This document shows, in pieces, positions 1 through 64,000 of a stretch of 64,000 nucleotides of DNA. Position numbers and translations under genes: made by a program. Under the pieces are notes generated by a model. That model made no database searches, had not been told where the DNA came from, and saw only the letters and a program-made list of their open reading frames with translations. Position 1 is the stretch's first letter. Each line of letters opens with the position of its first letter. Location: positions 4,513,202-4,577,201 of the forward strand of contig NC_087393.1 of NCBI RefSeq assembly GCF_963675165.1, in the 5' to 3' direction. Origin of the DNA: Halichondria panicea (lineage: Eukaryota; Porifera; Demospongiae; Suberitida; Halichondriidae).

Positions 1-25
1 GTTATTAACAATGTAGTTTTAGTTT

Positions 26-1696
26 TTAGGGTAAGCATTCGTAAGTGTTTTCAATTTCCTCTCTTTCAGTGTCAGCAGTCACACTAGTGTATACCTCATT
101 CTCTGTGGTGGGTATTGAGGGGTCATTGTCAGAACTCGACTGTCTCACTCCAACATTTGTAATAGTCACATAGTCATAATTTCCTTCATCCTGAGCAGCC
201 ACATTAACATTATCATACAACTCATCTTCTATGGTGGGTACTGAAAGATGGTTGATATTGCCATAGGCTTTATTTTGGGTCAGTTTCATTTCCACTTCTC
301 CCTCGTTATTGTCATAGTAATCGTTTTCTTGAGCCAAGTTTTGTTTAGCTTCAGTATGAATGTGATCAATTTTTTCGTAAGTATCTTCCCCAGCTGTGTC
401 ATAATCAGTGCGTTGGATAGTAGCTTTCTTATTTGTGGTTGTGGGTTTGTTAAGAGCTGAAAAATGTATAGCGTGCACATGACATACTGTTCGTAATAAT
501 ATTGCATAAATGGTTACCTATATTAACTCTAGTTGCAGCAATGTATACAATAGCCGCCTACGGACGTACCTAGTGTCACAGTGGAGGTCTTTCTCTTCCA
601 CTTGACAATAGCACAACACACAACACATACAAACAGAATGATGAGCATCACCACACCGGTAACACCTACGGCCACTCCTATACTCAGCATTTGTACTCCA
701 GCATTCATTTCTGTCATATTGGGAAGTACAGAGTTAGTTGGCTTTGGAATCAGCTTTGTTGTAGTAGCAGAAGATTCCCTATTAAGTTGCATGGAAGTGT
801 GTGTCGTAGCACTTTCCAATGATGCTGTTGAACGTTGGGTGGTTATTTCCGAGTTCTTTGCCGGGAAAGTCGATGATAGTTGAGGTGCTGAGGTTCTTGT
901 GGTTTCGATGCATTTTGTAGGCACTAATATTGTGCAGTGGTCACATATAAACAGATGCATAAGCGCTCGGTGTACTTACTTACTACTCACCCCTTGTTTA
1001 GTTACTTGTATAGCTCTTATATAGCTTACCTATTATAGCTGTAATCAAAGGAGCACTATTTGTAGAGCGGAATTGCTCTGCATTGCACAGTGAAGTTGGT
1101 TCAATTCTGTCGCTGTTAATTGAATACAACACAGATTCATTAGTGTAGAGTTCATCACGACTGAAAAGTATTCCATTGTCATCATCAGTGCTAGTGAGAT
1201 TTAATCCGACCACGTCTCCTGGCTCCACTGATATCCATTCACTCTCTGGTACTGTCACGTTGATTAGACCTCTTTGAGGATCCAGAGAGCTTAATCCCCC
1301 CAGGCACATGTCTTGTAAGTAGTTTGCTCCAATCTTGCTATAACAGTTGTCTCCTAAAGATGAGTTGACTCTCCACACCTCAAAAGAAATAGAGTAGCAG
1401 TCTCGACCACTAGCTCTTTCCACAAAGGTTCTCCACTCAGTCACCACTCCACAGCAGTTGAACCTGTAGCTAGTGATGATAGCTTGGATGGGATTATCGC
1501 GAAATCGAGGTATTCTATCTTCTGTCCTCACAAAGTTTGGTAGAGGTAGTCTTCCATTACTTGCTTGAATACACCCATATGGTGTCAATTGTCCTATATA
1601 TACGTATATTAATTATACACAAGCTTATAATTATGCCTTACCATTACCCTTTCCCTGGAATATAGTCACAAGGCTTAGTACATATAGTAGCTTCAT
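26..1696 (-). CDS. R1: type I membrane receptor, tyrosine-rich tail
   Basis: Four exons (1642-1696, 1030-1593, 570-923, 26-456) splice through GT-AG introns, all phase 1, into 467 codons plus stop. Residues 1-18 are a signal peptide (MKLLYVLSLVTIF). The ectodomain, about residues 19-206, is a divergent member of the array's family: NPIQ, FNCCG, TEWRTFVE, FEVWRV, PGDVVG and a closing APLIT. A Ser/Thr-rich stalk follows, then a membrane helix at about 285-313 and a basic KWKRK stop-transfer. The 143-residue tail has at least seven tyrosines with a hydrophobic residue at +3 (YEKI, YGNI, YDNV, YDYV, YTSV, YECL). YGNI and YDNV lie 12 residues apart, as in an ITAM-like pair. Signalling through SH2 adaptors is inferred; no ligand can be inferred. 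Confidence 0.85.
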
Positions 1697-1914
1697 TTCT
1701 TGAGCACCAATTAAAATTAGCCTGCTAATCTCTAAACTTAAAGAGAATGCACATACACAACGTATAAGGTACTGCCAAGGTTTCTGTTGTCTGCTTCAAA
1801 TAAATTAAACAGGTTACATGACATGACATCATTGCAAGAACTTTAACAAGTGCTTAATGTTCAGAATGAGAGGTTTCATATACACAAAACTGTGCCTGAG
1901 GGAGCTACGTGTAT

Positions 1915-2235
1915 TTAGATCATGTTTGTCATAAATACTGCAATCTGATTGGTTAGAGGAAATGTTCTATCCAATTTAGAAAATCATGTACTTCAATAGA
2001 AAATCATGTACTTCACTTAGAAAATCATGTAGCAAAGATTAGATAAGAACATTCAAATCTGATTGGCTAAATACTCATGGTTGCTATGATCTAAAATGCT
2101 TAGACACTGTTTAGGAAGTTTCCACATGATTTAGAAGTCCTCAGGGCTAGTAGAACCCTCACTGCGTTCGGGATACTACAACCAGCCCTTTGGGCTTCTA
2201 AATCATGTAGAAACTTCCTAAACAGTGTCTAACTA
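1915..2235. mobile_element. Hairpin MITE, TTAGACACTG family (copy 1)
   Basis: Positions 2100-2232 form a near-perfect hairpin: TTAGACACTGTTTAGGAAG at one end and its reverse complement at the other, with a GGGCT...AGCCC inner stem. An adjoining block from about 1915 has repeated AAAATCATGTA units and travels with the hairpin. Other copies lie near 15,238, 35,029 and 53,568, and a partial one near 16,170-16,390. No coding capacity is seen, so it is non-autonomous. Confidence 0.75.
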
Positions 2236-2240
2236 TTATA

Positions 2241-2977
2241 TAGTGTACATAATTATAGTGTAACCGTAAAATGTTTGTACATGTAGACTGCTCATCTGCA
2301 TTGAAAGCACGAGCACAAATATTGACAAGAGGATAGCGATGCAATGTGGTTTCTTTGATCTTTGCTCAAGCAAGCAATGTCTGTCGGTTGTTTACTATAC
2401 ATTGAAAGTTTGTAGTGACCTTAATTGAGACTGTCATCAGTTTTTTCTTCTACAACACTCGCTCTACACAGTTACAATGTTGTTTTAGTTTGTAACGAAA
2501 TCTGCAGCTTTCTTACCATTATTTCTTTCAAAATTAACCAATATAGAGCCACAAAGATAGCTAGTGCAGTTTCATTCTTAGCCGATAATAATTATATTCT
2601 GTGCATGCTTTCATAAATGTACTGTACGTACTATGCTTACTGCTATGGACTGCTATGAACTGTTATGGTTTTTGTTTCTGTTTATAACACGTCATCAACT
2701 AACAGCGTATACTAATGATACCCGTGTCAACTATTGTTTCTTTGATGTATCACATATATGCTTTCGTAAAGCCTTTTAATAAGTATGTAGGTTTCAGAAG
2801 GAAAGATACACAAACACAATTTTGTAACTACACCATCACCCCACCCTCTCCAGCTGACAATAACGCTGAATTCAACAGCGTATGTATAATTATGGCTGAT
2901 GCATCCACACGTACACAATGACTGTTGTCAAAATCTATATATACACACACATTTTAGTGAACTTTATACTGTCATAA
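2241..2977. other. Intergenic between R1 and R2
   Basis: This spacer lies upstream of R1 and downstream of R2. It is AT-rich. Short open frames run in both directions, but none has splice-supported or family-like coding features. No repeat or RNA gene is recognised. Confidence 0.5.
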
Positions 2978-5364
2978 TCATTTATCTACAGCATTCGCAC
3001 TAGACACTTGATGTGTGTATGTATATATGTACGTCTCATCTTCTGCAATGGGTTCCAAATGTTGAAGCTCTCTTGTTTTAGTGTAGGCTTTGTTTTCTGT
3101 CATTCTCATTACTGCTGGCCCTCCCATCCCCTCGTTTACATAGTAGTCAGGGCAACTCAGCCTCGGATAATCATACTCCACAATGAACGGGTTGCTAGGG
3201 TAACTGTAGATCTCACTCTGACGAGAGGTGTCAATTACTTGTCCGTATGATACGTTTTGTTCTGTTTGTGGATCTGTGCTTAAATCTATTGTGCTATATC
3301 GGTCTTGGATTGTAGTACTTGTTCTCTGATCGGATGTATTCAGGTTGACTCCTGGAATGGAATCAAAACACACACATCTAAGTGGAATCCAAACACACAC
3401 ATCTAAGTTCATATTGTTTTGCTTCCGCAATGTATACATTGTTATTGTGTAAACGGATGTAATTGTATAGCTCTTTTATGTATTCACTCCATAAGGTATT
3501 TCACCTCCTTTTGGTATGTTTCCTCTTTTCTTCATCACAATGCACACCAAAATAACCGCCAGCGTTACTAGTAGTGCTAGCACCAGCATTGCCACAGTCA
3601 TACCAACATGCAATCCTACGTTCACGTTTTGATTTGGCAAGGTAGGAAGTGCAATAGGTGTAGCTAGTAGGTTCTTTGAAGTCATGATAGGATGGTTAGA
3701 AGACTCGATAAATACTGTTAGTGGTGTGGTGTGTGTTTCCGTAGGCATTTCCCGTGTTGCAAGTAAAGTTGATAGCATGGTCTCCATAGATACTGGTGTA
3801 GACTTTATCCCTATATAATGTTGCACCTGATTATTAAGAGTGAATCATGGTCCAACTTACCTGTGTTTGTGGTAGTAGGTTTAGGGATTCTTGATGTTGA
3901 AAATGCAGTTGATATCTGGCCAAGTAAAGTTGGTAGCATGGTCTCCATAGATACTGGTGTAGACTTTATCCCTATATAATGTTGCACCTGATTATTAAGA
4001 GTGAATCATGGTCCAACTTACCTGTGTTTGTGGTAGTAGGTTTAGGGATTTTTGATGTTGAAAATGCAGTTGATATCTGGCCTAGAGTCTCCATAGATAC
4101 TGATGTAGAGCTTATTTCTAATGCTGCACCTGAAACCATTATACGTACAGTAGTACTGACAATACACATGTGTGAATGTTACAACTTACCTGTGTGTATG
4201 GTAGTAGTATAAGTAGTGGTGAGGAAAATAGAGGATGAGGTCGATGTTGGGCAGACCAGCGTGGATGTGAATGTAGAGGGGCAGTTACCGTTCACCGTAG
4301 TAGCTGTAGGTGACATTGAGATACTAGTAGTAGCATCGCGACCATTATACGTTACTATGTTGAAATTGACATCGTTTACTGCATGATGTCTGATCTAATT
4401 TGCGTATAGCGGGTAATTTTCGTGGGACAAAATTTTCGTGGTTGGAGGTCTGACCACGAATATTTTACCCACGAATGAAGCGACCTTGCCTACCTTTACC
4501 TGCAGTGCAAGTAGCAACCACGAAAATATTATCCCCACGAAATGACTAAAATAATATTGCTCAACCACGAATATTAAATTTTTGCCCCCCCAAAAGTTAC
4601 CCGCTATCAGACATGTACGGTATGCGTATGTGTACTAACTTCAGTAATTATGTATTTTGTAGTTACTGTATCGTTGCTTACCCAAGGACACTGAGATGAT
4701 TGGTCCAAGGCTTGTAGACATGCTGAGGTCCCCTGCATTGCCCACTTCCAGTAAGCACTCATTTTGTAGTTCAGAGTTACCAGTCGCATACCATAGCTCC
4801 TCAAGATTGAAGTCCCGGCTATCAAACTTCAGTCCTACATTAGTGCCGCCATCCTCCTGTTCAAGATAGTATCCAACCACATCTCCTGGTTGGAAGTCAA
4901 GTTGCTCACTGTTGGCTGGTATTTTTTCAATGTCACTGTTGGTATTAGGATTATTAGCGAAGGTAAGTAAAGGAAAAGAGTTCTCTCCAATTTTAACAAA
5001 TCTGTTGCTACTCATAGGCCTCCATATCTGGAACTTTATTGAGTACACTTCACCACCACTAGCCTCCAAAAAAGCTGACCAACCGCCGACTTTCCCACAG
5101 CAGTGGAACTTGTAACTTTTGATGATGACTTGGATCGGATTCACCTCAATTCGAGGGGCATTTCTTCCCGGGTTTTGGAATCTAGGCAAACTGTCTGCAG
5201 AGTTAGCCCTAAGGCATTCTCGAGCTTTTGACATAATATGTAAATTAGATAGTAAATACTGTGAGCAGGCTATGTGCGTACAGTTACATGTCATTCTCAC
5301 CTTTACAATAATCTACTGTGGTTATTAGCATAATTGTGACAACTGTCCTTAGTGAAATGTTCAT
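2978..5364 (-). CDS. R2: type I membrane receptor with serial stalk exons
   Basis: Seven exons (5301-5364, 4682-5224, 4190-4303, 4022-4129, 3861-3971, 3505-3810, 2978-3351), every junction phase 1, give 539 codons plus stop. Residues 1-21 are a signal peptide. The type I ectodomain spans about 22-202 (FHCCGKVGGW, FQIWRP, GENSF, PGDVVGYYLE, EELWYATG, GPIIS). Three Ser/Thr/Pro stalk exons follow. The second and third, plus the start of the membrane exon, are tandem duplicates of one another (STPVSMET in each). The helix is at about 379-405, followed by KKR. The 124-residue tail differs from the other tails but keeps tyrosine motifs (VSYGQV, EIYSYP, NKAYTKT, ETYIYTYT). Skipping any stalk exon would keep frame. 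A MITE sits in the intron at 4406-4607. Confidence 0.85.
4406..4607. mobile_element. MITE with ATAGCGGGTAA ends, in R2 intron
   Basis: The left end reads ATAGCGGGTAATTTTCGTGG and the right end GTTACCCGCTAT, an inverted pair. Inside are repeated CACGAA/TTCGTG tracts, also inverted. Related copies with the same ends occur at 43,203-43,407, 55,150-55,326 and 58,846-59,034. It lies inside an intron and does not interrupt coding sequence. Confidence 0.7.
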
Positions 5365-6167
5365 TCTTGAAGAGAGCCAGATGGTTCAAGATTAGCTATA
5401 ATTATAGCTGGTGTTTATAGCATATGCTTTATATATGGTCATTGATTCAGAGCATTATTCATCAGCTGACAAAGTGATGAATTGTGTACATGGCATATTA
5501 GAGTAAATGAGAGACCGTTAATAATGGATGCCTTCCTTATTATAGTAAACATGCTACAAGTTAATTGTTATAGCCATCGCGTGAGCACTGGCAGCCAATG
5601 CATTAATTGCATACCATTCTTTTAGCTTCGTGCAGAATTATCTATAAAGCGTGCCGTTGAATATTTACATGCACACAACATTGGTGATTGATAGTTTGAT
5701 TGATAGTAACATGATTACTAAATAATTAAGCCGTGTGGAAAGTATAATGTATATTCACGGTTTAGTGTAAGTACGTTGTACTGACTTTTACATTGCTAAT
5801 TTAATATCTAACATACATAATCATAAGCACTCATGCAGTGCGCTAGTGTTAGCGGTCACACTAGTGTGTGCCTCATTCTCTGTGGTGGGTATTGAGGGAT
5901 CATGCTTTTGTTATGTATTAAACATTTAATGTGATGGTAAGCCATGCATGAAATATGTACGTAATACCGTATTTATACTTATAATAAGTACATTACTGTA
6001 TAACAATACACTGTATGAGATAATACCCAACACACAGCACATTCTCTAAGGATGCTAGACCTATAGTAAATGTATTGCCTATAACATAATCTTCAGTCTC
6101 AGTTTTAGCAGTCACACATTACTAGATCAGAGTCCCATGCATGTGTCTCTGTGCATATGCAGCTCCA
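5365..6167. other. Intergenic with a receptor-tail exon scrap
   Basis: This spacer lies between R2 and R3. At about 5852-5903 the minus strand carries a fragment of the receptor tail exon, the segment coding PSIPTTENEA followed by TSVTA with a Tyr-to-His change (NEAH). It is an isolated duplicate without splice sites. The rest shows nothing recognisable. Confidence 0.6.
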
Positions 6168-9153
6168 TCATATACATGCTTCGCTCAATACATCAATGCA
6201 TTGGTCATCATTTGCTACCGTGACAACCAATCCGCTATCTGACATAACATGGTTTGAAACACTTGATTCTTGTATTTGTGAAATTTCACCAGAGTTGCCT
6301 AATCTTCCATAAGCTTCGTTCTTGCTAATTACTGGATCTGGCCCTGCTTTGTTCAATGTACCAATGCAGTGGTCATCATTTGCTACCGTGACAACCAATC
6401 CGGCCCTATCTGATATACGGAACTTTAATCCTTGTGTTTGTGAAATCTCACTAGAGTTGCCCAATCTTCCATAAGCTTCATTCTCAGTGCCAATTATTAG
6501 ATCTAATCTCTGTGGTGGATGTGGAGGGGGCGTTGTCAGAGCTTGGCTGTCTAACTCTCGTCTCATTTCTTGTGGGTGACCATTTGTATTAATGTCACCC
6601 GGATCAGTATCGATGTAGTCGTACATAGGTTCTGTATTATGTTCTTCAATTCTCTCTGTGTGATAAGAAACATGGAGTATAATAGCTGTATACATACTTG
6701 TTGCATTTTGAGTGGGCAGATCAAATGAAACACTGTGCCAATATTAGCCTCGATTCAAGGCCGATTAAAATACGGCCTGGTACTTATTGCAGGGGTGATA
6801 GTGCGCATGCGCTTCAAATTACCCAGAATATGGATAATCGTACCACGAACGTAAAACCTTAGTAAATTATCCGGAAATTAGTCCGTTTACTAAGAATATG
6901 TTCCGTAATACTTATCTCAAAGACTGAGTTCTGTGAAGCTGTGGCTTATGCCGTCTATTGCGTTGGTCTAGAAGGCTTAAACACTAGTTTTAAGACAGAA
7001 GAGGCTCTCATCTACGTCTAGGATGGTCCTATAGCCGGGTTGTCTTTGCAAGTGGCAGTTTGAGGCACCATACACTTCTCATATAGCCTGTACAGATCCA
7101 AGGTAAGACATCCTGACCATACAACCGTCATAGAGGTAGATGAGAACCTCTTCTGGCTTCAGACTAGTGTGAAACAACGCAATAGAGAGCTAAGCTGATG
7201 TTACAAAGATAGAAAATAGATGAAGGAAGAAAAAGGGGATTCCCCAGATTCTGGTGAATAAACTAACGCATGCGCACTATCACCCCTGCAATAGGTACCA
7301 GGCCGTATTTTAATCGGCCTTGAATCGAGGCTATGCCAATATCTGCCATATGGCACAGGTCAAACGGTGAACTGTGCCATACTATGGCATGGGTGAAGTT
7401 ACCTAAAGCCCACCCTCCATCTAGATACTGGCATAGTATGGCTGAAGTTACCTAAAGCCGACCCTCCACCCAGTAACCTGAAACGGTCCCTTTTATAGTA
7501 TAACACTGTCAACAGATTCAGTGGTAGGCAGAAAACGTTTTTCATGCGGCTGGTGCATTCCACAGCCGACTACAAATAGTTGCAAACTATAGTTGTCCTA
7601 TAAAAGGAGTGATGTGTACACGGAAAGGAATGCAACAAGGAATGCAACAAATCAGTTGTTACACAGCTATAGATCTACTGCATACTAATTGCACTAAGTA
7701 CATGGGATTTAAGCAAAGAGACTTCTGAATCATCATTGTTGACTCATGTATATACGTCATACACACTTACCCATGCAGCCATGCCTTTTTATGCATATCA
7801 AGGTAGAAATAGATATGATTATGGCTACTACAACCACCAGTTGAAACTACACCAGCAATAACAAACACAGTCGTATCGGCAGTAGACATGGTGTTGTTGG
7901 TGGGTAATGTGGTCTGAGTAGGTTGAATCTGTGTCGTGGTAGTAGCAGGTTCAGCAGTAGTACCAGGTGCAGCAGTAGTAGTAGTAACTATTGTACTTGG
8001 AGCCTGCTGAACCACTCCCGTTCGCTGATTGGCCCAGTAGGTCATCCGTGTTTCAACTACAGCAAATCTGCAGTGTGTAAACAATGTGACATAATAAATA
8101 ACAGATAACAGTAGCTACTGAAAGACTAAAACACACTATTGAAGGTGTTTTAGGTGTGGGGGGACTATAACCATATCGCAGGTTATTTTGAGGGACTAAA
8201 TGTTCGCGAAATGCTCAAACTAAACATTTTGCGGATTATGTTTTCGAGGATAGAGGTTCAAACGACCACACCCCTACAGTAGAGAAGTTCCGGAAGTAAA
8301 CCAATTTTGAGGTTCGAGGTCAAACCTTGAAATTTAGTGCCTCAAAAATAACCAGCTGTACGGTACTATGCATATTTACTCAAGCGTAATAGGTTCCAAA
8401 CTCACCCAAATCTGATATCTCCAGTGTTACCCATAGGAGCTGTCCAAGTGAAATAAATGATGTCTTTATCAGCAGGTGAGTTGTGGGTGACTCCATCCTG
8501 AAAGGAAAAGTGGTTAGAGTGCAAATACAAACCAACATTTTGGTCTCAGTTTTGAACCAAGGATCATAATAAAATATGCAACTTAGCTTATTAGACCAAA
8601 GCTCCTACTGATATAAGCTAGGCCATGCATCAACGGTTAGCTAAACTGCAGATCTGCTTACCGTGTTAATAGGACAGCTGCTGAGTCTGCTTTGGTCTGC
8701 CAATGGCCCTGTTGGAGCGAAGACTCCAGCACGAGTGGTATCATCGTTCATCAGCCTTGCTTGCACGAAAAATCCTCTGAAAGTGCCTCCAACAGTTGCG
8801 TTAGCAATCGACACTACAAAAAAGCAAAAGTGGAAGCTTTTTCAGATACCTAACAAGAGCCTTCAGGTAGAATTGATTAAGCAGAACATGCAGCGCTGCA
8901 CCATACTGCAATGCAATATTATAATTCTCAACGTACAGGTGTAGGTTCTTCCAAGGTAGAATGTAAAAGAGTTGTCACTAGCATTATAGAAGGGCATGAG
9001 ACTAATAGCGTAGGGGACATCACTGGCCTGTGGCTGGGCTAAATGAATGGGGGAGAGGCTATCACAGGCACCAGCAGGTGCACCACTTGAATAACCCTCC
9101 ACAAGCAGTCCTATGGAGGACATCACCAAGGAGACACCGATAAGCAGCTTCAT
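6168..9153 (-). CDS. R3: Reeler-domain receptor with the array's membrane/tail modules (frameshifted)
   Basis: Five exons: 8937-9153, 8662-8813, 8406-8497, 7771-8067 and 6168-6655. A signal peptide (MKLLIGVSLVM) is followed by a Reeler (Reelin N-terminal) domain at about residues 20-165. Support comes from GAPAGACDSLSPIH, PYAISL, FRGFFVQARLMND, GPLADQSRLSSCPIN, then VTHNSPADKD, FTWTAP and GDIRFG. Next come a Thr-rich linker and the TTQIQPTQTTLP membrane module shared with type II receptors. The 162-residue tail holds two copies of a block of about 60 residues containing NEAYGRLGNS. Oddity: a 5-base deletion near 7829-7838, relative to R6 and R8, shifts frame inside the helix. As written the product would stop soon after and lose the tail; with the 5 bases the exons total 417 codons. 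It is a recent pseudogene, an allele, or a sequencing error. Confidence 0.75.
6745..7333. mobile_element. Mutator-like MITE with 9-base target duplication
   Basis: A 589-base element lies in the last intron of R3. Its ends are inverted repeats of about 66 bases starting TAGCCTCGATTCAAGGCCGA, and inversion continues inward almost to the centre. It is flanked on both sides by TGCCAATAT, a 9-base target-site duplication. Long TIRs with 9-base duplications fit the Mutator (MULE) superfamily. No transposase is present. Two tiny relatives with their own 9-base duplications lie at 33,687-33,745 and 53,792-53,849. Confidence 0.85.
8171..8366. mobile_element. Small inverted-repeat element in R3 intron
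   Basis: The left side (ATCGCAGGTTATTTTGAGG) and right side (CCTCAAAAATAACCAGC) are imperfect inverted repeats. The interior has further CGAGG/CCTCG-type inversions. It resembles the ATAGCGGGTA MITE family in layout. It is intronic and non-coding. Confidence 0.5.
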
Positions 9154-9853
9154 ACTCACAACAGGCTATTGAGACAATCTGCAAAGGAAAGAAAGTAACT
9201 CAAAGATTTCCAGGAAAATGTTCACATTAATTTATAGAGAGCTACACTTATTTTATCTATATATGTGACTATGCTTGGTCTATGTATACTCATGCACCTA
9301 AAATGCAATACAGCAGAAGCTCTTTACTCACCACTCAGTCTGATCTGCACAGACGTACTGAATATTTGTAGGTTAAGGGTGCCCGCACATAGTGACATAA
9401 TTTAACCACAAAAATGCAACGTTTAGATCACGTGTGCAATTTGAAACTTGCACTTGCAATATTTAATTTCAATGCGTGCGCTAGAGTATAAAGTATCAAT
9501 TGTCAGACAGAACATATAATCAGACAGCTGCCAGAGGAGAACGGATGGGCGAAACAAGCTGATTTTTCACCTGACAATAGATCTACCTATAAACAATGTA
9601 ACCTCCAAAAATATACACCAAAATGTGGTGTGTCTGATAAATTGATTAATCAGACAAAATAAACATAATATCGGACACAGGAACCAACGAATCACTAAAG
9701 AGGCAGAGCCACAAGATTTAATAGCCCAACATATCACAAAACAAAAGAGCTACATGTACCCTACACATGACAGCAGCAGTTACAAAACCACTAACTGCAC
9801 TGCACATAGACTATATTATAGCTGTTACAAAGTGCACATAGATTGATACTCAC
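9154..9853. other. R3 upstream region
   Basis: This stretch should hold the R3 promoter and the remains of sequence downstream of relic R4. No clear core promoter, RNA gene or coding exon is seen. Confidence 0.4.
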
Positions 9854-10531
9854 TCGAGATGATTGGTCCAAGGTTTGTAGACATGCTGAGGTCCCCTGCA
9901 TTGCTCTTCCAACAAGCACTCATTTTGTAGGTCAGAGTTACCAGTCGTATACCATAGCTCTTCAACATTGAAGTTACTATCAAACAATTAACAGACCTCC
10001 GTTATTGTCACCAGCCTGCTCGAGATTGTAACCAACCACATCTCCTGGTTGGAAGTCAAGTTAATGGCTTTGGCTATGAGACTAGCATCAGCCAGTGTAG
10101 GAAATGAGTTCTCTCCGATTTTAACAAATCTGTTATCCCCCATAGACCTCCATATCTGGAACTTTATTGAGTACACCTCAGTATGAGCACCACCACCAGC
10201 GTCTACATACGCAGCCTAACCAGCAACTCTCCCATAGCAGTATATATAGAACTCGTAGCTTTTAATAATGGCTTGGATCGGATTCACAGCCATTTGAGGG
10301 GCACGGTTTCCTGGGTCTCCAAAGCTATATAGGCAGACTGTCTGCTCCATCAGAGTTAGCACGGACACAATCCTGAGCTGTATACAATCATAAACAAAGC
10401 TATGAAATTATCTGTAGATAGCTAGTATGACACTGACACTGACATTGTCATTGTGCACCTCTGTACATGCACTTACCTGTAACATGACTAGCAATTAGTA
10501 CCAGTGCTAGTGAAATAGTGATTAGTGTCAT
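9854..10531 (-). pseudogene. R4 relic: type I receptor exons 1-2
   Basis: The signal exon (10477-10531, MTLITISLALVLIASHVT) is intact and has a good donor. The ectodomain exon (9854-10377) is broken by a 4-base tata insertion near 10,330 relative to intact copies, a further insertion near 10,245, and a small deletion at its 3' end before the donor. No linker, membrane or tail exon follows before the R3 promoter region. It is a dead partial copy. Confidence 0.8.
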
Positions 10532-10721
10532 TCCTATTGTATTAGATCTAGGGTGCATGCGTAGATCTATATAGACGTCTATATGTGTTTCCTGGTGATC
10601 AAACTTGATTGTGGTCATATTGTTGTATGCTTGAAGGGTTTCTCTTATTTGAAACCAAAAATATCCACATACACAACTAACACGCATGTACGAGCAAGCA
10701 TATACAAAGTTCGGTTTCTTT

Positions 10722-11024
10722 ATAGGTGGAATTTCCTTCGACATGTGTCCATCAATCAGTTTGTAATCAGTAATCACAACATTGTAATACTGTAGTTCAT
10801 ACTTACCGCTTTACAATGAACCCTAATAAGTTTTCTAATAGCAGCACTATTATGCAGCTTCACATTACACACCACTATAGATCATGCAGTACCACACCGA
10901 CCTTATCAGATGCACTCTCCGTATTTAGAGTTGAATGTGGATTTTTGCAACAAGCGTATAGTTGAGTGAACCTTGGACCCAGTTCCTGTAGTCCCACTTG
11001 TTTAGAATTCCTGAAAACGTACCT
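10722..11024 (-). pseudogene. RPF1 3'-end fragment (exons 4-5), copy 1
   Basis: The minus strand carries an RPF1 exon-4-like block at about 10,909-11,024 ([18 protein letters not shown], then frameshifted) and a last-exon block at about 10,722-10,760 matching [10 protein letters not shown] with changes. The intact originals are at 54,918-55,044 and 54,734-54,775. It was carried along when receptor units duplicated. It cannot encode a Brix protein. Confidence 0.85.
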
Positions 11025-11103
11025 ACACAAGAACAACAAAACTGTCCTCACAACTATCACAACAGATCTACATGCATGAATGCACAAATTAACGACTAAT
11101 TAC

Positions 11104-11265
11104 CCAGTGGAACATCAAGGTGCCACTTCGGCTGTAGTTTGAGCTGCTACTGACTGAGCAGCACACAAGACACTATTATTATGCAGTACAGGATTGTGTT
11201 TATTTCAACTTACCTGATAAGCTGAAAACAACTAGTATTAGCATAAACATGTTAATTCTTCCCAT
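11104..11265 (-). pseudogene. Orphan type II receptor 5' exons, copy 1
   Basis: Exon 1 at 11,214-11,265 codes the type II signal peptide (MGRINMFMLILVVFSLS) with an intact donor. A stub of the ectodomain exon follows (AAQTTAEVAP), then a stop, and the sequence runs directly into RPF1-derived DNA. It is a deletion relic; the same arrangement recurs at 30,868-31,029. Confidence 0.8.
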
Positions 11266-11798
11266 CTTGACAGTCCAGAGTCCTGGTCTCTTAATTACAT
11301 ACAATAAATTATTCTGGTGCTTGTGAACTTTGTTTGCATGTACTCTCGGTTTACTTTAAGCATCCCATTATTTTTTAACCACGCTCAATTTAATGGTGCA
11401 TGGGTAACCCGAAACTTATATTGCATTTTCATTGATCCAAGAACCTTGCAACAATGCAATTAAGAGCAGACCATCCTTTTCATATAAAAGCCATGCAATA
11501 TAATAATGTCGCCTATTGTGTGTTTATTGCCACTGTACACTTTTTAACCCACAAAACACATGTATTTACTATTATGGCTTCAAGCCAAACTTTATACAAC
11601 AACAATCACAGCATGCAGCTGTTGTGGAAACTCAAAATCAGAAGCTTTTTGCATAAACTATAAGATACACTCTCTGAAAACATTCCATCGCAGGACCATA
11701 CAAATTATTGCTGTAGTTTTACTCTACCATAGGCTATATAGACATTATATGTGAAGTTTTGTGGAACTCTGAGAGGGTCACCCGTTAGGTTTTGTTCA
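11266..11798. other. Type II 5' flank fused to R5 3' flank
   Basis: This block upstream of the orphan type II exon is conserved with 18,552-18,936, 31,030-31,553 and 38,247-38,759, including ATTGATCCAAGAACCTT. It probably descends from the type II promoter. No gene is seen in it. Confidence 0.5.
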
Positions 11799-14700
11799 TT
11801 ACACAACATAGTCATAATATTCTTCAGCCTCGGTGTTAGCAGTGACACTAGTGTATGCCTCATTCTCTGTGGTGGGTATTGAGGGGCCATTGTCAGAACT
11901 CGACTGTCTTACTCCAACGTAGGCTTCATTTCTTATCATTGCCACTTCTGCTGTGACATATATAAATAGTATACATGTATATTTATAGTGCATATAGGTT
12001 TGAACATACCTCTTTGTCGTTTGTTTTCCCTCTTCTTTGTCACCACACAAGCCAAAAGCATCACTGCAGTCAGTATGACCAACAGCACTAGTACTGCAAC
12101 AGACACTGCGATTCCAGCAAACAGTCCCACGTTCACTTCTTGAGGTTGTGTTGTAGTAACTGCTGGTGTGACTTGAGGAGAGTTCATGGGAGAACTGCTT
12201 GGTTGTGGTAGACCAGTGGTTGTTATAGGTGCTGACACAGAGCTAGACTCAGCTTGAAGTCCGAAGTCACTACTAGAGGGTAATATTGTCATTCCAATAT
12301 TGTCTAGAGTAGCACTGCTTGGTTGTGGTAGACCAATGGTGGTTATAGGTGCTGACACAGAGCTAGACTCGGCTTGAAGTCCGAAGTCACTACTAGAGGG
12401 CAGTATTGTCTCAGAGGATATTCCAATCTTGCCTTGAGTAGCACTTACTGCTATGGTTGTTGGTTCTGTAATTATTGTGTACATGACGAAAATACATAAT
12501 ATTATACCTTCAGTCTGTTGTCTATTATGTAGTTTGTATAAGGTAACAGGGCGTGTGCATGTCCTTTCTATTACATGGTCGTTTTATGCAATATATATAT
12601 ACAAGCAACTAGCTCGCCCTCATACTTGTGCCTGTCTATTTCAGTCATTATGCTATACACACAGAGGAGGTTCGACACGGTCAAAAGGTCATTAATGAAT
12701 TAATCACTTGCTCTATGTTTCTAATGGAGATTCAACTTGATGCTGATTCATCGATGTACCCCAGATCTCTCATCATTTTCTCTTGATTCTTCAAACAAAA
12801 TAATAACAATCAATCCAATGTACCCCTCAGGTACATCAGTAGGAAGCGAGAAATTCTAGCTTAACCTTTTGAACTCTACACCACCCCAATTTTCACCAAC
12901 GCTTTGGAAACGCAAGAAAAATACAAGCATTGGCAGCCTTCAAAGACGTCGCTTAGACTATAATTATAAGCTTAGTTCTTTTACATCAAAAAAAGGTATT
13001 AATGTGCCTTCAAACGATTAAAGTACAGTTTGCGTTATATGCGTGTTAAGCATTGAATCCAAAGGTCAGGAATGCAATACGCTAGTGTTGTTATCCTTGA
13101 CCTTTTGACCTTGTCGAACCTTCTCTGTATTACACATGCATAACTCACCATTAACAGTTAATGGGGTCACAGTGGCCACATAGGTGGGGTTTAGGACCAT
13201 GGTCGAGGTGGAGGGACAGTCCACAGTGGTTGCTATAGTGTACATTAATAATTGAATTAAAACTATGCATGCAGCAATAACCTATCAGTTGGATATGTAT
13301 ACCATGCTGAAAGTAATGCTTGCATGGTTCTCGATGTTATGTCTACGTAGTTCGGTTACTTGTTGCAGCCTTTTCATAAAAGTGCATAGCAAAACTTATC
13401 CATGAAGTGTTGCTACTCTACTTAGTAGTTAGCTCTGTACTTAGAACGCTATAGCTATATATACAGACAAAATCAAATTGCACTGGAAGCCTTAACATCC
13501 TAGTATGTATATATAACACCGACAAAATCAATCACTACCGCCCGCATCAGTTTATTCTTCTCATTATTTCTACTACGCATGCATGTGGCACAAAATAGTG
13601 TGCAAATATGACATAATGACAAAAGCTGCCCACCCGCATGCAATTAGAAAAACTTCTGTACGAGAAACCAGAGTATCCTTGGAGTGGCCTTATATAGGTA
13701 GGAGGGAACAGCTGCAAGTTGACATATCAATACCATGACAAGAGGCCCAAAAATGTGTTACCATGGCTATGACATCATCACATTGCGGAACTGACTTCTA
13801 CCTTAGCATGCCTAGCCTCGTTCCCAGGCCTTCCTTTTTCTTGCTGCATCATAGCATCATAGATACCATATAGCGAGACGATATAAATGTTTGTGGTTTT
13901 CGCTGATTAAGCATTAGCCTTGATTTATTTTAATAGGCCTTGAATCGAGGCTTATTAAGCATGTACCGCAAACATTTATAATCCAGGATGACTTTATTAC
14001 CATGCGTGCATGCCGCTGCAAAATGTTTTTCCGCGAATATTTATACCCTCGAGCTCGAATAATACGGTATCTCAACATAAATAGAAGGCAGCAAAAACAA
14101 AAAGACGAAATGAGGCAGCAAAGAAAGACATGAGCGTATTTTTTCTATATAGTTCTTATGAACGATTGTGACAAAGAACAGAAAAGGAAGAGCCTGTGTA
14201 GAGGCATGCATACAGTAGAATCTCGCTATACCGGTATTCCGGTTCTCTGAAGTATGCCGCCTCGGTATACGGGCCATTTGGTACGAATTAATTGCTAGCT
14301 AGATGTTACTGCACAAAACTTGCCCTGAAATGCGGCCCCTTTGATGTGATCTGCCAGTATGCTATAAGACGAGAACTGACATCTATAGAATTCATGAAAA
14401 ACTCCAATGGGGGCCAGGTGTATATTTTCCATTTTTACTTGAGTGTTCTGACAAAATAACATAGATTGATACTCACTAATTGATATTGAGATGATTGGTC
14501 CAAGGCTTGCAGACATGCTGAGGTCCCCTGCATTGCCCACTTCCAGTGAGTTGTCATTTTGTAGGCCAGAGTTACCAGTCGCATACCATAGCTCTTCAGA
14601 AGTGAACCCAGCATCAAACTGCAGACCTCCATTAGTGCCACCATCCTGCTGGAGATAATATCCAACCACATCTCCTGGTTGGAAGTCAAGTTGTTGGCTG

Positions 14701-15179
14701 GGAAGTGGTGTTGCAGCAATGTAGCTGTTAGTAAGAGTAGCAGGGAAAAAGGAATTCTCTCCAATTTTTATGCAACTTGCACTATTCTCACTCGTTGGTC
14801 TCCATATCTGGAACTTTATGGAGTACGCATTAGTATGACTATTGCCACCAGGCTCCACATACGCAGCCCAACCACCAACTTTCCCACAGCAGTGGAACTC
14901 GTAGCTTTTAATGATGACTTGTATCGGATTCACACGAACTATAGAGTTCCAATTATTTGGGTCTAAGAAGCTAGGCAGACTGTCTGCTCCATCAGAGTTA
15001 CCACGGACACATTCTTGAGCTGTACAACAATCATAAGCAAAGCTATGAAATTATCTCAGTACTATAGCCAGTATACACTATAATACATGACACTGTCATT
15101 GTGCACCTCTGTACATGCACTTACCTGTAACGTGATTAGCAATTAGTACCAGTGCTAGTGAAATAGTGATTAGTGCCAT
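11799..15179 (-). CDS. R5: type I receptor with short tail
   Basis: Five exons (15125-15179, 14477-15019, 13149-13232, 12010-12465, 11799-11950), all phase 1, total exactly 429 codons plus stop. The signal peptide is residues 1-18 (MALITISLALVLIANHVT). The type I ectodomain is about 19-199 (FHCCGKVGGW, FQIWRP, GENSFF, PGDVVGYYL, EELWYATG, GPIIS). A short Thr/Pro linker leads to a stalk with two tandem 40-residue repeats beginning ILPSSSDFGLQAES. The helix is at about 341-369, then KKRENKRQR. The tail has only about 50 residues, with NEAYVGV, NEAYTSV and EYYDYV. It begins at an acceptor equivalent to the middle of the tail exon in R12, R14 and R15. R10 is its near-identical copy. Confidence 0.88.
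12229..12410 (-). repeat. Tandem 120-base coding repeat in R5 stalk
   Basis: The stalk exon of R5 has two copies of a 40-codon block (ILPSSSDFGLQAESSSVSAP...), adjacent and nearly identical. R10 has the same pair at about 31,984-32,165. R12, R14 and R15 carry the block once, so the doubling preceded the R5/R10 duplication. Confidence 0.75.
13233..14476. other. Long intron 2 of R5 with MITE relics
   Basis: This 1.24-kb intron is shared with R10 (about 32,995-34,274) and in part with 24,010-24,234 plus 27,911-28,398. Near 13,910-13,960 it contains a decayed copy of the TAGCCT Mutator-like micro-element flanked by ATTAAGCAT, inside an older element with GCAAACATTTATA motifs. There is no coding evidence. 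Confidence 0.6.
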
Positions 15180-15237
15180 TTCTATTGTAGCTACAATCTG
15201 TAGTCTAGCTGCGGTGCATAGATCTATATAATAGTTA

Positions 15238-15545
15238 TAGACACTGTTTAGGAAGTTTATCCTGGTTTAGAAGCCCAAAGGGCTGGTTGTAGTATCCCGA
15301 ACCTAGTGAGGGTTCTACTAGCCCTGAGGGCTTCTAAATCATGTCGTAAACAGTGTCTAGATCATAGCAATTATTCAAGTCTCTAGCCAATCAGACTTGT
15401 CTAAACTTTGCTACATGATTGTCTAAGTGTTGTCTAAGTGAATTACATGATTGTCTAAGTATAAGTATATTACATGATTTTCTAAGTTAGATAGAGCACT
15501 TCCTCTAACCAGGCAATCAGATTGCAGTTTATGACAAACATCTAT
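15238..15545. mobile_element. Hairpin MITE, TTAGACACTG family (copy 2)
   Basis: The hairpin at 15,238-15,360 (TAGACACTGTTTAGGAAG...AACAGTGTCTA) is followed by the same companion block with repeated ATGATTGTCTAAGT units seen near 1,915-2,100. It lies upstream of R5 and has a counterpart upstream of R10, so it predates that duplication. Confidence 0.75.
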
Positions 15546-15689
15546 ATATATAGACGTCTATTTACAGTGTCCTGATGACCAGACTTTGTGGCCATATTAG
15601 GTTGCCTGAAGGGTTTCTCTACTATAATTATACTGAACCACATACATACAACTAACACATCAGGAAACAGCTTGTTTGACACTAATACT

Positions 15690-16050
15690 CACTGTCTAAT
15701 TTACCCAAGGAGAAAAGTCTTCCACTTCTCACCACACTGGAAGTAAAAAAATCAACTGGAGCTGATGGTATCTCGGCTCTAAATGCCAAAAAAACACAGC
15801 ACATTCTATAGTACCCAGCCTCTCTGGTAAGGTTCCCAGAGACTGAAAGTTTGTTCGAGTGACTCAAATTCCAAATTCTGGTGACAGAGAAAATCCTGCT
15901 AACTACGGACCAATACCTGTTATCAGTGGAAAGGCACATACTGAGTGTCATGGCAACCCATGCACCTCCATGCAAACTCTCTCCTTGTCTACTCACCAAT
16001 GGGGCTTCACTGCAGGGAACAGCACAACTTCTTATCTTTTTCACAAGACT
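15690..16050 (+). pseudogene. Non-LTR retrotransposon reverse transcriptase relic, copy 1
   Basis: Broken frames on the plus strand read, in order, LPLLTTLEVKKSTGADGIS (in the better-kept second copy), GDRENPANYGPIPVIS and STHQWGFTAGNSTTSYL. These match the standard order of LINE reverse transcriptase motifs: K-x-x-G-P-D-G-I, then NPxNYRPIS, then QxGFxxGxST. Frameshifts separate the pieces and the catalytic FxDD region is absent. It is a dead fragment carried in the 20-kb duplication. Confidence 0.75.
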
Positions 16051-17012
16051 TCCTCGAATTCACTTTTCATAATTGGGCTAAGCCTATACTGTAGATCCAT
16101 GCACTTTTTGCACAAATTCAATTTTATAGTGGTCGTTTCTACTATGCCACTACTTAAATCCCGATTAGATTATGTCAGCCTGCAATCTGATTGGTTAGAG
16201 GTAGTGTTCCTTTCAACTTTAAAAATTATGTGTATACTTCACTTTAATCATGTAGCCTGATTGGCTAGATATTCGTGGTTGCTATAATACATGATCTAAG
16301 CTTAGACACTATTTAGGAAGTTTTCGCGTGATTTAGAAGCACTAATGGCTTAGTGGAACCCTCACATACGTTCGGGATACTTGCAATTAGAGAGCTTAAA
16401 TTGTTTGTTGCAGGTATATGCATGTGGAGCTAATAAATAGCTTCAGACTAACTATAGTTTATTCGTATACAGGAGCAACGTGATCGAGTGTTCAGAACTT
16501 CTTCAGCATGAGTAAAACTTGGCAATGGCAAGAAATATTAAGCGATTTAAAAAGACAATGCTTTTGCCTGAGGCAGTAGCATGCATTACTGCCTGACATC
16601 TCTTTAACTAGGGAGGGGGCTAAACATCGAGGCAAGCGTCCTATAGCAATCGTGTGGGCCCAGTGAAATATCTAGCAATCGTGTGGGCCCAGTGAAATCT
16701 CTGCATGCCATGTCTTTGTGCAACTATACACATGCACTTGAAATCTCAAAAAGAGTAATAAAAACATTCAAAGCACTGTTGTTCATCAGCTGCACAACAA
16801 AACTGTTGAATGTGCATAGCATATACTTTTAAACATAAAATTATAATTATAATGTTATAGCCATACAAAAATAGTTTACCGATAATTATAATGTGTACTG
16901 TCAAGCATTTGCCATGCAGAGAATGTTATTATGCTACACAATTAACACAGGATGCTATAAGCCTTATGTAGCTAATGCTATATAATCTTCATGCATGCAG
17001 ACAGTTTAGCAG
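16051..17012. other. Intergenic with MITE fragment and RPF1 exon-3 scrap
   Basis: About 16,170-16,390 is a partial TTAGACACTG-family element. About 16,588-16,725 is a diverged copy of RPF1 exon 3 (plus-strand text ACATCGAGGCAAGCGTCCTA against ACAGCGAGGCAAACATCCTA in the real gene), with a local duplication of GCAATCGTGTGGGCCCAGTG. No intact gene is seen. Confidence 0.65.
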
Positions 17013-18551
17013 TCATGTGTATATATTGTCTACTGCTCCTCTCATTCCCTCGTTCATGTGGTCATCACTTGTCGTGGCAACTTCCTCATAGGTTGGGTTC
17101 CCATTTGTTAAGATGTCACCTGGATCAGTATCAATGTAGTCGTACATAGGTTCTGTATTATGTTCTTCAATTCTCTCTGTGTGATAAGAAACATGGAGTG
17201 TATACATAACTTTATTGCTTTTTAAAAACTCGTTTGTGCCTATAGTAACTGTCACTCGTGCCTTGCAGGCACTCGTGCAGTTACTGGCCACACTTGTGAT
17301 AAATCTTCAATATCTATAGGATAATATCATAGTATATAAATACCGATGCATAGTCAATACATGGTCAATTAAACAACCAATTAGTAGGAAGCTATGCAGT
17401 ACAATACTATTGGAAGTAGGAGACCCTGAATCATTGTTGTGGTATGCAACTCATGTATATTGTCATGCACACTTACCCATGCAGCCATGCCTTTTTATGC
17501 ATATCAAGGTAGAAATAGATATGATTATGGCTACTACAAGCAGCCCACCAGTTGAAACTACACCAGCAATAACAAACACAGTCGTATCGGCAGTAGACAT
17601 GGTGTTGTTGGTGGGTAATGTGGTTTGAGTAGGTTGAATCTGTGTTGTAGATTCTAGACACGATAACGGAAGATTTTGTGGAGTGCATATTCCGTTAGCC
17701 AAAACAGTGCCTAAAGTTGCAGCTGTAGTTTCTGTAGGAGATAGTTAAACAATGTGTCATTTTTGTGCATGCAGTCTGATTCTATATATACAAATGTATG
17801 GACTTGTGTAGCGCTGCATATTATTCTTGATGTATATAACTCACCGTACTGCAGAGTAATGAGCGGGAGAGAGGATTGTTTTTGGACTTCTTTGTCGCAC
17901 GTATACAGCTCACAGGGATCGCTTGACGACACTTTGATAAGTAGTTCTGAGCTCAAGTCGGTGCTATACAAAGCTACACCAAAACCTCGTGTAAGTCCTT
18001 GTGATGGTGGACTGTACCAGCCCAGTACATCATCTGGTTGGAAATGAATTCGTTTGTTTTCAGAAATTTGACTAGTGAGCGTTGCGAATGTGATGTTGGA
18101 ATTATCAAGTGTCACTGTTTCAGTTCGAGGGCGATAAGTTAATAGGTTAGATCCAACTAGATCGAATTTTTCATCAAAATCTTGACTTGGCCTCCAAACT
18201 TGGAGATATAATAGGTGGGTAAGTCTTAGACCAGTCTCTTGATCTTTGACAGTGACTAGAGCTCTCCATTCTGTGATTTGTCCATGGCACTCAAACTTGA
18301 TCCCGGGAGTGATAACTTGTATATTCCTGAAATCCGGAGCTATCTCAGTGAGATCTGCACTCGGTTGGAGAGAGTCAACGGCTGGAAACCCAGTGCCACA
18401 TTGAGGAACCACTTCAGTTGTAGTTTGAGCTGCTACTGAGCAGCATATAGACACTATAGTATAATGCAGTACATCAGGATTGTGTTTGTTTCAACTTACC
18501 TGATAAGCTGAAAACAACTGGTATTAGCATAAACATGTTAATTCTTCCCAT
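17013..18551 (-). CDS. R6: type II membrane receptor
   Basis: Four exons (18500-18551, 17845-18435, 17477-17731, 17013-17176), phase 1 throughout, total exactly 353 codons plus stop. The signal peptide (MGRINMFMLIPVVFSLS) precedes a type II ectodomain at about residues 18-214: CGTGFPAVDSLQP, FECHGQITEWRALV, LQVWRPSQDF, a dibasic-rich middle, FQPDDVLGWY, CELYTC and SSLPLITLQYG. A Thr-rich linker (TTQIQPTQTTLPTNN) and helix at about 265-292 end in KRH. The 54-residue tail has MYDYID and NPTYEEV; the latter is an NPxY motif, the class bound by PTB domains. This is the only fully intact type II gene here; R8 is close. Confidence 0.87.
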
Positions 18552-18936
18552 CTTTGACAGTCCAGAGTCCTGATCTCTTAATTACACACAATAAATTATT
18601 CTGGTGCATGTGAACTGTGTTTGTACTCTCGGTTTACTTTAGGCATTCCATTAACCACGCTCAATTTAATGGTGCATGGGTGACCCGAAACTTACTGCAT
18701 GTTCATTGATCCAAGAACCTTATTGTATATCTGGATATTTAGGTTGCAGACAATCCTTTTATTGTAAAGCACTATACGTTGTGTTGCCTATTGCGTGCAT
18801 ATTGCTATATATACTACACACTTTTTACCCCACAAAACACATTCATAATTATATGACTTCATGCAACAACAATCACAGCATGCAGCATACAGTTGTTGCC
18901 AATAAATTTTTCAATGAATAGAAGCCTTTTGCAGTC
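18552..18936. other. R6 upstream region
   Basis: This is the presumed R6 promoter. It is conserved with the flanks of other type II copies (ATTGATCCAAGAACC, CACAAAACACATTCATA), which fits shared regulation. It ends at 18,937, where the truncated R7 relic begins. Confidence 0.5.
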
Positions 18937-20462
18937 ATGGAGCTGAAATCACCAGCCGAATACACACAAGGTGAGTCGAGTGCAAAACAACGAGTAGAAT
19001 CGAACCAAACATTATAAGAATTGTCTCCAGCAAACTGGATACCATCATCATCATTATACTACTCTCCAGATAGAACCCGACCACATCTCCTGATTGGACC
19101 TCAATCCTCTCACTCTCTAGTGGTACCCCAGTCACTATTCCTCTGTCAGTGTTAGGATCAGCCAGTGGAATAGGTGAGAATTCAACAATAGTGTATTGGC
19201 CATCAGGAGGAGAGTTTGGTCTCCACACTTGGAATGAAACGGAATAAGGTTGATCATCAAAATTTACAGGGCCTCTTCTCTCCACAAATGCTCTCCACTC
19301 AGTAATTTGCCCATAACAATTGAACTTGTAGCTAGGTATAATGACCTGTACTGGGCCCCCACCACCGGGTCTGACAAAGTTTGGTAGAGGACAGGTACCA
19401 TCCGTTGCCATCAGAGAGTCTGCAAAACAGTCAACCGGTTAATATAGCCACACTATTGTAATGAGAAGGAACTTCAATGTTGAAGCACTAATACACACAC
19501 TGTCTGAAGATGACCACACAGCTATTTTATGAGTACGTTCTCAACTCACTGTCTACAACAACTGGAGTACCAGGTCCAGTGGTGATGGGGGTGGGTGTGG
19601 GGGTGGGGGTGGGGCAGAACATGGTTGAGGTGAAGGTAGAGGGCCAGTTATATAGCCATATGCAGAGGTAATTGCTATAGTGAGGGAAGTATGAGTATAA
19701 AAGCAGTAACATTTGATCACACATATAATTATGTGTAATACTTTTACAGGAAACACATCATGTTCACACTCACTAAGTGATATGGAGAGGATTGGTCCAA
19801 GGTTTGACTGAGTCAAACCTTGTCAGTTTGTAAACATGCTGAGGTCCCCTGCATTGCCCACTTCCAACAAGTTGTCATTTTGTAGGTCAGGGTTACCAGT
19901 CGCATACCATAGCTCTTCAGAAGTGAAGCCACTATCAAACTGCAGACCTCCATTTTGGTTTATGTTGTCTTCTAGATAATATCCAACCACATCTCCTGGT
20001 TGGAAGTTAAGCTGCTCACTGTTGGCTGGTATTTCTTCAATGAGTCTAGTCAGTATAAGTGAAGGAAATGAGTTCTCTCCAATTTTGTTATCCCCCATAG
20101 GCCTCCATATCTGGAACTTTATCGAGTATAAGCATTTATAGTATGACCACTGCCACCAGGCTCCACATACGCAGCCCAACCATCAACTCTCCCACAACAG
20201 TGGAACTTGTAACTTTTAATGATGACAAGGATCGGATTCATTTCAATTCGAGGGGCTCCATTCCCTGGGTCTCCAAAGCTAGGCAGACTGTCCGCTCCAT
20301 CAGAGTTAGAACGGATACAATCCTGAGCTGTACGGATATGAAATTATCTCAGTGTATACTATAACTAGCATACACTTTATATACATGATATGCGTACATT
20401 CACTTACCTGTAGTGTGACCAACAGTCAGCATCAGTGCTAAAAAAGTTGTGGTTAGTGTTAT
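18937..20462 (-). pseudogene. R7 relic: two-domain (type I + type III) receptor, no membrane part
   Basis: The order matches R12: signal exon (20408-20462), type I ectodomain exon, Pro-rich linker (about 19,557-19,677), type III ectodomain exon (about 18,937-19,420; FNCYGQITEWRAFVE, FQVWRP, SGDVVGFYLE). The start codon is ATA instead of ATG. The type I exon has frame breaks near 20,130 and a hairpin-like insertion near 19,800-19,825. The linker is frameshifted, and the type III exon shifts near 19,060 and is cut at 18,937. No stalk, helix or tail remains. Confidence 0.85.
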
Positions 20463-21092
20463 TTTTTTATCCTGCTGTTATTGGTGTGTCCCTCTGACCA
20501 ATACTTAGATGTTATTCATGACTGGTTGATTTTACGTCAATCTTGTTATTCTAGTCTATAATAATTATCCTTTTAATCGATTGTGCGATAATTGCTTTAC
20601 CTCTGGGGGAAAATAGTAAAATGCAAAAAGTATTTGAGAGTGTAACGCTATATATACATAAGACTTTTAGTTACTTATGTTATGACCGCCTGACAGGCAT
20701 CTCTCGAACTGAGGGGGTGATGGGCGTGACTAAACATTGAGGCAAATTGTGTGCGCCCCAGTCGAATAAGCTCTGCCATGCATCATGTCCTTGTGCAGAT
20801 ACTATACATGCTTCTTGAAATCGAATAATAATTATTTGCCTGATTGCATGATCATTCATAGCACTGTTGTTCATCAGCTGCACAGCTAAACTGTTGAATC
20901 ATGCGCATAAACACGATTTCACTTTTGTGAAACGAATTATATATACGTGCGTATAAAATGGTAAGCCATGCAGAATTTGTTAATGTGTATCATTACGATG
21001 TCAAAGTATTGAGGAATATAATTACAATAAACACAGGATGCTAGGCGTTATAGTAAAGTGTATAATGCTATAATCTTTATGCATGCTCAGTT
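20463..21092. other. Intergenic with RPF1 exon-3 fragment and empty insertion site
   Basis: About 20,684-20,800 is a diverged RPF1 exon 3 fragment, on the side downstream of R8. At 20,584-20,605 the sequence GCGATAATTGCTTTACCTCTGG is the uninterrupted form of a site that carries a 593-base insertion at 42,224-42,816. Nothing else is recognised. Confidence 0.6.
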
Positions 21093-23185
21093 TTAGCAGT
21101 CATATGTTATAGTTGAATGTATTTGTGTGGAAGTGCCGTATGCTTCGTTTGCTGCCACTCTAATGTCTGCTGCTTCTCTCATTCCCTCGTTCATGTGGTC
21201 ATCACTTGTTGTGGCAACTTCCCCATAGGCTGGATTCCCATTTGTTAAGATGTCACTCGGATTAGTATCAATGTAGTCATACATAGGTTCTGTGTTATGT
21301 TCTTCAATTCTCTCTGTGTGATAGGAAACATGGAGTGTATATATATAGCTGTATACAGGTACCTATACGTATGGGTATAATTATGGTCTATTGAACAATA
21401 AACATACCCGTGCATACCAAAGGGAAGCTATACTGTATACTAATTGCACTAAGTGCATGGGAAGCAAGAATACTTCAATTGAATCATCATTTTTATGCTA
21501 TGCAACTCATGTATATTGTCATGCACACTTACCCATGCAGCCATGCCTTTTTATGCATATCAAAGTAGAAATAGATATGATTATGGCTACTACAAGCAGC
21601 CCACTTGAAACTACACCAGCAATAACAAACACAGTCGTATCGGCAGTAGACATGGTGTTGTTGGTGGGTAATGTGGTTTGAGTAGGTTGAATCTGTGTTG
21701 TAGATTCTGCACACGATAACGGAGAATTTTGTTGAGTGCATATTCCGTTAGCCGAAACAGTGCCTAAGGTTGCAGCTGTAGTTTCTGTATAGGAGACAGT
21801 TGTTATATACAATCAGGGTTTCATCTAGGATTGAAGGGTTTGGCAAAATGGTTGGCCACTCCCACATTTATTGATCACACCCTCCATTACATGCTCGTAG
21901 ACCTAGTTACATATTGCACATACTAATGTCCAACATTTTGGGGGGAAGGTTCACCCCTGCCCCTCCACTATAGATGACCCTGACAATTAGGGATTGGTAG
22001 ATTATGCTGGCATAATTTTGAACATAATAGGAACATTTTTTGGTGCTGGCATACTAGGCAGGCATAATAGGGGTCAGTATGAATCATAGTATAAACATTT
22101 CATAGGCTGATGGTTGTGATGTAAGTATACTGATGGTTAATTTATCTCCATGGTATTCTGTAGATAGAGCAATTATTTATAGTCACGAGTTGATGTTATA
22201 TACTTGTGCAATATCACATGGTGTCTATGTGGAGGAGTAATGTGGGAATAATAGGCGATTTGAAAAGAATAGTAGGCTGTTAACTTCAGCATAGCATAAT
22301 AGGTAATATCTCAAGCATAATCTACTACCAACCCCTACCGACAATGTGTTATTTTGTTCACTAAATGTATGGCTTGTAGCGCTGCATATTATTCTGTAAA
22401 CTAGGACACTTTTGATGTATATAACTCACTATACTGCAGAGTAATGAGCGGGAGAGAGGATTGTTTGTGGACTTCTTCGTCGCACATATACAGCTCACAG
22501 GGATCACTTGACGACACTTTGATAAGTAGGTCTGAGCTTGAGTCGTTGCTATGCAAAGCTACACCAAAACCGAGTGTAAGTCCTTGTGTTGTTGGACTGT
22601 ACCAGCCCAGTACATCATTTGGTTGGAAATGAATTCGTTCATCTTCAGAAACTTGACTAGTGAGCGTTGCGAATGTGATGTTGGAACTATCAAGTGTCAC
22701 TGTTTCAGTTCGAGGGCGATAACTTAATAGGTTAGATCCAACTAGATCGAATTTTTCATCAAAATCTTGACTTGACCTCCAAACTTGTAGATACAATGTG
22801 TGCACTAATCTTAGACCAGTGTTATAATCTTCGACAGTGACTAGAGCTCTCCATTCTGTGATTTGTCCATAGCACTTAAACTTTAGTCCTGGAGTGATAA
22901 CTTGTATTCCATCTTGTGTCCCAGAATCCGGAGCTATCTCAGTGAGATCTGTACTCGGTTGGAGAGAGTCAACGGCTGGAAACCCAGTGGAACATCGAGG
23001 TGCCACTTCATGATCAGCTGTAGTTTGAGCTGCTACTGAGCAGCACATAGACACTAAGATCAGCTGTAGTTTGAGCTGCTACTGAGCAGCACATAGACAC
23101 TAAGCACAATATGCTACAGGATTTTGTTTGTTTTAACTTACCCGTATAAGCTGAAAATAAATATAATCATGTTCACTTTTTCCAT
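21093..23185 (-). CDS. R8: type II receptor with one-base frame problem at exon 1
   Basis: Exons are 23142-23185, 22430-23035, 21533-21784 and 21093-21313. Exons 2-4 are open and in phase: ectodomain (FKCYGQITEWRALV, LQVWRSSQDF, FQPNDVLGWY, CELYMC, SLPLITLQY), linker, helix, and a 72-residue tail with MYDYID, NPAYGEV (NPxY) and NEAYGTS. The signal exon (MEKVNMIIFIFSLY) ends with one base more than in R6 (TACGG before GTAAG instead of TCAG), so it joins out of frame. A 47-base tandem duplication at about 23,010-23,105 doubles the exon 2 acceptor. The gene is either freshly damaged or uses another start or splice site. Its tail is longer than in R6. Confidence 0.7.
21990..22341. mobile_element. 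AT-rich TIR element in R8 intron
   Basis: The left end GGGATTGGTAGATTATGCT and right end AGCATAATCTACTACCAACCCC are inverted repeats. Inside are scattered GCATAATAGG motifs. It resembles the better-preserved element at 54,143-54,580 in both ends and internal motifs. It is non-coding. Confidence 0.65.
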
Positions 23186-24234
23186 CTTGACAGTCCTGAG
23201 TCCTAGTCTCTTAATAGTTTATACTAACTGGTGTATGTGAACTGTGTTAGTGCTTTCTGTTTACTACAGGCATCCATAATTATGAAAAACATTCATTTAT
23301 CAATCAGCTGTTAATAAAACTCCAAATCATAATTTTATAGTCTCTATAATAGAAGCCTCTTGCACAGAATAATGTAAAGTAGTACAACTAGATGTAATTC
23401 TCACCTTCCATAACAGTACACTATGATTATCAGCACGCATTGTTGTGAAAACTGCTCTTAGTGAACTTTCTTGGGCACAGTCACTTTCAGATTGCTGATA
23501 TTCTATAGCCTACACGCTTCTAATTTGATTCAAAGTATTTACTTTTTATTCATAGCATACCCAAACTGCTGTTCCTGAGCGATAGCCTATATAGTGTAGC
23601 TCAATTAGATAACGTCAAAGGTGCATGCATGTATATAAAACTGACCCTCCTCCCGGACCCACCACCTATAGGTAGCTCTGCCGCTTATAGTCCCCATATT
23701 TTCAAATCCCCTGCTTACTCTGGGGGAAACACTGTTAAATTTATGGGAAACAAGTTATTGTAATCCAGATAACCAAAAAAGTGATGTCCTAAATCATATT
23801 CTGCTATAGATGTCGAGCGAGCACTGGCAGCCAATGCATGCACTTCTTGCATGTAGCCTCATGCATAACCCTGTGTGTGCGCAAGCGCAACAAGAGTTAG
23901 AGTGATTGGTGTGTATGTGGACACAAAAATGAGCTGTTTGAGCACTTTCATAGACTACTTTAACTGCTATAAAACAGTGGTTGAAAAATAGGCTATACTT
24001 ATACCGTATTATAGTGTGTTAATGTATGCAAATATGACATAATGACAAAAGCAGCCTGCCCGCATGCAATTAGAGAAACTTCTGTACGAGAAACCAGAGT
24101 ATCACTTGGAGTGGCCTTATATAGGTAGGAGGGAACAGCTGCAAGTTGACATACCAATACCATGACAAGAGGCCCAAAAATGTGTTACCATGGCTATGAC
24201 ATCATCACATTGCATTATTTGGAACTGACTTCTA
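23186..24234. other. R8 upstream region and array block
   Basis: The first 800 bases should include the R8 promoter; nothing specific is visible. From about 24,010 the sequence matches the long type I intron (13,600-13,800 and 33,355-33,572), so this end belongs to a decayed type I unit split by the element that follows. Confidence 0.55.
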
Positions 24235-24799
24235 CACTGTTAAAAATGTGGTGCTATTGTAACACCCAAAAGTGGGGTAAAACCATTGTACCAAATATGG
24301 CACTCATATATGGAGTTATTACAGCACCAGATTTTAGTGTTATTAAAACACTCATTTTGGAGTTGTAACAGCATGAAAATGTGCTGTACTTGCACTTTCT
24401 TGGAGTTACTGCAACTCCAAACTGTGTGTAACTTTTACAACTACACCTACAATGGTGTTATTAAAGCACTGGGGATGGGTGCTGCTGTTACTATGTTACT
24501 ACAGGTACAGTTGTCATTGCATGCTATACTCTTCATGCAAAGCATAAAATATTGCATGCATGCTTATTGCACTTCTTGATAAGCTCATGCGCTTGACTTA
24601 AATGATGTATATAACATAATTATAGCATGTGTATAATGATATGCATCACGATAGCATACAATAAAAGTATAAAGATATGTATACCTATATAACCTCATAA
24701 AGTGTTTAATAACTACGACCACAATACACTTAGGCAGTTCGGGACCTTAAAAATAAAAAATAAAAGGGTGCCATGCTGACATGCACGTGGGTACTAAAA

Positions 24800-25770
24800 T
24801 GTCAAAAACATAGTTACTTGTACAAGAGTTTCATAGAATGAATCTACTTCATACACTTCTTTCTCTACGATGACGAAGTAGTTCATTGATCCAGATTCAA
24901 TAGCACTTTTTCTACCTTGAACGAACGTTGCATGTCATCCACCTGCATGTATATAATTATGATGGGATAAGGATGGGGCTCACAAAAACAGTAGGCAGTG
25001 ATATAAGTGATTAGGAGACAATTATTCAAATAAGCCGAAAGCCTAACACTTTAACATATCACCTTTTATTCTATCAAATATCCAGTGTGCATGCATTACT
25101 GTGTATAATTATATATGTATGATGACAGGGTTATTCTCGTTATAATAAGCATATACCCCCCCACACAGGATGAATTCAAGGGCAACAGAAGAATCTGTTC
25201 TCAAGTATCAAGTATTTGTAACAGTATATCAATTTAGCTGTTTATGCATTACATACGTGGAGCAGCAGCTTGACAAATATCATTTGTACTGCATCCTTCT
25301 TATTACAGTATCATCTTAAGAACTGAATAAAAAAAAATGTATGTTTGAAGATATGGGTTTCTATTTACCATTAGATTGTGACTGCACCAGTGACTGCATA
25401 GTCTTCGACCAGCTCCTGTAGCTTAACATTGTTCTCCTTTGTTTGAATTCTTTCCTCAAAAGTAAATCTATAGGTAAAAAATTCTATTACTACTGCGAAC
25501 ATTTACAGCTATATGCTTAAACACAATAATGATTAATAGTGGACTTACATAGACATAATCGGTCAGTGGTGGATAGAAGGTAAGTATATACGCACATCTG
25601 TAACTGCTGGTCGATCATAATTATCACTCCTGATATAGCACCTTTGTTACGCTTTGTTTTTGGACTATTCCTTTTAAAGAGCAGTGGTTTATCTTTGGAC
25701 AGATGTTGAATCTCAATTTGCGACGCATATTCTTTAACCTTGTTTAAAATAGCTCGACTCCATGAACCCT
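24800..25770 (-). other. Possible unrecognised exons inside the 3.7-kb element
   Basis: The minus strand from 25,768 begins after a CAG acceptor and codes SWSRAILNKVKEYASQIEIQ, then a basic stretch (KRNSPKTKRNK) and GVIIMIDQQLQM, with a strong GTAAGT donor near 25,550. Further coding-like pieces are at about 25,375-25,465 (IQTKENNVKLQELVEDYAV) and 24,830-24,905 (MNYFVIVEKEVYEVDSFYET). The phases could not be joined into one convincing frame. No family is recognised. It could be a captured host gene fragment or a remnant of the element's own gene. Confidence 0.3.
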
Positions 25771-25952
25771 GCATGAAAAGAGTACCTATAGCTCTTACGA
25801 TGCGATAATTTTGTAAGAAACAACCATTATCTTGTATTGTCATTGGAAATTAGTTTAACAATAATCGGAAGACAAAAATTATAATTATGATGATTTGTAT
25901 GCAAATGTAGATACGTGCGAAAAACCAGTCTGACAGGAAAGTGTTCCTAACG

Positions 25953-26589
25953 CTCAACATACATCTAACTGACGGACACGTGCCCACAAAGCCCAACATA
26001 TCAGACTGACGGACAAGTGCCCACAAAGCCCAACATATCAGACTGACGGACAGCTGCCCACAAAGCCCAACATATCAGACTGACGGTCAAGTGCCCACAA
26101 AGCCCAACATATCAGACTGACGGACAAGTGCCCACAAAGTCCAACATATCAGACTGACAGACAGCTGCCCACAAATCCCAACATATCAGACTGACGGACA
26201 GCTGCCCACAAAGCCCGACATATCAGACTGACAGACAAGTGCCCACAAAGCCCAGCATATCAGACTGACGGACAGCTGCCCACAAAGCCCAGCATATCAG
26301 ACTGACGGACAGCTGCCCACAAAGCCCAACATATCAAACTGACGGACAGCTGCCCACAAAGCCCAACATATCAGACTGACGGACAGCTGCCCACAAAGCC
26401 CAACATATCAGACTGACGGACAGCTGCCCACAAAGCCCAACATATCAGACTGACGGACAGCTGCCCACAAAGCCCAACATATCAGACTGACGGACAGCTG
26501 CCCACAAAGCCCAACATATCAGACTGACAGACAGCTGCCCACAAAGCCCAACATATCAGACTGACGGACAGCTGCCCACAAAGCCCAAC
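25953..26589. repeat. 37-base minisatellite, about 17 copies
   Basis: The unit starts GCCCAACATATCAGACTGAC and ends with GCCCACAAA. Variants alternate ACAAGTG and ACAGCTG in the middle. The first units are the most diverged and the last ones nearly identical. It lies wholly inside the TA-flanked transposon. Confidence 0.92.
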
Positions 26590-27910
26590 CAGAATTATTA
26601 TATAGTTACAATTATAGTAGTGAGTAGTAGACTTGCAGTCTGTCTATGTCAAGCTTTTTAGCACAACAATGGTTTTGCAGCAACTTACTCTATAGTTCCG
26701 AGTCAAAGCAGTGTGCCATCTTGCAGTGTAGTACATCTAGCAACTTAGTCCATGTAGTACCAGAGCAGCTAGAGTAGGCCCGGCGCCTTTGTACAGTTAA
26801 GGTGCACGCAGCTGTGTGCAGAGACTCTCATGCAGGCAGCTGTCTATCTCAAGGTTCACGTGAGATCAGTGCTGCACGTATTAGATCTACCACCCACGAT
26901 TTTGTTTTGTTTATGTAGTCTTGGCTACCCACCACGCATTTGAGTCTGTGCTCATCAATTAATTATGATCATATCATCAGTGTATGCCCTTGCATGGAAG
27001 AGGGGGGGTGGGAGCAGAGTAAGAGTTAAATTTGCAGGGCAACTGTATGAGTAGAAAGAACACACTATAAGCCAGCTACTTAGCTAAATACAGGATGTAT
27101 GATTTTTCAGACGATTGAATTGTTAATAATTATTGTTGAGCATTAATAATTAATTGTCCGTTAGCGTGACATGCACATAGTCTAGTCCTCAATAGATGTT
27201 GCAACTTCAAACACATAGTTACAGTAACTAATAATGATAACTGGTTCATCCGGCACATAAGTTATAAATACTGAATAGCTAAAATATTGCCGGTACACTT
27301 GAAAAGTGCACTAATTTTTTCTTGGAAAGTTCCTCACAGGCCGGGCCGATTGTTCCGTCATCAGTACAAGCTAGTGTGCTGCTTCACCCCTGTATACATA
27401 ATTACTCATGTGATTAGAATTTATAATAAGTATAATAAATAAGGTGACTATAATTATAATCTGCTCCTGCATGCATGCTTGAATACAAAGGTATAATAAT
27501 TATACCAGATTCAACTATTTTAATGGAACGGGTTTGTTACTATAATTATAAGCAACTATTTATTTACACATGCAACTACATGAATCATTATAGACTGGCC
27601 TTGATTTGCATGCAGGTGATTTATAGAGGTGCTTACATTGCACCATGTATAGTGCTACAATCACACAATTCTTATTTGAGTAACACCATCTGGTGTATAG
27701 TTACAGTAATATGATTTTAACAACTAGGTAAGTGCATGCACAACACTGTTTAAAGTGTTCCACAAGCACTTATAAGTGTATAATAGCACCCTTTATTGTT
27801 CTAGTAACACGTAGCAGTTACGACTGCACTCCTAGTGTTGTGATAGCACCATTAGGTGAGTGTTGGCATAGCACTTTGGGTGCTATTGTAACTACCCATT
27901 TTTAACAGTG

Positions 27911-28398
27911 TACCTTAGCATGCCTAGCCTCGTTCCCAGGCCTTCCTTTTTCTTGCTGCATCATAGCATCATAGATGTCGTATAGCGAGACGATATAAAT
28001 GTTTGTGGTTTTCGCTGATTAACCATTAGCCTCGATTCAAGGCCGATTAAAATACTTATTTTAATAGGCCTTGAATCGAGGCTTATTAAGCATGTACCAC
28101 AAACATTTATAATCCAGGATGACTTTATTACCATGCGCATTGCCGCTGCAAAATGTTTTTCCGCAAATATTTATACCCTCGAGCTCAAATAATACGGTAT
28201 CTCAACATAAATACAAAAACGAAAAGACGAAATGAGGCAGCAAAGAAAGACATGAGCGTATTTTTTCTATCTTATGAACGATTGTGATAAAAAACAGAAT
28301 TCATGAAAAACTCCAATGGGGGCCGGGTGTATTTTCCATTTTTACTTGAGTGTTCTAATACTGTTACAATAGCAAGATTGAGCTAGATTGATACTCAC
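27911..28398. other. Remainder of a type I intron after the transposon
   Basis: This continues the type I intron 2 block interrupted at 24,234. At about 28,024-28,085 it carries a small TAGCCTCGATTC...GAATCGAGGCT hairpin, the same insertion seen at 33,687. There are no exons. Confidence 0.6.
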
Positions 28399-28917
28399 TA
28401 ATTGATATTGAGATGATTGGTCCAAGGCTTGTAGACATGCTGAGGTCCCCTGCATTTCCCACTTCCAGTAAGCACTCATTTTGTAGGTTAGAGTTACCAG
28501 TCGTATACCATAGCTCTTCAGAAGTGAAGGTACTATCGAACTGCAGACCTCCGTCTTGGTTTCTGTTGTCTTCGAGATAATATCCAACCACATCTCCTGG
28601 TTGGAAACCAATCTGCTCACTGGGAAGTGGTGTTGCAGCAATGTAGCTGTCAGTTAGATCAGCAGGGGAAAAGGAATTTTCTCCAATTTTTATGTAACTT
28701 GCACTACTCTCACTCGTTGGTCTCCATATCTGGAACTTTATTGAGTATGCATTAGTATGACCATTGCCACCAGGCTCCACATACGCAGCCCAACCACCAA
28801 CTTTCCCACAGCACTGGAACTCGTAGCTTTTCATGATGGCTTGGATCGGATTCACACCAACTATAGAGTTCCAATTATATGGGTCCGAAAAGCTAGGTAG
28901 ACTGTCCGCTCCATCTA
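28399..28917 (-). pseudogene. R9a relic: type I ectodomain exon
   Basis: A 5'-truncated but open type I ectodomain exon (FQCCGKVGGW, FQIWRP, GENSFSP, PGDVVGYYLE, EELWYTTG, GPIIS) ends at a good donor at 28,399. It begins abruptly at about 28,917 within the DGADSLPSF segment, so its signal exon is lost. Its intron is interrupted by the 3.7-kb element and no further exons survive. Confidence 0.8.
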
Positions 28918-29645
28918 ATCCCGGTATTAGTTCTAGTGTTGGTGGACTGTGCCTGATAAGCTGAAAACAACTAGTATTAGCATAAATATGTTAATTCTTC
29001 CCATCTTGACAGTCCAGAGTCTTGGTCTCTTAATTACACACAATAAATTATTCTGGTGCATGTGAACTGTGTTTGTACTCTCGGTTTATTAGACATTCCA
29101 TTATTTGGTTGGAAATAAATTCTTTCGTTTTCAGAAACTTGACTAGTGAGCGTTGCGAATGTGATGTTGGAATTATCAGGTGTCACTGTTTCAGTTCGAG
29201 GACGATAACTTAAGAGGTTAGATCCAACTAGATCAAATTTTCCATCAAAATCTTGACTTGGCCTCCAAACTTGGTGATATAATAGGTGATATAATAGGTG
29301 GGTAAGCCTTAGACCAGCATCGACTTCGACAGTGACTAGAGCTCTCCATTCCGTGATTTGTCCATGGCACTCAAACTTGATCCCGGGAGTGATAACTTGT
29401 ATTCCATATAGAGTCCCGATATCCGGAGCTATCTCAGTGAGATCTGCACTCGGTTGGAGAGAGTCAACTGCTGGAAACCCAGTGCCACATTGAGGAACCA
29501 CTTCAGTTGTAGTTTGAGCTGCTACTGAGCAGGATATAGACACTATAGTATAATGTAGTACAGGATTGTGTTTATTTCAACTTACCTGACAAGCTGAAAA
29601 CAACTAGTATTAGCATAAACATGTTAATTCTTCCCGTCTTGACAG
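28918..29645 (-). pseudogene. R9b relic: scrambled type II gene
   Basis: Three type II pieces lie in shuffled order. At about 29,587-29,637 is a signal exon whose ATG is ACG. At 29,104-29,532 is an ectodomain exon (VVPQCGTGFPAVDSLQP to ERIYFQP) with a duplicated YHLL segment. At about 28,950-29,010 is a second signal exon fused to a later part of the ectodomain exon. Junctions at 29,103 and 28,918 join unrelated parts of the unit. It is non-functional. Confidence 0.8.
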
Positions 29646-30294
29646 TCCCCTGTATTGCCCACTTCCAACAAGTTGTCATTTTGTAGGTCAGAGTTACCAG
29701 TCGCATACCACAGCTCTTCAAGATTGAAGTTACTATCAAACTGCAGACCTCCATTATTGTCACCATCCTGCTCGAGATAGTATCCAACCACATCTCCTGG
29801 TTGAAAGTCAAGGTGCTCACTGGGAAGTGGTGTTGCCAATGTAGCTGTTAATAACAGTAACAGGGGCAAAGGAATTCTCTCCGATTTTTATATAACTTGC
29901 ACTATTCTCACTCGTTGGTCTCCATATCTGGAACTTTATGGAGTATGCAGTAGTATGACCATTGCCACCAGGCTCCACATACGCAGCCCAATCACCAACT
30001 CTCCCACAGCAGTGGAACTCGTAGCTTTTAATGATGACTTGTATCGGATTCACTTTAATTCGAGGGGCATTTCCTCCTGGGTCCGAAAAGCTAGGTAGAC
30101 TGTCCGCTCCATCAGAGTTAGCACGGACACAATCCTGAGCTGTACAACAATCATAAACAAAGCTATGAAATTATCTAGATAGCTAGTATACACTATAATA
30201 CATGACATTGTCATTGTGTACCTCTGTACATGCACTTACCTGTAACGTGACTAGCAATTAGTACCAGTGCTAGTGAAATAGTGATTAGTGCCAT
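29646..30294 (-). pseudogene. R9c relic: type I exons 1-2 truncated into R9b
   Basis: The signal exon (30240-30294, MALITISLALVLIASHVT) is intact. The ectodomain exon from 30,139 is open as far as GENSFAPV, where a 2-base loss near 29,836 shifts frame, then continues to VGNTGD and stops matching at about 29,646, where the R9b signal exon starts. The fusion looks like the product of unequal recombination between neighbours. Confidence 0.82.
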
Positions 30295-30491
30295 TTCTAG
30301 ATCTAGGTACGGTGCGTAGATAGACATCTATGTCTTTTTTTTAAGTGTTTCCTGATGACTAAACTTGATTGTGACCGTATTAGGTTGTATATTCCTGAAG
30401 TGTTTCTCTTATAATTGAAACCAAAAATATCCACAATCAAAACTAACACGTGTAAAAGCAAGCATATACAAAGTTCAGTTTCTTTATAGGC

Positions 30492-30787
30492 GGAATTTCC
30501 TTCGACATGTGTCCATCAATCAGTTGTAATCAGTAATCACAACATCGTAATACTGTAGTTCATACTTACCGCTTTACAATGAACCCCAATAAGTTTTCTA
30601 ATAGCAGCACTATTATGCAGCTTCACATTACACACCACTATAGATCATACAGTACCACACCGACCTTATCAGATTTACTCTCCGTATTTAGAGTTGAATG
30701 TTGATTTTTGCAACTAGCGTATAGTTGAGTGAACCTTGGACCCAGTTCCTGTAGTCCCACTTGTTTAGAATTCCTGAAAACATACCT
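30492..30787 (-). pseudogene. RPF1 3'-end fragment (exons 4-5), copy 2
   Basis: This has the same layout as the fragment at 10,722-11,024: an RPF1 exon-4-like block at about 30,672-30,787 and a last-exon block at about 30,485-30,520, upstream of a type I signal exon. It is frameshifted. Confidence 0.85.
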
Positions 30788-30867
30788 ACACAAGAACAAT
30801 AAAACTGTCCTCACAAACTATCACAACAGATCTACATGCATGAATGCACAAATTAACGACTAATTAC

Positions 30868-31029
30868 CCAGTGGAACATCAAGGTGCCACTTCGGCTGTA
30901 GTTTGAGCTGCTACTGACTGAGCAGCATACAAGACACTATTATTATATAGTACAGGATTGTGTTTATTTCAACTTACCTGATAAGCTGAAAACAATTGGT
31001 ATTAGCATAAACATGTTAATTCTTCCCAT
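30868..31029 (-). pseudogene. Orphan type II receptor 5' exons, copy 2
   Basis: An intact signal exon at 30,978-31,029 (MGRINMFMLIPIVFSLS) is followed by a stub of the ectodomain exon ending in a stop. It is the paralogue of 11,104-11,265. The sequence to 31,553 is the conserved type II 5' flank with no gene. Confidence 0.8.
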
Positions 31030-31553
31030 CTTGACAGTCCAGAGTCCTGGTCTCTTAATTACATACAATAAATTATTCTGGTGCTTGTGAACTGTGTTTG
31101 CATGTACTCTCGGTTTACTTTAAGCATCCCATTATTTTCTCAATTTAATGGTGCATGGGTAACCCGAAACTTATGCTGCATTTTCATTGATCCAAGAACC
31201 TTGCAACAATGCAATTAAGAGCAGACCATCCTTTTCATATAAAAGCCATGCAATATAATAATGTCGCCTATTGTGTGTTTATTGCCACTGTACACTTTTT
31301 AACCCATAAAACACATTTATTTACTATTATGGCTTCAAGCCAAACCTTATACAACAACAATCACAGCATGCAGCTGTTGTGAAAACTCGAAATCAGAAGC
31401 TTTTTGCATAAACTATAAGATACACTCTCTGAAAACATTCCATCGCAGGACCATACAAATTATTGCTGTAGTTTTACTCTACCATAGGCTATATAGACAT
31501 TATATGTGAAGTTTTGTGGAACTCTGAGAGGGTCACCCGTTAGGTTTTGTTCA

Positions 31554-34500
31554 TTACACAACATAGTCATAATATTCTTCAGCCTCAGTGTTAGCAGTGA
31601 CACTAGTGTATGCCTCATTCTCTGTGGTGGGTATTGAGGGGCCATTGTCAGAACTCGACTGTCTTACTCCAACGTAGGCTTCATTTCTTATCATTGGCAC
31701 TTCTGCTGTGACATATATAAATAGTATACATGTATATTTATAGTGCATATAGGTTTGAACATACCTCTTTGTCGTTTGTTTTCCCTCTTCTTTTTCACCA
31801 CACAAGCCAAAAGCATCACTGCAGTCAGTATGACCAACAGCACTAGTACTGCAACAGACACTGCGATTCCAGCAAACAGTCCCACGTTCACTTCTTGAGG
31901 TTGTGTTGTAGTAACTGCTGGTGTGACTTGAGGAGAGTTCATGGGAGAACTGCTTGGTTGTGGTAGACCAGTGGTTGTTATAGGTGCTGACACAGAGCTA
32001 GACTCAGCTTGAAGTCCGAAGTCACTACTAGAGAGTAATATTGTCATTCCAATATTGTCTAGAGTAGCACTGCTTGGTTGTGGTAGACCAATGGTGGTTA
32101 TAGGTGCTGACACAGAGCTAGACTCGGCTTGAAGTCCGAAGTCACTACTAGAGGGCAGTATTGTCTCAGAGGATATTCCAATCTTGCCTTGAGTAGCACT
32201 TACTGCTATGGTTGTTGGTTCTGTAATTATTGTGTACATGACGAAAATACATAATATTATACCTTCAGTCTGTTGTCTATTATGTAGTTTGTATAAGGTA
32301 ACAGGGCGTGTGCATGTCCTTTTTATTACACGGTCGTTTTATGCAATATATATACAAGCAACTAGTTCGCCCTCGTGCTTGTGCCTGTCTACTTCAGTCA
32401 TTATGCTATACACACAGAGGAGGTTCGACACGGTCAAAAGGTCATTAATGAATTAATCACTTGCTCTATGTTTCTAATGGAGATCCAACCGGATGCTGAT
32501 TCATCGATGTACCCCAGATCTCTCATCATTTTCTCTTGATTCTTGACAAAATAATAACAATCAATCCGATGTACCCCTCAGGTACATCAGTAGGAAGCAA
32601 GAAATTCTAGCTTAACCTTTTGAACTCTACACCACCCCAATTTTCACCAACACTTTGGAAACGCAAGAAAAATACAAGCATTAGCAGCCTTCAAAGACGT
32701 CGCTTAGACTATAATTATAAGCTTAGTTCTTTTACATCAAAAAAAGGTTCTTAAAAGTATTAATGTGCCTTCAAACGATTAAGTATAGTTTGCGTTATAT
32801 GTGTGTTAAGCATTGAATCCAAAGGTCAGGAGAATGCAATACGCTAGTGTCGTTATCCTTGAACTTTTGACCCTGTCGAACCTTCTCTGTATTACACATG
32901 CATAACTCACCATTAACAGTTAATGGGGTCACAGTGGCCACATAGGTGGGGTTTAGGACCATGGTCGAGGTGGAGGGACAGTCCACAGTGGTTGCTATAG
33001 TGATATTATGTACATTAATAAAACTATGCATGCAGCAATAACCTATCAGTTGGATATGTATACCATGCAGAAAGTAATGCTTGCATGGTTCTCGATGTTA
33101 TGTCTACGTAGTTCGGTTACTTGTTGCAGCCTTTTCATAAAAGTGCATAGCAAAACTTATCCATGAAGTGTTGCTACTCTACTTAGTAGTTAGCTCTGTA
33201 CTTAGAACGCTATAGCTATATATATATATATACAGATAAAATCAAATTGCACTGGAAGCCTTAACATCCTAGTGTATAGCTATATAACACCAACAAAATC
33301 AATCACTACCGCCCGCATCAATTATACTACGCATGCATGTGGCACAAAATAGTGTGTTAATGTATGCAAATATGACATAATGACAAAAGCTGCCCGCCCG
33401 CATGCAATTAGAGAAACTTCTGTACGAGAAACCAGAGTATCACTTGGAGTGGCCTTATATAGGTAGGAGGGAACAGCTGCAAGTTGACATACCAATACCA
33501 TGACAAGAGGCCCAAAAATGTGTTACCATGGCTATGACATCATCACATTGCATTATTTGGAACTGACTTCTACCTTAGCATGCCTAGCCTCGTTCCCAGG
33601 CCTTCCTTTTTCTTGCTGCATCATAGCATCATAGATGCCGTATAGCGGGACGATATAAATGTTTGTGGTTTTCGCTGATTAAGCATTAGCCTTGATTCAA
33701 GGGCGATTCAAAATACTTATTTTAATAGGCCTTGAATCGAGGCTTATTAAGCATGTACCGCAAACATTTATAATCCAGGATGACTTTATTACCATGCGTG
33801 CATGCCGCTGCAAAATGTTTTTCCGCGAATATTTATACCCTCGAGCTCGAATAATACGGTATCTCAACATAAATAGAAGGCAGCAAAAACGAAAAGACGA
33901 AATGAGGCAGCAAAGAAAGACATGAGCGTATTTTTTCTATATAGTTCTTATGAACGATTGTGACAAAGAACAGAAAAGGAAGAGCCTGTGTAGAGGCATG
34001 CATATACAGTAGAATCTCGCTATACCGGTATTCCGGTTCTCTGCAGTATGCCGCCTCGGTATACGGGCCATTCATTTGGTACGAATTAATTGCTAGCTAG
34101 ATGTTATTGCACAAAACTCGCCCTGAAATGCGGCCCTTTTGATGTGATCTGCCAGTATGCTATAAGACGAGAACTGACATCTATAGAATTCATGAAAAAC
34201 TCCAATGGGGGCCGGGTGTATATTTTACATTTTTACTTGAGTGTTCTGACAAAATAACATAGATTGATACTCACTAATTGATATTGAGATGATTGGTCCA
34301 AGGCTTGCAGATATGCTGAGGTCCCCTGCATTGCCCACTTCCAGTGAGTTGTCATTTTGTAGGTCAGAGTTACCAGTCGCATACCATAGCTCTTCAGAAG
34401 TGAACCCAGCATCAAACTGCAGACCTCCATTAGTGCCACCATCCTGCTGGAGATAATATCCAACCACATCTCCTGGTTGGAAGTCAAGTTGTTGGTTGGG

Positions 34501-34976
34501 AAGTGGTGTTGCAGCAATGTAGCTGTTAGTAAGAGTAGCAGGGAAAAAGGAATTCTCTCCAATTTTTATGTAACTTGCACTATTCTCACTCGTTGGTCTC
34601 CATATCTGGAACTTTATGGAGTATGCAGTAGTATGACTACCACCACCAGGCTCCACATACGCAGCCCACGCTCCAACTTTCCCACAGCAGTGGAACTCGT
34701 AGCTTTTAATGATGACTTGTATCGGATTCACACGAACTATAGAGTTCCAATTATTTGGGTCTAAGAAGCTAGGCAGACTGTCCGCTCCATCAGAGTTACC
34801 ACGGACACAATCCTGAGCTGTACAACAATCAAAACAAAGCTATGAAATTATCTCAGTACTATAGCTAGTATACACTATAATACATGACACTGTCATCATG
34901 CACCTCTGTACATGCACTTACCTGTAACGTGTCTAGCAATTAGTACCAGTGCTAATGAAATAGTGATTAGTGCCAT
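31554..34976 (-). CDS. R10: type I receptor with short tail (twin of R5)
   Basis: Five exons (34922-34976, 34275-34817, 32911-32994, 31765-32220, 31554-31705), phase 1, total 429 codons plus stop, the same lengths as R5. Seen differences from R5 are few: RHVT for NHVT at the end of the signal exon, VGAW for VGGW, NQQLDF for SQQLDF, and MTILLSSS for MTILPSSS in the stalk. The tail keeps NEAYVGV, NEAYTSV and EYYDYV. Both copies remain open, so neither has obviously decayed since duplication. Confidence 0.88.
33687..33745. mobile_element. 59-base Mutator-like micro-element
   Basis: The core is two facing TIRs (TAGCCTTGATTC and GAATCGAGGCTT) with little between, flanked by ATTAAGCAT on both sides, a 9-base duplication. 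It is intronic in R10. Matching insertions at about 13,916 and 28,024 are inherited through segmental duplication. Confidence 0.75.
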
Positions 34977-35028
34977 TTCTCTTGTAGCTACAACTTGTAG
35001 TCTAGCTGCGGTAGATATATAATAGTTA

Positions 35029-35335
35029 TAGACACTGTTTAGGAAGTTTATCCTGGTTTAGAAGCCCAAAGGGCTGGTGGTAGTATCCCGAGTCTAGTGA
35101 GGGTTCTACTAGCCCTGAGGGCTTCTAAATCATGTGGTAAACAGTGTCTAGATCATAGCAACTATTCAAGTCTCTAGCCAATCAGACTTGTCTAAACTTT
35201 GCTACATGATTGTCTAAGTGTTGTCTAAGTGAATTACAGGATTGTCTAAGTATAAGTATATACATGTTTTGGATAGAGCACTTCCTCTAACCATGCAATC
35301 AGATTGCAGTTTATGACAAACATGATCTAAGGTCT
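35029..35335. mobile_element. Hairpin MITE, TTAGACACTG family (copy 3)
   Basis: The hairpin at 35,029-35,150 and its companion block are upstream of R10 and match copy 2 upstream of R5. They are slightly shortened at the far end. Confidence 0.75.
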
Positions 35336-35489
35336 ATATAGACGTCTATTTAAAGTGTTTCCTGATGACCAGACTTTGTGGCCATATTAGGTTGCCTGAA
35401 GGGTTTCTCTTATAATTATACTGAACCACATACACAACGAACACATCAGGAAACAGCTTGTTTGACACTAATACTCTGTCTAATTTACC

Positions 35490-35850
35490 TGATGACTCCC
35501 GAGGAGAAAAGTCTTCCACTTCTCACCACACTGGAAGTAAAAAAATCAACTGGAGCTGATGGTATCTCGGCTCTAAATGCTAAAAAACACAGCACATTCT
35601 ATAGTACCCAGCTTCTCTGGTAAGGTTCCCAGAGACTGGAAGTTTGTTGAGTGATTCCAATTCCAAATTCTGGTAACAGAGAAAATCCTGCTAACTACGG
35701 ACCAATATCTATTCTGCCTGTCATCAGTGGAAAGCACATACGAGTGTCATGACAACCCACCTCCATGCAAACTCTCCCCTTGTCTACTCACCAATGGGGC
35801 TTCATTGCAAGGACAGCACAACTTCTTATCTATACGGTTATTGTTGTATG
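35490..35850 (+). pseudogene. Non-LTR reverse transcriptase relic, copy 2
   Basis: This is the paralogue of 15,690-16,050. An open stretch from 35,493 codes MTPEEKSLPLLTTLEVKKST then GADGIS, followed by shifted frames for NPANYGPIS-like and QWGF-like motifs. It is truncated before the catalytic region. Confidence 0.75.
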
Positions 35851-36677
35851 TGCTCTATTTCTAATAGAGTACCTGACAACACTATAGTAATTGCCTCTAG
35901 TGCTAGTGTAGATCATACAAACAGACATGATTAGTAAAAACAACCTTATAGCATGCTAATAGAATTATTGTATTGAAAGTCTTCTGTGGGAAATTATTTT
36001 CTTTTCTGTGCTGCATCTAAGTTGTAACTTGGAATATTTGAGCTTTGTTCCTTTTTAGCGATGGTACTGGCTGTACAGATAGGGCTTGCATGAGTATATG
36101 GTGCAGCATTTCTTGCAATTAGAGAGCTTGTTTTTTGCAGGTATATGGAGCTAATAAATAGCTTCAGACTAACTATAGTTCATTCGTATACAAGAGCAAC
36201 GTGATGAGTGTTCAGAACTTCTTCAGCATGAGTAAAACTTGGCAATGGCAAGCAATATTAAAATTGTTGCGATTTAAAAAGACAATGCTTTTGCCTGAGG
36301 CAGTAGCATTACTGCCTGACATCTCTTTAACTGCATGGGGGGGAAGGGGACGAAACATCGAGGCAAGCGTCCTAGCAATCGTGTGGGCCCAGTGAAATAT
36401 CTCTGCATGCCATGTCTTTGTGCAACTATACACATGCACTTGAAATCTCAAAAAGAGTAATAAAAACATTCAAAGCACTGTTGTTCATCAGCTGCACAGC
36501 AAAACTGTTGAATGTGCATCATGCATACTTTTGGTAAGTCATACAGAAATAGTTTACCGATAATTATAATGTGTACTGTCAAGCATTTGCCAGAGAATGT
36601 TATTATGCTACACAATTAACATAAGCCCTATGTAGCTAATGCTATAATCTTCATGCATGCAGACTTGGTTTTAGCAG
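35851..36677. other. Intergenic with RPF1 exon-3 fragment
   Basis: About 36,313-36,425 is an RPF1 exon 3 fragment matching that at 16,588. It lies some 250 bases beyond the 3' end of type II relic R11, the position seen for the other type II genes. The rest has no recognised content. Confidence 0.6.
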
Positions 36678-38246
36678 TCATGTGTATATATTGTCTACTG
36701 CTCCTCTCATTCCTTTGTTCATGTGGTCATCACTTGTTGTGGCAACTTCCTCATAGGTTGGGTTCCCATTTGTTAAGATGTCACCTGGATCAGTATCAAT
36801 GTATATATAGTCGTACATAGGTTCTGTATTTATATGTTCTTCAATTCTCTCTGTGTGATAAGAAACATGAAGTGTATAAAATACTTTTTAATAAATCTCG
36901 TCTGTGCCTATAGTAACTGTCACTCGTGCAGCTACTGGCACACACTCATGATAAGTCTTCAGTATAATAATAAAATTATTATCTGTAGGATAACATCGTA
37001 GTATACAAATACGGATACATGGTCAATGCATGGTCAATTAAACAATAACCATACCAATTGGAAGCTATCTACAATACTATTAGAAGCAAGGAGACCCTGA
37101 ATCATTGTATATACATCATGCACACTTACCCATGCAGCCATGCCTTTTTATACATATCAAAGTAGAAATAGATATGATTATGGCTACTACAAGCAGCCCA
37201 CTTGAAACTACACCAGCAATAACAAACACAGTCGTATCGGCAGTAGACATGGTGTTGTTGGTGGGTAATGTGGTTTGAGTAGGTTGAATCTGTGTCGTGG
37301 ATTCTGCACACGATAACGGAAGATTTTGTGGAGTGCATATTCCGTTAGGGACATTGCCTAAAGTTGCAGCTGTAGTTTTTGTAGGAGACAGTTATACAAT
37401 GTGTCATGTTGTGCAGATTTTGTGCAGTTATATAATGTATATGAACTTGTATAGCGCTGCATATAGTATTCTATATAGGACACTTTTGCTCACCGTACTG
37501 CAGAGTAATCAGCGGGAGAGAGAATTGTGTTTGTACTTCTTCGTCACACGTATATAGCTCACAGGTCTCGCTTGGCGACCTTCTGATAAGTAGTTCTGAG
37601 CTTGAGTTGTTGCTATGCAAAGCTACACCTAATCCCGGTATTTATTATTTAGTTCTAGTGTTGGTGGACTGTGCCAGCCCAGTACATCATTTGGTTGGAA
37701 ATAAATTCTTTCGTTTTCAGAAACTTGACTAGTGAGCGTTGCGATGTGATGTTGGAATTATCAGGTGTCACTGTTTCAGTTCGAGGACGATAACTTAAGA
37801 GGTTAGATCCAACTAGATCAAATTTTCCTCAAAATCTTGACTTGGCCTCCAAACTTGGAGATATAATAGGTGGGTAAGCCTTAGACCAGCATCGACTTCG
37901 ACAGTGACTAGAGCTCTCCATTCTGTGATTTGTCCATGGCACTCAAACTTGATCCCAGGAGTGATAACTTGTATTCCATATAGAGTCCCGATATCCGGAG
38001 CTATCTCAGTGAGATCTGCACTCGGTTGGAGAGAGTCAACGGCTGGAAACCCAGTGCCACATTGAGGAACCACTTCAGTTGTAGTTTGAGCTGCTACTGA
38101 GCAGGATATATATATAGACACTATAGTATAATGCAGCTAGCACACAAGACACTATAGTATAATGCAGTACAGGATTGTGTTTATTTCAACTTACCTGATA
38201 AGCTGAAAACAACTAGTATTAGCATAAACATGTTAATTCTTCCCAT
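36678..38246 (-). pseudogene. R11 relic: type II receptor
   Basis: This is the positional twin of R6. The signal exon 38,195-38,246 (MGRINMFMLILVVFSLS) is intact. The ectodomain exon (about 37,490-38,103) has one-base losses near 37,828 and 37,743 and a small insertion near 37,640. The membrane exon (about 37,130-37,380) and tail exon (36,678-36,870, with an extra YI in MYDYIYID) are largely preserved. The frameshifts argue for a recent pseudogene. Confidence 0.78.
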
Positions 38247-38759
38247 CTTGACAGTCCAGAGTCTTGGTCTCTTAATTACACACAATAAATTATTCTGGTG
38301 CATGTGAACTGTGTTTGTACTCTCGGTTTACTAGGCATTCCATTAACCACGCTCAATTTAATGGTGGGTGATGCGAAACTTATATACTGCATGTTCATTG
38401 ATCCAAGAACCTTATTGTATATCTGGATATTTAGGTTGCAGACAATCCTTTCATTGTAAAGCACTATACGTTGTTGCCTATTCCGTGCATATTGCTATAC
38501 TACAAACTTTTTACCCCACAAAACACATTCATAATTATATGACTTCATGCAACAACAATCACAGCATGCATGCAGTTGTTGCCAATCAATTTTATGAATA
38601 CAAGCCTTTTGCACAAACTATAAGATACACTCTCTCCATCTCAGGACGACCATACAATATCCTACTGTAGGTTTACTCTACTATAGCGTATAGATATATA
38701 CATGTGAAGTTTTGTGGAAGTCTGAGAGGGTTGGTCACCCGTTATAGGTTGTTTATACC
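38247..38759. other. Type II 5' flank next to R12
   Basis: This conserved upstream block of the type II unit, like that at 18,552-18,936, joins directly to the 3' flank of R12. No gene is seen. Confidence 0.5.
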
Positions 38760-41540
38760 TTAAGGTTTAACATATGCATAAGCATCTTCAGGCTCAGTGT
38801 TAGCAGTCACACTAGTGTATGCCTCATTCTCTGTGGTGGGTATTGAGGGATCATTGTCAGAACTCGACTGTCTTACTCCAACGTAGGCTTCGTTTCTTAT
38901 CATTGGCACTTCTGTTGTCACACCCAACCCCTTGACGACGTTATCATCATTTGCTATGACACTATATTCTGCAGTGGCAACATTACCATAGGCCAGGTTC
39001 TGAGTTGTGGAGGGATTGTACGTTTCAGCCAAAGAATTCACGACGTAATCATAGTCAGCGATCTGAGTTGCTTCTGTAAACTTTCCGTACGCCTCATTCT
39101 CATTGGTGGATGGTTCAGTGTTAGCATCCATTCTGATAGTTTGAAGAGTATCACTCTGTTCATTGATGGTCCTGTAGTCAGTCAAACTCAAATCTGCAAA
39201 GGAAACCTGTAATTACTTCTTTTTCCCACGCACAAAAAGTAAATATGTGTATAACACGACTATATGTACATGTACATGCATAAGCTCACTTTTAAACATA
39301 CCTCCTTGTCCTTTGTTTTCTCTTTTCTTTTTCATCGCACAAACTAAAAGCATCACTGCAGTTAGTATGACCAACAGCACGAGTACTGCAACAGACACTG
39401 CGATTCCAGCAAACAGTCCCACGTTCACTTCTTGAGGTTGTGTTGTAGCAGCTGCTGGTGTGACTTGAGGAGAGTTCATGGGAGAACTACTTGGTTGTGG
39501 TAGACCAGTGGTGGTTATAGGTGCTGACACAGAGCTAGACTCGGCTTCACGTCCAAAGTTACTACTTGAGGGTAATATTGTTTGAGTAGGGAAAGAGAGT
39601 GCAGAAATGGGGAGAGTGGAGACAAGGGGTGTGGAGATGGGGAGCATACTTGACGGGAGAAGCGTAAAGGAACTTGTCTGAGCATTCACTACACAAAAAA
39701 ACACAGCCATAATTGTAGTTTTGCATATGACTATAATTTTATAGGACATTAATTTTAACCACTCCTTCATTCACTGTGGAACTATAGAGGAGGAAACAAC
39801 AACACACTGCCCTGAACGTTATACTCAATGGTACATAAGCTTTTTAACAAAGAATCGAAAATTTAAATTTGACAAAGTTATGACAACTTTATGAAGATCA
39901 AACCCAACACACATGGATTTTAGTTCCACTAACCATTATTTAGCTGAGTAGAAGAGACCTGCAGTGCGAGGGTTGGGGATGGACTGCTTGGAGTGCTTAC
40001 TGTTAAAGAGAGGGCATAAAATAATGTAATCTTGTATGAACGAATGACATAAGCAGATGATGTCACTCACTAACTGTCAGGATGATAAGTGGAGCAAGGT
40101 TAGTCATGGAACCGAAATCATCAGCCGAATATATACAAGGTGGGTCGAGTGCAAGACATGGAGTGGAATCGAACCAAACAGTTTCTCCATTATAAGAATT
40201 GTCTCCAGCAAACTGGATACCATCATCATCAGTTCTACTACTCTCCAGATAGAACCCGACCACATCTCCTGGTTGGACCTCAATCCTCTCACTGTCTAGT
40301 GGTACCCCAGTCACTATTCCTCTGTCAGCAGTGTTAGGATCAGCTAGTGGAATGGGGAAGAATTCATTTAAACCAACAATAGTGTATTGGCCATCAGGAG
40401 GAGAGTTTGGTCTCCACACTTGGAATGTAGCGGAATATGACTGATTAGCATATTGTATATTGCCACTACCCTCCACAAATGCTCTCCACTCAGTGATTTG
40501 TCCGTAACAATTGAACTTGTAGCTAGGTATAATGACCTGTACTGGTGCCACTTCAAACCGTGGCTCTCCCCCACCACTAGGTCTGACAAAGTTTGGTAAA
40601 GATCTGGAGCCATCCGTTGCCATCAGACAGTCTGCAAAACAGGCCACTGGTTAACATAGACACACTATTGTAATGAGAAGGCACTTCTATAGTAATCAAT
40701 ATTGAAGCACTAATACACACATGCACTGTCTAGCTATGGTTGAAGATGACCCCAGGCTAAAATCGAAGATAAACTCACCATCTACAACAGCTGGAGTACC
40801 AGGTCCAGGTCCAGGTCCAGTGGTGATGGGGGTGGGAGTGGGGCAGAATATGGTCGAGGTGAAGGTAGAGGGGCAGTTATAATTAACAGCGGTTGCTATA
40901 ATGAGGAATGTATCTATAAAAGCAGTAACATTTGATTACACATATAGTATTTCTATGTTTGTGCAAGGTTATAATTATGTATAAATTTATTATACTTGTA
41001 CAGGAAACACACTATATGGCTGTTACAAAGTGCATGCACATATAGATTGATACTCACTAAGTGATATCGAGATGATTGGTCCAAGGCTTGTAGAAAAGCT
41101 GAGGTCGCCTGCATTGCCCACTTCCAGTAAGCACTTATTTTGTAGGTCAGAGTTACCAGTCGCATACCATAGCTCTTCAGAAGTGAAGCCACTATCAAAC
41201 TGCACACCTCCGTTTTGGTTTCTGTTGTCTTCGAGATAATATCCAACCACATCTCCTGGTTGGAAGTCAATCTGCTCACTGGGAAGTGGTGTTGCAGCAA
41301 TGTAGCTGTCAGTTAGAGTAGCAGGGAAAAAGGAATTCTCTCCAATTTTTATGTAAATTGCACTACTCTCACTCGTTGGTCTCCATATCTGGAACTTTAT
41401 GGAGTATGCAGTAGTATGACCACCACCACCAGGCTCCACATACGCAGCCCAACCACCAACTTTCCCACAGCAGTGAAACTCATAGCTTTTAATGATGACT
41501 TGTATCGGATTCACACCAACTATAGAGCCCCAATTACCTG
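38760..41540 (-). CDS. R12: two-ectodomain receptor, long tail, 5' truncated
   Basis: Six exons remain (41058-about 41540, 40779-40895, 40071-40631, 39934-39999, 39302-39688, 38760-39193), all phase 1 and open. The order is a type I ectodomain (FHCCGKVGGW to GPIIS), a Pro/Gly linker, a type III ectodomain (FNCYGQITEWRAFVE, FQVWRPNSPPDG, PGDVVGFYLE, APLIIL), a short linker, a Ser/Thr stalk with helix (GLFAGIAVSVAVLVLLVILT) and KKKREN, and a 144-residue tail. Tail tyrosines include DYDYV, NLAYGNV, AEYSVI, NEAYVGV and NEAYTSV. The first exon breaks off near 41,540 and no signal exon is found up to 43,500, so a secreted start is missing here. Expression would need another promoter and start. Confidence 0.75.
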
Positions 41541-42223
41541 GGACAAACAGTATTATGGCAACTTGATGGCTGAACCTTACACAAGATTGTAATTATGTTG
41601 GAGAGTAAGACCCTGAGATACAGCTGCAATGGCTGAACCTAGCCATCTAACAGTACTGCATGGTAGCCTTGTACTTGTCCGGTTTTCGATTTTTACTTCA
41701 CTTGCTTTATGTTCACTCTCATGTTTATTTATTGATATTCAATTTAAAACACAGAATGATAATTAAACTGATGAGAGTGAAGTGAACATGAAAGCATAAA
41801 AACACTGTAATGATGAGATTGAGTGAATGAAGTGAACATGAAGCACCCCCTTGTCTCAAGCTACCTTACCTAGTTGCTCCTTGAATGTCATAGCTAGACT
41901 AGATGGATAGGCTTCCCCACAGCACCCCTTTACAAATACATCTTCTGCTATCAACTTTCACTACTGCAAAAAAATACAGAATGGTAATGGTCGTTCCGTT
42001 TTCCGTTTCCGCTTTCCGCCTTCCGTTTCCGTTTTCCGTTTCCTTCTTTTCCATGCACCCGTTCTATCTAGCTATAATTTATGGTATCATTTCTTTGGTA
42101 GTGGGGTGTGTCCTGCTGACCAAATTCTTGATAGATGTTATCGTGAACTTTTGATGTTATTCATGACTGTAGTATACACTCGTGAATTTACGTCAGTCAT
42201 AATAGCTCGATTGTGCGATAATT
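41541..42223. other. Intergenic with breakpoint of R12 unit
   Basis: Sequence at 41,541 (GGGACAAACAGTATTAT) recurs at about 42,832, suggesting a rearrangement that removed the R12 signal exon. About 41,700-41,840 contains local repeats with GAAGTGAACATGAA. A TTTCCG-rich simple repeat is at about 41,993-42,050. No gene is seen. Confidence 0.5.
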
Positions 42224-42816
42224 ATGCCTCGGTGCGCATGCGCAAGCGAGGTATACGGTAGTGTGTTTGTGTGTCTGTGTGTCTGTGTATCTGTGTGTCT
42301 GTGTGTGTGTGTGTGTAGACCGCTACAGCTGCTCAAGGATGAATCAAGTGCAAGTAAGAGTTTCTATAGGCTTCTAGTCATGTTTACTTGGATTTTAATT
42401 CGTGGATTTGCAAAATAATGCTTCGTTCTCGAGTTATGCCTAGTTTTGCTTACTTGGAATGCTATTGCAGCCTTTTCAGAAGAGTCCGTAGCAAAACTTG
42501 TTCACCGAGTGTTACTACTCTACTTAGTAGTTAGCTCTGCACTAGAACGCTAGCTATTGGTAGCTGCAAGAGTGAGCAGAGAGCTGCAAGGCTCTGCTGA
42601 CTTGCAGCCATTCATTTTAGACTTGAACTTTTGGCATCGATCGTTTTTAACAACAATCATGGTCGATCATTACCCACTATTCGGTTGATTGCATGCAGCA
42701 AAATTCATCATAATCAATGTGTGTATAATAAAAGCTAGCTATTAGTAGTTTTATGATATGTAGCTTTGGCACCTCCACCGAGGCATCAGCACCTGCGGTG
42801 CTTTCATTATTTGAAT
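42224..42816. mobile_element. 593-base TGCCTCGGTG element, defined by empty site
   Basis: The element starts ATGCCTCGGTGCGCATGCGC and near its other end has CACCGAGGCA, an inverted pair. The flanks GCGATAATT and GCTTTACCTCTGG are contiguous at 20,584-20,605, so this is an insertion. Related copies are at 56,118-56,690 and 57,549-58,019, with a broken one at about 46,600-47,342. A TG-rich tract follows the left end. There is no coding capacity. Confidence 0.75.
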
Positions 42817-43507
42817 GCTTTACCTCTGGGGACAAACAGTATTATAAGTGTAACTTGAGTTACATTTACTTATGACTGCCTGGCCGCCTGATCTGATCTT
42901 GAACTGGGGTAGTGGGGGGCGTGACTAAACATCGAGGCAAACGTCCTAGCAATCGTGTGAGCCCAGTGAAATATCTCTGCCATGTCCGTGCAGATACTAC
43001 AGGCTCTTGAAATCTCAAAAAGAGTATTTGCCTGATTGATTCAGAACACTGTTGTACATCTCAGCTGCACAGCAAAACTGTTGAACATGTCAATAAGCAC
43101 AAATTCACTTTTGTGAAATGAATATGCATTTGTACACCTATATAATTATTATACGTACGTATAAAATGGTAAGCCATGGAGAATTTGTTAATCTGTGTAT
43201 ACCGTATAGCGGGTATATTTCGAGGGTATATATGTTCGTGGTTTTCGCAGATTAAGCACGCACCGCAAACATTTATAACCGCAAATTTAATATTGCATGC
43301 ATGCATGCTGCAAAAAAGGCTGCTATTCCACTAAAATTAAATCCGCAAAAACCTTTCTAGAGGCATTTCCGCGAAAATGTATACCCAATATACCTGCTAT
43401 ACGGTATATACATTACGATGTCAATGCATTGAGGAATATATACATACTTTACAATAAACACAGGATGCTAGGCCTTAGTAAACTATAATCTTCATACAGA
43501 CTCAGTT
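42817..43507. other. Intergenic with RPF1 exon-3 fragment and a MITE
   Basis: About 42,878-43,000 is an RPF1 exon 3 fragment (GACTGCCTGG...ACATCGAGGCAAACGTCCTA). At 43,203-43,407 is an ATAGCGGGTA-family MITE with ends GTATAGCGGGTATATTTCGA and TATACCTGCTATACGG. Both lie downstream of R13. Confidence 0.65.
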
Positions 43508-45060
43508 TTAGCAGTCATATATGTTATAGCTGAATGTATTTGTGTGGAAGTGCCGTATGCTTTGTTTGCAGCCACTCGAATGTTTGCTGCATCCTCTCAT
43601 TCCTTTGTTCATGTGGTCATCACTTGTTGTGGCAACTTCCCCATAGGCTGGGTTCCCATTTGTTAAGATGTCACCTGGATCAGTATCAATGTAGTCGTAC
43701 ATAAGTTCTGTATTATGTTCTTCAATTCTCACTGTGTGATAGGAAACATGAAGTGTGTATATATACATGTAGCTGCATGTATGTATACAAGTTTCTAGTC
43801 AATTAAACAATAACCACCATACCAATAGTAGGAAGCTATATAATTTACATACTGTATTATACTATTGCAATTAGTGCATGCACATAATTATGGGAAGGAA
43901 GATTGAATCACAATAATTGTGGTATGCAACTCATGTATATTATACGTCATGCGATTGCCCACTTACCCACACTTTTATCCGTGATGGAACAACGCCGAGT
44001 TCAGTGTGGCACTTTTTGATGCATATCAAGGTAGAAATAGATATAACTATGGCTACTACAAGCAGCCCACTTGAAACTACACTAGCAGTAACAAACACAG
44101 TCGTATCGGCAGTAGACATGGTGTTGTTGGTGGGTAATGTGGTTTAATCTGGATTCTGCACACGATAACGGAAGATTTTGTAGAGTGCATGTTCTGTTAG
44201 AAACAGTGCCTAAGGTTGCAGCTGTAATTTCTGTATAGGATATAGGAATCAGTTACTATTATCATATGTGTTACCTTGGTGCAGAGTGAGTCTCTGCAGT
44301 CTATATTGAATTTATCGTACTGAATGACACGTGTAAACTACGTAGGATATATTTCATACTGTATACAACTCACCGTACTGCAAAATAATCAGCGGGAGAG
44401 AGGATTGTGTTTGAACTTCTTTGTCACATGTATACAGCTCACAGGGATCACTTGACGACCTTTTGATAATTAATAGTTCTGATGTTGAGTTATTGTATGT
44501 TATGCAACGCTACACCAAACCCTGGCTCAAGTCCTTGTGATGTTGAACTGTACCAGCCCAGTAGGTTGGAAATAAATTCGTTCATGCTACAGAAACTTGA
44601 TTAGTGAGCACTGCGAATGTGATATTGGAATTATCAGGTGTCACTGTTTCAGTTCGAGGGCAATAAGTTAACAGGTTAGACCCAACTAGATCTGAATTTT
44701 CCTTGACTTGACCTCCAAACTTAGATATGCAAGTTTTGCGTAAGTTTTAGACCAGCGTTGTAACCTTGGATAGTGACTGCAGCACTCCATTCAGTGATTT
44801 GTCCATAGCACTCAAACTTCAGCCCTGGTGTGAGAACTTGTATTCCATCTGGAGTTCTGAAATCCGGAGCTATCTAAGTGAGATCTGCACTTGGTTGGAG
44901 AGAGCCAACAGCTGGAAACCCAGTGGAACATTGAGGAACCACTTTAGCTGTAGTTTGAGCTGCTACTGGAGCAGCACATGACACTAAGCACAATACATTA
45001 CATTTATTTATTTCGATAAGCTGAAAATAAATTGAAGTTGCATAATCATGTTCATCTTGA
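43508..45060 (-). pseudogene. R13 relic: type II receptor
   Basis: The ectodomain exon (about 44,380-44,970) has an in-frame stop where others read LTEIAP (TAG for GAG near 44,876), an extra base near the acceptor, and several deletions. The membrane exon (about 43,960-44,240) keeps TTVFV and LICIK but has a rearranged end. The tail exon to 43,508 has MYDYIDTD and NPAYGEV, then shifts frame. The signal exon near 45,000-45,060 is mostly lost. About 45,216-45,272 is a separate decayed type I signal exon. Confidence 0.82.
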
Positions 45061-45304
45061 CACTCCTGTAGCTATAGCCTATTGGTACATGTGAACACTG
45101 CATGTGTTAGTTTACTATCAGGAGCATGCACATACTATATATACAGGCATTCTACCTTGGGATACCATTCAAACAAAGTTTACAGTAACAATCAGCTGTT
45201 GTTGAGAAAACTCATACTGTAATGTGATTAGCAATTAGTTACCAGTGCTAAAGAAATAGTGATTTAGCGTCATTTCTATTGTAGCTAGATCTAGCTATAA
45301 TTAT

Positions 45305-45860
45305 ATCCGACTAGAAAAACATTTGCAATGTGAAAAATTGCTAGGATTGGCCAGGGGAACCACAAAAAAGCGTGGGAACAAGAAATCAGACGAGAGCATA
45401 ACTCCAATCCGTTACAACGTCAATCACATGTATACTGGTAGTTTTCCCATGTTTTCCCAGCCAATATGCCACGCAATTTTTACTGGTGGAGTGATGACCA
45501 ATCCCTATATATATTTATTATACATCCATTTTAGAATGTGGGGCACATAATCATGATGATTTGTGATGAATTGATGTTCCTAATACATGCAGTGTTGAGC
45601 ACAGGTACACACAGTCCATCCATGCGTAGTAACATGCACGGACCGTACTGGTGACTGCATGGAATGATGTGGTGGATGGAAGCTGATAGGTGGATCTGGA
45701 ACACAGTCTATTATTTAATATACTATGTATTGTACATGTTCATGACGTTGTAACGGATTGGAGTTATGCTCTCGTCTGATTTCTTGTTCCCACGCTTTTT
45801 TGTGGTTCCCCTGGCCAATCCTAGCAATTTTTCACATTGCAAATGTTTTTCTAGTCGGAT
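45305..45860. mobile_element. 556-base element with about 115-base inverted ends
   Basis: The left arm begins ATCCGACTAGAAAAACATTT and the right arm is its reverse complement ending CTAGTCGGAT. The arms agree for about 115 bases. The middle is unique and non-coding. No obvious target duplication was found. It is an isolated copy in this window. Confidence 0.8.
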
Positions 45861-47713
45861 TCCCTTTCTTTTTCAGTACAGTTTACGTATCATGACATGC
45901 ATAAGTGGAACGTCAAGAGGCAGTACAAGAAGAGAAGACAGGACTAATCAGATATCTTCTAGAATATCTCTGGACTAATAATTATAGTATAATGAGTAAT
46001 AATTTATTACTTGATAATTATGTTGAATTTGCGAATCAGTATTAAATGACAGCCATTTTAAGAGCATGATATCTAGCCAGTGCATATAGCATGCCTGTCA
46101 GAGAAAGGGAGCTAGAGCTGAACAGTGTGAAGAAAAGGAACACCTCAGGCTCTGGAAAAGCACTGCTGCACTGATTTTAGGCGCACGGTTTATTAGCCAC
46201 GCCTATCTATTATTATTGGCCACAACGCAATTGCTGAGTCATTAAAGATGGTGGAATTGTCTAGGTAAGAGAAATAGAGACTGAGAGGTCATCTGCCTTG
46301 TGGAAGCAATCGCAAATCTGAAGAAGCGCTTTGTAATCCAGGTTGTAGTCGTTTGGAAACCCTGTGCAGAATGTCCTGGAGATGGCTGTACTTGGAGTAA
46401 ATGCTGGGCAAGAAACTTACTTACTTACTTACTTACTCACTTACTTCATAGATAAAAGAGAGAGAGGGATTGGAAACGGATCACGTGATGCTACACAATT
46501 TGCTTATGTGACGTAACACCCCCAAATAACAACCGCGTTTTGCCCTCGAAATAGCTTTGTGCTATGTGAAAAATCGTTTAACCAAAGCTAGGAAGTCTCA
46601 TCATGTTTACTTGGATTTTAATTCGTGGATTTGCAAAATAATGCTTCGTTCTCGAGTTATGCCTAGTTTTGCTTACTTGGAATGCTATTGCAGCCTTTTC
46701 AGAAGAGTCCGTAGCAAAACTTGTTCACCGAGTGTTACTACTCTACTTAGTAGTTAGCTCTGCACTATAACGCTAGCTATTGGTAGCTGCAAGAGTGAGC
46801 AGAGAGCTGCAAGGCTCTGCTGACTTGCAGCCATTAATTTTAGACTTGAACTTTTGGCATCGATCGTTTTTAACAACAATGGTCGATCATATACCCACTA
46901 TTCGGTTGATTGCATGCAGCAAAATTCATCATAATCAATGTGTGTATAATAAAAGCTAGCTATTAGTAGTTTTATGATATGTAGCTTTGGCACCTCCACT
47001 GAGGCATCAGCACCTGCGGTGCTTTCATTAGAGTTGTGCCAAGAAACATTGTTTAGTGTTGGTAGTTTCAGTGCTTGGTAAGCGTGCAAAGACGGAGATA
47101 AATGTCTCACTGACGATTATCGATACATTCGGCAGCTCATTTCTCATGACCACCATTCCGTCCGTAAGCAAGTTATTCTTTCCAAATTTTGGGGAGCTGT
47201 TACTTTCTTACCCATCTGTAGATCCATGTAGTTAGTTTTGTGCAAAATTGTCTTGTGCTTCGTGCAATAGCCGCCGATTATAGGTGTCTGGCGAAGATAG
47301 GTTACTTACTCTACCTCGCTTGCGCATGCGCACCGAGGCATAACAACAAAACTGTCCTCACAAACTATCACAACACAATGCACCTACATATATGCATACA
47401 CATGCACAATGCAAAATCAACTTCTCAGAATCAACGACTCATGTTGTCTACACAGTCACTGAATACAAGTTAATTGATTCATTCTGTTAGCTGCTGACTG
47501 GCTTGGGCCATGCAATTGCATGCTACACTTTACGTGCGTTTTCTTAGTAACCCTATAACCCTATAACGAACACAACATTAGTGATTTAATAAACAATTTA
47601 GTAATAATTAAGCCGTATTGAACTACGTGCACAATTTAGTGTGAGTTCCATGTACTGGCAATTCTTTTTTTATATTCAAACACAACACGCACCTTGTAAA
47701 AAAATAATAACGG
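45861..47713. other. Intergenic with broken element copies
   Basis: About 46,418-46,446 is an ACTT simple repeat. About 46,590-47,035 is a left-truncated copy of the TGCCTCGGTG element, and 47,306-47,342 is its left end in inverted orientation. About 47,343-47,440 matches RPF1 intron 3 (AACAACAAAACTGTCCTCAC). There are no convincing exons. Confidence 0.55.
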
Positions 47714-49608
47714 TTAAACATAGTCATAAGTTTCTTCAAGCTCAGTCACGTTAGAAGTCACACTAGTGTATGCCTCATTCTCTGTGGTGGGTATTGAGGG
47801 GTCATTGTCAGAACTCGACTGTCTTACTCCAACGTAGGCTTCATTTCTTATCATTGCCATTTCCAACCCCTTGACAATGTTATCATCAGTTGCTATGACA
47901 CTATATTCTGCGGTTGCAAAATCACCATAGGCCTGGTTCTGAGTTGTGGAGGGCTCGTTAACTAGTGGATTTATAGCATAATCATAGTGAGCAATCTGAG
48001 TTTCTTCTGTTAACTTTCCGTACACCTCATTCTCATTGGTGTATGGTTTAGTGTTAGGATCCATCCTGATGATTTGATAAGTATCATTCCGTTCATTGAT
48101 GGTCCTGTAGTCAGTCAAACTCAAATCTGCAATGTGTATGGAGTCAGTTATTTTTAACCTGGCTCACAAAAAGTATTTCTGTACACTATTAAATAAGTAT
48201 TCATGTAGCGTACAAGTCATATACCTCCTTGTGAGTTTTTTTTCTTATTACTTTTCACCACACAAACCAAAAGTATCACTGCAGTCAGTATGACCAACAG
48301 CACTAGTACTGCAACAGACACTGCGATTCCAGCAAACAGTCCCACGTTCACTTCTTGAGGTTGTGTTGTAGTAGCTGCTGGTGTGACTTGAGGAGAGTTC
48401 ATGGGAGAACTGCTTGGTTGTGGTAGACCAGTGGTGGTTATAGGTGCTGACACAGAGCTAGACTCAGCTTGACGTCCGAAGTCACTACTATACTGTATAG
48501 AGGGCAGTATTGTCTCAGAGGATATTCCAATCTTGTCTTGAGTAGCACTTACTGCTATGGTTGTTGGTCCTGTATTATACATGTATGCAGGTGATTCACA
48601 TTCAGTGACGAAATACAGCAAACTATGTATGATTATCATCTTTTGTTGTAAGTATGTAGTTAGTGCATGTATCACTATACACACGCCATTAGCTCACTAT
48701 CAATAGTTGTTTGGGTCACAGTGGCCACAGGAGTGGGGAACATGGTCGAGGTGAATGTGGAGGGACAGTTATTCACAGAAGTTGCTATAGTGACATTGCG
48801 CATATTGAAAAACCAACATAATCTGTCAAACTTATACACATGCAGTTTCTGCATGAACAAAAAAAAACAAATACTGTTCCATAATCGCATATTGATACTC
48901 ACTAATTGATATCGAGATGATTGGTCCAAGGTTTGTAGACATGCTGAGGTCCCCTGCATTGCCCACTTCCAACAAGTTATCATTTTGTAGGTTAGAGTTA
49001 CCAGTCGCATACCATAGCTCTTCAGAAGTGAACCCATCATCAAACTGCACACCTCCGTCTTGTCTGTCGTTGTCTTGGAGATAATAGCCAACCACATCTC
49101 CTGGTTGGAAATCAATCTGCTCGCTGGGAAGTGGTGTTGCAGCAATGTAGCTGTCAGTTAGAGTAGCAGGGGAAAAGGCATTCTCTCCAATTTTCTCGTA
49201 TTGTGGACTGTTATCACCCAGTGGTCTCCATATCTGAAACTTTATTGAGTATGCAGTTGTGTGAAGTTTACCTCCAGGCTGTACGTACACAGCCCAACCA
49301 CCAACTTTCCCACAGCAGTGGAACTCGTAGCTTTTAATGATGACTTGGATTGGATTCACACCAATTAGAGAGTTAGTATTACGTGGGTCCACAAAGCTAG
49401 GCAGACTGTCGGCTCCACCAGAGTTAGGGCGAACACATTCTTGAGCTATATAGATCAATGAACAAGGTATGACATTATCTCAGTACTATACTAGATCTAG
49501 CATACACTTAATATATACATACCTCTGTATATACATGCATGTCTTTATACCTGTAATGTGACTAACAGTCAGTACCAGTGCTAAAGATTTAATAGTGATC
49601 AGTGCCAT
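47714..49608 (-). CDS. R14: type I receptor with long tail
   Basis: Five exons (49551-49608, 48903-49445, 48698-48784, 48225-48569, 47714-48126), phase 1, give exactly 481 codons plus stop. The signal peptide is residues 1-19. The type I ectodomain is about 20-200 (FHCCGKVGGW, FQIWRP, GENAFSP, PGDVVGYYLQ, EELWYATG, GPIIS). A Thr/Pro linker and a single-copy stalk block (FGRQAESSSVSAP) lead to a helix at about 306-334. The 137-residue tail carries seven tyrosine motifs: NEVYGKL, HYDYAI, NQAYGDF, AEYSVI, NEAYVGV, NEAYTSV, ETYDYV. This is the cleanest complete long-tail receptor in the window. An RPF1 last-exon scrap lies just upstream. Confidence 0.9.
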
Positions 49609-49974
49609 TTCTAGATCTACAACTATCTTTAAGGTGTGTCCTGCTGACTATATATGACTGTGGCCATAATAGGTTGCTGCATGCTCTGAATGACTTAAAA
49701 CTTAAAACAATATAACCTTTGTACAACATTAATTTGGTGAATAAAAACATAATTGCTAACACAAGCATAATTATACACAGTTCACTCTTTATAGTCTTTA
49801 TAGGTGGAATTTCTTTCGACTTGTGTCCATTGGTTTATCTGTAGAGTAATCACAATATTGTACTGCATGCATGTATATGTTACAGCAGTGGCGTAGGAAG
49901 TCAATAGCTATAATGGCTAGTTTTTGAATGGGAAAAAAGCACGGCTATTGTACGGCTAAGTATACATAGTGCAG
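49609..49974. pseudogene. R14 upstream region with RPF1 last-exon scrap
   Basis: About 49,797-49,842, read on the minus strand, resembles the RPF1 last exon ([10 protein letters not shown] region, with changes). Exon 4 is missing here. The rest should hold the R14 promoter. Confidence 0.65.
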
Positions 49975-50445
49975 CTGTGTTATTGTTGACTATACATGTG
50001 TACCCTCATAGGATACGTGAGTGTCCACTTCACCATGTACACACATCCACCAACGTGTGCCCACCCCCCACACACACACACACTTACCTCCACCCCCACC
50101 CCACACACACACACAAACACAGAGTTGGAGGACAGGACAATTTCTTCCACTGCGACAATTGTGGGTTCTGCCTCTCTCTGACCATGAAGGACAGGCACAC
50201 CTGTCGACGTCAGATGTCCAAAGACAACTGTCCAGTTTGCATGGAGGTACTACATGTAAATACCGTAGAGCCATGTTAATAGTAGCACTGTTCAGCAATG
50301 GCTGATGAAAGATGAAGGGGGCCATTTCTTGTGATATTTGGCAAGCTTTCGTAGTTTGATTACAGTACTTTAGTATCCTGTTTGTTCCCTCACAGGATAT
50401 CCACACTTCCAGGACAGCTGCACACGTACCTAACTGTGGACATCT
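49975..50445 (+). pseudogene. RCHY1 fragment: exons 4-5 with introns
   Basis: This 471-base block matches 60,909-61,375 of RCHY1 almost base for base, including the CA-rich intron, exon 4 (NFFHCDNCGFCLSLTMKDRH, NCPVCME) and most of exon 5. Introns are present, so it was copied as DNA, not through RNA. Changes include A-to-T and G-to-R at the SLAMKDG site. It is cut off mid-exon at 50,445 and cannot make a protein. Confidence 0.93.
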
Positions 50446-50830
50446 TATTTGAAGAGTATCACATGCACCCTTTCATTGATGGTCCTGTAGTCAGTCAACT
50501 CAAAGCTCAAAGTAGCAAGTATAGATGATTCCGTTTTGTTAGCTTTTGAGTGAGCACTGGCCAATGCATGCACTTCTTGTCCATTCATAATTATCTAAAG
50601 CCCATGCATTTCCTAATTAAGTTATGCCAATTAAGTTACCCTAACCTTACAATAACGAATACTTACACGTATGTACACAACATTAATATAGCAACATTGA
50701 TTAGTAATTGAATAGTAATTATGTGCACAATATTTAGCCGTTGTATTGGCAATTCTTACAACATGCACACATAGTGAATATATATATAGATCTAACATGC
50801 GCAGTCATAAATTTCCCTAACAATTTAGGT
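50446..50830. other. Spacer with receptor-tail exon start
   Basis: About 50,474-50,515 is the start of a receptor tail exon (TCATTGATGGTCCTGTAGTC on the plus strand), abutting the RCHY1 fragment. The remainder to the R15 stop is AT-rich with nothing recognised. Confidence 0.6.
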
Positions 50831-53055
50831 CTAACATACATAGTCATAAATTTCTTCAACCTCAGTGTCAGCAGTCACACTAGTGTATACCTCATTCTCT
50901 GTGGTGGGTATTGAGGGGTCATTGTCAGAACTCGACTGTCTTATTTCAACGTAGGCTTCATTTCTTATCATTGCCACTTCTGCTGTCCCACTGAACCCAT
51001 TGACAATGTTATCATCAGTTGCTATGACACTATATTCTGTGGTGGCAACGTCACCATAGGCCAGGTTCTGAGTTATGGAGGGATCGTACGTTTCAGCCAA
51101 AGAATTGAAGACGTAATCGCACTCGTCAATCGTTTCTTCTGTAAACTTTCCGTATGCCTCGTTCTCTTTAATGGATGGTTCACGATCAATGTTATTATCT
51201 ATCCTGTTGGTTTGAAGACTAGCACTGTGTTCATTAACGGTACTGTAGTCAGTCAAACTCAAATCTGCAAAGGATAAGAAACTGTAGTAAGGCTTCTTTA
51301 TTTGCACATCACAAAAATGAATGTTAGTACAATAATTATCAACCGTATGTGAGTTCATTAAATTGTTGTGATATACAATTTTGAGCCTAAACCCTACCTC
51401 TCTGTCTTCTATTTTCTCTCTTCTTTTTCACCACACAAACCAAAAGCACCACTGCAGTTAGTATCACCAACAGCACGAGTACTGCAACAGCCACTGCGAT
51501 TCCAGCAAACAGTCCCATGTTCACTTCTTGAGGAGCATTGGTGGTTAGAATTATAGGTGCTGACACAGAGCTAGACTCAGCTTGACGCCCAAACTCGCTA
51601 CTAGCTATAGAGGGTAGTATTGTTTCAGTAAGGACAAGGAGAGTGGCAACTGGCATGGCAACAAGGGACGTGGAGATGAGGGGGTTGGCAGCAGGGGGTG
51701 TGGAGATGGGGGGCATACTTGACGAGAGAAATGCAAATGAACTTGTCTGAGCATTCACTGCATGCACAAAAAACACACAACCATAATAGTATAGCTTTGC
51801 ATCAGACTATAGAAGATTGAACCATAATTATACTCATTTACTGGAGGGGAGACAAAAACACACTGCCCCCATGAACAATACATGCATGTATACTTACTTT
51901 AATCATGGTACAAAACACGGTACATGAATCTGTACGATGTGTGTATGCCCGCCAAACATAATGTAGCACTGACTGCATGAGCGATCTAATAATATACATG
52001 CAGTATATCATTATAGTTGTCCCACCAACCATTATTTGACAGAGTAGAGGAGACCTGCAACGGAGCACCAGGTCCAATGGGAGTGGGGATGGGACAGAAC
52101 ATAGTTCGGGTGAAAGAGATGAGGCAGTTCTCAATATTAGTGCACATGGTTGCTATAGTGAGGGAAGTATAAAAAAGACATGCATCGTATATAGATGGGT
52201 AAAAGCATGCAGTAAGTTTGATCCCACATCTAAGCAATGGGTATACATGTACAAATACATTAAATACTGCACATTGCTCACTAAGTGATATCGAGATAAT
52301 TGGTCCAAGGCTTGCAGATATGCTGAGGTCCCTTCCATTGCCCACTTCCAGTAAGCACTCATTTTGTAGGTCAGAGTTACCATGCAGTCGCATACCATAG
52401 CTCTTCAACATTGAAGCTACTATTATACTGCAAACCTCCATTAGTGCCACCATCCTGCTCGAGATAGTAGCCGACCACATCTCCTTGTAGAAAATCAAGT
52501 TGATCATAGAAGCTTGGTGTTGCAGCAATGTAGCTGTCAGTTAGATTAGCAGGGGAAAAGGCATTCTCTCCAATTTTTATGTAACTTGCACTATTCTCAC
52601 TCGTTGGTCTCCATATCTGGAACTTTATTGAGTATGCATTAGTATGACCATTGTCACCAGGCTCCACATACGCAGCCCACGCTCCAACTTTCCCACAGCA
52701 GTGGAACTCGTAGCTTTTGATGATGACTTGGATTGGATTCACACCAATTTCAGAGACAATATTTCCTGGGTCCATAAAGCTAGGCAGACTGTCCGCTCCA
52801 TCAGAGTTAGTACGGACACATTCTTGAGCTGTATAAAATAAAGCTACTCAATATACTAGACAAAATTAATGTTAGCATTAGGTGAATCGAAATACACAAC
52901 ATGCATGCATGCATGTAGGGCTAGGGACGATCACAATAACTATACCAACAATATACCATATACGCCTACACTGTGTACCTCTGCATGCACATGCACTTAC
53001 CTGTAATGTGACTAATAGTCACTATCAGTACTAAAGAAATTGTGATTAGTGCCAT
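50831..53055 (-). CDS. R15: type I receptor, long tail, 4-base frameshift in ectodomain
   Basis: Exons are 53001-53055, 52282-52828, 52030-52152, 51398-51757 and 50831-51264. Signal peptide, type I ectodomain, linker with PTPIGPGAP, Ser/Thr stalk, helix (GLFAGIAVAVAVLVLLVILT) and KKKREN are all present. The 144-codon tail exon has NEAYGKF, CDYVF, NLAYGDV, TEYSVI (fits TxYxx[VI], an ITSM), NEAYVEI, NEVYTSV and IYDYV. At about 52,382-52,386 an extra ATGC (ACCATGCAGTCG against ACCAGTCG elsewhere) shifts frame, and translation would stop at once after EELWYAT. Everything downstream is still open. It may be a null allele, an error or a recent pseudogene. It is the receptor nearest RPF1. Confidence 0.75.
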
Positions 53056-53567
53056 TCTATTGTATAGCTAGCTAGCTACCACTTTTAAATGTGTGTCCAG
53101 CTGGCAGCATGCTATAACTACAATAACTGGAATGTGTAGGTTGCATACCTGCATGATTTCTCATGCTAATAACTAATTGTTGCCTTTTGACCTCTGAGAA
53201 AAGGAATTGCAGTGCCAATATATAACATATTGCACTGTGGTGAGTTCTGTATATAATTCAGTATGGCATACAGAAAGTTCGATTCACCTTTGGAGGAAGA
53301 TTCCCTCTCACCTACCACCCAAAACTTCAAATCTATAGAAACACTCACTCTCCCACTATTTGTGAGACATGAGTGTATTCATGCCTGGCTTCATTGACAA
53401 GGCAACCAAGTAGTTATTACATAGAAAATCATGCCACAAACAGTTCAATTATGTAATGCAGTGGAGCCTCCGAATAAAGGACACTTTGGGAGCAGAGCTT
53501 TTATCCTCTTTTCGGAGATTGTCCTCTGGTGGGGGAGGTTCACTATTTATAGCCATATATATAATAG

Positions 53568-53955
53568 TTAGACACTGTTTAGGAAGTTTCTACATTATTT
53601 AGAAGCCCAAAGGGCTGGTTGTAGTATCCCGAACGCAGTAAGGGTTCTACTAGCCCTGAGGACTTCTAAATCATGTGGAAACTTCCTAAACAGTGTCTAA
53701 GCATTTTAGATCATAGCAACCATGAGTATTTACCAATCAGATTTGAATGTTCTTATCTAATCTTTGCTACATGATTTTCTAAGTGAAGTACTAGCCTCCT
53801 TCACAACCCAGGTCTCTCTTCGAGGAAGAGCGGCCTGGGATCGAGGCTAGTGAAGTACATGATTTTCTAATTAGTAAGTACATGATTTTCTAAGTTGGAT
53901 AGAACACTTCCTTTAGCCAATCAAATTGCAGTATTTATGGCAAACATGATCTAAA
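53568..53955. mobile_element. Hairpin MITE, TTAGACACTG family (copy 4)
   Basis: The hairpin at 53,568-53,700 is followed by the companion block with ACATGATTTTCTAAGT units, the mirror of the arrangement at 1,915-2,235. A 58-base micro-element has inserted into the companion block, so this MITE is the older of the two. Confidence 0.8.
53792..53849. mobile_element. 58-base Mutator-like micro-element
   Basis: Ends are TAGCCTC and GAGGCTA, flanked on both sides by GTGAAGTAC, a 9-base duplication. The interior is a CCCAGG...CCTGGG stem. It is nested in a hairpin MITE. Shared terminal bases and duplication length tie it to the 589-base element at 6,745. Confidence 0.8.
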
Positions 53956-54142
53956 GTCATGTATGGTCTGTATGGACCCTATTTCTAAAATTGCTGTATG
54001 ATTAGCAATAACATGACAAACGACCTTTACCATATTAGTGGGCATAAAAAATTAATATGGGAGTGGTTTCCTGTCTGTCTGTCTGTCTGGAATCAAGGTT
54101 CCTCTCTACATGTACATGTACATGTAGTGAGAGGGTCTGTTG

Positions 54143-54580
54143 TAGGCCCTGATAAATTATGCTCGGAATAATTTTAGCATAATAGGTGTCTAAAGAATTA
54201 ATAGGCATCAATGTCCATTTTTGGTAAATAATAGGTGTCTAAAGAATAATTGGGAATAACAATGTCCATTTTTGGTAAAAGATCATTACATTACGTTTTG
54301 CATAACTATGTTTTCATGGCAAAAAATGGCTCAAGGTGAATATTGAATCAGCCGCCCTTTTAGGAATACCTAATTATGGATCAGTTCAATTTAGCGAGAT
54401 AACACGATGTACTAATTATGTCTTGAGTCAGTTGTGTGTAGTGTTTATTTCTACGTCTTAATTTTGTTATGTCACATTTTTTGGGAATAATCAGAGAATA
54501 ATTGGATTTTTTATGAGAATAATAGGCACATTTTTCAAGAATTAGAATGGCGAAAAAAAAGCATAATTTATCAGGGCCTA
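54143..54580. mobile_element. 438-base TIR element, TAGGCCCTGATAAATTATGC
   Basis: The right end is the exact reverse complement of the left for about 20 bases (AGCATAATTTATCAGGGCC). TA at both outer edges may be the target duplication. The interior has repeated AATAATAGG-like motifs and no coding frame. A diverged relative is at 21,990-22,341. Confidence 0.8.
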
Positions 54581-54733
54581 GTCTATTATGGGATCGAGGT
54601 TCCACTGTAATACTAATACTCATTCTATATGACATGATTATGTACAGTACAACATTACAGTCGGTGAAAGCAAAAACATGAACATCATTAGTCAAACACA
54701 CACTAACACAAGCAAGTACACAAGGTTTTGTTT

Positions 54734-57002
54734 TTATAGGTGGAATTTCCTTCGACTTGTGTCCATTCGTTTTATCTGTAGAGAAACAGTCACAGTCCGT
54801 AATCAGTAATCACAACATCGAAACATAATTACGATGCTAGCTTTACAGTGAGCCCTAATAAGTTTTCTAACAGCAACGGTTACTATTAACATCACAAACC
54901 TCTAGTACCACTCCCACCTTATGCAGCCAGATGTACTCTCCATATTTAGAGTTGAATGTGCCTTTTTGCAATGAGCGTAACTTCAGAGTGAACCTTGGAC
55001 CCAGTTCCTGTAGTCCCACTCGTTCAGAATTCCTGAAAATGTACCTACAAGAACAACAAAACTGTTCTCACACACCATCACAACACAATGCACCTACATG
55101 CATGCACAATGCAAGAACAACCCCTCATAATTACTCACAATATTTATAATACCGTATAGCGGGTATATTTCGAGGGTATAAATGTTAGTGATTTTCACTG
55201 ATCAAGCATGTACTGCAAACATTTATACCCACGAATTTAATATCGCATGCATACATGTTGCAGAAAGGCTGCTATTCCGCGAAAACCTTTCCGTTTATAC
55301 CCTCAAAATATACCCGCTATACGGTACTTATTTTATGCTGGTCTACCTGTGATGTCTGAAGAAGATGTAATCCCTCTGGTTGTGGAAGGTGACTGCCTGG
55401 CGACCTTTGAACTGGGGGTCATGGTTGAACAGCGAGGCAAACATCCTAGCAACCGTGTGGCCCAGTCGAGTGGAGAAGTTGTTCAGAATCACCTCAGGTC
55501 TGTGGGAGGTAGCTCTGCCGTGTCCCTGAAAATGAGGGGGGGGGTAAAGGGGGTACAAACGTACATTAACAATCATGCAGTCATTAATTATGACCTACTT
55601 TAATATCATATCCTCGCTTGAAGTTGGTTAATTTGAATAGAGCAGTGGGTCCATTTGGCAAATGCACGACCATCAATCCATTGGGCTTCTTCCTGTCCTC
55701 GTTTACAACCAGCAAGTCTGTGTAACCTCTCTCTATGCACTGTGGAATTATCTTCTTCACATCGATACCTCTTCGAAGTCTCACGTCAGAGTTGGGAATA
55801 AATTTGGACAGTTCTCTTAATAGCAAGTTGGTTTGGAGTGAGGGTTTGTCCGAGGAGGTTAAGAGCACTTTGGGTAATATTGAGCGATCAAAGTAGCCGG
55901 AAAATTCGTCGGTTTGTTCATCTTGGAGCACTTCTTCATCGTCCGGTAATACTACAGTCTCGTCGGGAACCCGACAGTTTTCAATTGTCTTTGGTACCTC
56001 TTTTGGTGGAGCCTGAAAGAGATAGAGGCACACGTATAAGAATACTGTAGTGTGTACAGTCAGAATTTAATTCAGCTGCATATTGTACAACTACAAGCCA
56101 CACCTCAATCACATAATCATGCCTCAGTGCGCATGCGCAAGCGAGGTATACGGTAGTGTATTTGTGTGTGTAGACTGTTTCAGCTGCTCAAGGATCAATG
56201 AAGAGTTTCTATAGGCTTCTAGTCATGTTTTCTTGGCTTGGTATTTGTGGATTTGCAAAATAAAGCTTCGTTCTCGAGTTATGCCTAGTTTTGCTTACTT
56301 GGAATGCCATTGCAGCCTTTTCAGAAGAGTCCGTAGCAAAACTTGTTCACCAAGTGTTGCTACTCTACTTAGTAGTTAGCTCTGCACTAGAACGCTAGCT
56401 ATTGGTAGCTGCAAGAGTGAGAAGAGAGCTGCAAGGCTCTGCTGACTTGCAGCCATTAATTTTAGACTTGAACTGTTGGCATCGATCGTTATTAACAACA
56501 ACCATCGTCGATCATTACCCACTCTTTGAGTTTCCCTGTGATTCTGGATTCTGCATGCAGCAAAATTAAAAATGTTCATCATGATAATTATAATCAATGT
56601 GTGTATAAAAGCTAGCTATTAGTAGCTTTATCTTATGTAGCTTTGGCACCTCCACCGAGGCATTAGCACCCGCAGTGCTTTCATTAAATCAAGCCATGGT
56701 GCTATCCCACTGCACAGAGGCACTCTTCCCATTGACAATAATAAGCTATGTTAATAGATATGCTTTGTTTTATATACCTTATCCCCAAGTTTTTCTCGTT
56801 CTTTCTCTCTCTTCTCTCTCCTGGCTCGCTTATCTTTCTTCTTGCGCGCCCTCTCCTGCTGGAACAGTGCCATCCGACGCACCTTGTTCCTCACAGCCGC
56901 CGAGCGGAACAGCTTCTCAACAGTAGAGCTGCTAACAGGCTTTAAAGCAGGCATCTTTGATCTACTTCTTCTACTCTCTCCACGTGGGTTTGGAGGCTTC
57001 AA
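54734..57002 (-). CDS. RPF1: RPF1: ribosome production factor 1 (Brix domain)
   Basis: Five exons (56778-57002, 55593-56012, 55347-55525, 54918-55044, 54734-54775) give exactly 330 codons plus stop; the human protein is about 349. RPF1 is a nucleolar Brix-family factor needed for processing and assembly of the large (60S) subunit. Family text is clear throughout: [140 protein letters not shown] and the terminal [11 protein letters not shown] second in-frame Met at codon 17 could be the true start. It is divergent from RCHY1. Fragments of exons 3-5 are scattered through the receptor array. Confidence 0.96.
55150..55326. mobile_element. ATAGCGGGTA MITE in RPF1 intron 3
   Basis: Ends ACCGTATAGCGGGTATATTT and AAATATACCCGCTATACGGT are inverted. 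The interior has GCAAACATTTATA. It is the closest relative of the copy at 43,203-43,407. Confidence 0.75.
56118..56690. mobile_element. TGCCTCGGTG-type element in RPF1 intron 1
   Basis: It starts ATGCCTCAGTGCGCATGCGC and ends with CACCGAGGCATTAGCACC...GCTTTCATTA. It matches the 42,224-42,816 element along most of its length but has less of the TG tract. Confidence 0.75.
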
Positions 57003-57130
57003 AGAAAGACACTGATCTGATAGCTAAAGTGGGCGGGTCTCACTAGCAACAGTGCAGCCACAGTTACACGTGGTCTTGCTTCTGTTTTTGGTGATCTTTT
57101 TCGATGTTCTGAGGCTCTCCAAGGTCTGAA
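57003..57130. promoter_or_regulatory. Bidirectional promoter between RPF1 and RCHY1
   Basis: Only 128 bases separate the divergent start codons. The interval contains GGGCGGG (about 57,029), a GC-box-like site, and ACACGTGG (about 57,067), an E-box core. No TATA box is apparent. A shared promoter is inferred from spacing. Confidence 0.6.
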
Positions 57131-60100
57131 ATGGCTGCTTGTATTGAGGAGGGAGCTAGTGCAATGTCCGAGGAGGAGGAATACAGGAAGGAATGCAGTC
57201 ACTACAGCAGAGGTTGCTCTTTTGTGGTGAGGCCTTGTTTTGGGCTCTACATCAACATCTGAATTATAGAATGCCACGTAAAGGTTTATATGATGTTCTA
57301 TGATGTTCTATTGAATGCGCCATTAATTTCCCTCAGTTATCCATCCATACATACATATATACACACAAATAGTCACCCTGCTGCGGTAGAGTGTATCCAT
57401 GCCGACTGTGTCATGATGACAAGGAGCTTCATGAGATAGACAGACATGCTGTATCTCAAGTCGTGTGTCGCAAATGCTCCAAAAGACAACCAGTAAGCAA
57501 TTAAATGACGTGTTTTGATAGCCATATTTTTGTTTTGGATTGTCTAATTACCGCAGCGAGGTATACGGCAGTGTGTGTCTGTATGTAGACTGCTACAGCT
57601 GCAAAAGCATTATTTTATAATTATATTCACTGATTGACATACAAGAAAACGTTACTAGAAACATTCTTATATGTTTCTAGTAATGTTTTCTTGTATGTCA
57701 TTCATATACTTTGTGTTCTAGAGTTATGCTAAATTAACTTTGAACGCCTTTGCAGACTCGTTTGCAGCAAAATCTGTTGATATAGCTTAGCTATTCTACT
57801 TAGTAGTTAGCTCTGCACTAGAACGCTAGCTATTGGTAGCTGCTTGAGTGAGAAAAATCACTGCTTCAAGCGTTGCAGCCATTAATAATTTAATATGGAC
57901 TTTGAGCTTTCAGCATCCTTTTTAGCAACAACCATGGTTGATCACTTTTTACTGTACATTACTCCAAAAGCTTCATGCCCTAAAACTTTGGTACCTTCAC
58001 CGAGGCATGTGCTTTCATTCCAACAGTAAACATTGCATTCCGTATACTGACATAGTAGACCAATGATTACTAGCCTCGTTTAAGAAAGCAAAATTATGCT
58101 AATTTTGAGTACCGACCAGTAACTTTGGTTGGATTTTCCGACTTACATACTTCACACTATTAGTCGAGAATTGTCTTGTTGATTCTAATGAACAATCCCC
58201 CACTGGTGACTCCCTCCCCACTTGTTTTTGTCTTATATGACTAATTGGTATCTGTTCAGTTGGGCATTGATAGAATATCTGTATTGTATGTTAATTAATC
58301 ATTAACAAACTCTATTTTAGTGAACTTTTCAGTGCTAGCAATTGTTATTTATATGATTAAGAATGAGTACAGTAAATCCGTAACAGTCACCAACGGCTGC
58401 AATAAAGAGGTGGCATACTAACATAGGTTGAAACACATGCTATGAAGACTTGGGGCCTATTTGAGGTCCGATATTCGTGCATGAATCACTACAAGTTTAG
58501 TGCATTGATGTCGTTGCGGTCATGTGATAGCGTCCTGGCCAATTGCACTAGCACTTGTAATGATTCATGCACCCATGTCAGGACCTCCTCTGGGCTGTAA
58601 TAGTACACGTATATATCAGGTGTACTTCTGTATGCACTCTTGATACTATGACCAGCTAGGGTGTATTGGATTTGTACTGGATTCCTAAGAGCACAGCCCA
58701 ATGGTTCAAATCCATGGGTATAGGTGGTTGGTTTGTATTGTGATTCTTTGATCTTTATGTAGCATCCTGTACTTTAGGAAGTCTAGTTCTCAACTGTATG
58801 TGGTGCGCTGAGGAATGCATATACTTCAGTAACTTCAATACTGTATAGCGGGTAATTTCGGTTGGGGGGAGGGGGAAAAACATTCGTTATTTAGTCACTT
58901 CGTGGATAAAAGTTTCGTGGTTGCTGCTTGCACTGCAGGTAAAAGTAGGCAAAGTCGCTTCATTCGTGGGTAAAATATTTGTAGTCAGAGCTTCTACCAC
59001 GAAAACCACGAATTTGCCCCACGACCGCTATACGGATTTTGTGGTCAGGCCAGGATCCACACTATAGAGTATACGAAGGTTTTTCCATAGTACTCGAGCA
59101 CATCATGGTACAAGACATTGTAGAAGATGACCTGCTTATTATATAGGGGGATCCCAATACACAATGCTTACTGAAACCTGTCACTATTAAGAGGGCCATA
59201 TTTGATTGTTGCTGTTTGCTCACCTGTACCCGTGCTACCAGCTGTAATATCGTGTTCTGTACGATACACGTAAATAAGGAAGTGGATGTATAGCTGTACT
59301 CCCGCTGTATATAGCCCCTTTGCAAGAAGTATGCGCCAGTCTGTCAGGTCAGTGTGGTCTTGCACTTTTAGGCTTCCCAACAATTCCCTCAACCACAAAC
59401 CCCAACCTCACTTGCCAGTATCACCGTGGTAACACACTTACGAGTGGACGATTGTGGTGGCCTAGAGTTGTTTGAAGCATCAGTTGTCCTTATTGTGGTG
59501 TAGAACAGCTGGCTGTGTTGTCACTACTGGCGTGCCATACCGAAATCATATACATGTCAATCTGTGATGTCAGAGACCCTACTGTCTGTTTAAACAAATA
59601 AACGTTTTTTTTTGTTCTGTACGCAAATATTCATTCCTGATTGAAATCACACTCTGGGTATGATTAAATCACGTATTCTGTTTGTGTATATTTGTAGGAG
59701 TACATTTTGTTGAAATTAAGTGCAAACATGTCTGCCACATTTTTCCCGTCGTAAAGAACTATGTTAAATGCTTGTTAAATCTTGCTCGAGGCATTATAAA
59801 CACTCCTTGAGGCTAGTGTCTGCACACAGATAACAGGCAATTACTGTAGTCTATGCATGTAGAGCTTGTAGTCAGTCTCTTATTCTGTGCGTGTAGAGCT
59901 TGTAGTCTCTTATTCTGTGCGTGTAGAGCTTGTAGTCTCTTATTCTGTGCGTGTAGAGCTTGTAGTCTCTTATTCTGTGCGTGTAGAGCTTGTAGTCTCT
60001 TATTCTGTGCGTGTAGAGCTTGTAGTCAGTCTCTTATTCTGTGCGTGTAGAGCTTGTAGTCTCTTATTCTGTGCGTGTAGAGCTTGTAGTCTCTTATTCT

Positions 60101-63100
60101 GTGCGTGTAGAGCTTGTAGTCAGTCTCTTATTCTGTGCGTGTAGAGCTTGTAGTCTCTTATTCTGTGCGTGTAGAGCTTGTAGTCTCTTATTCTGTGCGT
60201 GTAGAGCTTGTAGTCTCTTATTCTGTGCGTGTAGAGCTTGTAGTCTCTTATTCTGTGCGTGTAGAGCTTGTACTCTCTTATTCTGTGCGTGTAGAGCTTG
60301 TAGTCTCTTATTCTGTGCGTGTAGAGCTTGTAGTCTCTTATTCTGTGCGTGTAGAGCTTTTAGTCTCGTTTGTCGTGTGATCAATGGTAATGTGTCTGAT
60401 TGCTTGTTTAGGTGCAAGTCATGTCCTCACCTTATTTGAGGAGCGTAATAGAAGTAGCATGCTGAGATTGGTGCTGAGATTGGGTTGAGAGTTGTATGGC
60501 TTGTGCTTGATTTGTTTTAGATTCCATTCGAGTTTGTTTAGCAGGGAATTATGAGCCATAATTCCCCCAAAAATGTTAGGATACAAATGATGTAATGCTG
60601 CTAGCTATGCATGGTGGCATTAGATGTGCATTGTGTGTGTGTGTGGTGTGTGTGGTGTGTGTGTGTGTGTGGGTGACACTCTGTGTGGTTTTGCTCGTAC
60701 AGGTTGGTGAGAAGTGTGTCGAGTGTGGTATACTCTTTGGGAGGTATTTCTGTGCCGTGTGCCGTCTCTATGACGATGCGGACAAGGGTCAGTTCCATTG
60801 TGACAAGTGTGGACTATGCAGGTACATGTACATGTACACTCACAAACAAATAGCAGGCTTCCTGTGTAAGAACAATCTCTACCATTGCAGCACGAATGTT
60901 GTTGTGTCCTGTGTTATTGTTGACTATACACGTGTACCCTCATAGGATACATGAGTGTCCACTTCACCATGTACACACATCCACCAACGTGTGCCCACCC
61001 CCCACACACACACACACACTTACCTCCACCCCCACCCCACACACACACACAAACACAGAGTTGGAGGACAGGACAATTTCTTCCACTGCGACAACTGTGG
61101 GTTCTGCCTCTCTCTGGCCATGAAGGACGGGCACACCTGTCGACGTCAGATGTCCAAAGACAACTGTCCAGTTTGCATGGAGGTACTAACTACCCTAGAG
61201 CCACGTTAATGGTAGCACTATTCAGCAATGGCTGATGAAAGATGAAGGGGGCCATTTCTTGTGATATTTGGCAAGCTTTCGTAGTTTGATTACAGTACTT
61301 TAGTATCCTGTTTGTTCCCTCACAGGATATCCACACTTCCAGGACAGCTGCACACGTACCTAACTGTGGACATCTGCTACACATGTGAGCTATACATGGC
61401 TGGGCATGAATCCCCTCGAGGCATTTTGTACATGAGAATAATAATCTGAGCATATGTATCTGCCATGTTACGTTAATGAGGTGTAGTTACTTGTAATGCT
61501 CGTTTGTTCAAAACATATCATGTTTCAAGCTGTTTTTTCAGTGCATTCGGCTTGAAATGTATCTCATTAGCCTGCCAATAGTGAATTAGTGCAAGTATGT
61601 CCGTTAGCAGGTACTGGTAGGGTCCATTATTTGAAGCCATTCTGTGAGCTAGCTAGCAGGGGTAGAGTGTTGGTGTTTGTGTGTGTGGCTGACATGTTTG
61701 TGAGTGTGTGTTACTGTTACTCTTGCTCACACAGGACCTGCTATCAAGAGATGATGCGGAAAGGGTATGTCTTTGAACTGAGTAGTTTGCTAACAAATAC
61801 ACTGATTCACAATGGGCCTATGAACAAGATACATATCATATGGATTCCACACACTGCCTTTGTGTTCATAACAGCCGGTAGTGTCATCAATGCCTAAGAA
61901 TGTGCTTTCAGGAATAGTCTGTGGTACATACTTTGCAACTGATGTGGGTGTCATGTTTTCAGTGTTTAAGTCGCACTGCTACGAGTATTACGTCATGTTA
62001 CATAACACGCTTTTCTAAGGCTTTGCAAAGCATTCAGATATAAGACATTAGTCTAGCAGTCAACAGAGACACTCTATACATACTCAAAACTACGATTTTT
62101 GCAGTATTTAATTGTAATAACAAAAGTATTAGTTTGTAAACTAATGGAGCAATTTGGTCTTGTGTCTCTGTCCAGCCTGTACCAGTGTCCCCAGTGTCAG
62201 ACCAGTCTAGCAGACATGAGCTCTCATTGGAGGCACATGGACACAGAGAGAGAGGCATGGCAACTACCACAGCACCTGCAGGAGTTTAAAGTCAAGGTGT
62301 GTGCACTGAAGTATAGATGTACGGTGCAGTGCTAACTGTTTGCTTTGTATTGAGTGATGCATGCATATAGAGCTCTCCTGTGCTAGCTCAGGTTGCTTGG
62401 TATGTTTTGAAGCTGTGTTCTGAAGCTGTGCATTACTCGTAACTGCTAGCTAGTACAGTACAATGCAGTGTGGTGGCTTTCCTTGTGACTTTTAGTTGTG
62501 GTTTTAAGTTTTAAAATTGGACCACCATTGTTGAGATTTATTTATGAGTAGCCATATCCCTACTAATGAATGCATTCTTCCTCTTCAGGTGAGGTGTCGT
62601 GACACTAATTTCCATGTGGTTGGGTTCAAGTGTGCTGAGTGTGACTCATACAACACGGTGCGGTGCGGGACTGAGGAGCTACCTGAAGACCCTCACCCTG
62701 GTCCCGGGGGATTGGCGGGAATCATCAGGCGAGTAGCAGCGGCTGCTGGTGATGGAGACAACCAAGAAGGAGAAGAGGATGAGAGCGGTGCGTTTCTAAT
62801 GCAATACTTAGTGGTGTTGGGGGTTTGGAAGGTCCTATTTCAAATCAGTAATTGCATACGGTGCATGTACGTTTGTGTAAACAGTTGTGATTACTTAAGT
62901 TTCATATGTAACAGGCTTTTGTTAAAATAATGCTGTCCAACGTCACTACTATAATTATTTATTCTTTCTCTTCAGATTCCAGCTCTAATGATGAAAGTGG
63001 TGGTAACTCTGATAATGACTCGGACCATGATGGAGCCAATGAGGGGCCTGGTAGCTCGGCTCACCGTGGCAACCAACAACCAGACGCAACGGACAGAGAT

Positions 63101-63952
63101 CATCACCATGATGATGCGGCTAATGATGATCCAAGCGAGGATGCCCCTCGTAGACATATCCACGACGACGGAGATGTCGATGAGGCTAGTTATGATGGGG
63201 ACGAGAGTGACTATGAGGAAGATTATAATTCTGAAACTTCAGAAGAATTTTTCGATTGCTCGAGTCATATTGAGCGAAAGAATTTCCCCTTGATCCCTCG
63301 TCAAAGGCAGAGACAAAGCATGAGTCGACCAATCAGATTGCAGACGAGGCAGTGGCCCCAGTGGTGGGAGAGCGAGGGAGAGGAGGAAAAAGTTTGCGAA
63401 AGTTCTGTAATTAGAACACATCCAACGTCACATGTGTGTAGTAGCCCTGGTCACAAGCGATCTCGAAAACCACACCCACCTATTCAAGTCATGGTCGAGC
63501 AACTGAACGTTATGGATATATGGGGATCTGATTATTTCACCGACTCATTCTCTGAAATGAGCTCCGAGAACAGCTGCGAAGAAGATACCGGATTTGAGGG
63601 CATGAAGTTTTCACAACAACAGCCGGCTCCACTGAAAAAAAGACCATCGATTAATAATATACCGTCATTTAATGTCCAGAATGATACGGCCAGCCAAGAA
63701 GGTCAACTGACTCGAATGTATTGCAAATCTCCGTCTCTAACAGTTCCCATTCAGAACAGACTCAATACACGCTGCTCATGTGATGCTAGTAACGGTCATG
63801 ACTCTACCACCGTCTCATCGCTGAGAGAGACCGATTTGTTGCCGGTTAAGGACTCAAATAATGCCGTTTGTTCAACGTGGGTACGAAAATCATCAAGCGA
63901 AGAGTCTTGGGTGACAGCTAATGAGGACTTAGAACTGGGCACTCTTGTTTAA
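57131..63952 (+). CDS. RCHY1: RCHY1 (PIRH2) E3 ubiquitin ligase with acidic C-terminal extension
   Basis: Nine exons (57131-57226, 57373-57492, 60703-60821, 61059-61182, 61326-61384, 61735-61764, 62176-62296, 62589-62787, 62976-63952) sum to exactly 614 codons plus stop. In animals RCHY1 is a RING E3 ligase that ubiquitinates p53 and other substrates. An N-terminal CHY zinc finger starts at CSHYSRGC (residues 22-29), with PCRLCHDD, CVECGILFGRYFC, FHCDKCGLC and FFHCDNCGFC. The RING runs from CPVC (148-151) through CGHLLH to CPQC (187-190). The C-terminal zinc ribbon (FHVVGFKCAECDSYNT) has three cysteines seen where the human one has four. Human RCHY1 is 261 residues; here about 350 more follow, rich in Asp, Glu and Ser. 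Intron 2 is 3.2 kb. Confidence 0.95.
57549..58019. mobile_element. TGCCTCGGTG-type element in RCHY1 intron 2
   Basis: A diverged copy runs from GCGAGGTATACGGCAGTGTG to CACCGAGGCATGTGCTTTCATT. A perfect local hairpin (GTTTCTAGTAATGTTTTCTT and its inverse, about 57,640-57,700) has formed inside it. Confidence 0.65.
58489..59520 (-). other. Unrecognised coding remnant nested in RCHY1 intron 2
   Basis: Several minus-strand stretches look protein-coding and partly joinable. A piece near 59,430-59,500 (FYTTIRTTDASNNSRPP) comes first. A block at about 59,216-59,395 (LKVQDHTDLTDWRILLAKGL, then YIHFLIYVYR) ends at a GTGAGC donor in phase 1. A last block from about 58,772, starting after CAG in phase 1, codes YIKIKESQYKPTTYTHGFEP, later YYSPEEVLTWVHESL and a stop at 58,489. 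A possible middle exon near 59,050-59,160 does not join cleanly, and a MITE lies between. No family is recognised. It could be a nested gene or a fossil. Confidence 0.35.
58846..59034. mobile_element. ATAGCGGGTA MITE in RCHY1 intron 2
   Basis: Ends TATAGCGGGTAATTTC and GACCGCTATACGG are imperfect inverted repeats. The interior shares TTCGTGGTTGCTGCTTGCAC-like text with the copy at 4,406-4,607 in inverse orientation. Confidence 0.7.
59852..60365. repeat. 30-base minisatellite in RCHY1 intron 2, about 16-17 copies
   Basis: The unit begins GTAGAGCTTGTAGTCTCTTA and ends TTCTGTGCGT. Some units carry an extra CAGT, making 34 bases, and these recur at roughly regular intervals, which suggests a higher-order unit. 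Open frames through it on both strands are an effect of the 30-base period, not genes. Confidence 0.93.
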
Positions 63953-64000
63953 TCATCTGTATCTATTCTTCCTCGTTTTTTTGTGCATTTCTAAATTTCT
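63953..64000. other. RCHY1 3' flank, window end
   Basis: Only 48 bases follow the RCHY1 stop. No polyadenylation signal is visible before the window ends. Confidence 0.4.

Follow-up and report, generated by a model that had tools for sequence, protein, structure and literature searches.

Results

A receptor array with few intact genes. The window analyzed here, a 64-kb stretch of demosponge DNA, carries a receptor array on its minus strand at positions 26-53055, the span and strand of the original prediction. We identified 17 ectodomain-bearing units and, besides these, two solitary type-III signal/ectodomain fragments (Table 1). The exon order is signal, ectodomain, linker, transmembrane (TM) and tail, and spliced models confirm this predicted arrangement. 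The at least 15 receptor units expected are for the most part not working genes. Complete, stop-free proteins of 353-501 aa come from only six units (B, F, L, M, P, and Q), each with a signal, an ectodomain, a Ser/Thr-rich stalk, a membrane helix, and a tyrosine-rich tail. At least eight units (A, C, E, G, H, K, N, and the Reeler unit O) are broken by frameshifting indels or truncations; two or three further units may be functional. All 23 introns in the six complete models are GT-AG and phase 1, in line with the claim that nearly all junctions are phase 1, but the introns internal to the Reeler domain of unit O read as phases 1, 0, and 2.

Table 1. Units and related features of the receptor array, in window positions; all lie on the minus strand (-).
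Feature	Positions	Structure	Basis or remark
89-nt tail cassette, VGVRQSSSDNDPSIPTTENE(A/V)YTSVTA(D/N)TE	66..154 (-)	further window copies ~11830-11918, 31585-31673, 38794-38882, 47750-47833, 50862-50950	
Unit Q, intact, 467 aa	26..1696 (-)	signal 1696-1642, ectodomain type I 1593-1030, stalk+TM 923-570, tail 456-26	spliced model, GT-AG, all phase 1, stop-free; TM and signal hydrophobicity
Unit P, intact, 501 aa	2978..5364 (-)	signal 5364-5301, ectodomain type II 5224-4682, linkers 4129-4022 and 3971-3861, stalk+TM 3810-3505, tail 3351-2978	spliced model, all phase 1
Orphan tail-cassette copy between units P and O	5845..5903 (-)		89-nt cassette search; in-frame TAA in protein match
Unit O, broken	6168..9165 (-)	Reeler ectodomain joined to type-III modules, TM 7929-7742 (95.9% to unit L) and tail 6681-6573	5-bp deletion in TM exon; Pfam, spliced exons, sequence
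Unit N, pseudogene	9836..10541 (-)	signal II, type II ectodomain with heavy indel damage	10 frameshifting gaps, 2 stops
Solitary signal III/type III fragment	11103..11273 (-)		blastn, tblastn
Unit M, intact, 429 aa	11799..15179 (-)	signal 15179-15125, ectodomain II 15019-14477, linker 13232-13149, stalk+TM 12465-12010, tail 11950-11799	spliced model, all phase 1
Unit L, intact, 353 aa	17013..18551 (-)	signal 18551-18500, ectodomain III 18435-17845, stalk+TM 17731-17477, short tail 17176-17013	spliced model, all phase 1
Unit K, broken	18933..20464 (-)	signal II, ectodomain II 20331-19751, then ectodomain I 19438-19024	both ectodomains frameshifted
Unit J	21093..23185 (-)	ectodomain III (to 22430), TM 21784-21533, tail 21313-21093; TM and tail open	start uncertain because the signal-exon donor is out of phase
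Unit I	28400..29012 (-)	open type II ectodomain exon 28912-28400 fused to type-III signal fragment	no TM or tail found
Unit H, truncated	29094..29645 (-)	type III ectodomain, signal III	aligns over 413/591 nt
Unit G, broken	29645..30299 (-)	type II ectodomain, signal II	2-bp deletion; truncated at 497/543 nt
Solitary signal III/type III fragment	30867..31037 (-)		blastn, tblastn
Unit F, intact, 429 aa	31554..34976 (-)	signal 34976-34922, ectodomain II 34817-34275, linker 32994-32911, stalk+TM 32220-31765, tail 31705-31554	spliced model
Unit E, broken, type III	36670..38254 (-)	ectodomain with 1-bp deletions and 8-bp insertion; TM open; tail with stop in reference frame	
Unit D	38760..41537 (-)	ectodomain II 41537-41058, then ectodomain I 40631-40071, linker 39999-39934, stalk+TM 39688-39302, tail 39193-38760	no signal exon found
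Unit C, broken, type III	43581..45287 (-)		8-bp deletions, insertions, stops
Unit B, intact, 481 aa	47714..49608 (-)	signal 49608-49551, ectodomain II 49445-48903, linker 48784-48698, stalk+TM 48569-48225, tail 48126-47714	spliced model, all phase 1
Unit A, broken	50837..53064 (-)	signal II, ectodomain II with 4-bp insertion, TM, tail	

Segmental duplications lie inside the array; one pairs 9891-16037 with 29645-35831 (92.7% match) and places unit M in one block and unit F in its duplicate. We considered whether the duplications and frameshifts could be assembly or long-read errors. Some frameshifts are indeed single bases, as in unit E; however, most gene-breaking indels span 2-11 bp and frequently affect a copy at more than one site, and the array duplicates differ by 7-25%, which makes error a very improbable explanation. 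Judged from its sequence, the array is a young tandem cluster of demosponge genes for predicted single-pass type I receptors.

The Reeler domain foreseen in the array is present in unit O at full length (Pfam PF02014, E 6.8e-21, positions 1-131 of 131, from spliced exons), and the deletion in the TM exon of this unit puts the end of the TM segment and the tail out of frame. None of the TM/tail modules of the array was found within 3 kb of the other Reeler loci (L001-L007).

One ectodomain family with a predicted jelly-roll fold. Ectodomain types I, II, and III had been taken for separate domains; they instead belong to one homologous family of ~180 aa, with 24-37% identity between types. In this single assembly, 49 of the 51 family matches fall in clusters on one chromosome, C17, and there is no match outside C17, C16, and C5. 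Pfam returned no credible family for the ectodomain, no immunoglobulin (Ig) domain among 26 ectodomains (E up to 10), and no SRCR domain; a PDB search by sequence gave nothing credible, and no sequence relatives were found in prokaryote, phage, or viral collections. An AlphaFold model built from 26 sequences (pLDDT 87), which replaced a poor first model from 10 window sequences (pLDDT 62), predicts an all-beta, jelly-roll-like domain. Its best structural neighbors are phage-fiber, carbohydrate-binding-module (CBM), and galactose-binding-like jelly rolls, with a best Z of 10.3 over 159 residues at 4-14% sequence identity; Foldseek gave no match below E 1e-3. The absence of a family from the VIA list does not exclude it. 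We found no earlier description in the literature available without subscription, and by these searches the family, with its variable loops, appears to be undescribed so far.

Diversifying selection on ectodomain loops in sister clusters. For 13 type I copies from sister clusters on C17, the M1a/M2a comparison gave a 2dlnL of 85, which became 26 (p 2e-6) when gaps and their neighbors were masked; the last third of the domain with its own tree also gave 26. When the domain was split into three parts with separate trees, only one of the three was significant; the statistic for the whole domain may therefore be inflated by recombination. All 14 selected sites map outside the strands of the model (0 of 78 strand sites versus 14 of 106 others, p 3.7e-4). 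Type I domains in the sister clusters are thus under diversifying selection at sites that are all in loops. The same test was not significant for the window's own type II copies (p 0.067) and found no selection in the tails (33 codons).

These data bear on a plainer reading of the array: that it consists of ordinary adhesion or matrix receptors, tandemly arranged, which drift under relaxed constraint and play no special part in recognition. About half of the units are broken, the whole-domain omega of type II is 0.35-0.66, and tyrosine motifs occur in the tails of many adhesion receptors, all of which fit drift. However, relaxation is not expected to yield a class of sites with omega 2.7-3.9 confined to loops together with strong constraint elsewhere (omega ~0.1 at ~60% of sites), and we regard drift as improbable.

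Exchange of modules between receptors. Receptors with type III, Reeler, Calx-beta+sushi, and EGF ectodomains carry the same TM/tail modules. On C11, the TM/tail under three sushi and Calx-beta exons is 74-88% identical to that under type I in the C17 sister cluster. Copies of the 89-nt tail cassette number 24 genome-wide, all of them on C17 or C11; most window versus sister-cluster pairs have a dS of ~0.04-0.24 within the cassette, compared with 0.65-1.8 for the sequence upstream of it in these tails. These comparisons show that parts have been exchanged between receptors of quite different ectodomains, as the original prediction held, and that the cassette has been homogenized across copies. 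Phase-1 introns had been proposed as the means of exchange; they are not the whole mechanism, because exchange broke within exons at the Reeler/TM junction and at the cassette boundary. The further expectation of fast evolution is supported by the segmental duplications, the many pseudogenes, and the loop-restricted selection in the sister clusters.

Tyrosine motifs in the tails. YxxPhi motifs, with a hydrophobic residue at +3 as anticipated, number 36 in the tails versus 11.3 expected, a count that none of 2000 shuffles matched. Against shuffled tails, NxxY (22 versus 5.4) and NxAY/NxVY (17 versus 0.7) are likewise in excess, and the anticipated NPxY is present in tails L and J. The tails are homologous, so the excess does not represent many independent events. 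Immunoreceptor-type signaling is not supported, since its motifs occur at chance level: ITIM ([SIVLT]xYxx[ILV]), 4 versus 3.1 expected, with 758 of 2000 shuffles reaching the observed count; ITSM (TxYxx[VI]), 2 versus 0.9 (448 of 2000), so that the ITSM-like motif reported earlier does not hold up as a signal; and ITAM (YxxL/I-x6-8-YxxL/I), 1 versus 0.09 (174 of 2000). Intact tails measure 60-154 aa, end in stops, and carry no cytoplasmic kinase domain, which sets these proteins apart from receptor tyrosine kinases. The excess of NxxY and YxxPhi motifs following a TM helix (mean hydropathy 2.65-3.51) fits tyrosine-motif signaling or endocytic receptors, and SH2 domains are abundant in the genome (71 matches).

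YxxPhi and NPxY are classical sorting motifs as well. The receptors could accordingly be endocytic or phagocytic, their tails acting chiefly through clathrin/AP2 and PTB in the uptake of particles or food bacteria, with little kinase signaling. The enrichment of YxxPhi and the presence of NPxY suit such a role, a CBM-like jelly roll would be plausible for glycan binding, and a filter feeder has need of such receptors. However, many tail tyrosines belong to N-x-A-Y-x-x-V repeats or have an acidic YDY or YSY setting, surroundings that fit phosphotyrosine readers too, and sequence cannot separate the two uses. We consider uptake as the main function a real though minority possibility.

Discussion

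Sponges distinguish their own tissue from foreign tissue and their symbionts from the bacteria that they eat; to our knowledge, the receptors behind this discrimination are largely unknown. The combination of fast-changing, loop-variable ectodomains with shared, tyrosine-rich tails makes the proteins of this array good candidates for sponge discrimination of microbes or of other sponges. We favor a general recognition role for the array (immune or particle recognition, with uptake and allorecognition included) at a probability of about 0.6. In the protein of an intact gene, the signal peptide is followed by a single ~180-aa ectodomain with the predicted jelly-roll fold (a tandem pair in unit D), then by the Ser/Thr-rich stalk, the membrane helix, and a cytoplasmic tail that repeats NxAY/YxxPhi tyrosine motifs. 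The variable loops may bind varied ligands, such as microbial or cell-surface glycans or glycoproteins; bound receptors would cluster, leading to phosphorylation of the tails by a cytosolic tyrosine kinase, and the tails could be read by SH2/PTB adaptors or by the AP2 endocytic adaptor. Many recognition domains would in this way feed one signaling or uptake route.

A narrower proposal is that the receptors, or products of the C17 region, determine whether sponges fuse with or reject one another. Sponges do reject allografts (PMC5450542), and the array is like the Hydractinia allorecognition complex (PMC11067881) in its clustering of single-pass receptors, its variable ectodomains, and its many pseudogenes. 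However, pathogen receptors show the same pattern, and the single assembly, with ectodomain matches on C17, C16, and C5 only, shows no second haplotype for comparison; we think an allorecognition locus unlikely. Equally speculative is the view that the C17 clusters form a sponge histocompatibility or individual-recognition region, in which a jelly-roll-based repertoire driven by gene conversion is displayed on common phosphotyrosine tails and evolved independently of immunoglobulin-based systems.

Under the general recognition role that we favor, the locus offers a concrete, testable repertoire built on a loop-variable ectodomain family that is undescribed so far. Its tails predict which adaptors to look for, a wider set of ectodomains uses the same tails, and the array would illustrate how a receptor repertoire can diversify without immunoglobulin domains.

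Several known systems can be compared with this design. The best structural neighbors of the predicted ectodomain are galactose-binding-like/CBM jelly rolls, phage fiber, and esterase CBMs, at 4-14% sequence identity. The engulfment receptors CED-1, Draper, and MEGF10 are likewise single-pass, with NPxY and YxxPhi in their tails, but have EMI and EGF-repeat ectodomains; we saw neither in the units of the window. Vertebrate paired immunoreceptors (KIR, LILR, CEACAM, and NITR) also form clustered birth-and-death families with phase-1 modules and exchange of ectodomain and tail modules; unlike the array, they have Ig domains and true ITIM/ITAM motifs. Among sponge receptors, the SRCR expansions of Amphimedon likewise form large families that lie partly in tandem, and their domains combine with EGF and other modules (PMC10855680), whereas the array shows no SRCR domain in its ectodomains and has short tyrosine-motif tails, with TM/tail modules common to several ectodomains. 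In Hydractinia, the allorecognition complex holds 19 further full-length genes and 44 probable pseudogenes in four clusters (PMC11067881). Its Alr1, Alr2, and Alr-like ectodomains belong to the immunoglobulin superfamily, in contrast to the predicted jelly roll described here, but they too are variable and are carried by clustered single-pass membrane proteins among many pseudogenes.

Array anatomy and turnover

The genome that we searched is a 131-Mb assembly of 39 contigs, in which the window lies at C17:4513202-4577201. A silicatein-type active-site peptide (CGASYAFS) is present at C2:659062 and C2:667864, against none in the reversed control, and both places match a silicatein-like peptide at 73-83% as well. 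Silicatein is a demosponge protein, and these matches lend support to a demosponge source. Using tblastn and blastn with exon exemplars, we found 17 ectodomain-bearing units in the window, all on the minus strand and lettered A to Q in order of falling coordinate, along with two lone fragments. Six units (B, F, L, M, P, and Q) encode complete spliced proteins of 353-501 amino acids without internal stops, and their introns are GT-AG and phase 1 in 23 of 23 cases. Each complete protein has a hydrophobic N-terminal start and a single transmembrane (TM) segment (mean hydropathy 2.65-3.51); Ser/Thr makes up 23-32% of the stalk, and the tail is 60-154 amino acids long. Unit D carries a type II ectodomain exon, then a type I exon, and an intact tail; we looked for a signal exon for this unit and found none. 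Unit J is open apart from an out-of-phase signal exon, and unit I is a single open ectodomain on its own.

Aligned to intact copies, units A, C, E, G, H, K, and N have frameshifting indels or truncations, and the TM exon of unit O has a 5-bp deletion. Sequencing error is an unlikely source of these indels, because the majority exceed one base. The original prediction of at least 15 receptors holds as a count of ectodomain-bearing units, but the working number is nearer six to nine. Two pairs of long copies lie inside the array (see table), which evolves by birth-and-death, through duplication and decay. Its end is marked by the Brix-domain exon of a ribosome-biogenesis gene; the zinc-ribbon exon probably belongs to an RCHY1-like E3 ligase gene. 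We note that a cysteine-rich exon with a weak zinc-ribbon match occurs twice, once inside the array separating units A and B and once among the flanking genes. A dispersed repeat near units D and B and in the flank, possibly a small mobile element, may have helped rearrangement.

Features of the window and of related loci (window positions unless a contig is named)
Feature	Position	Strand	Remarks
Brix-domain exon	55584-56066	-	Pfam PF04427, E 1.2e-8
Zinc-ribbon exon	62535-62930	+	PF14599, E 9.7e-7
Copies inside array	9891-16037; 29645-35831		92.7% identical
Copies inside array	16380-18933; 36112-38613		84.6% identical
Cysteine-rich exon pair	49975-50445; 60909-61375		96% identical
Dispersed repeat	42301-42809; 46601-47030; 56156-56686		~430-540 bp, 85-98% identical; near units D, B and in flank
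Tandem-repeat blocks	25918-26589; 59847-60367		Overlapping self-matches, 90-96%
Calx-beta/sushi locus (L078)	C11:4885500-4892500
Additional tail copies	C11 near 4.904, 4.925, 4.960 Mb
Cassette copies (L080)	C17:3573796-3576587		Within tandemly repeated stretch; no ectodomain recognised nearby
Additional ectodomain cluster	C17:5219337-5230029		Variant of LPPFSDPGG type
Selected sites	20-21, 54-62, 99, 132-134, 142-144, 158		Numbering of unit D type I domain

Ectodomain family and selection

Types I, II, and III can be aligned along their length, with invariant positions F, C, G, W, WR, G-N, and D-G, and by sequence they form a single ectodomain family. A six-frame search gave 51 exon matches genome-wide. 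C17 carries 49 of these, grouped at 4.51-4.57 (the window), 4.60-4.64, 5.22, and 5.58-5.60 Mb and at some scattered places. Searches with the ectodomains found no credible family in Pfam and no credible sequence match in PDB, and no relatives were found in prokaryote genomes, phages, or viral contigs. An AlphaFold model built from 26 genome-wide ectodomain sequences (pLDDT 87.4, pTM 0.87) is mainly strands. Its nearest structural neighbours are jelly rolls, with low identity throughout: phage fibre and tail-tip domains (Z 9-10), carbohydrate-binding (CBM) parts of carbohydrate esterases (Z 7-9), and PHR, SUN, and CBM32 domains (Z about 6-8). The model makes a lectin-like role a fair guess.

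Pairwise omega ranged over 0.35-0.66 among type II copies and stood at 0.92 between the type III units L and J; close type I pairs from the sister clusters on C17 reached about 1.1. We applied codon site models (GY94-type, F3x4, relative branch lengths fixed) in an implementation written for this analysis. Run on 13 type I copies, of which the sister clusters supplied 12 and the window one, they favoured a site class at omega about 3.9 (2dlnL 85); masking gap columns and their neighbours left 2dlnL 26 (p 2e-6; M8a/M8 p 6e-9). When the alignment was divided into thirds with a separate tree for each, the final third gave 2dlnL 26 and the first two showed no significant selection. Because only one part was significant, recombination may inflate some of the full-length signal. 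In the unmasked run 14 sites had posterior >0.8, and every one lies outside the beta strands of the predicted structure (0 of 78 strand versus 14 of 106 other positions, p 3.7e-4). The sister clusters have variable ectodomain loops on a conserved scaffold. Selection was not significant for type II alone (six window copies plus L030, a locus outside the window; p 0.067), and the tails gave no selection signal over 33 codons.

Tail motifs and module exchange

Eight tails were compared with shuffled tails; the tails are homologous, so the counts are not independent. As predicted, they are rich in tyrosines with a hydrophobic residue at +3 (YxxPhi, 36 versus 11.3 in shuffles), and also in NxxY (22 versus 5.4) and Nx[AV]Y (17 versus 0.7). 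The repetition of such motifs inside a single tail (NEAYG, NLAYG, NEAYVGV, and NEAYTSV) is striking. ITIM, ITSM, and ITAM patterns showed no clear excess over shuffles, so ITSM-like motifs, as noted earlier, stand at chance level. At least 71 SH2 exon matches indicate that phosphotyrosine readers exist in the genome.

Module exchange has four lines of evidence, and the first two show different ectodomains on common TM/tail modules, as predicted. The Reeler domain of unit O (Pfam E 6.8e-21), also anticipated, is joined to the TM module of unit L (95.9% DNA identity). On C11, Calx-beta and three sushi exons are followed by a TM and tail, joined at junctions that the sequence shows as phase 1. 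This TM and tail share 74-88% identity with their counterparts beneath type I domains of a C17 sister cluster; an EGF exon precedes the next TM/tail, in an adjacent gene of the same TM/tail family. An 89-nt tail cassette occurs at 24 places in the genome, which lie exclusively on C17 and C11. When tails of the window are compared with those of sister clusters, the synonymous divergence of the cassette is about 0.04-0.24 in most pairs (about 0.5-0.6 for L063, outside the window), versus 0.65-1.8 directly upstream in the same exon. The simplest reading of these sequences is that gene conversion or recent transfer has homogenised the cassette; the rival explanation attributes its low divergence to constraint on the DNA itself. 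The Reeler/TM junction, the cassette, and the drop in divergence all place exchange boundaries inside exons. Hence, the gene structure permits in-frame exchange of phase-1 modules, as predicted, but exon swapping is not the sole route.

Discussion

The window holds part of a surface-receptor gene repertoire that alters by duplication, decay, and exchange, on a conserved scaffold with standard tails. We propose that the variable loops would bind varied ligands, that the receptors would cluster, and that the tails would then undergo tyrosine phosphorylation or endocytic capture. The ligands may be microbial or allogeneic. Sponge transcriptomes show receptor expression specific to individuals (PMC8242945) and sponges reject allografts (PMC5450542), so the recognition question is real, and this family could serve it. 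In the open literature searched, we found no prior report of the ectodomain family or of the tail sharing.

The window receptors belong neither to the SRCR family (PMC10855680) nor to the RTKs. The Hydractinia allorecognition complex comprises clustered single-pass receptors and many pseudogenes (PMC11067881). The window receptors differ from it in having no recognised Ig domain, but the layout of the two is alike in both respects.
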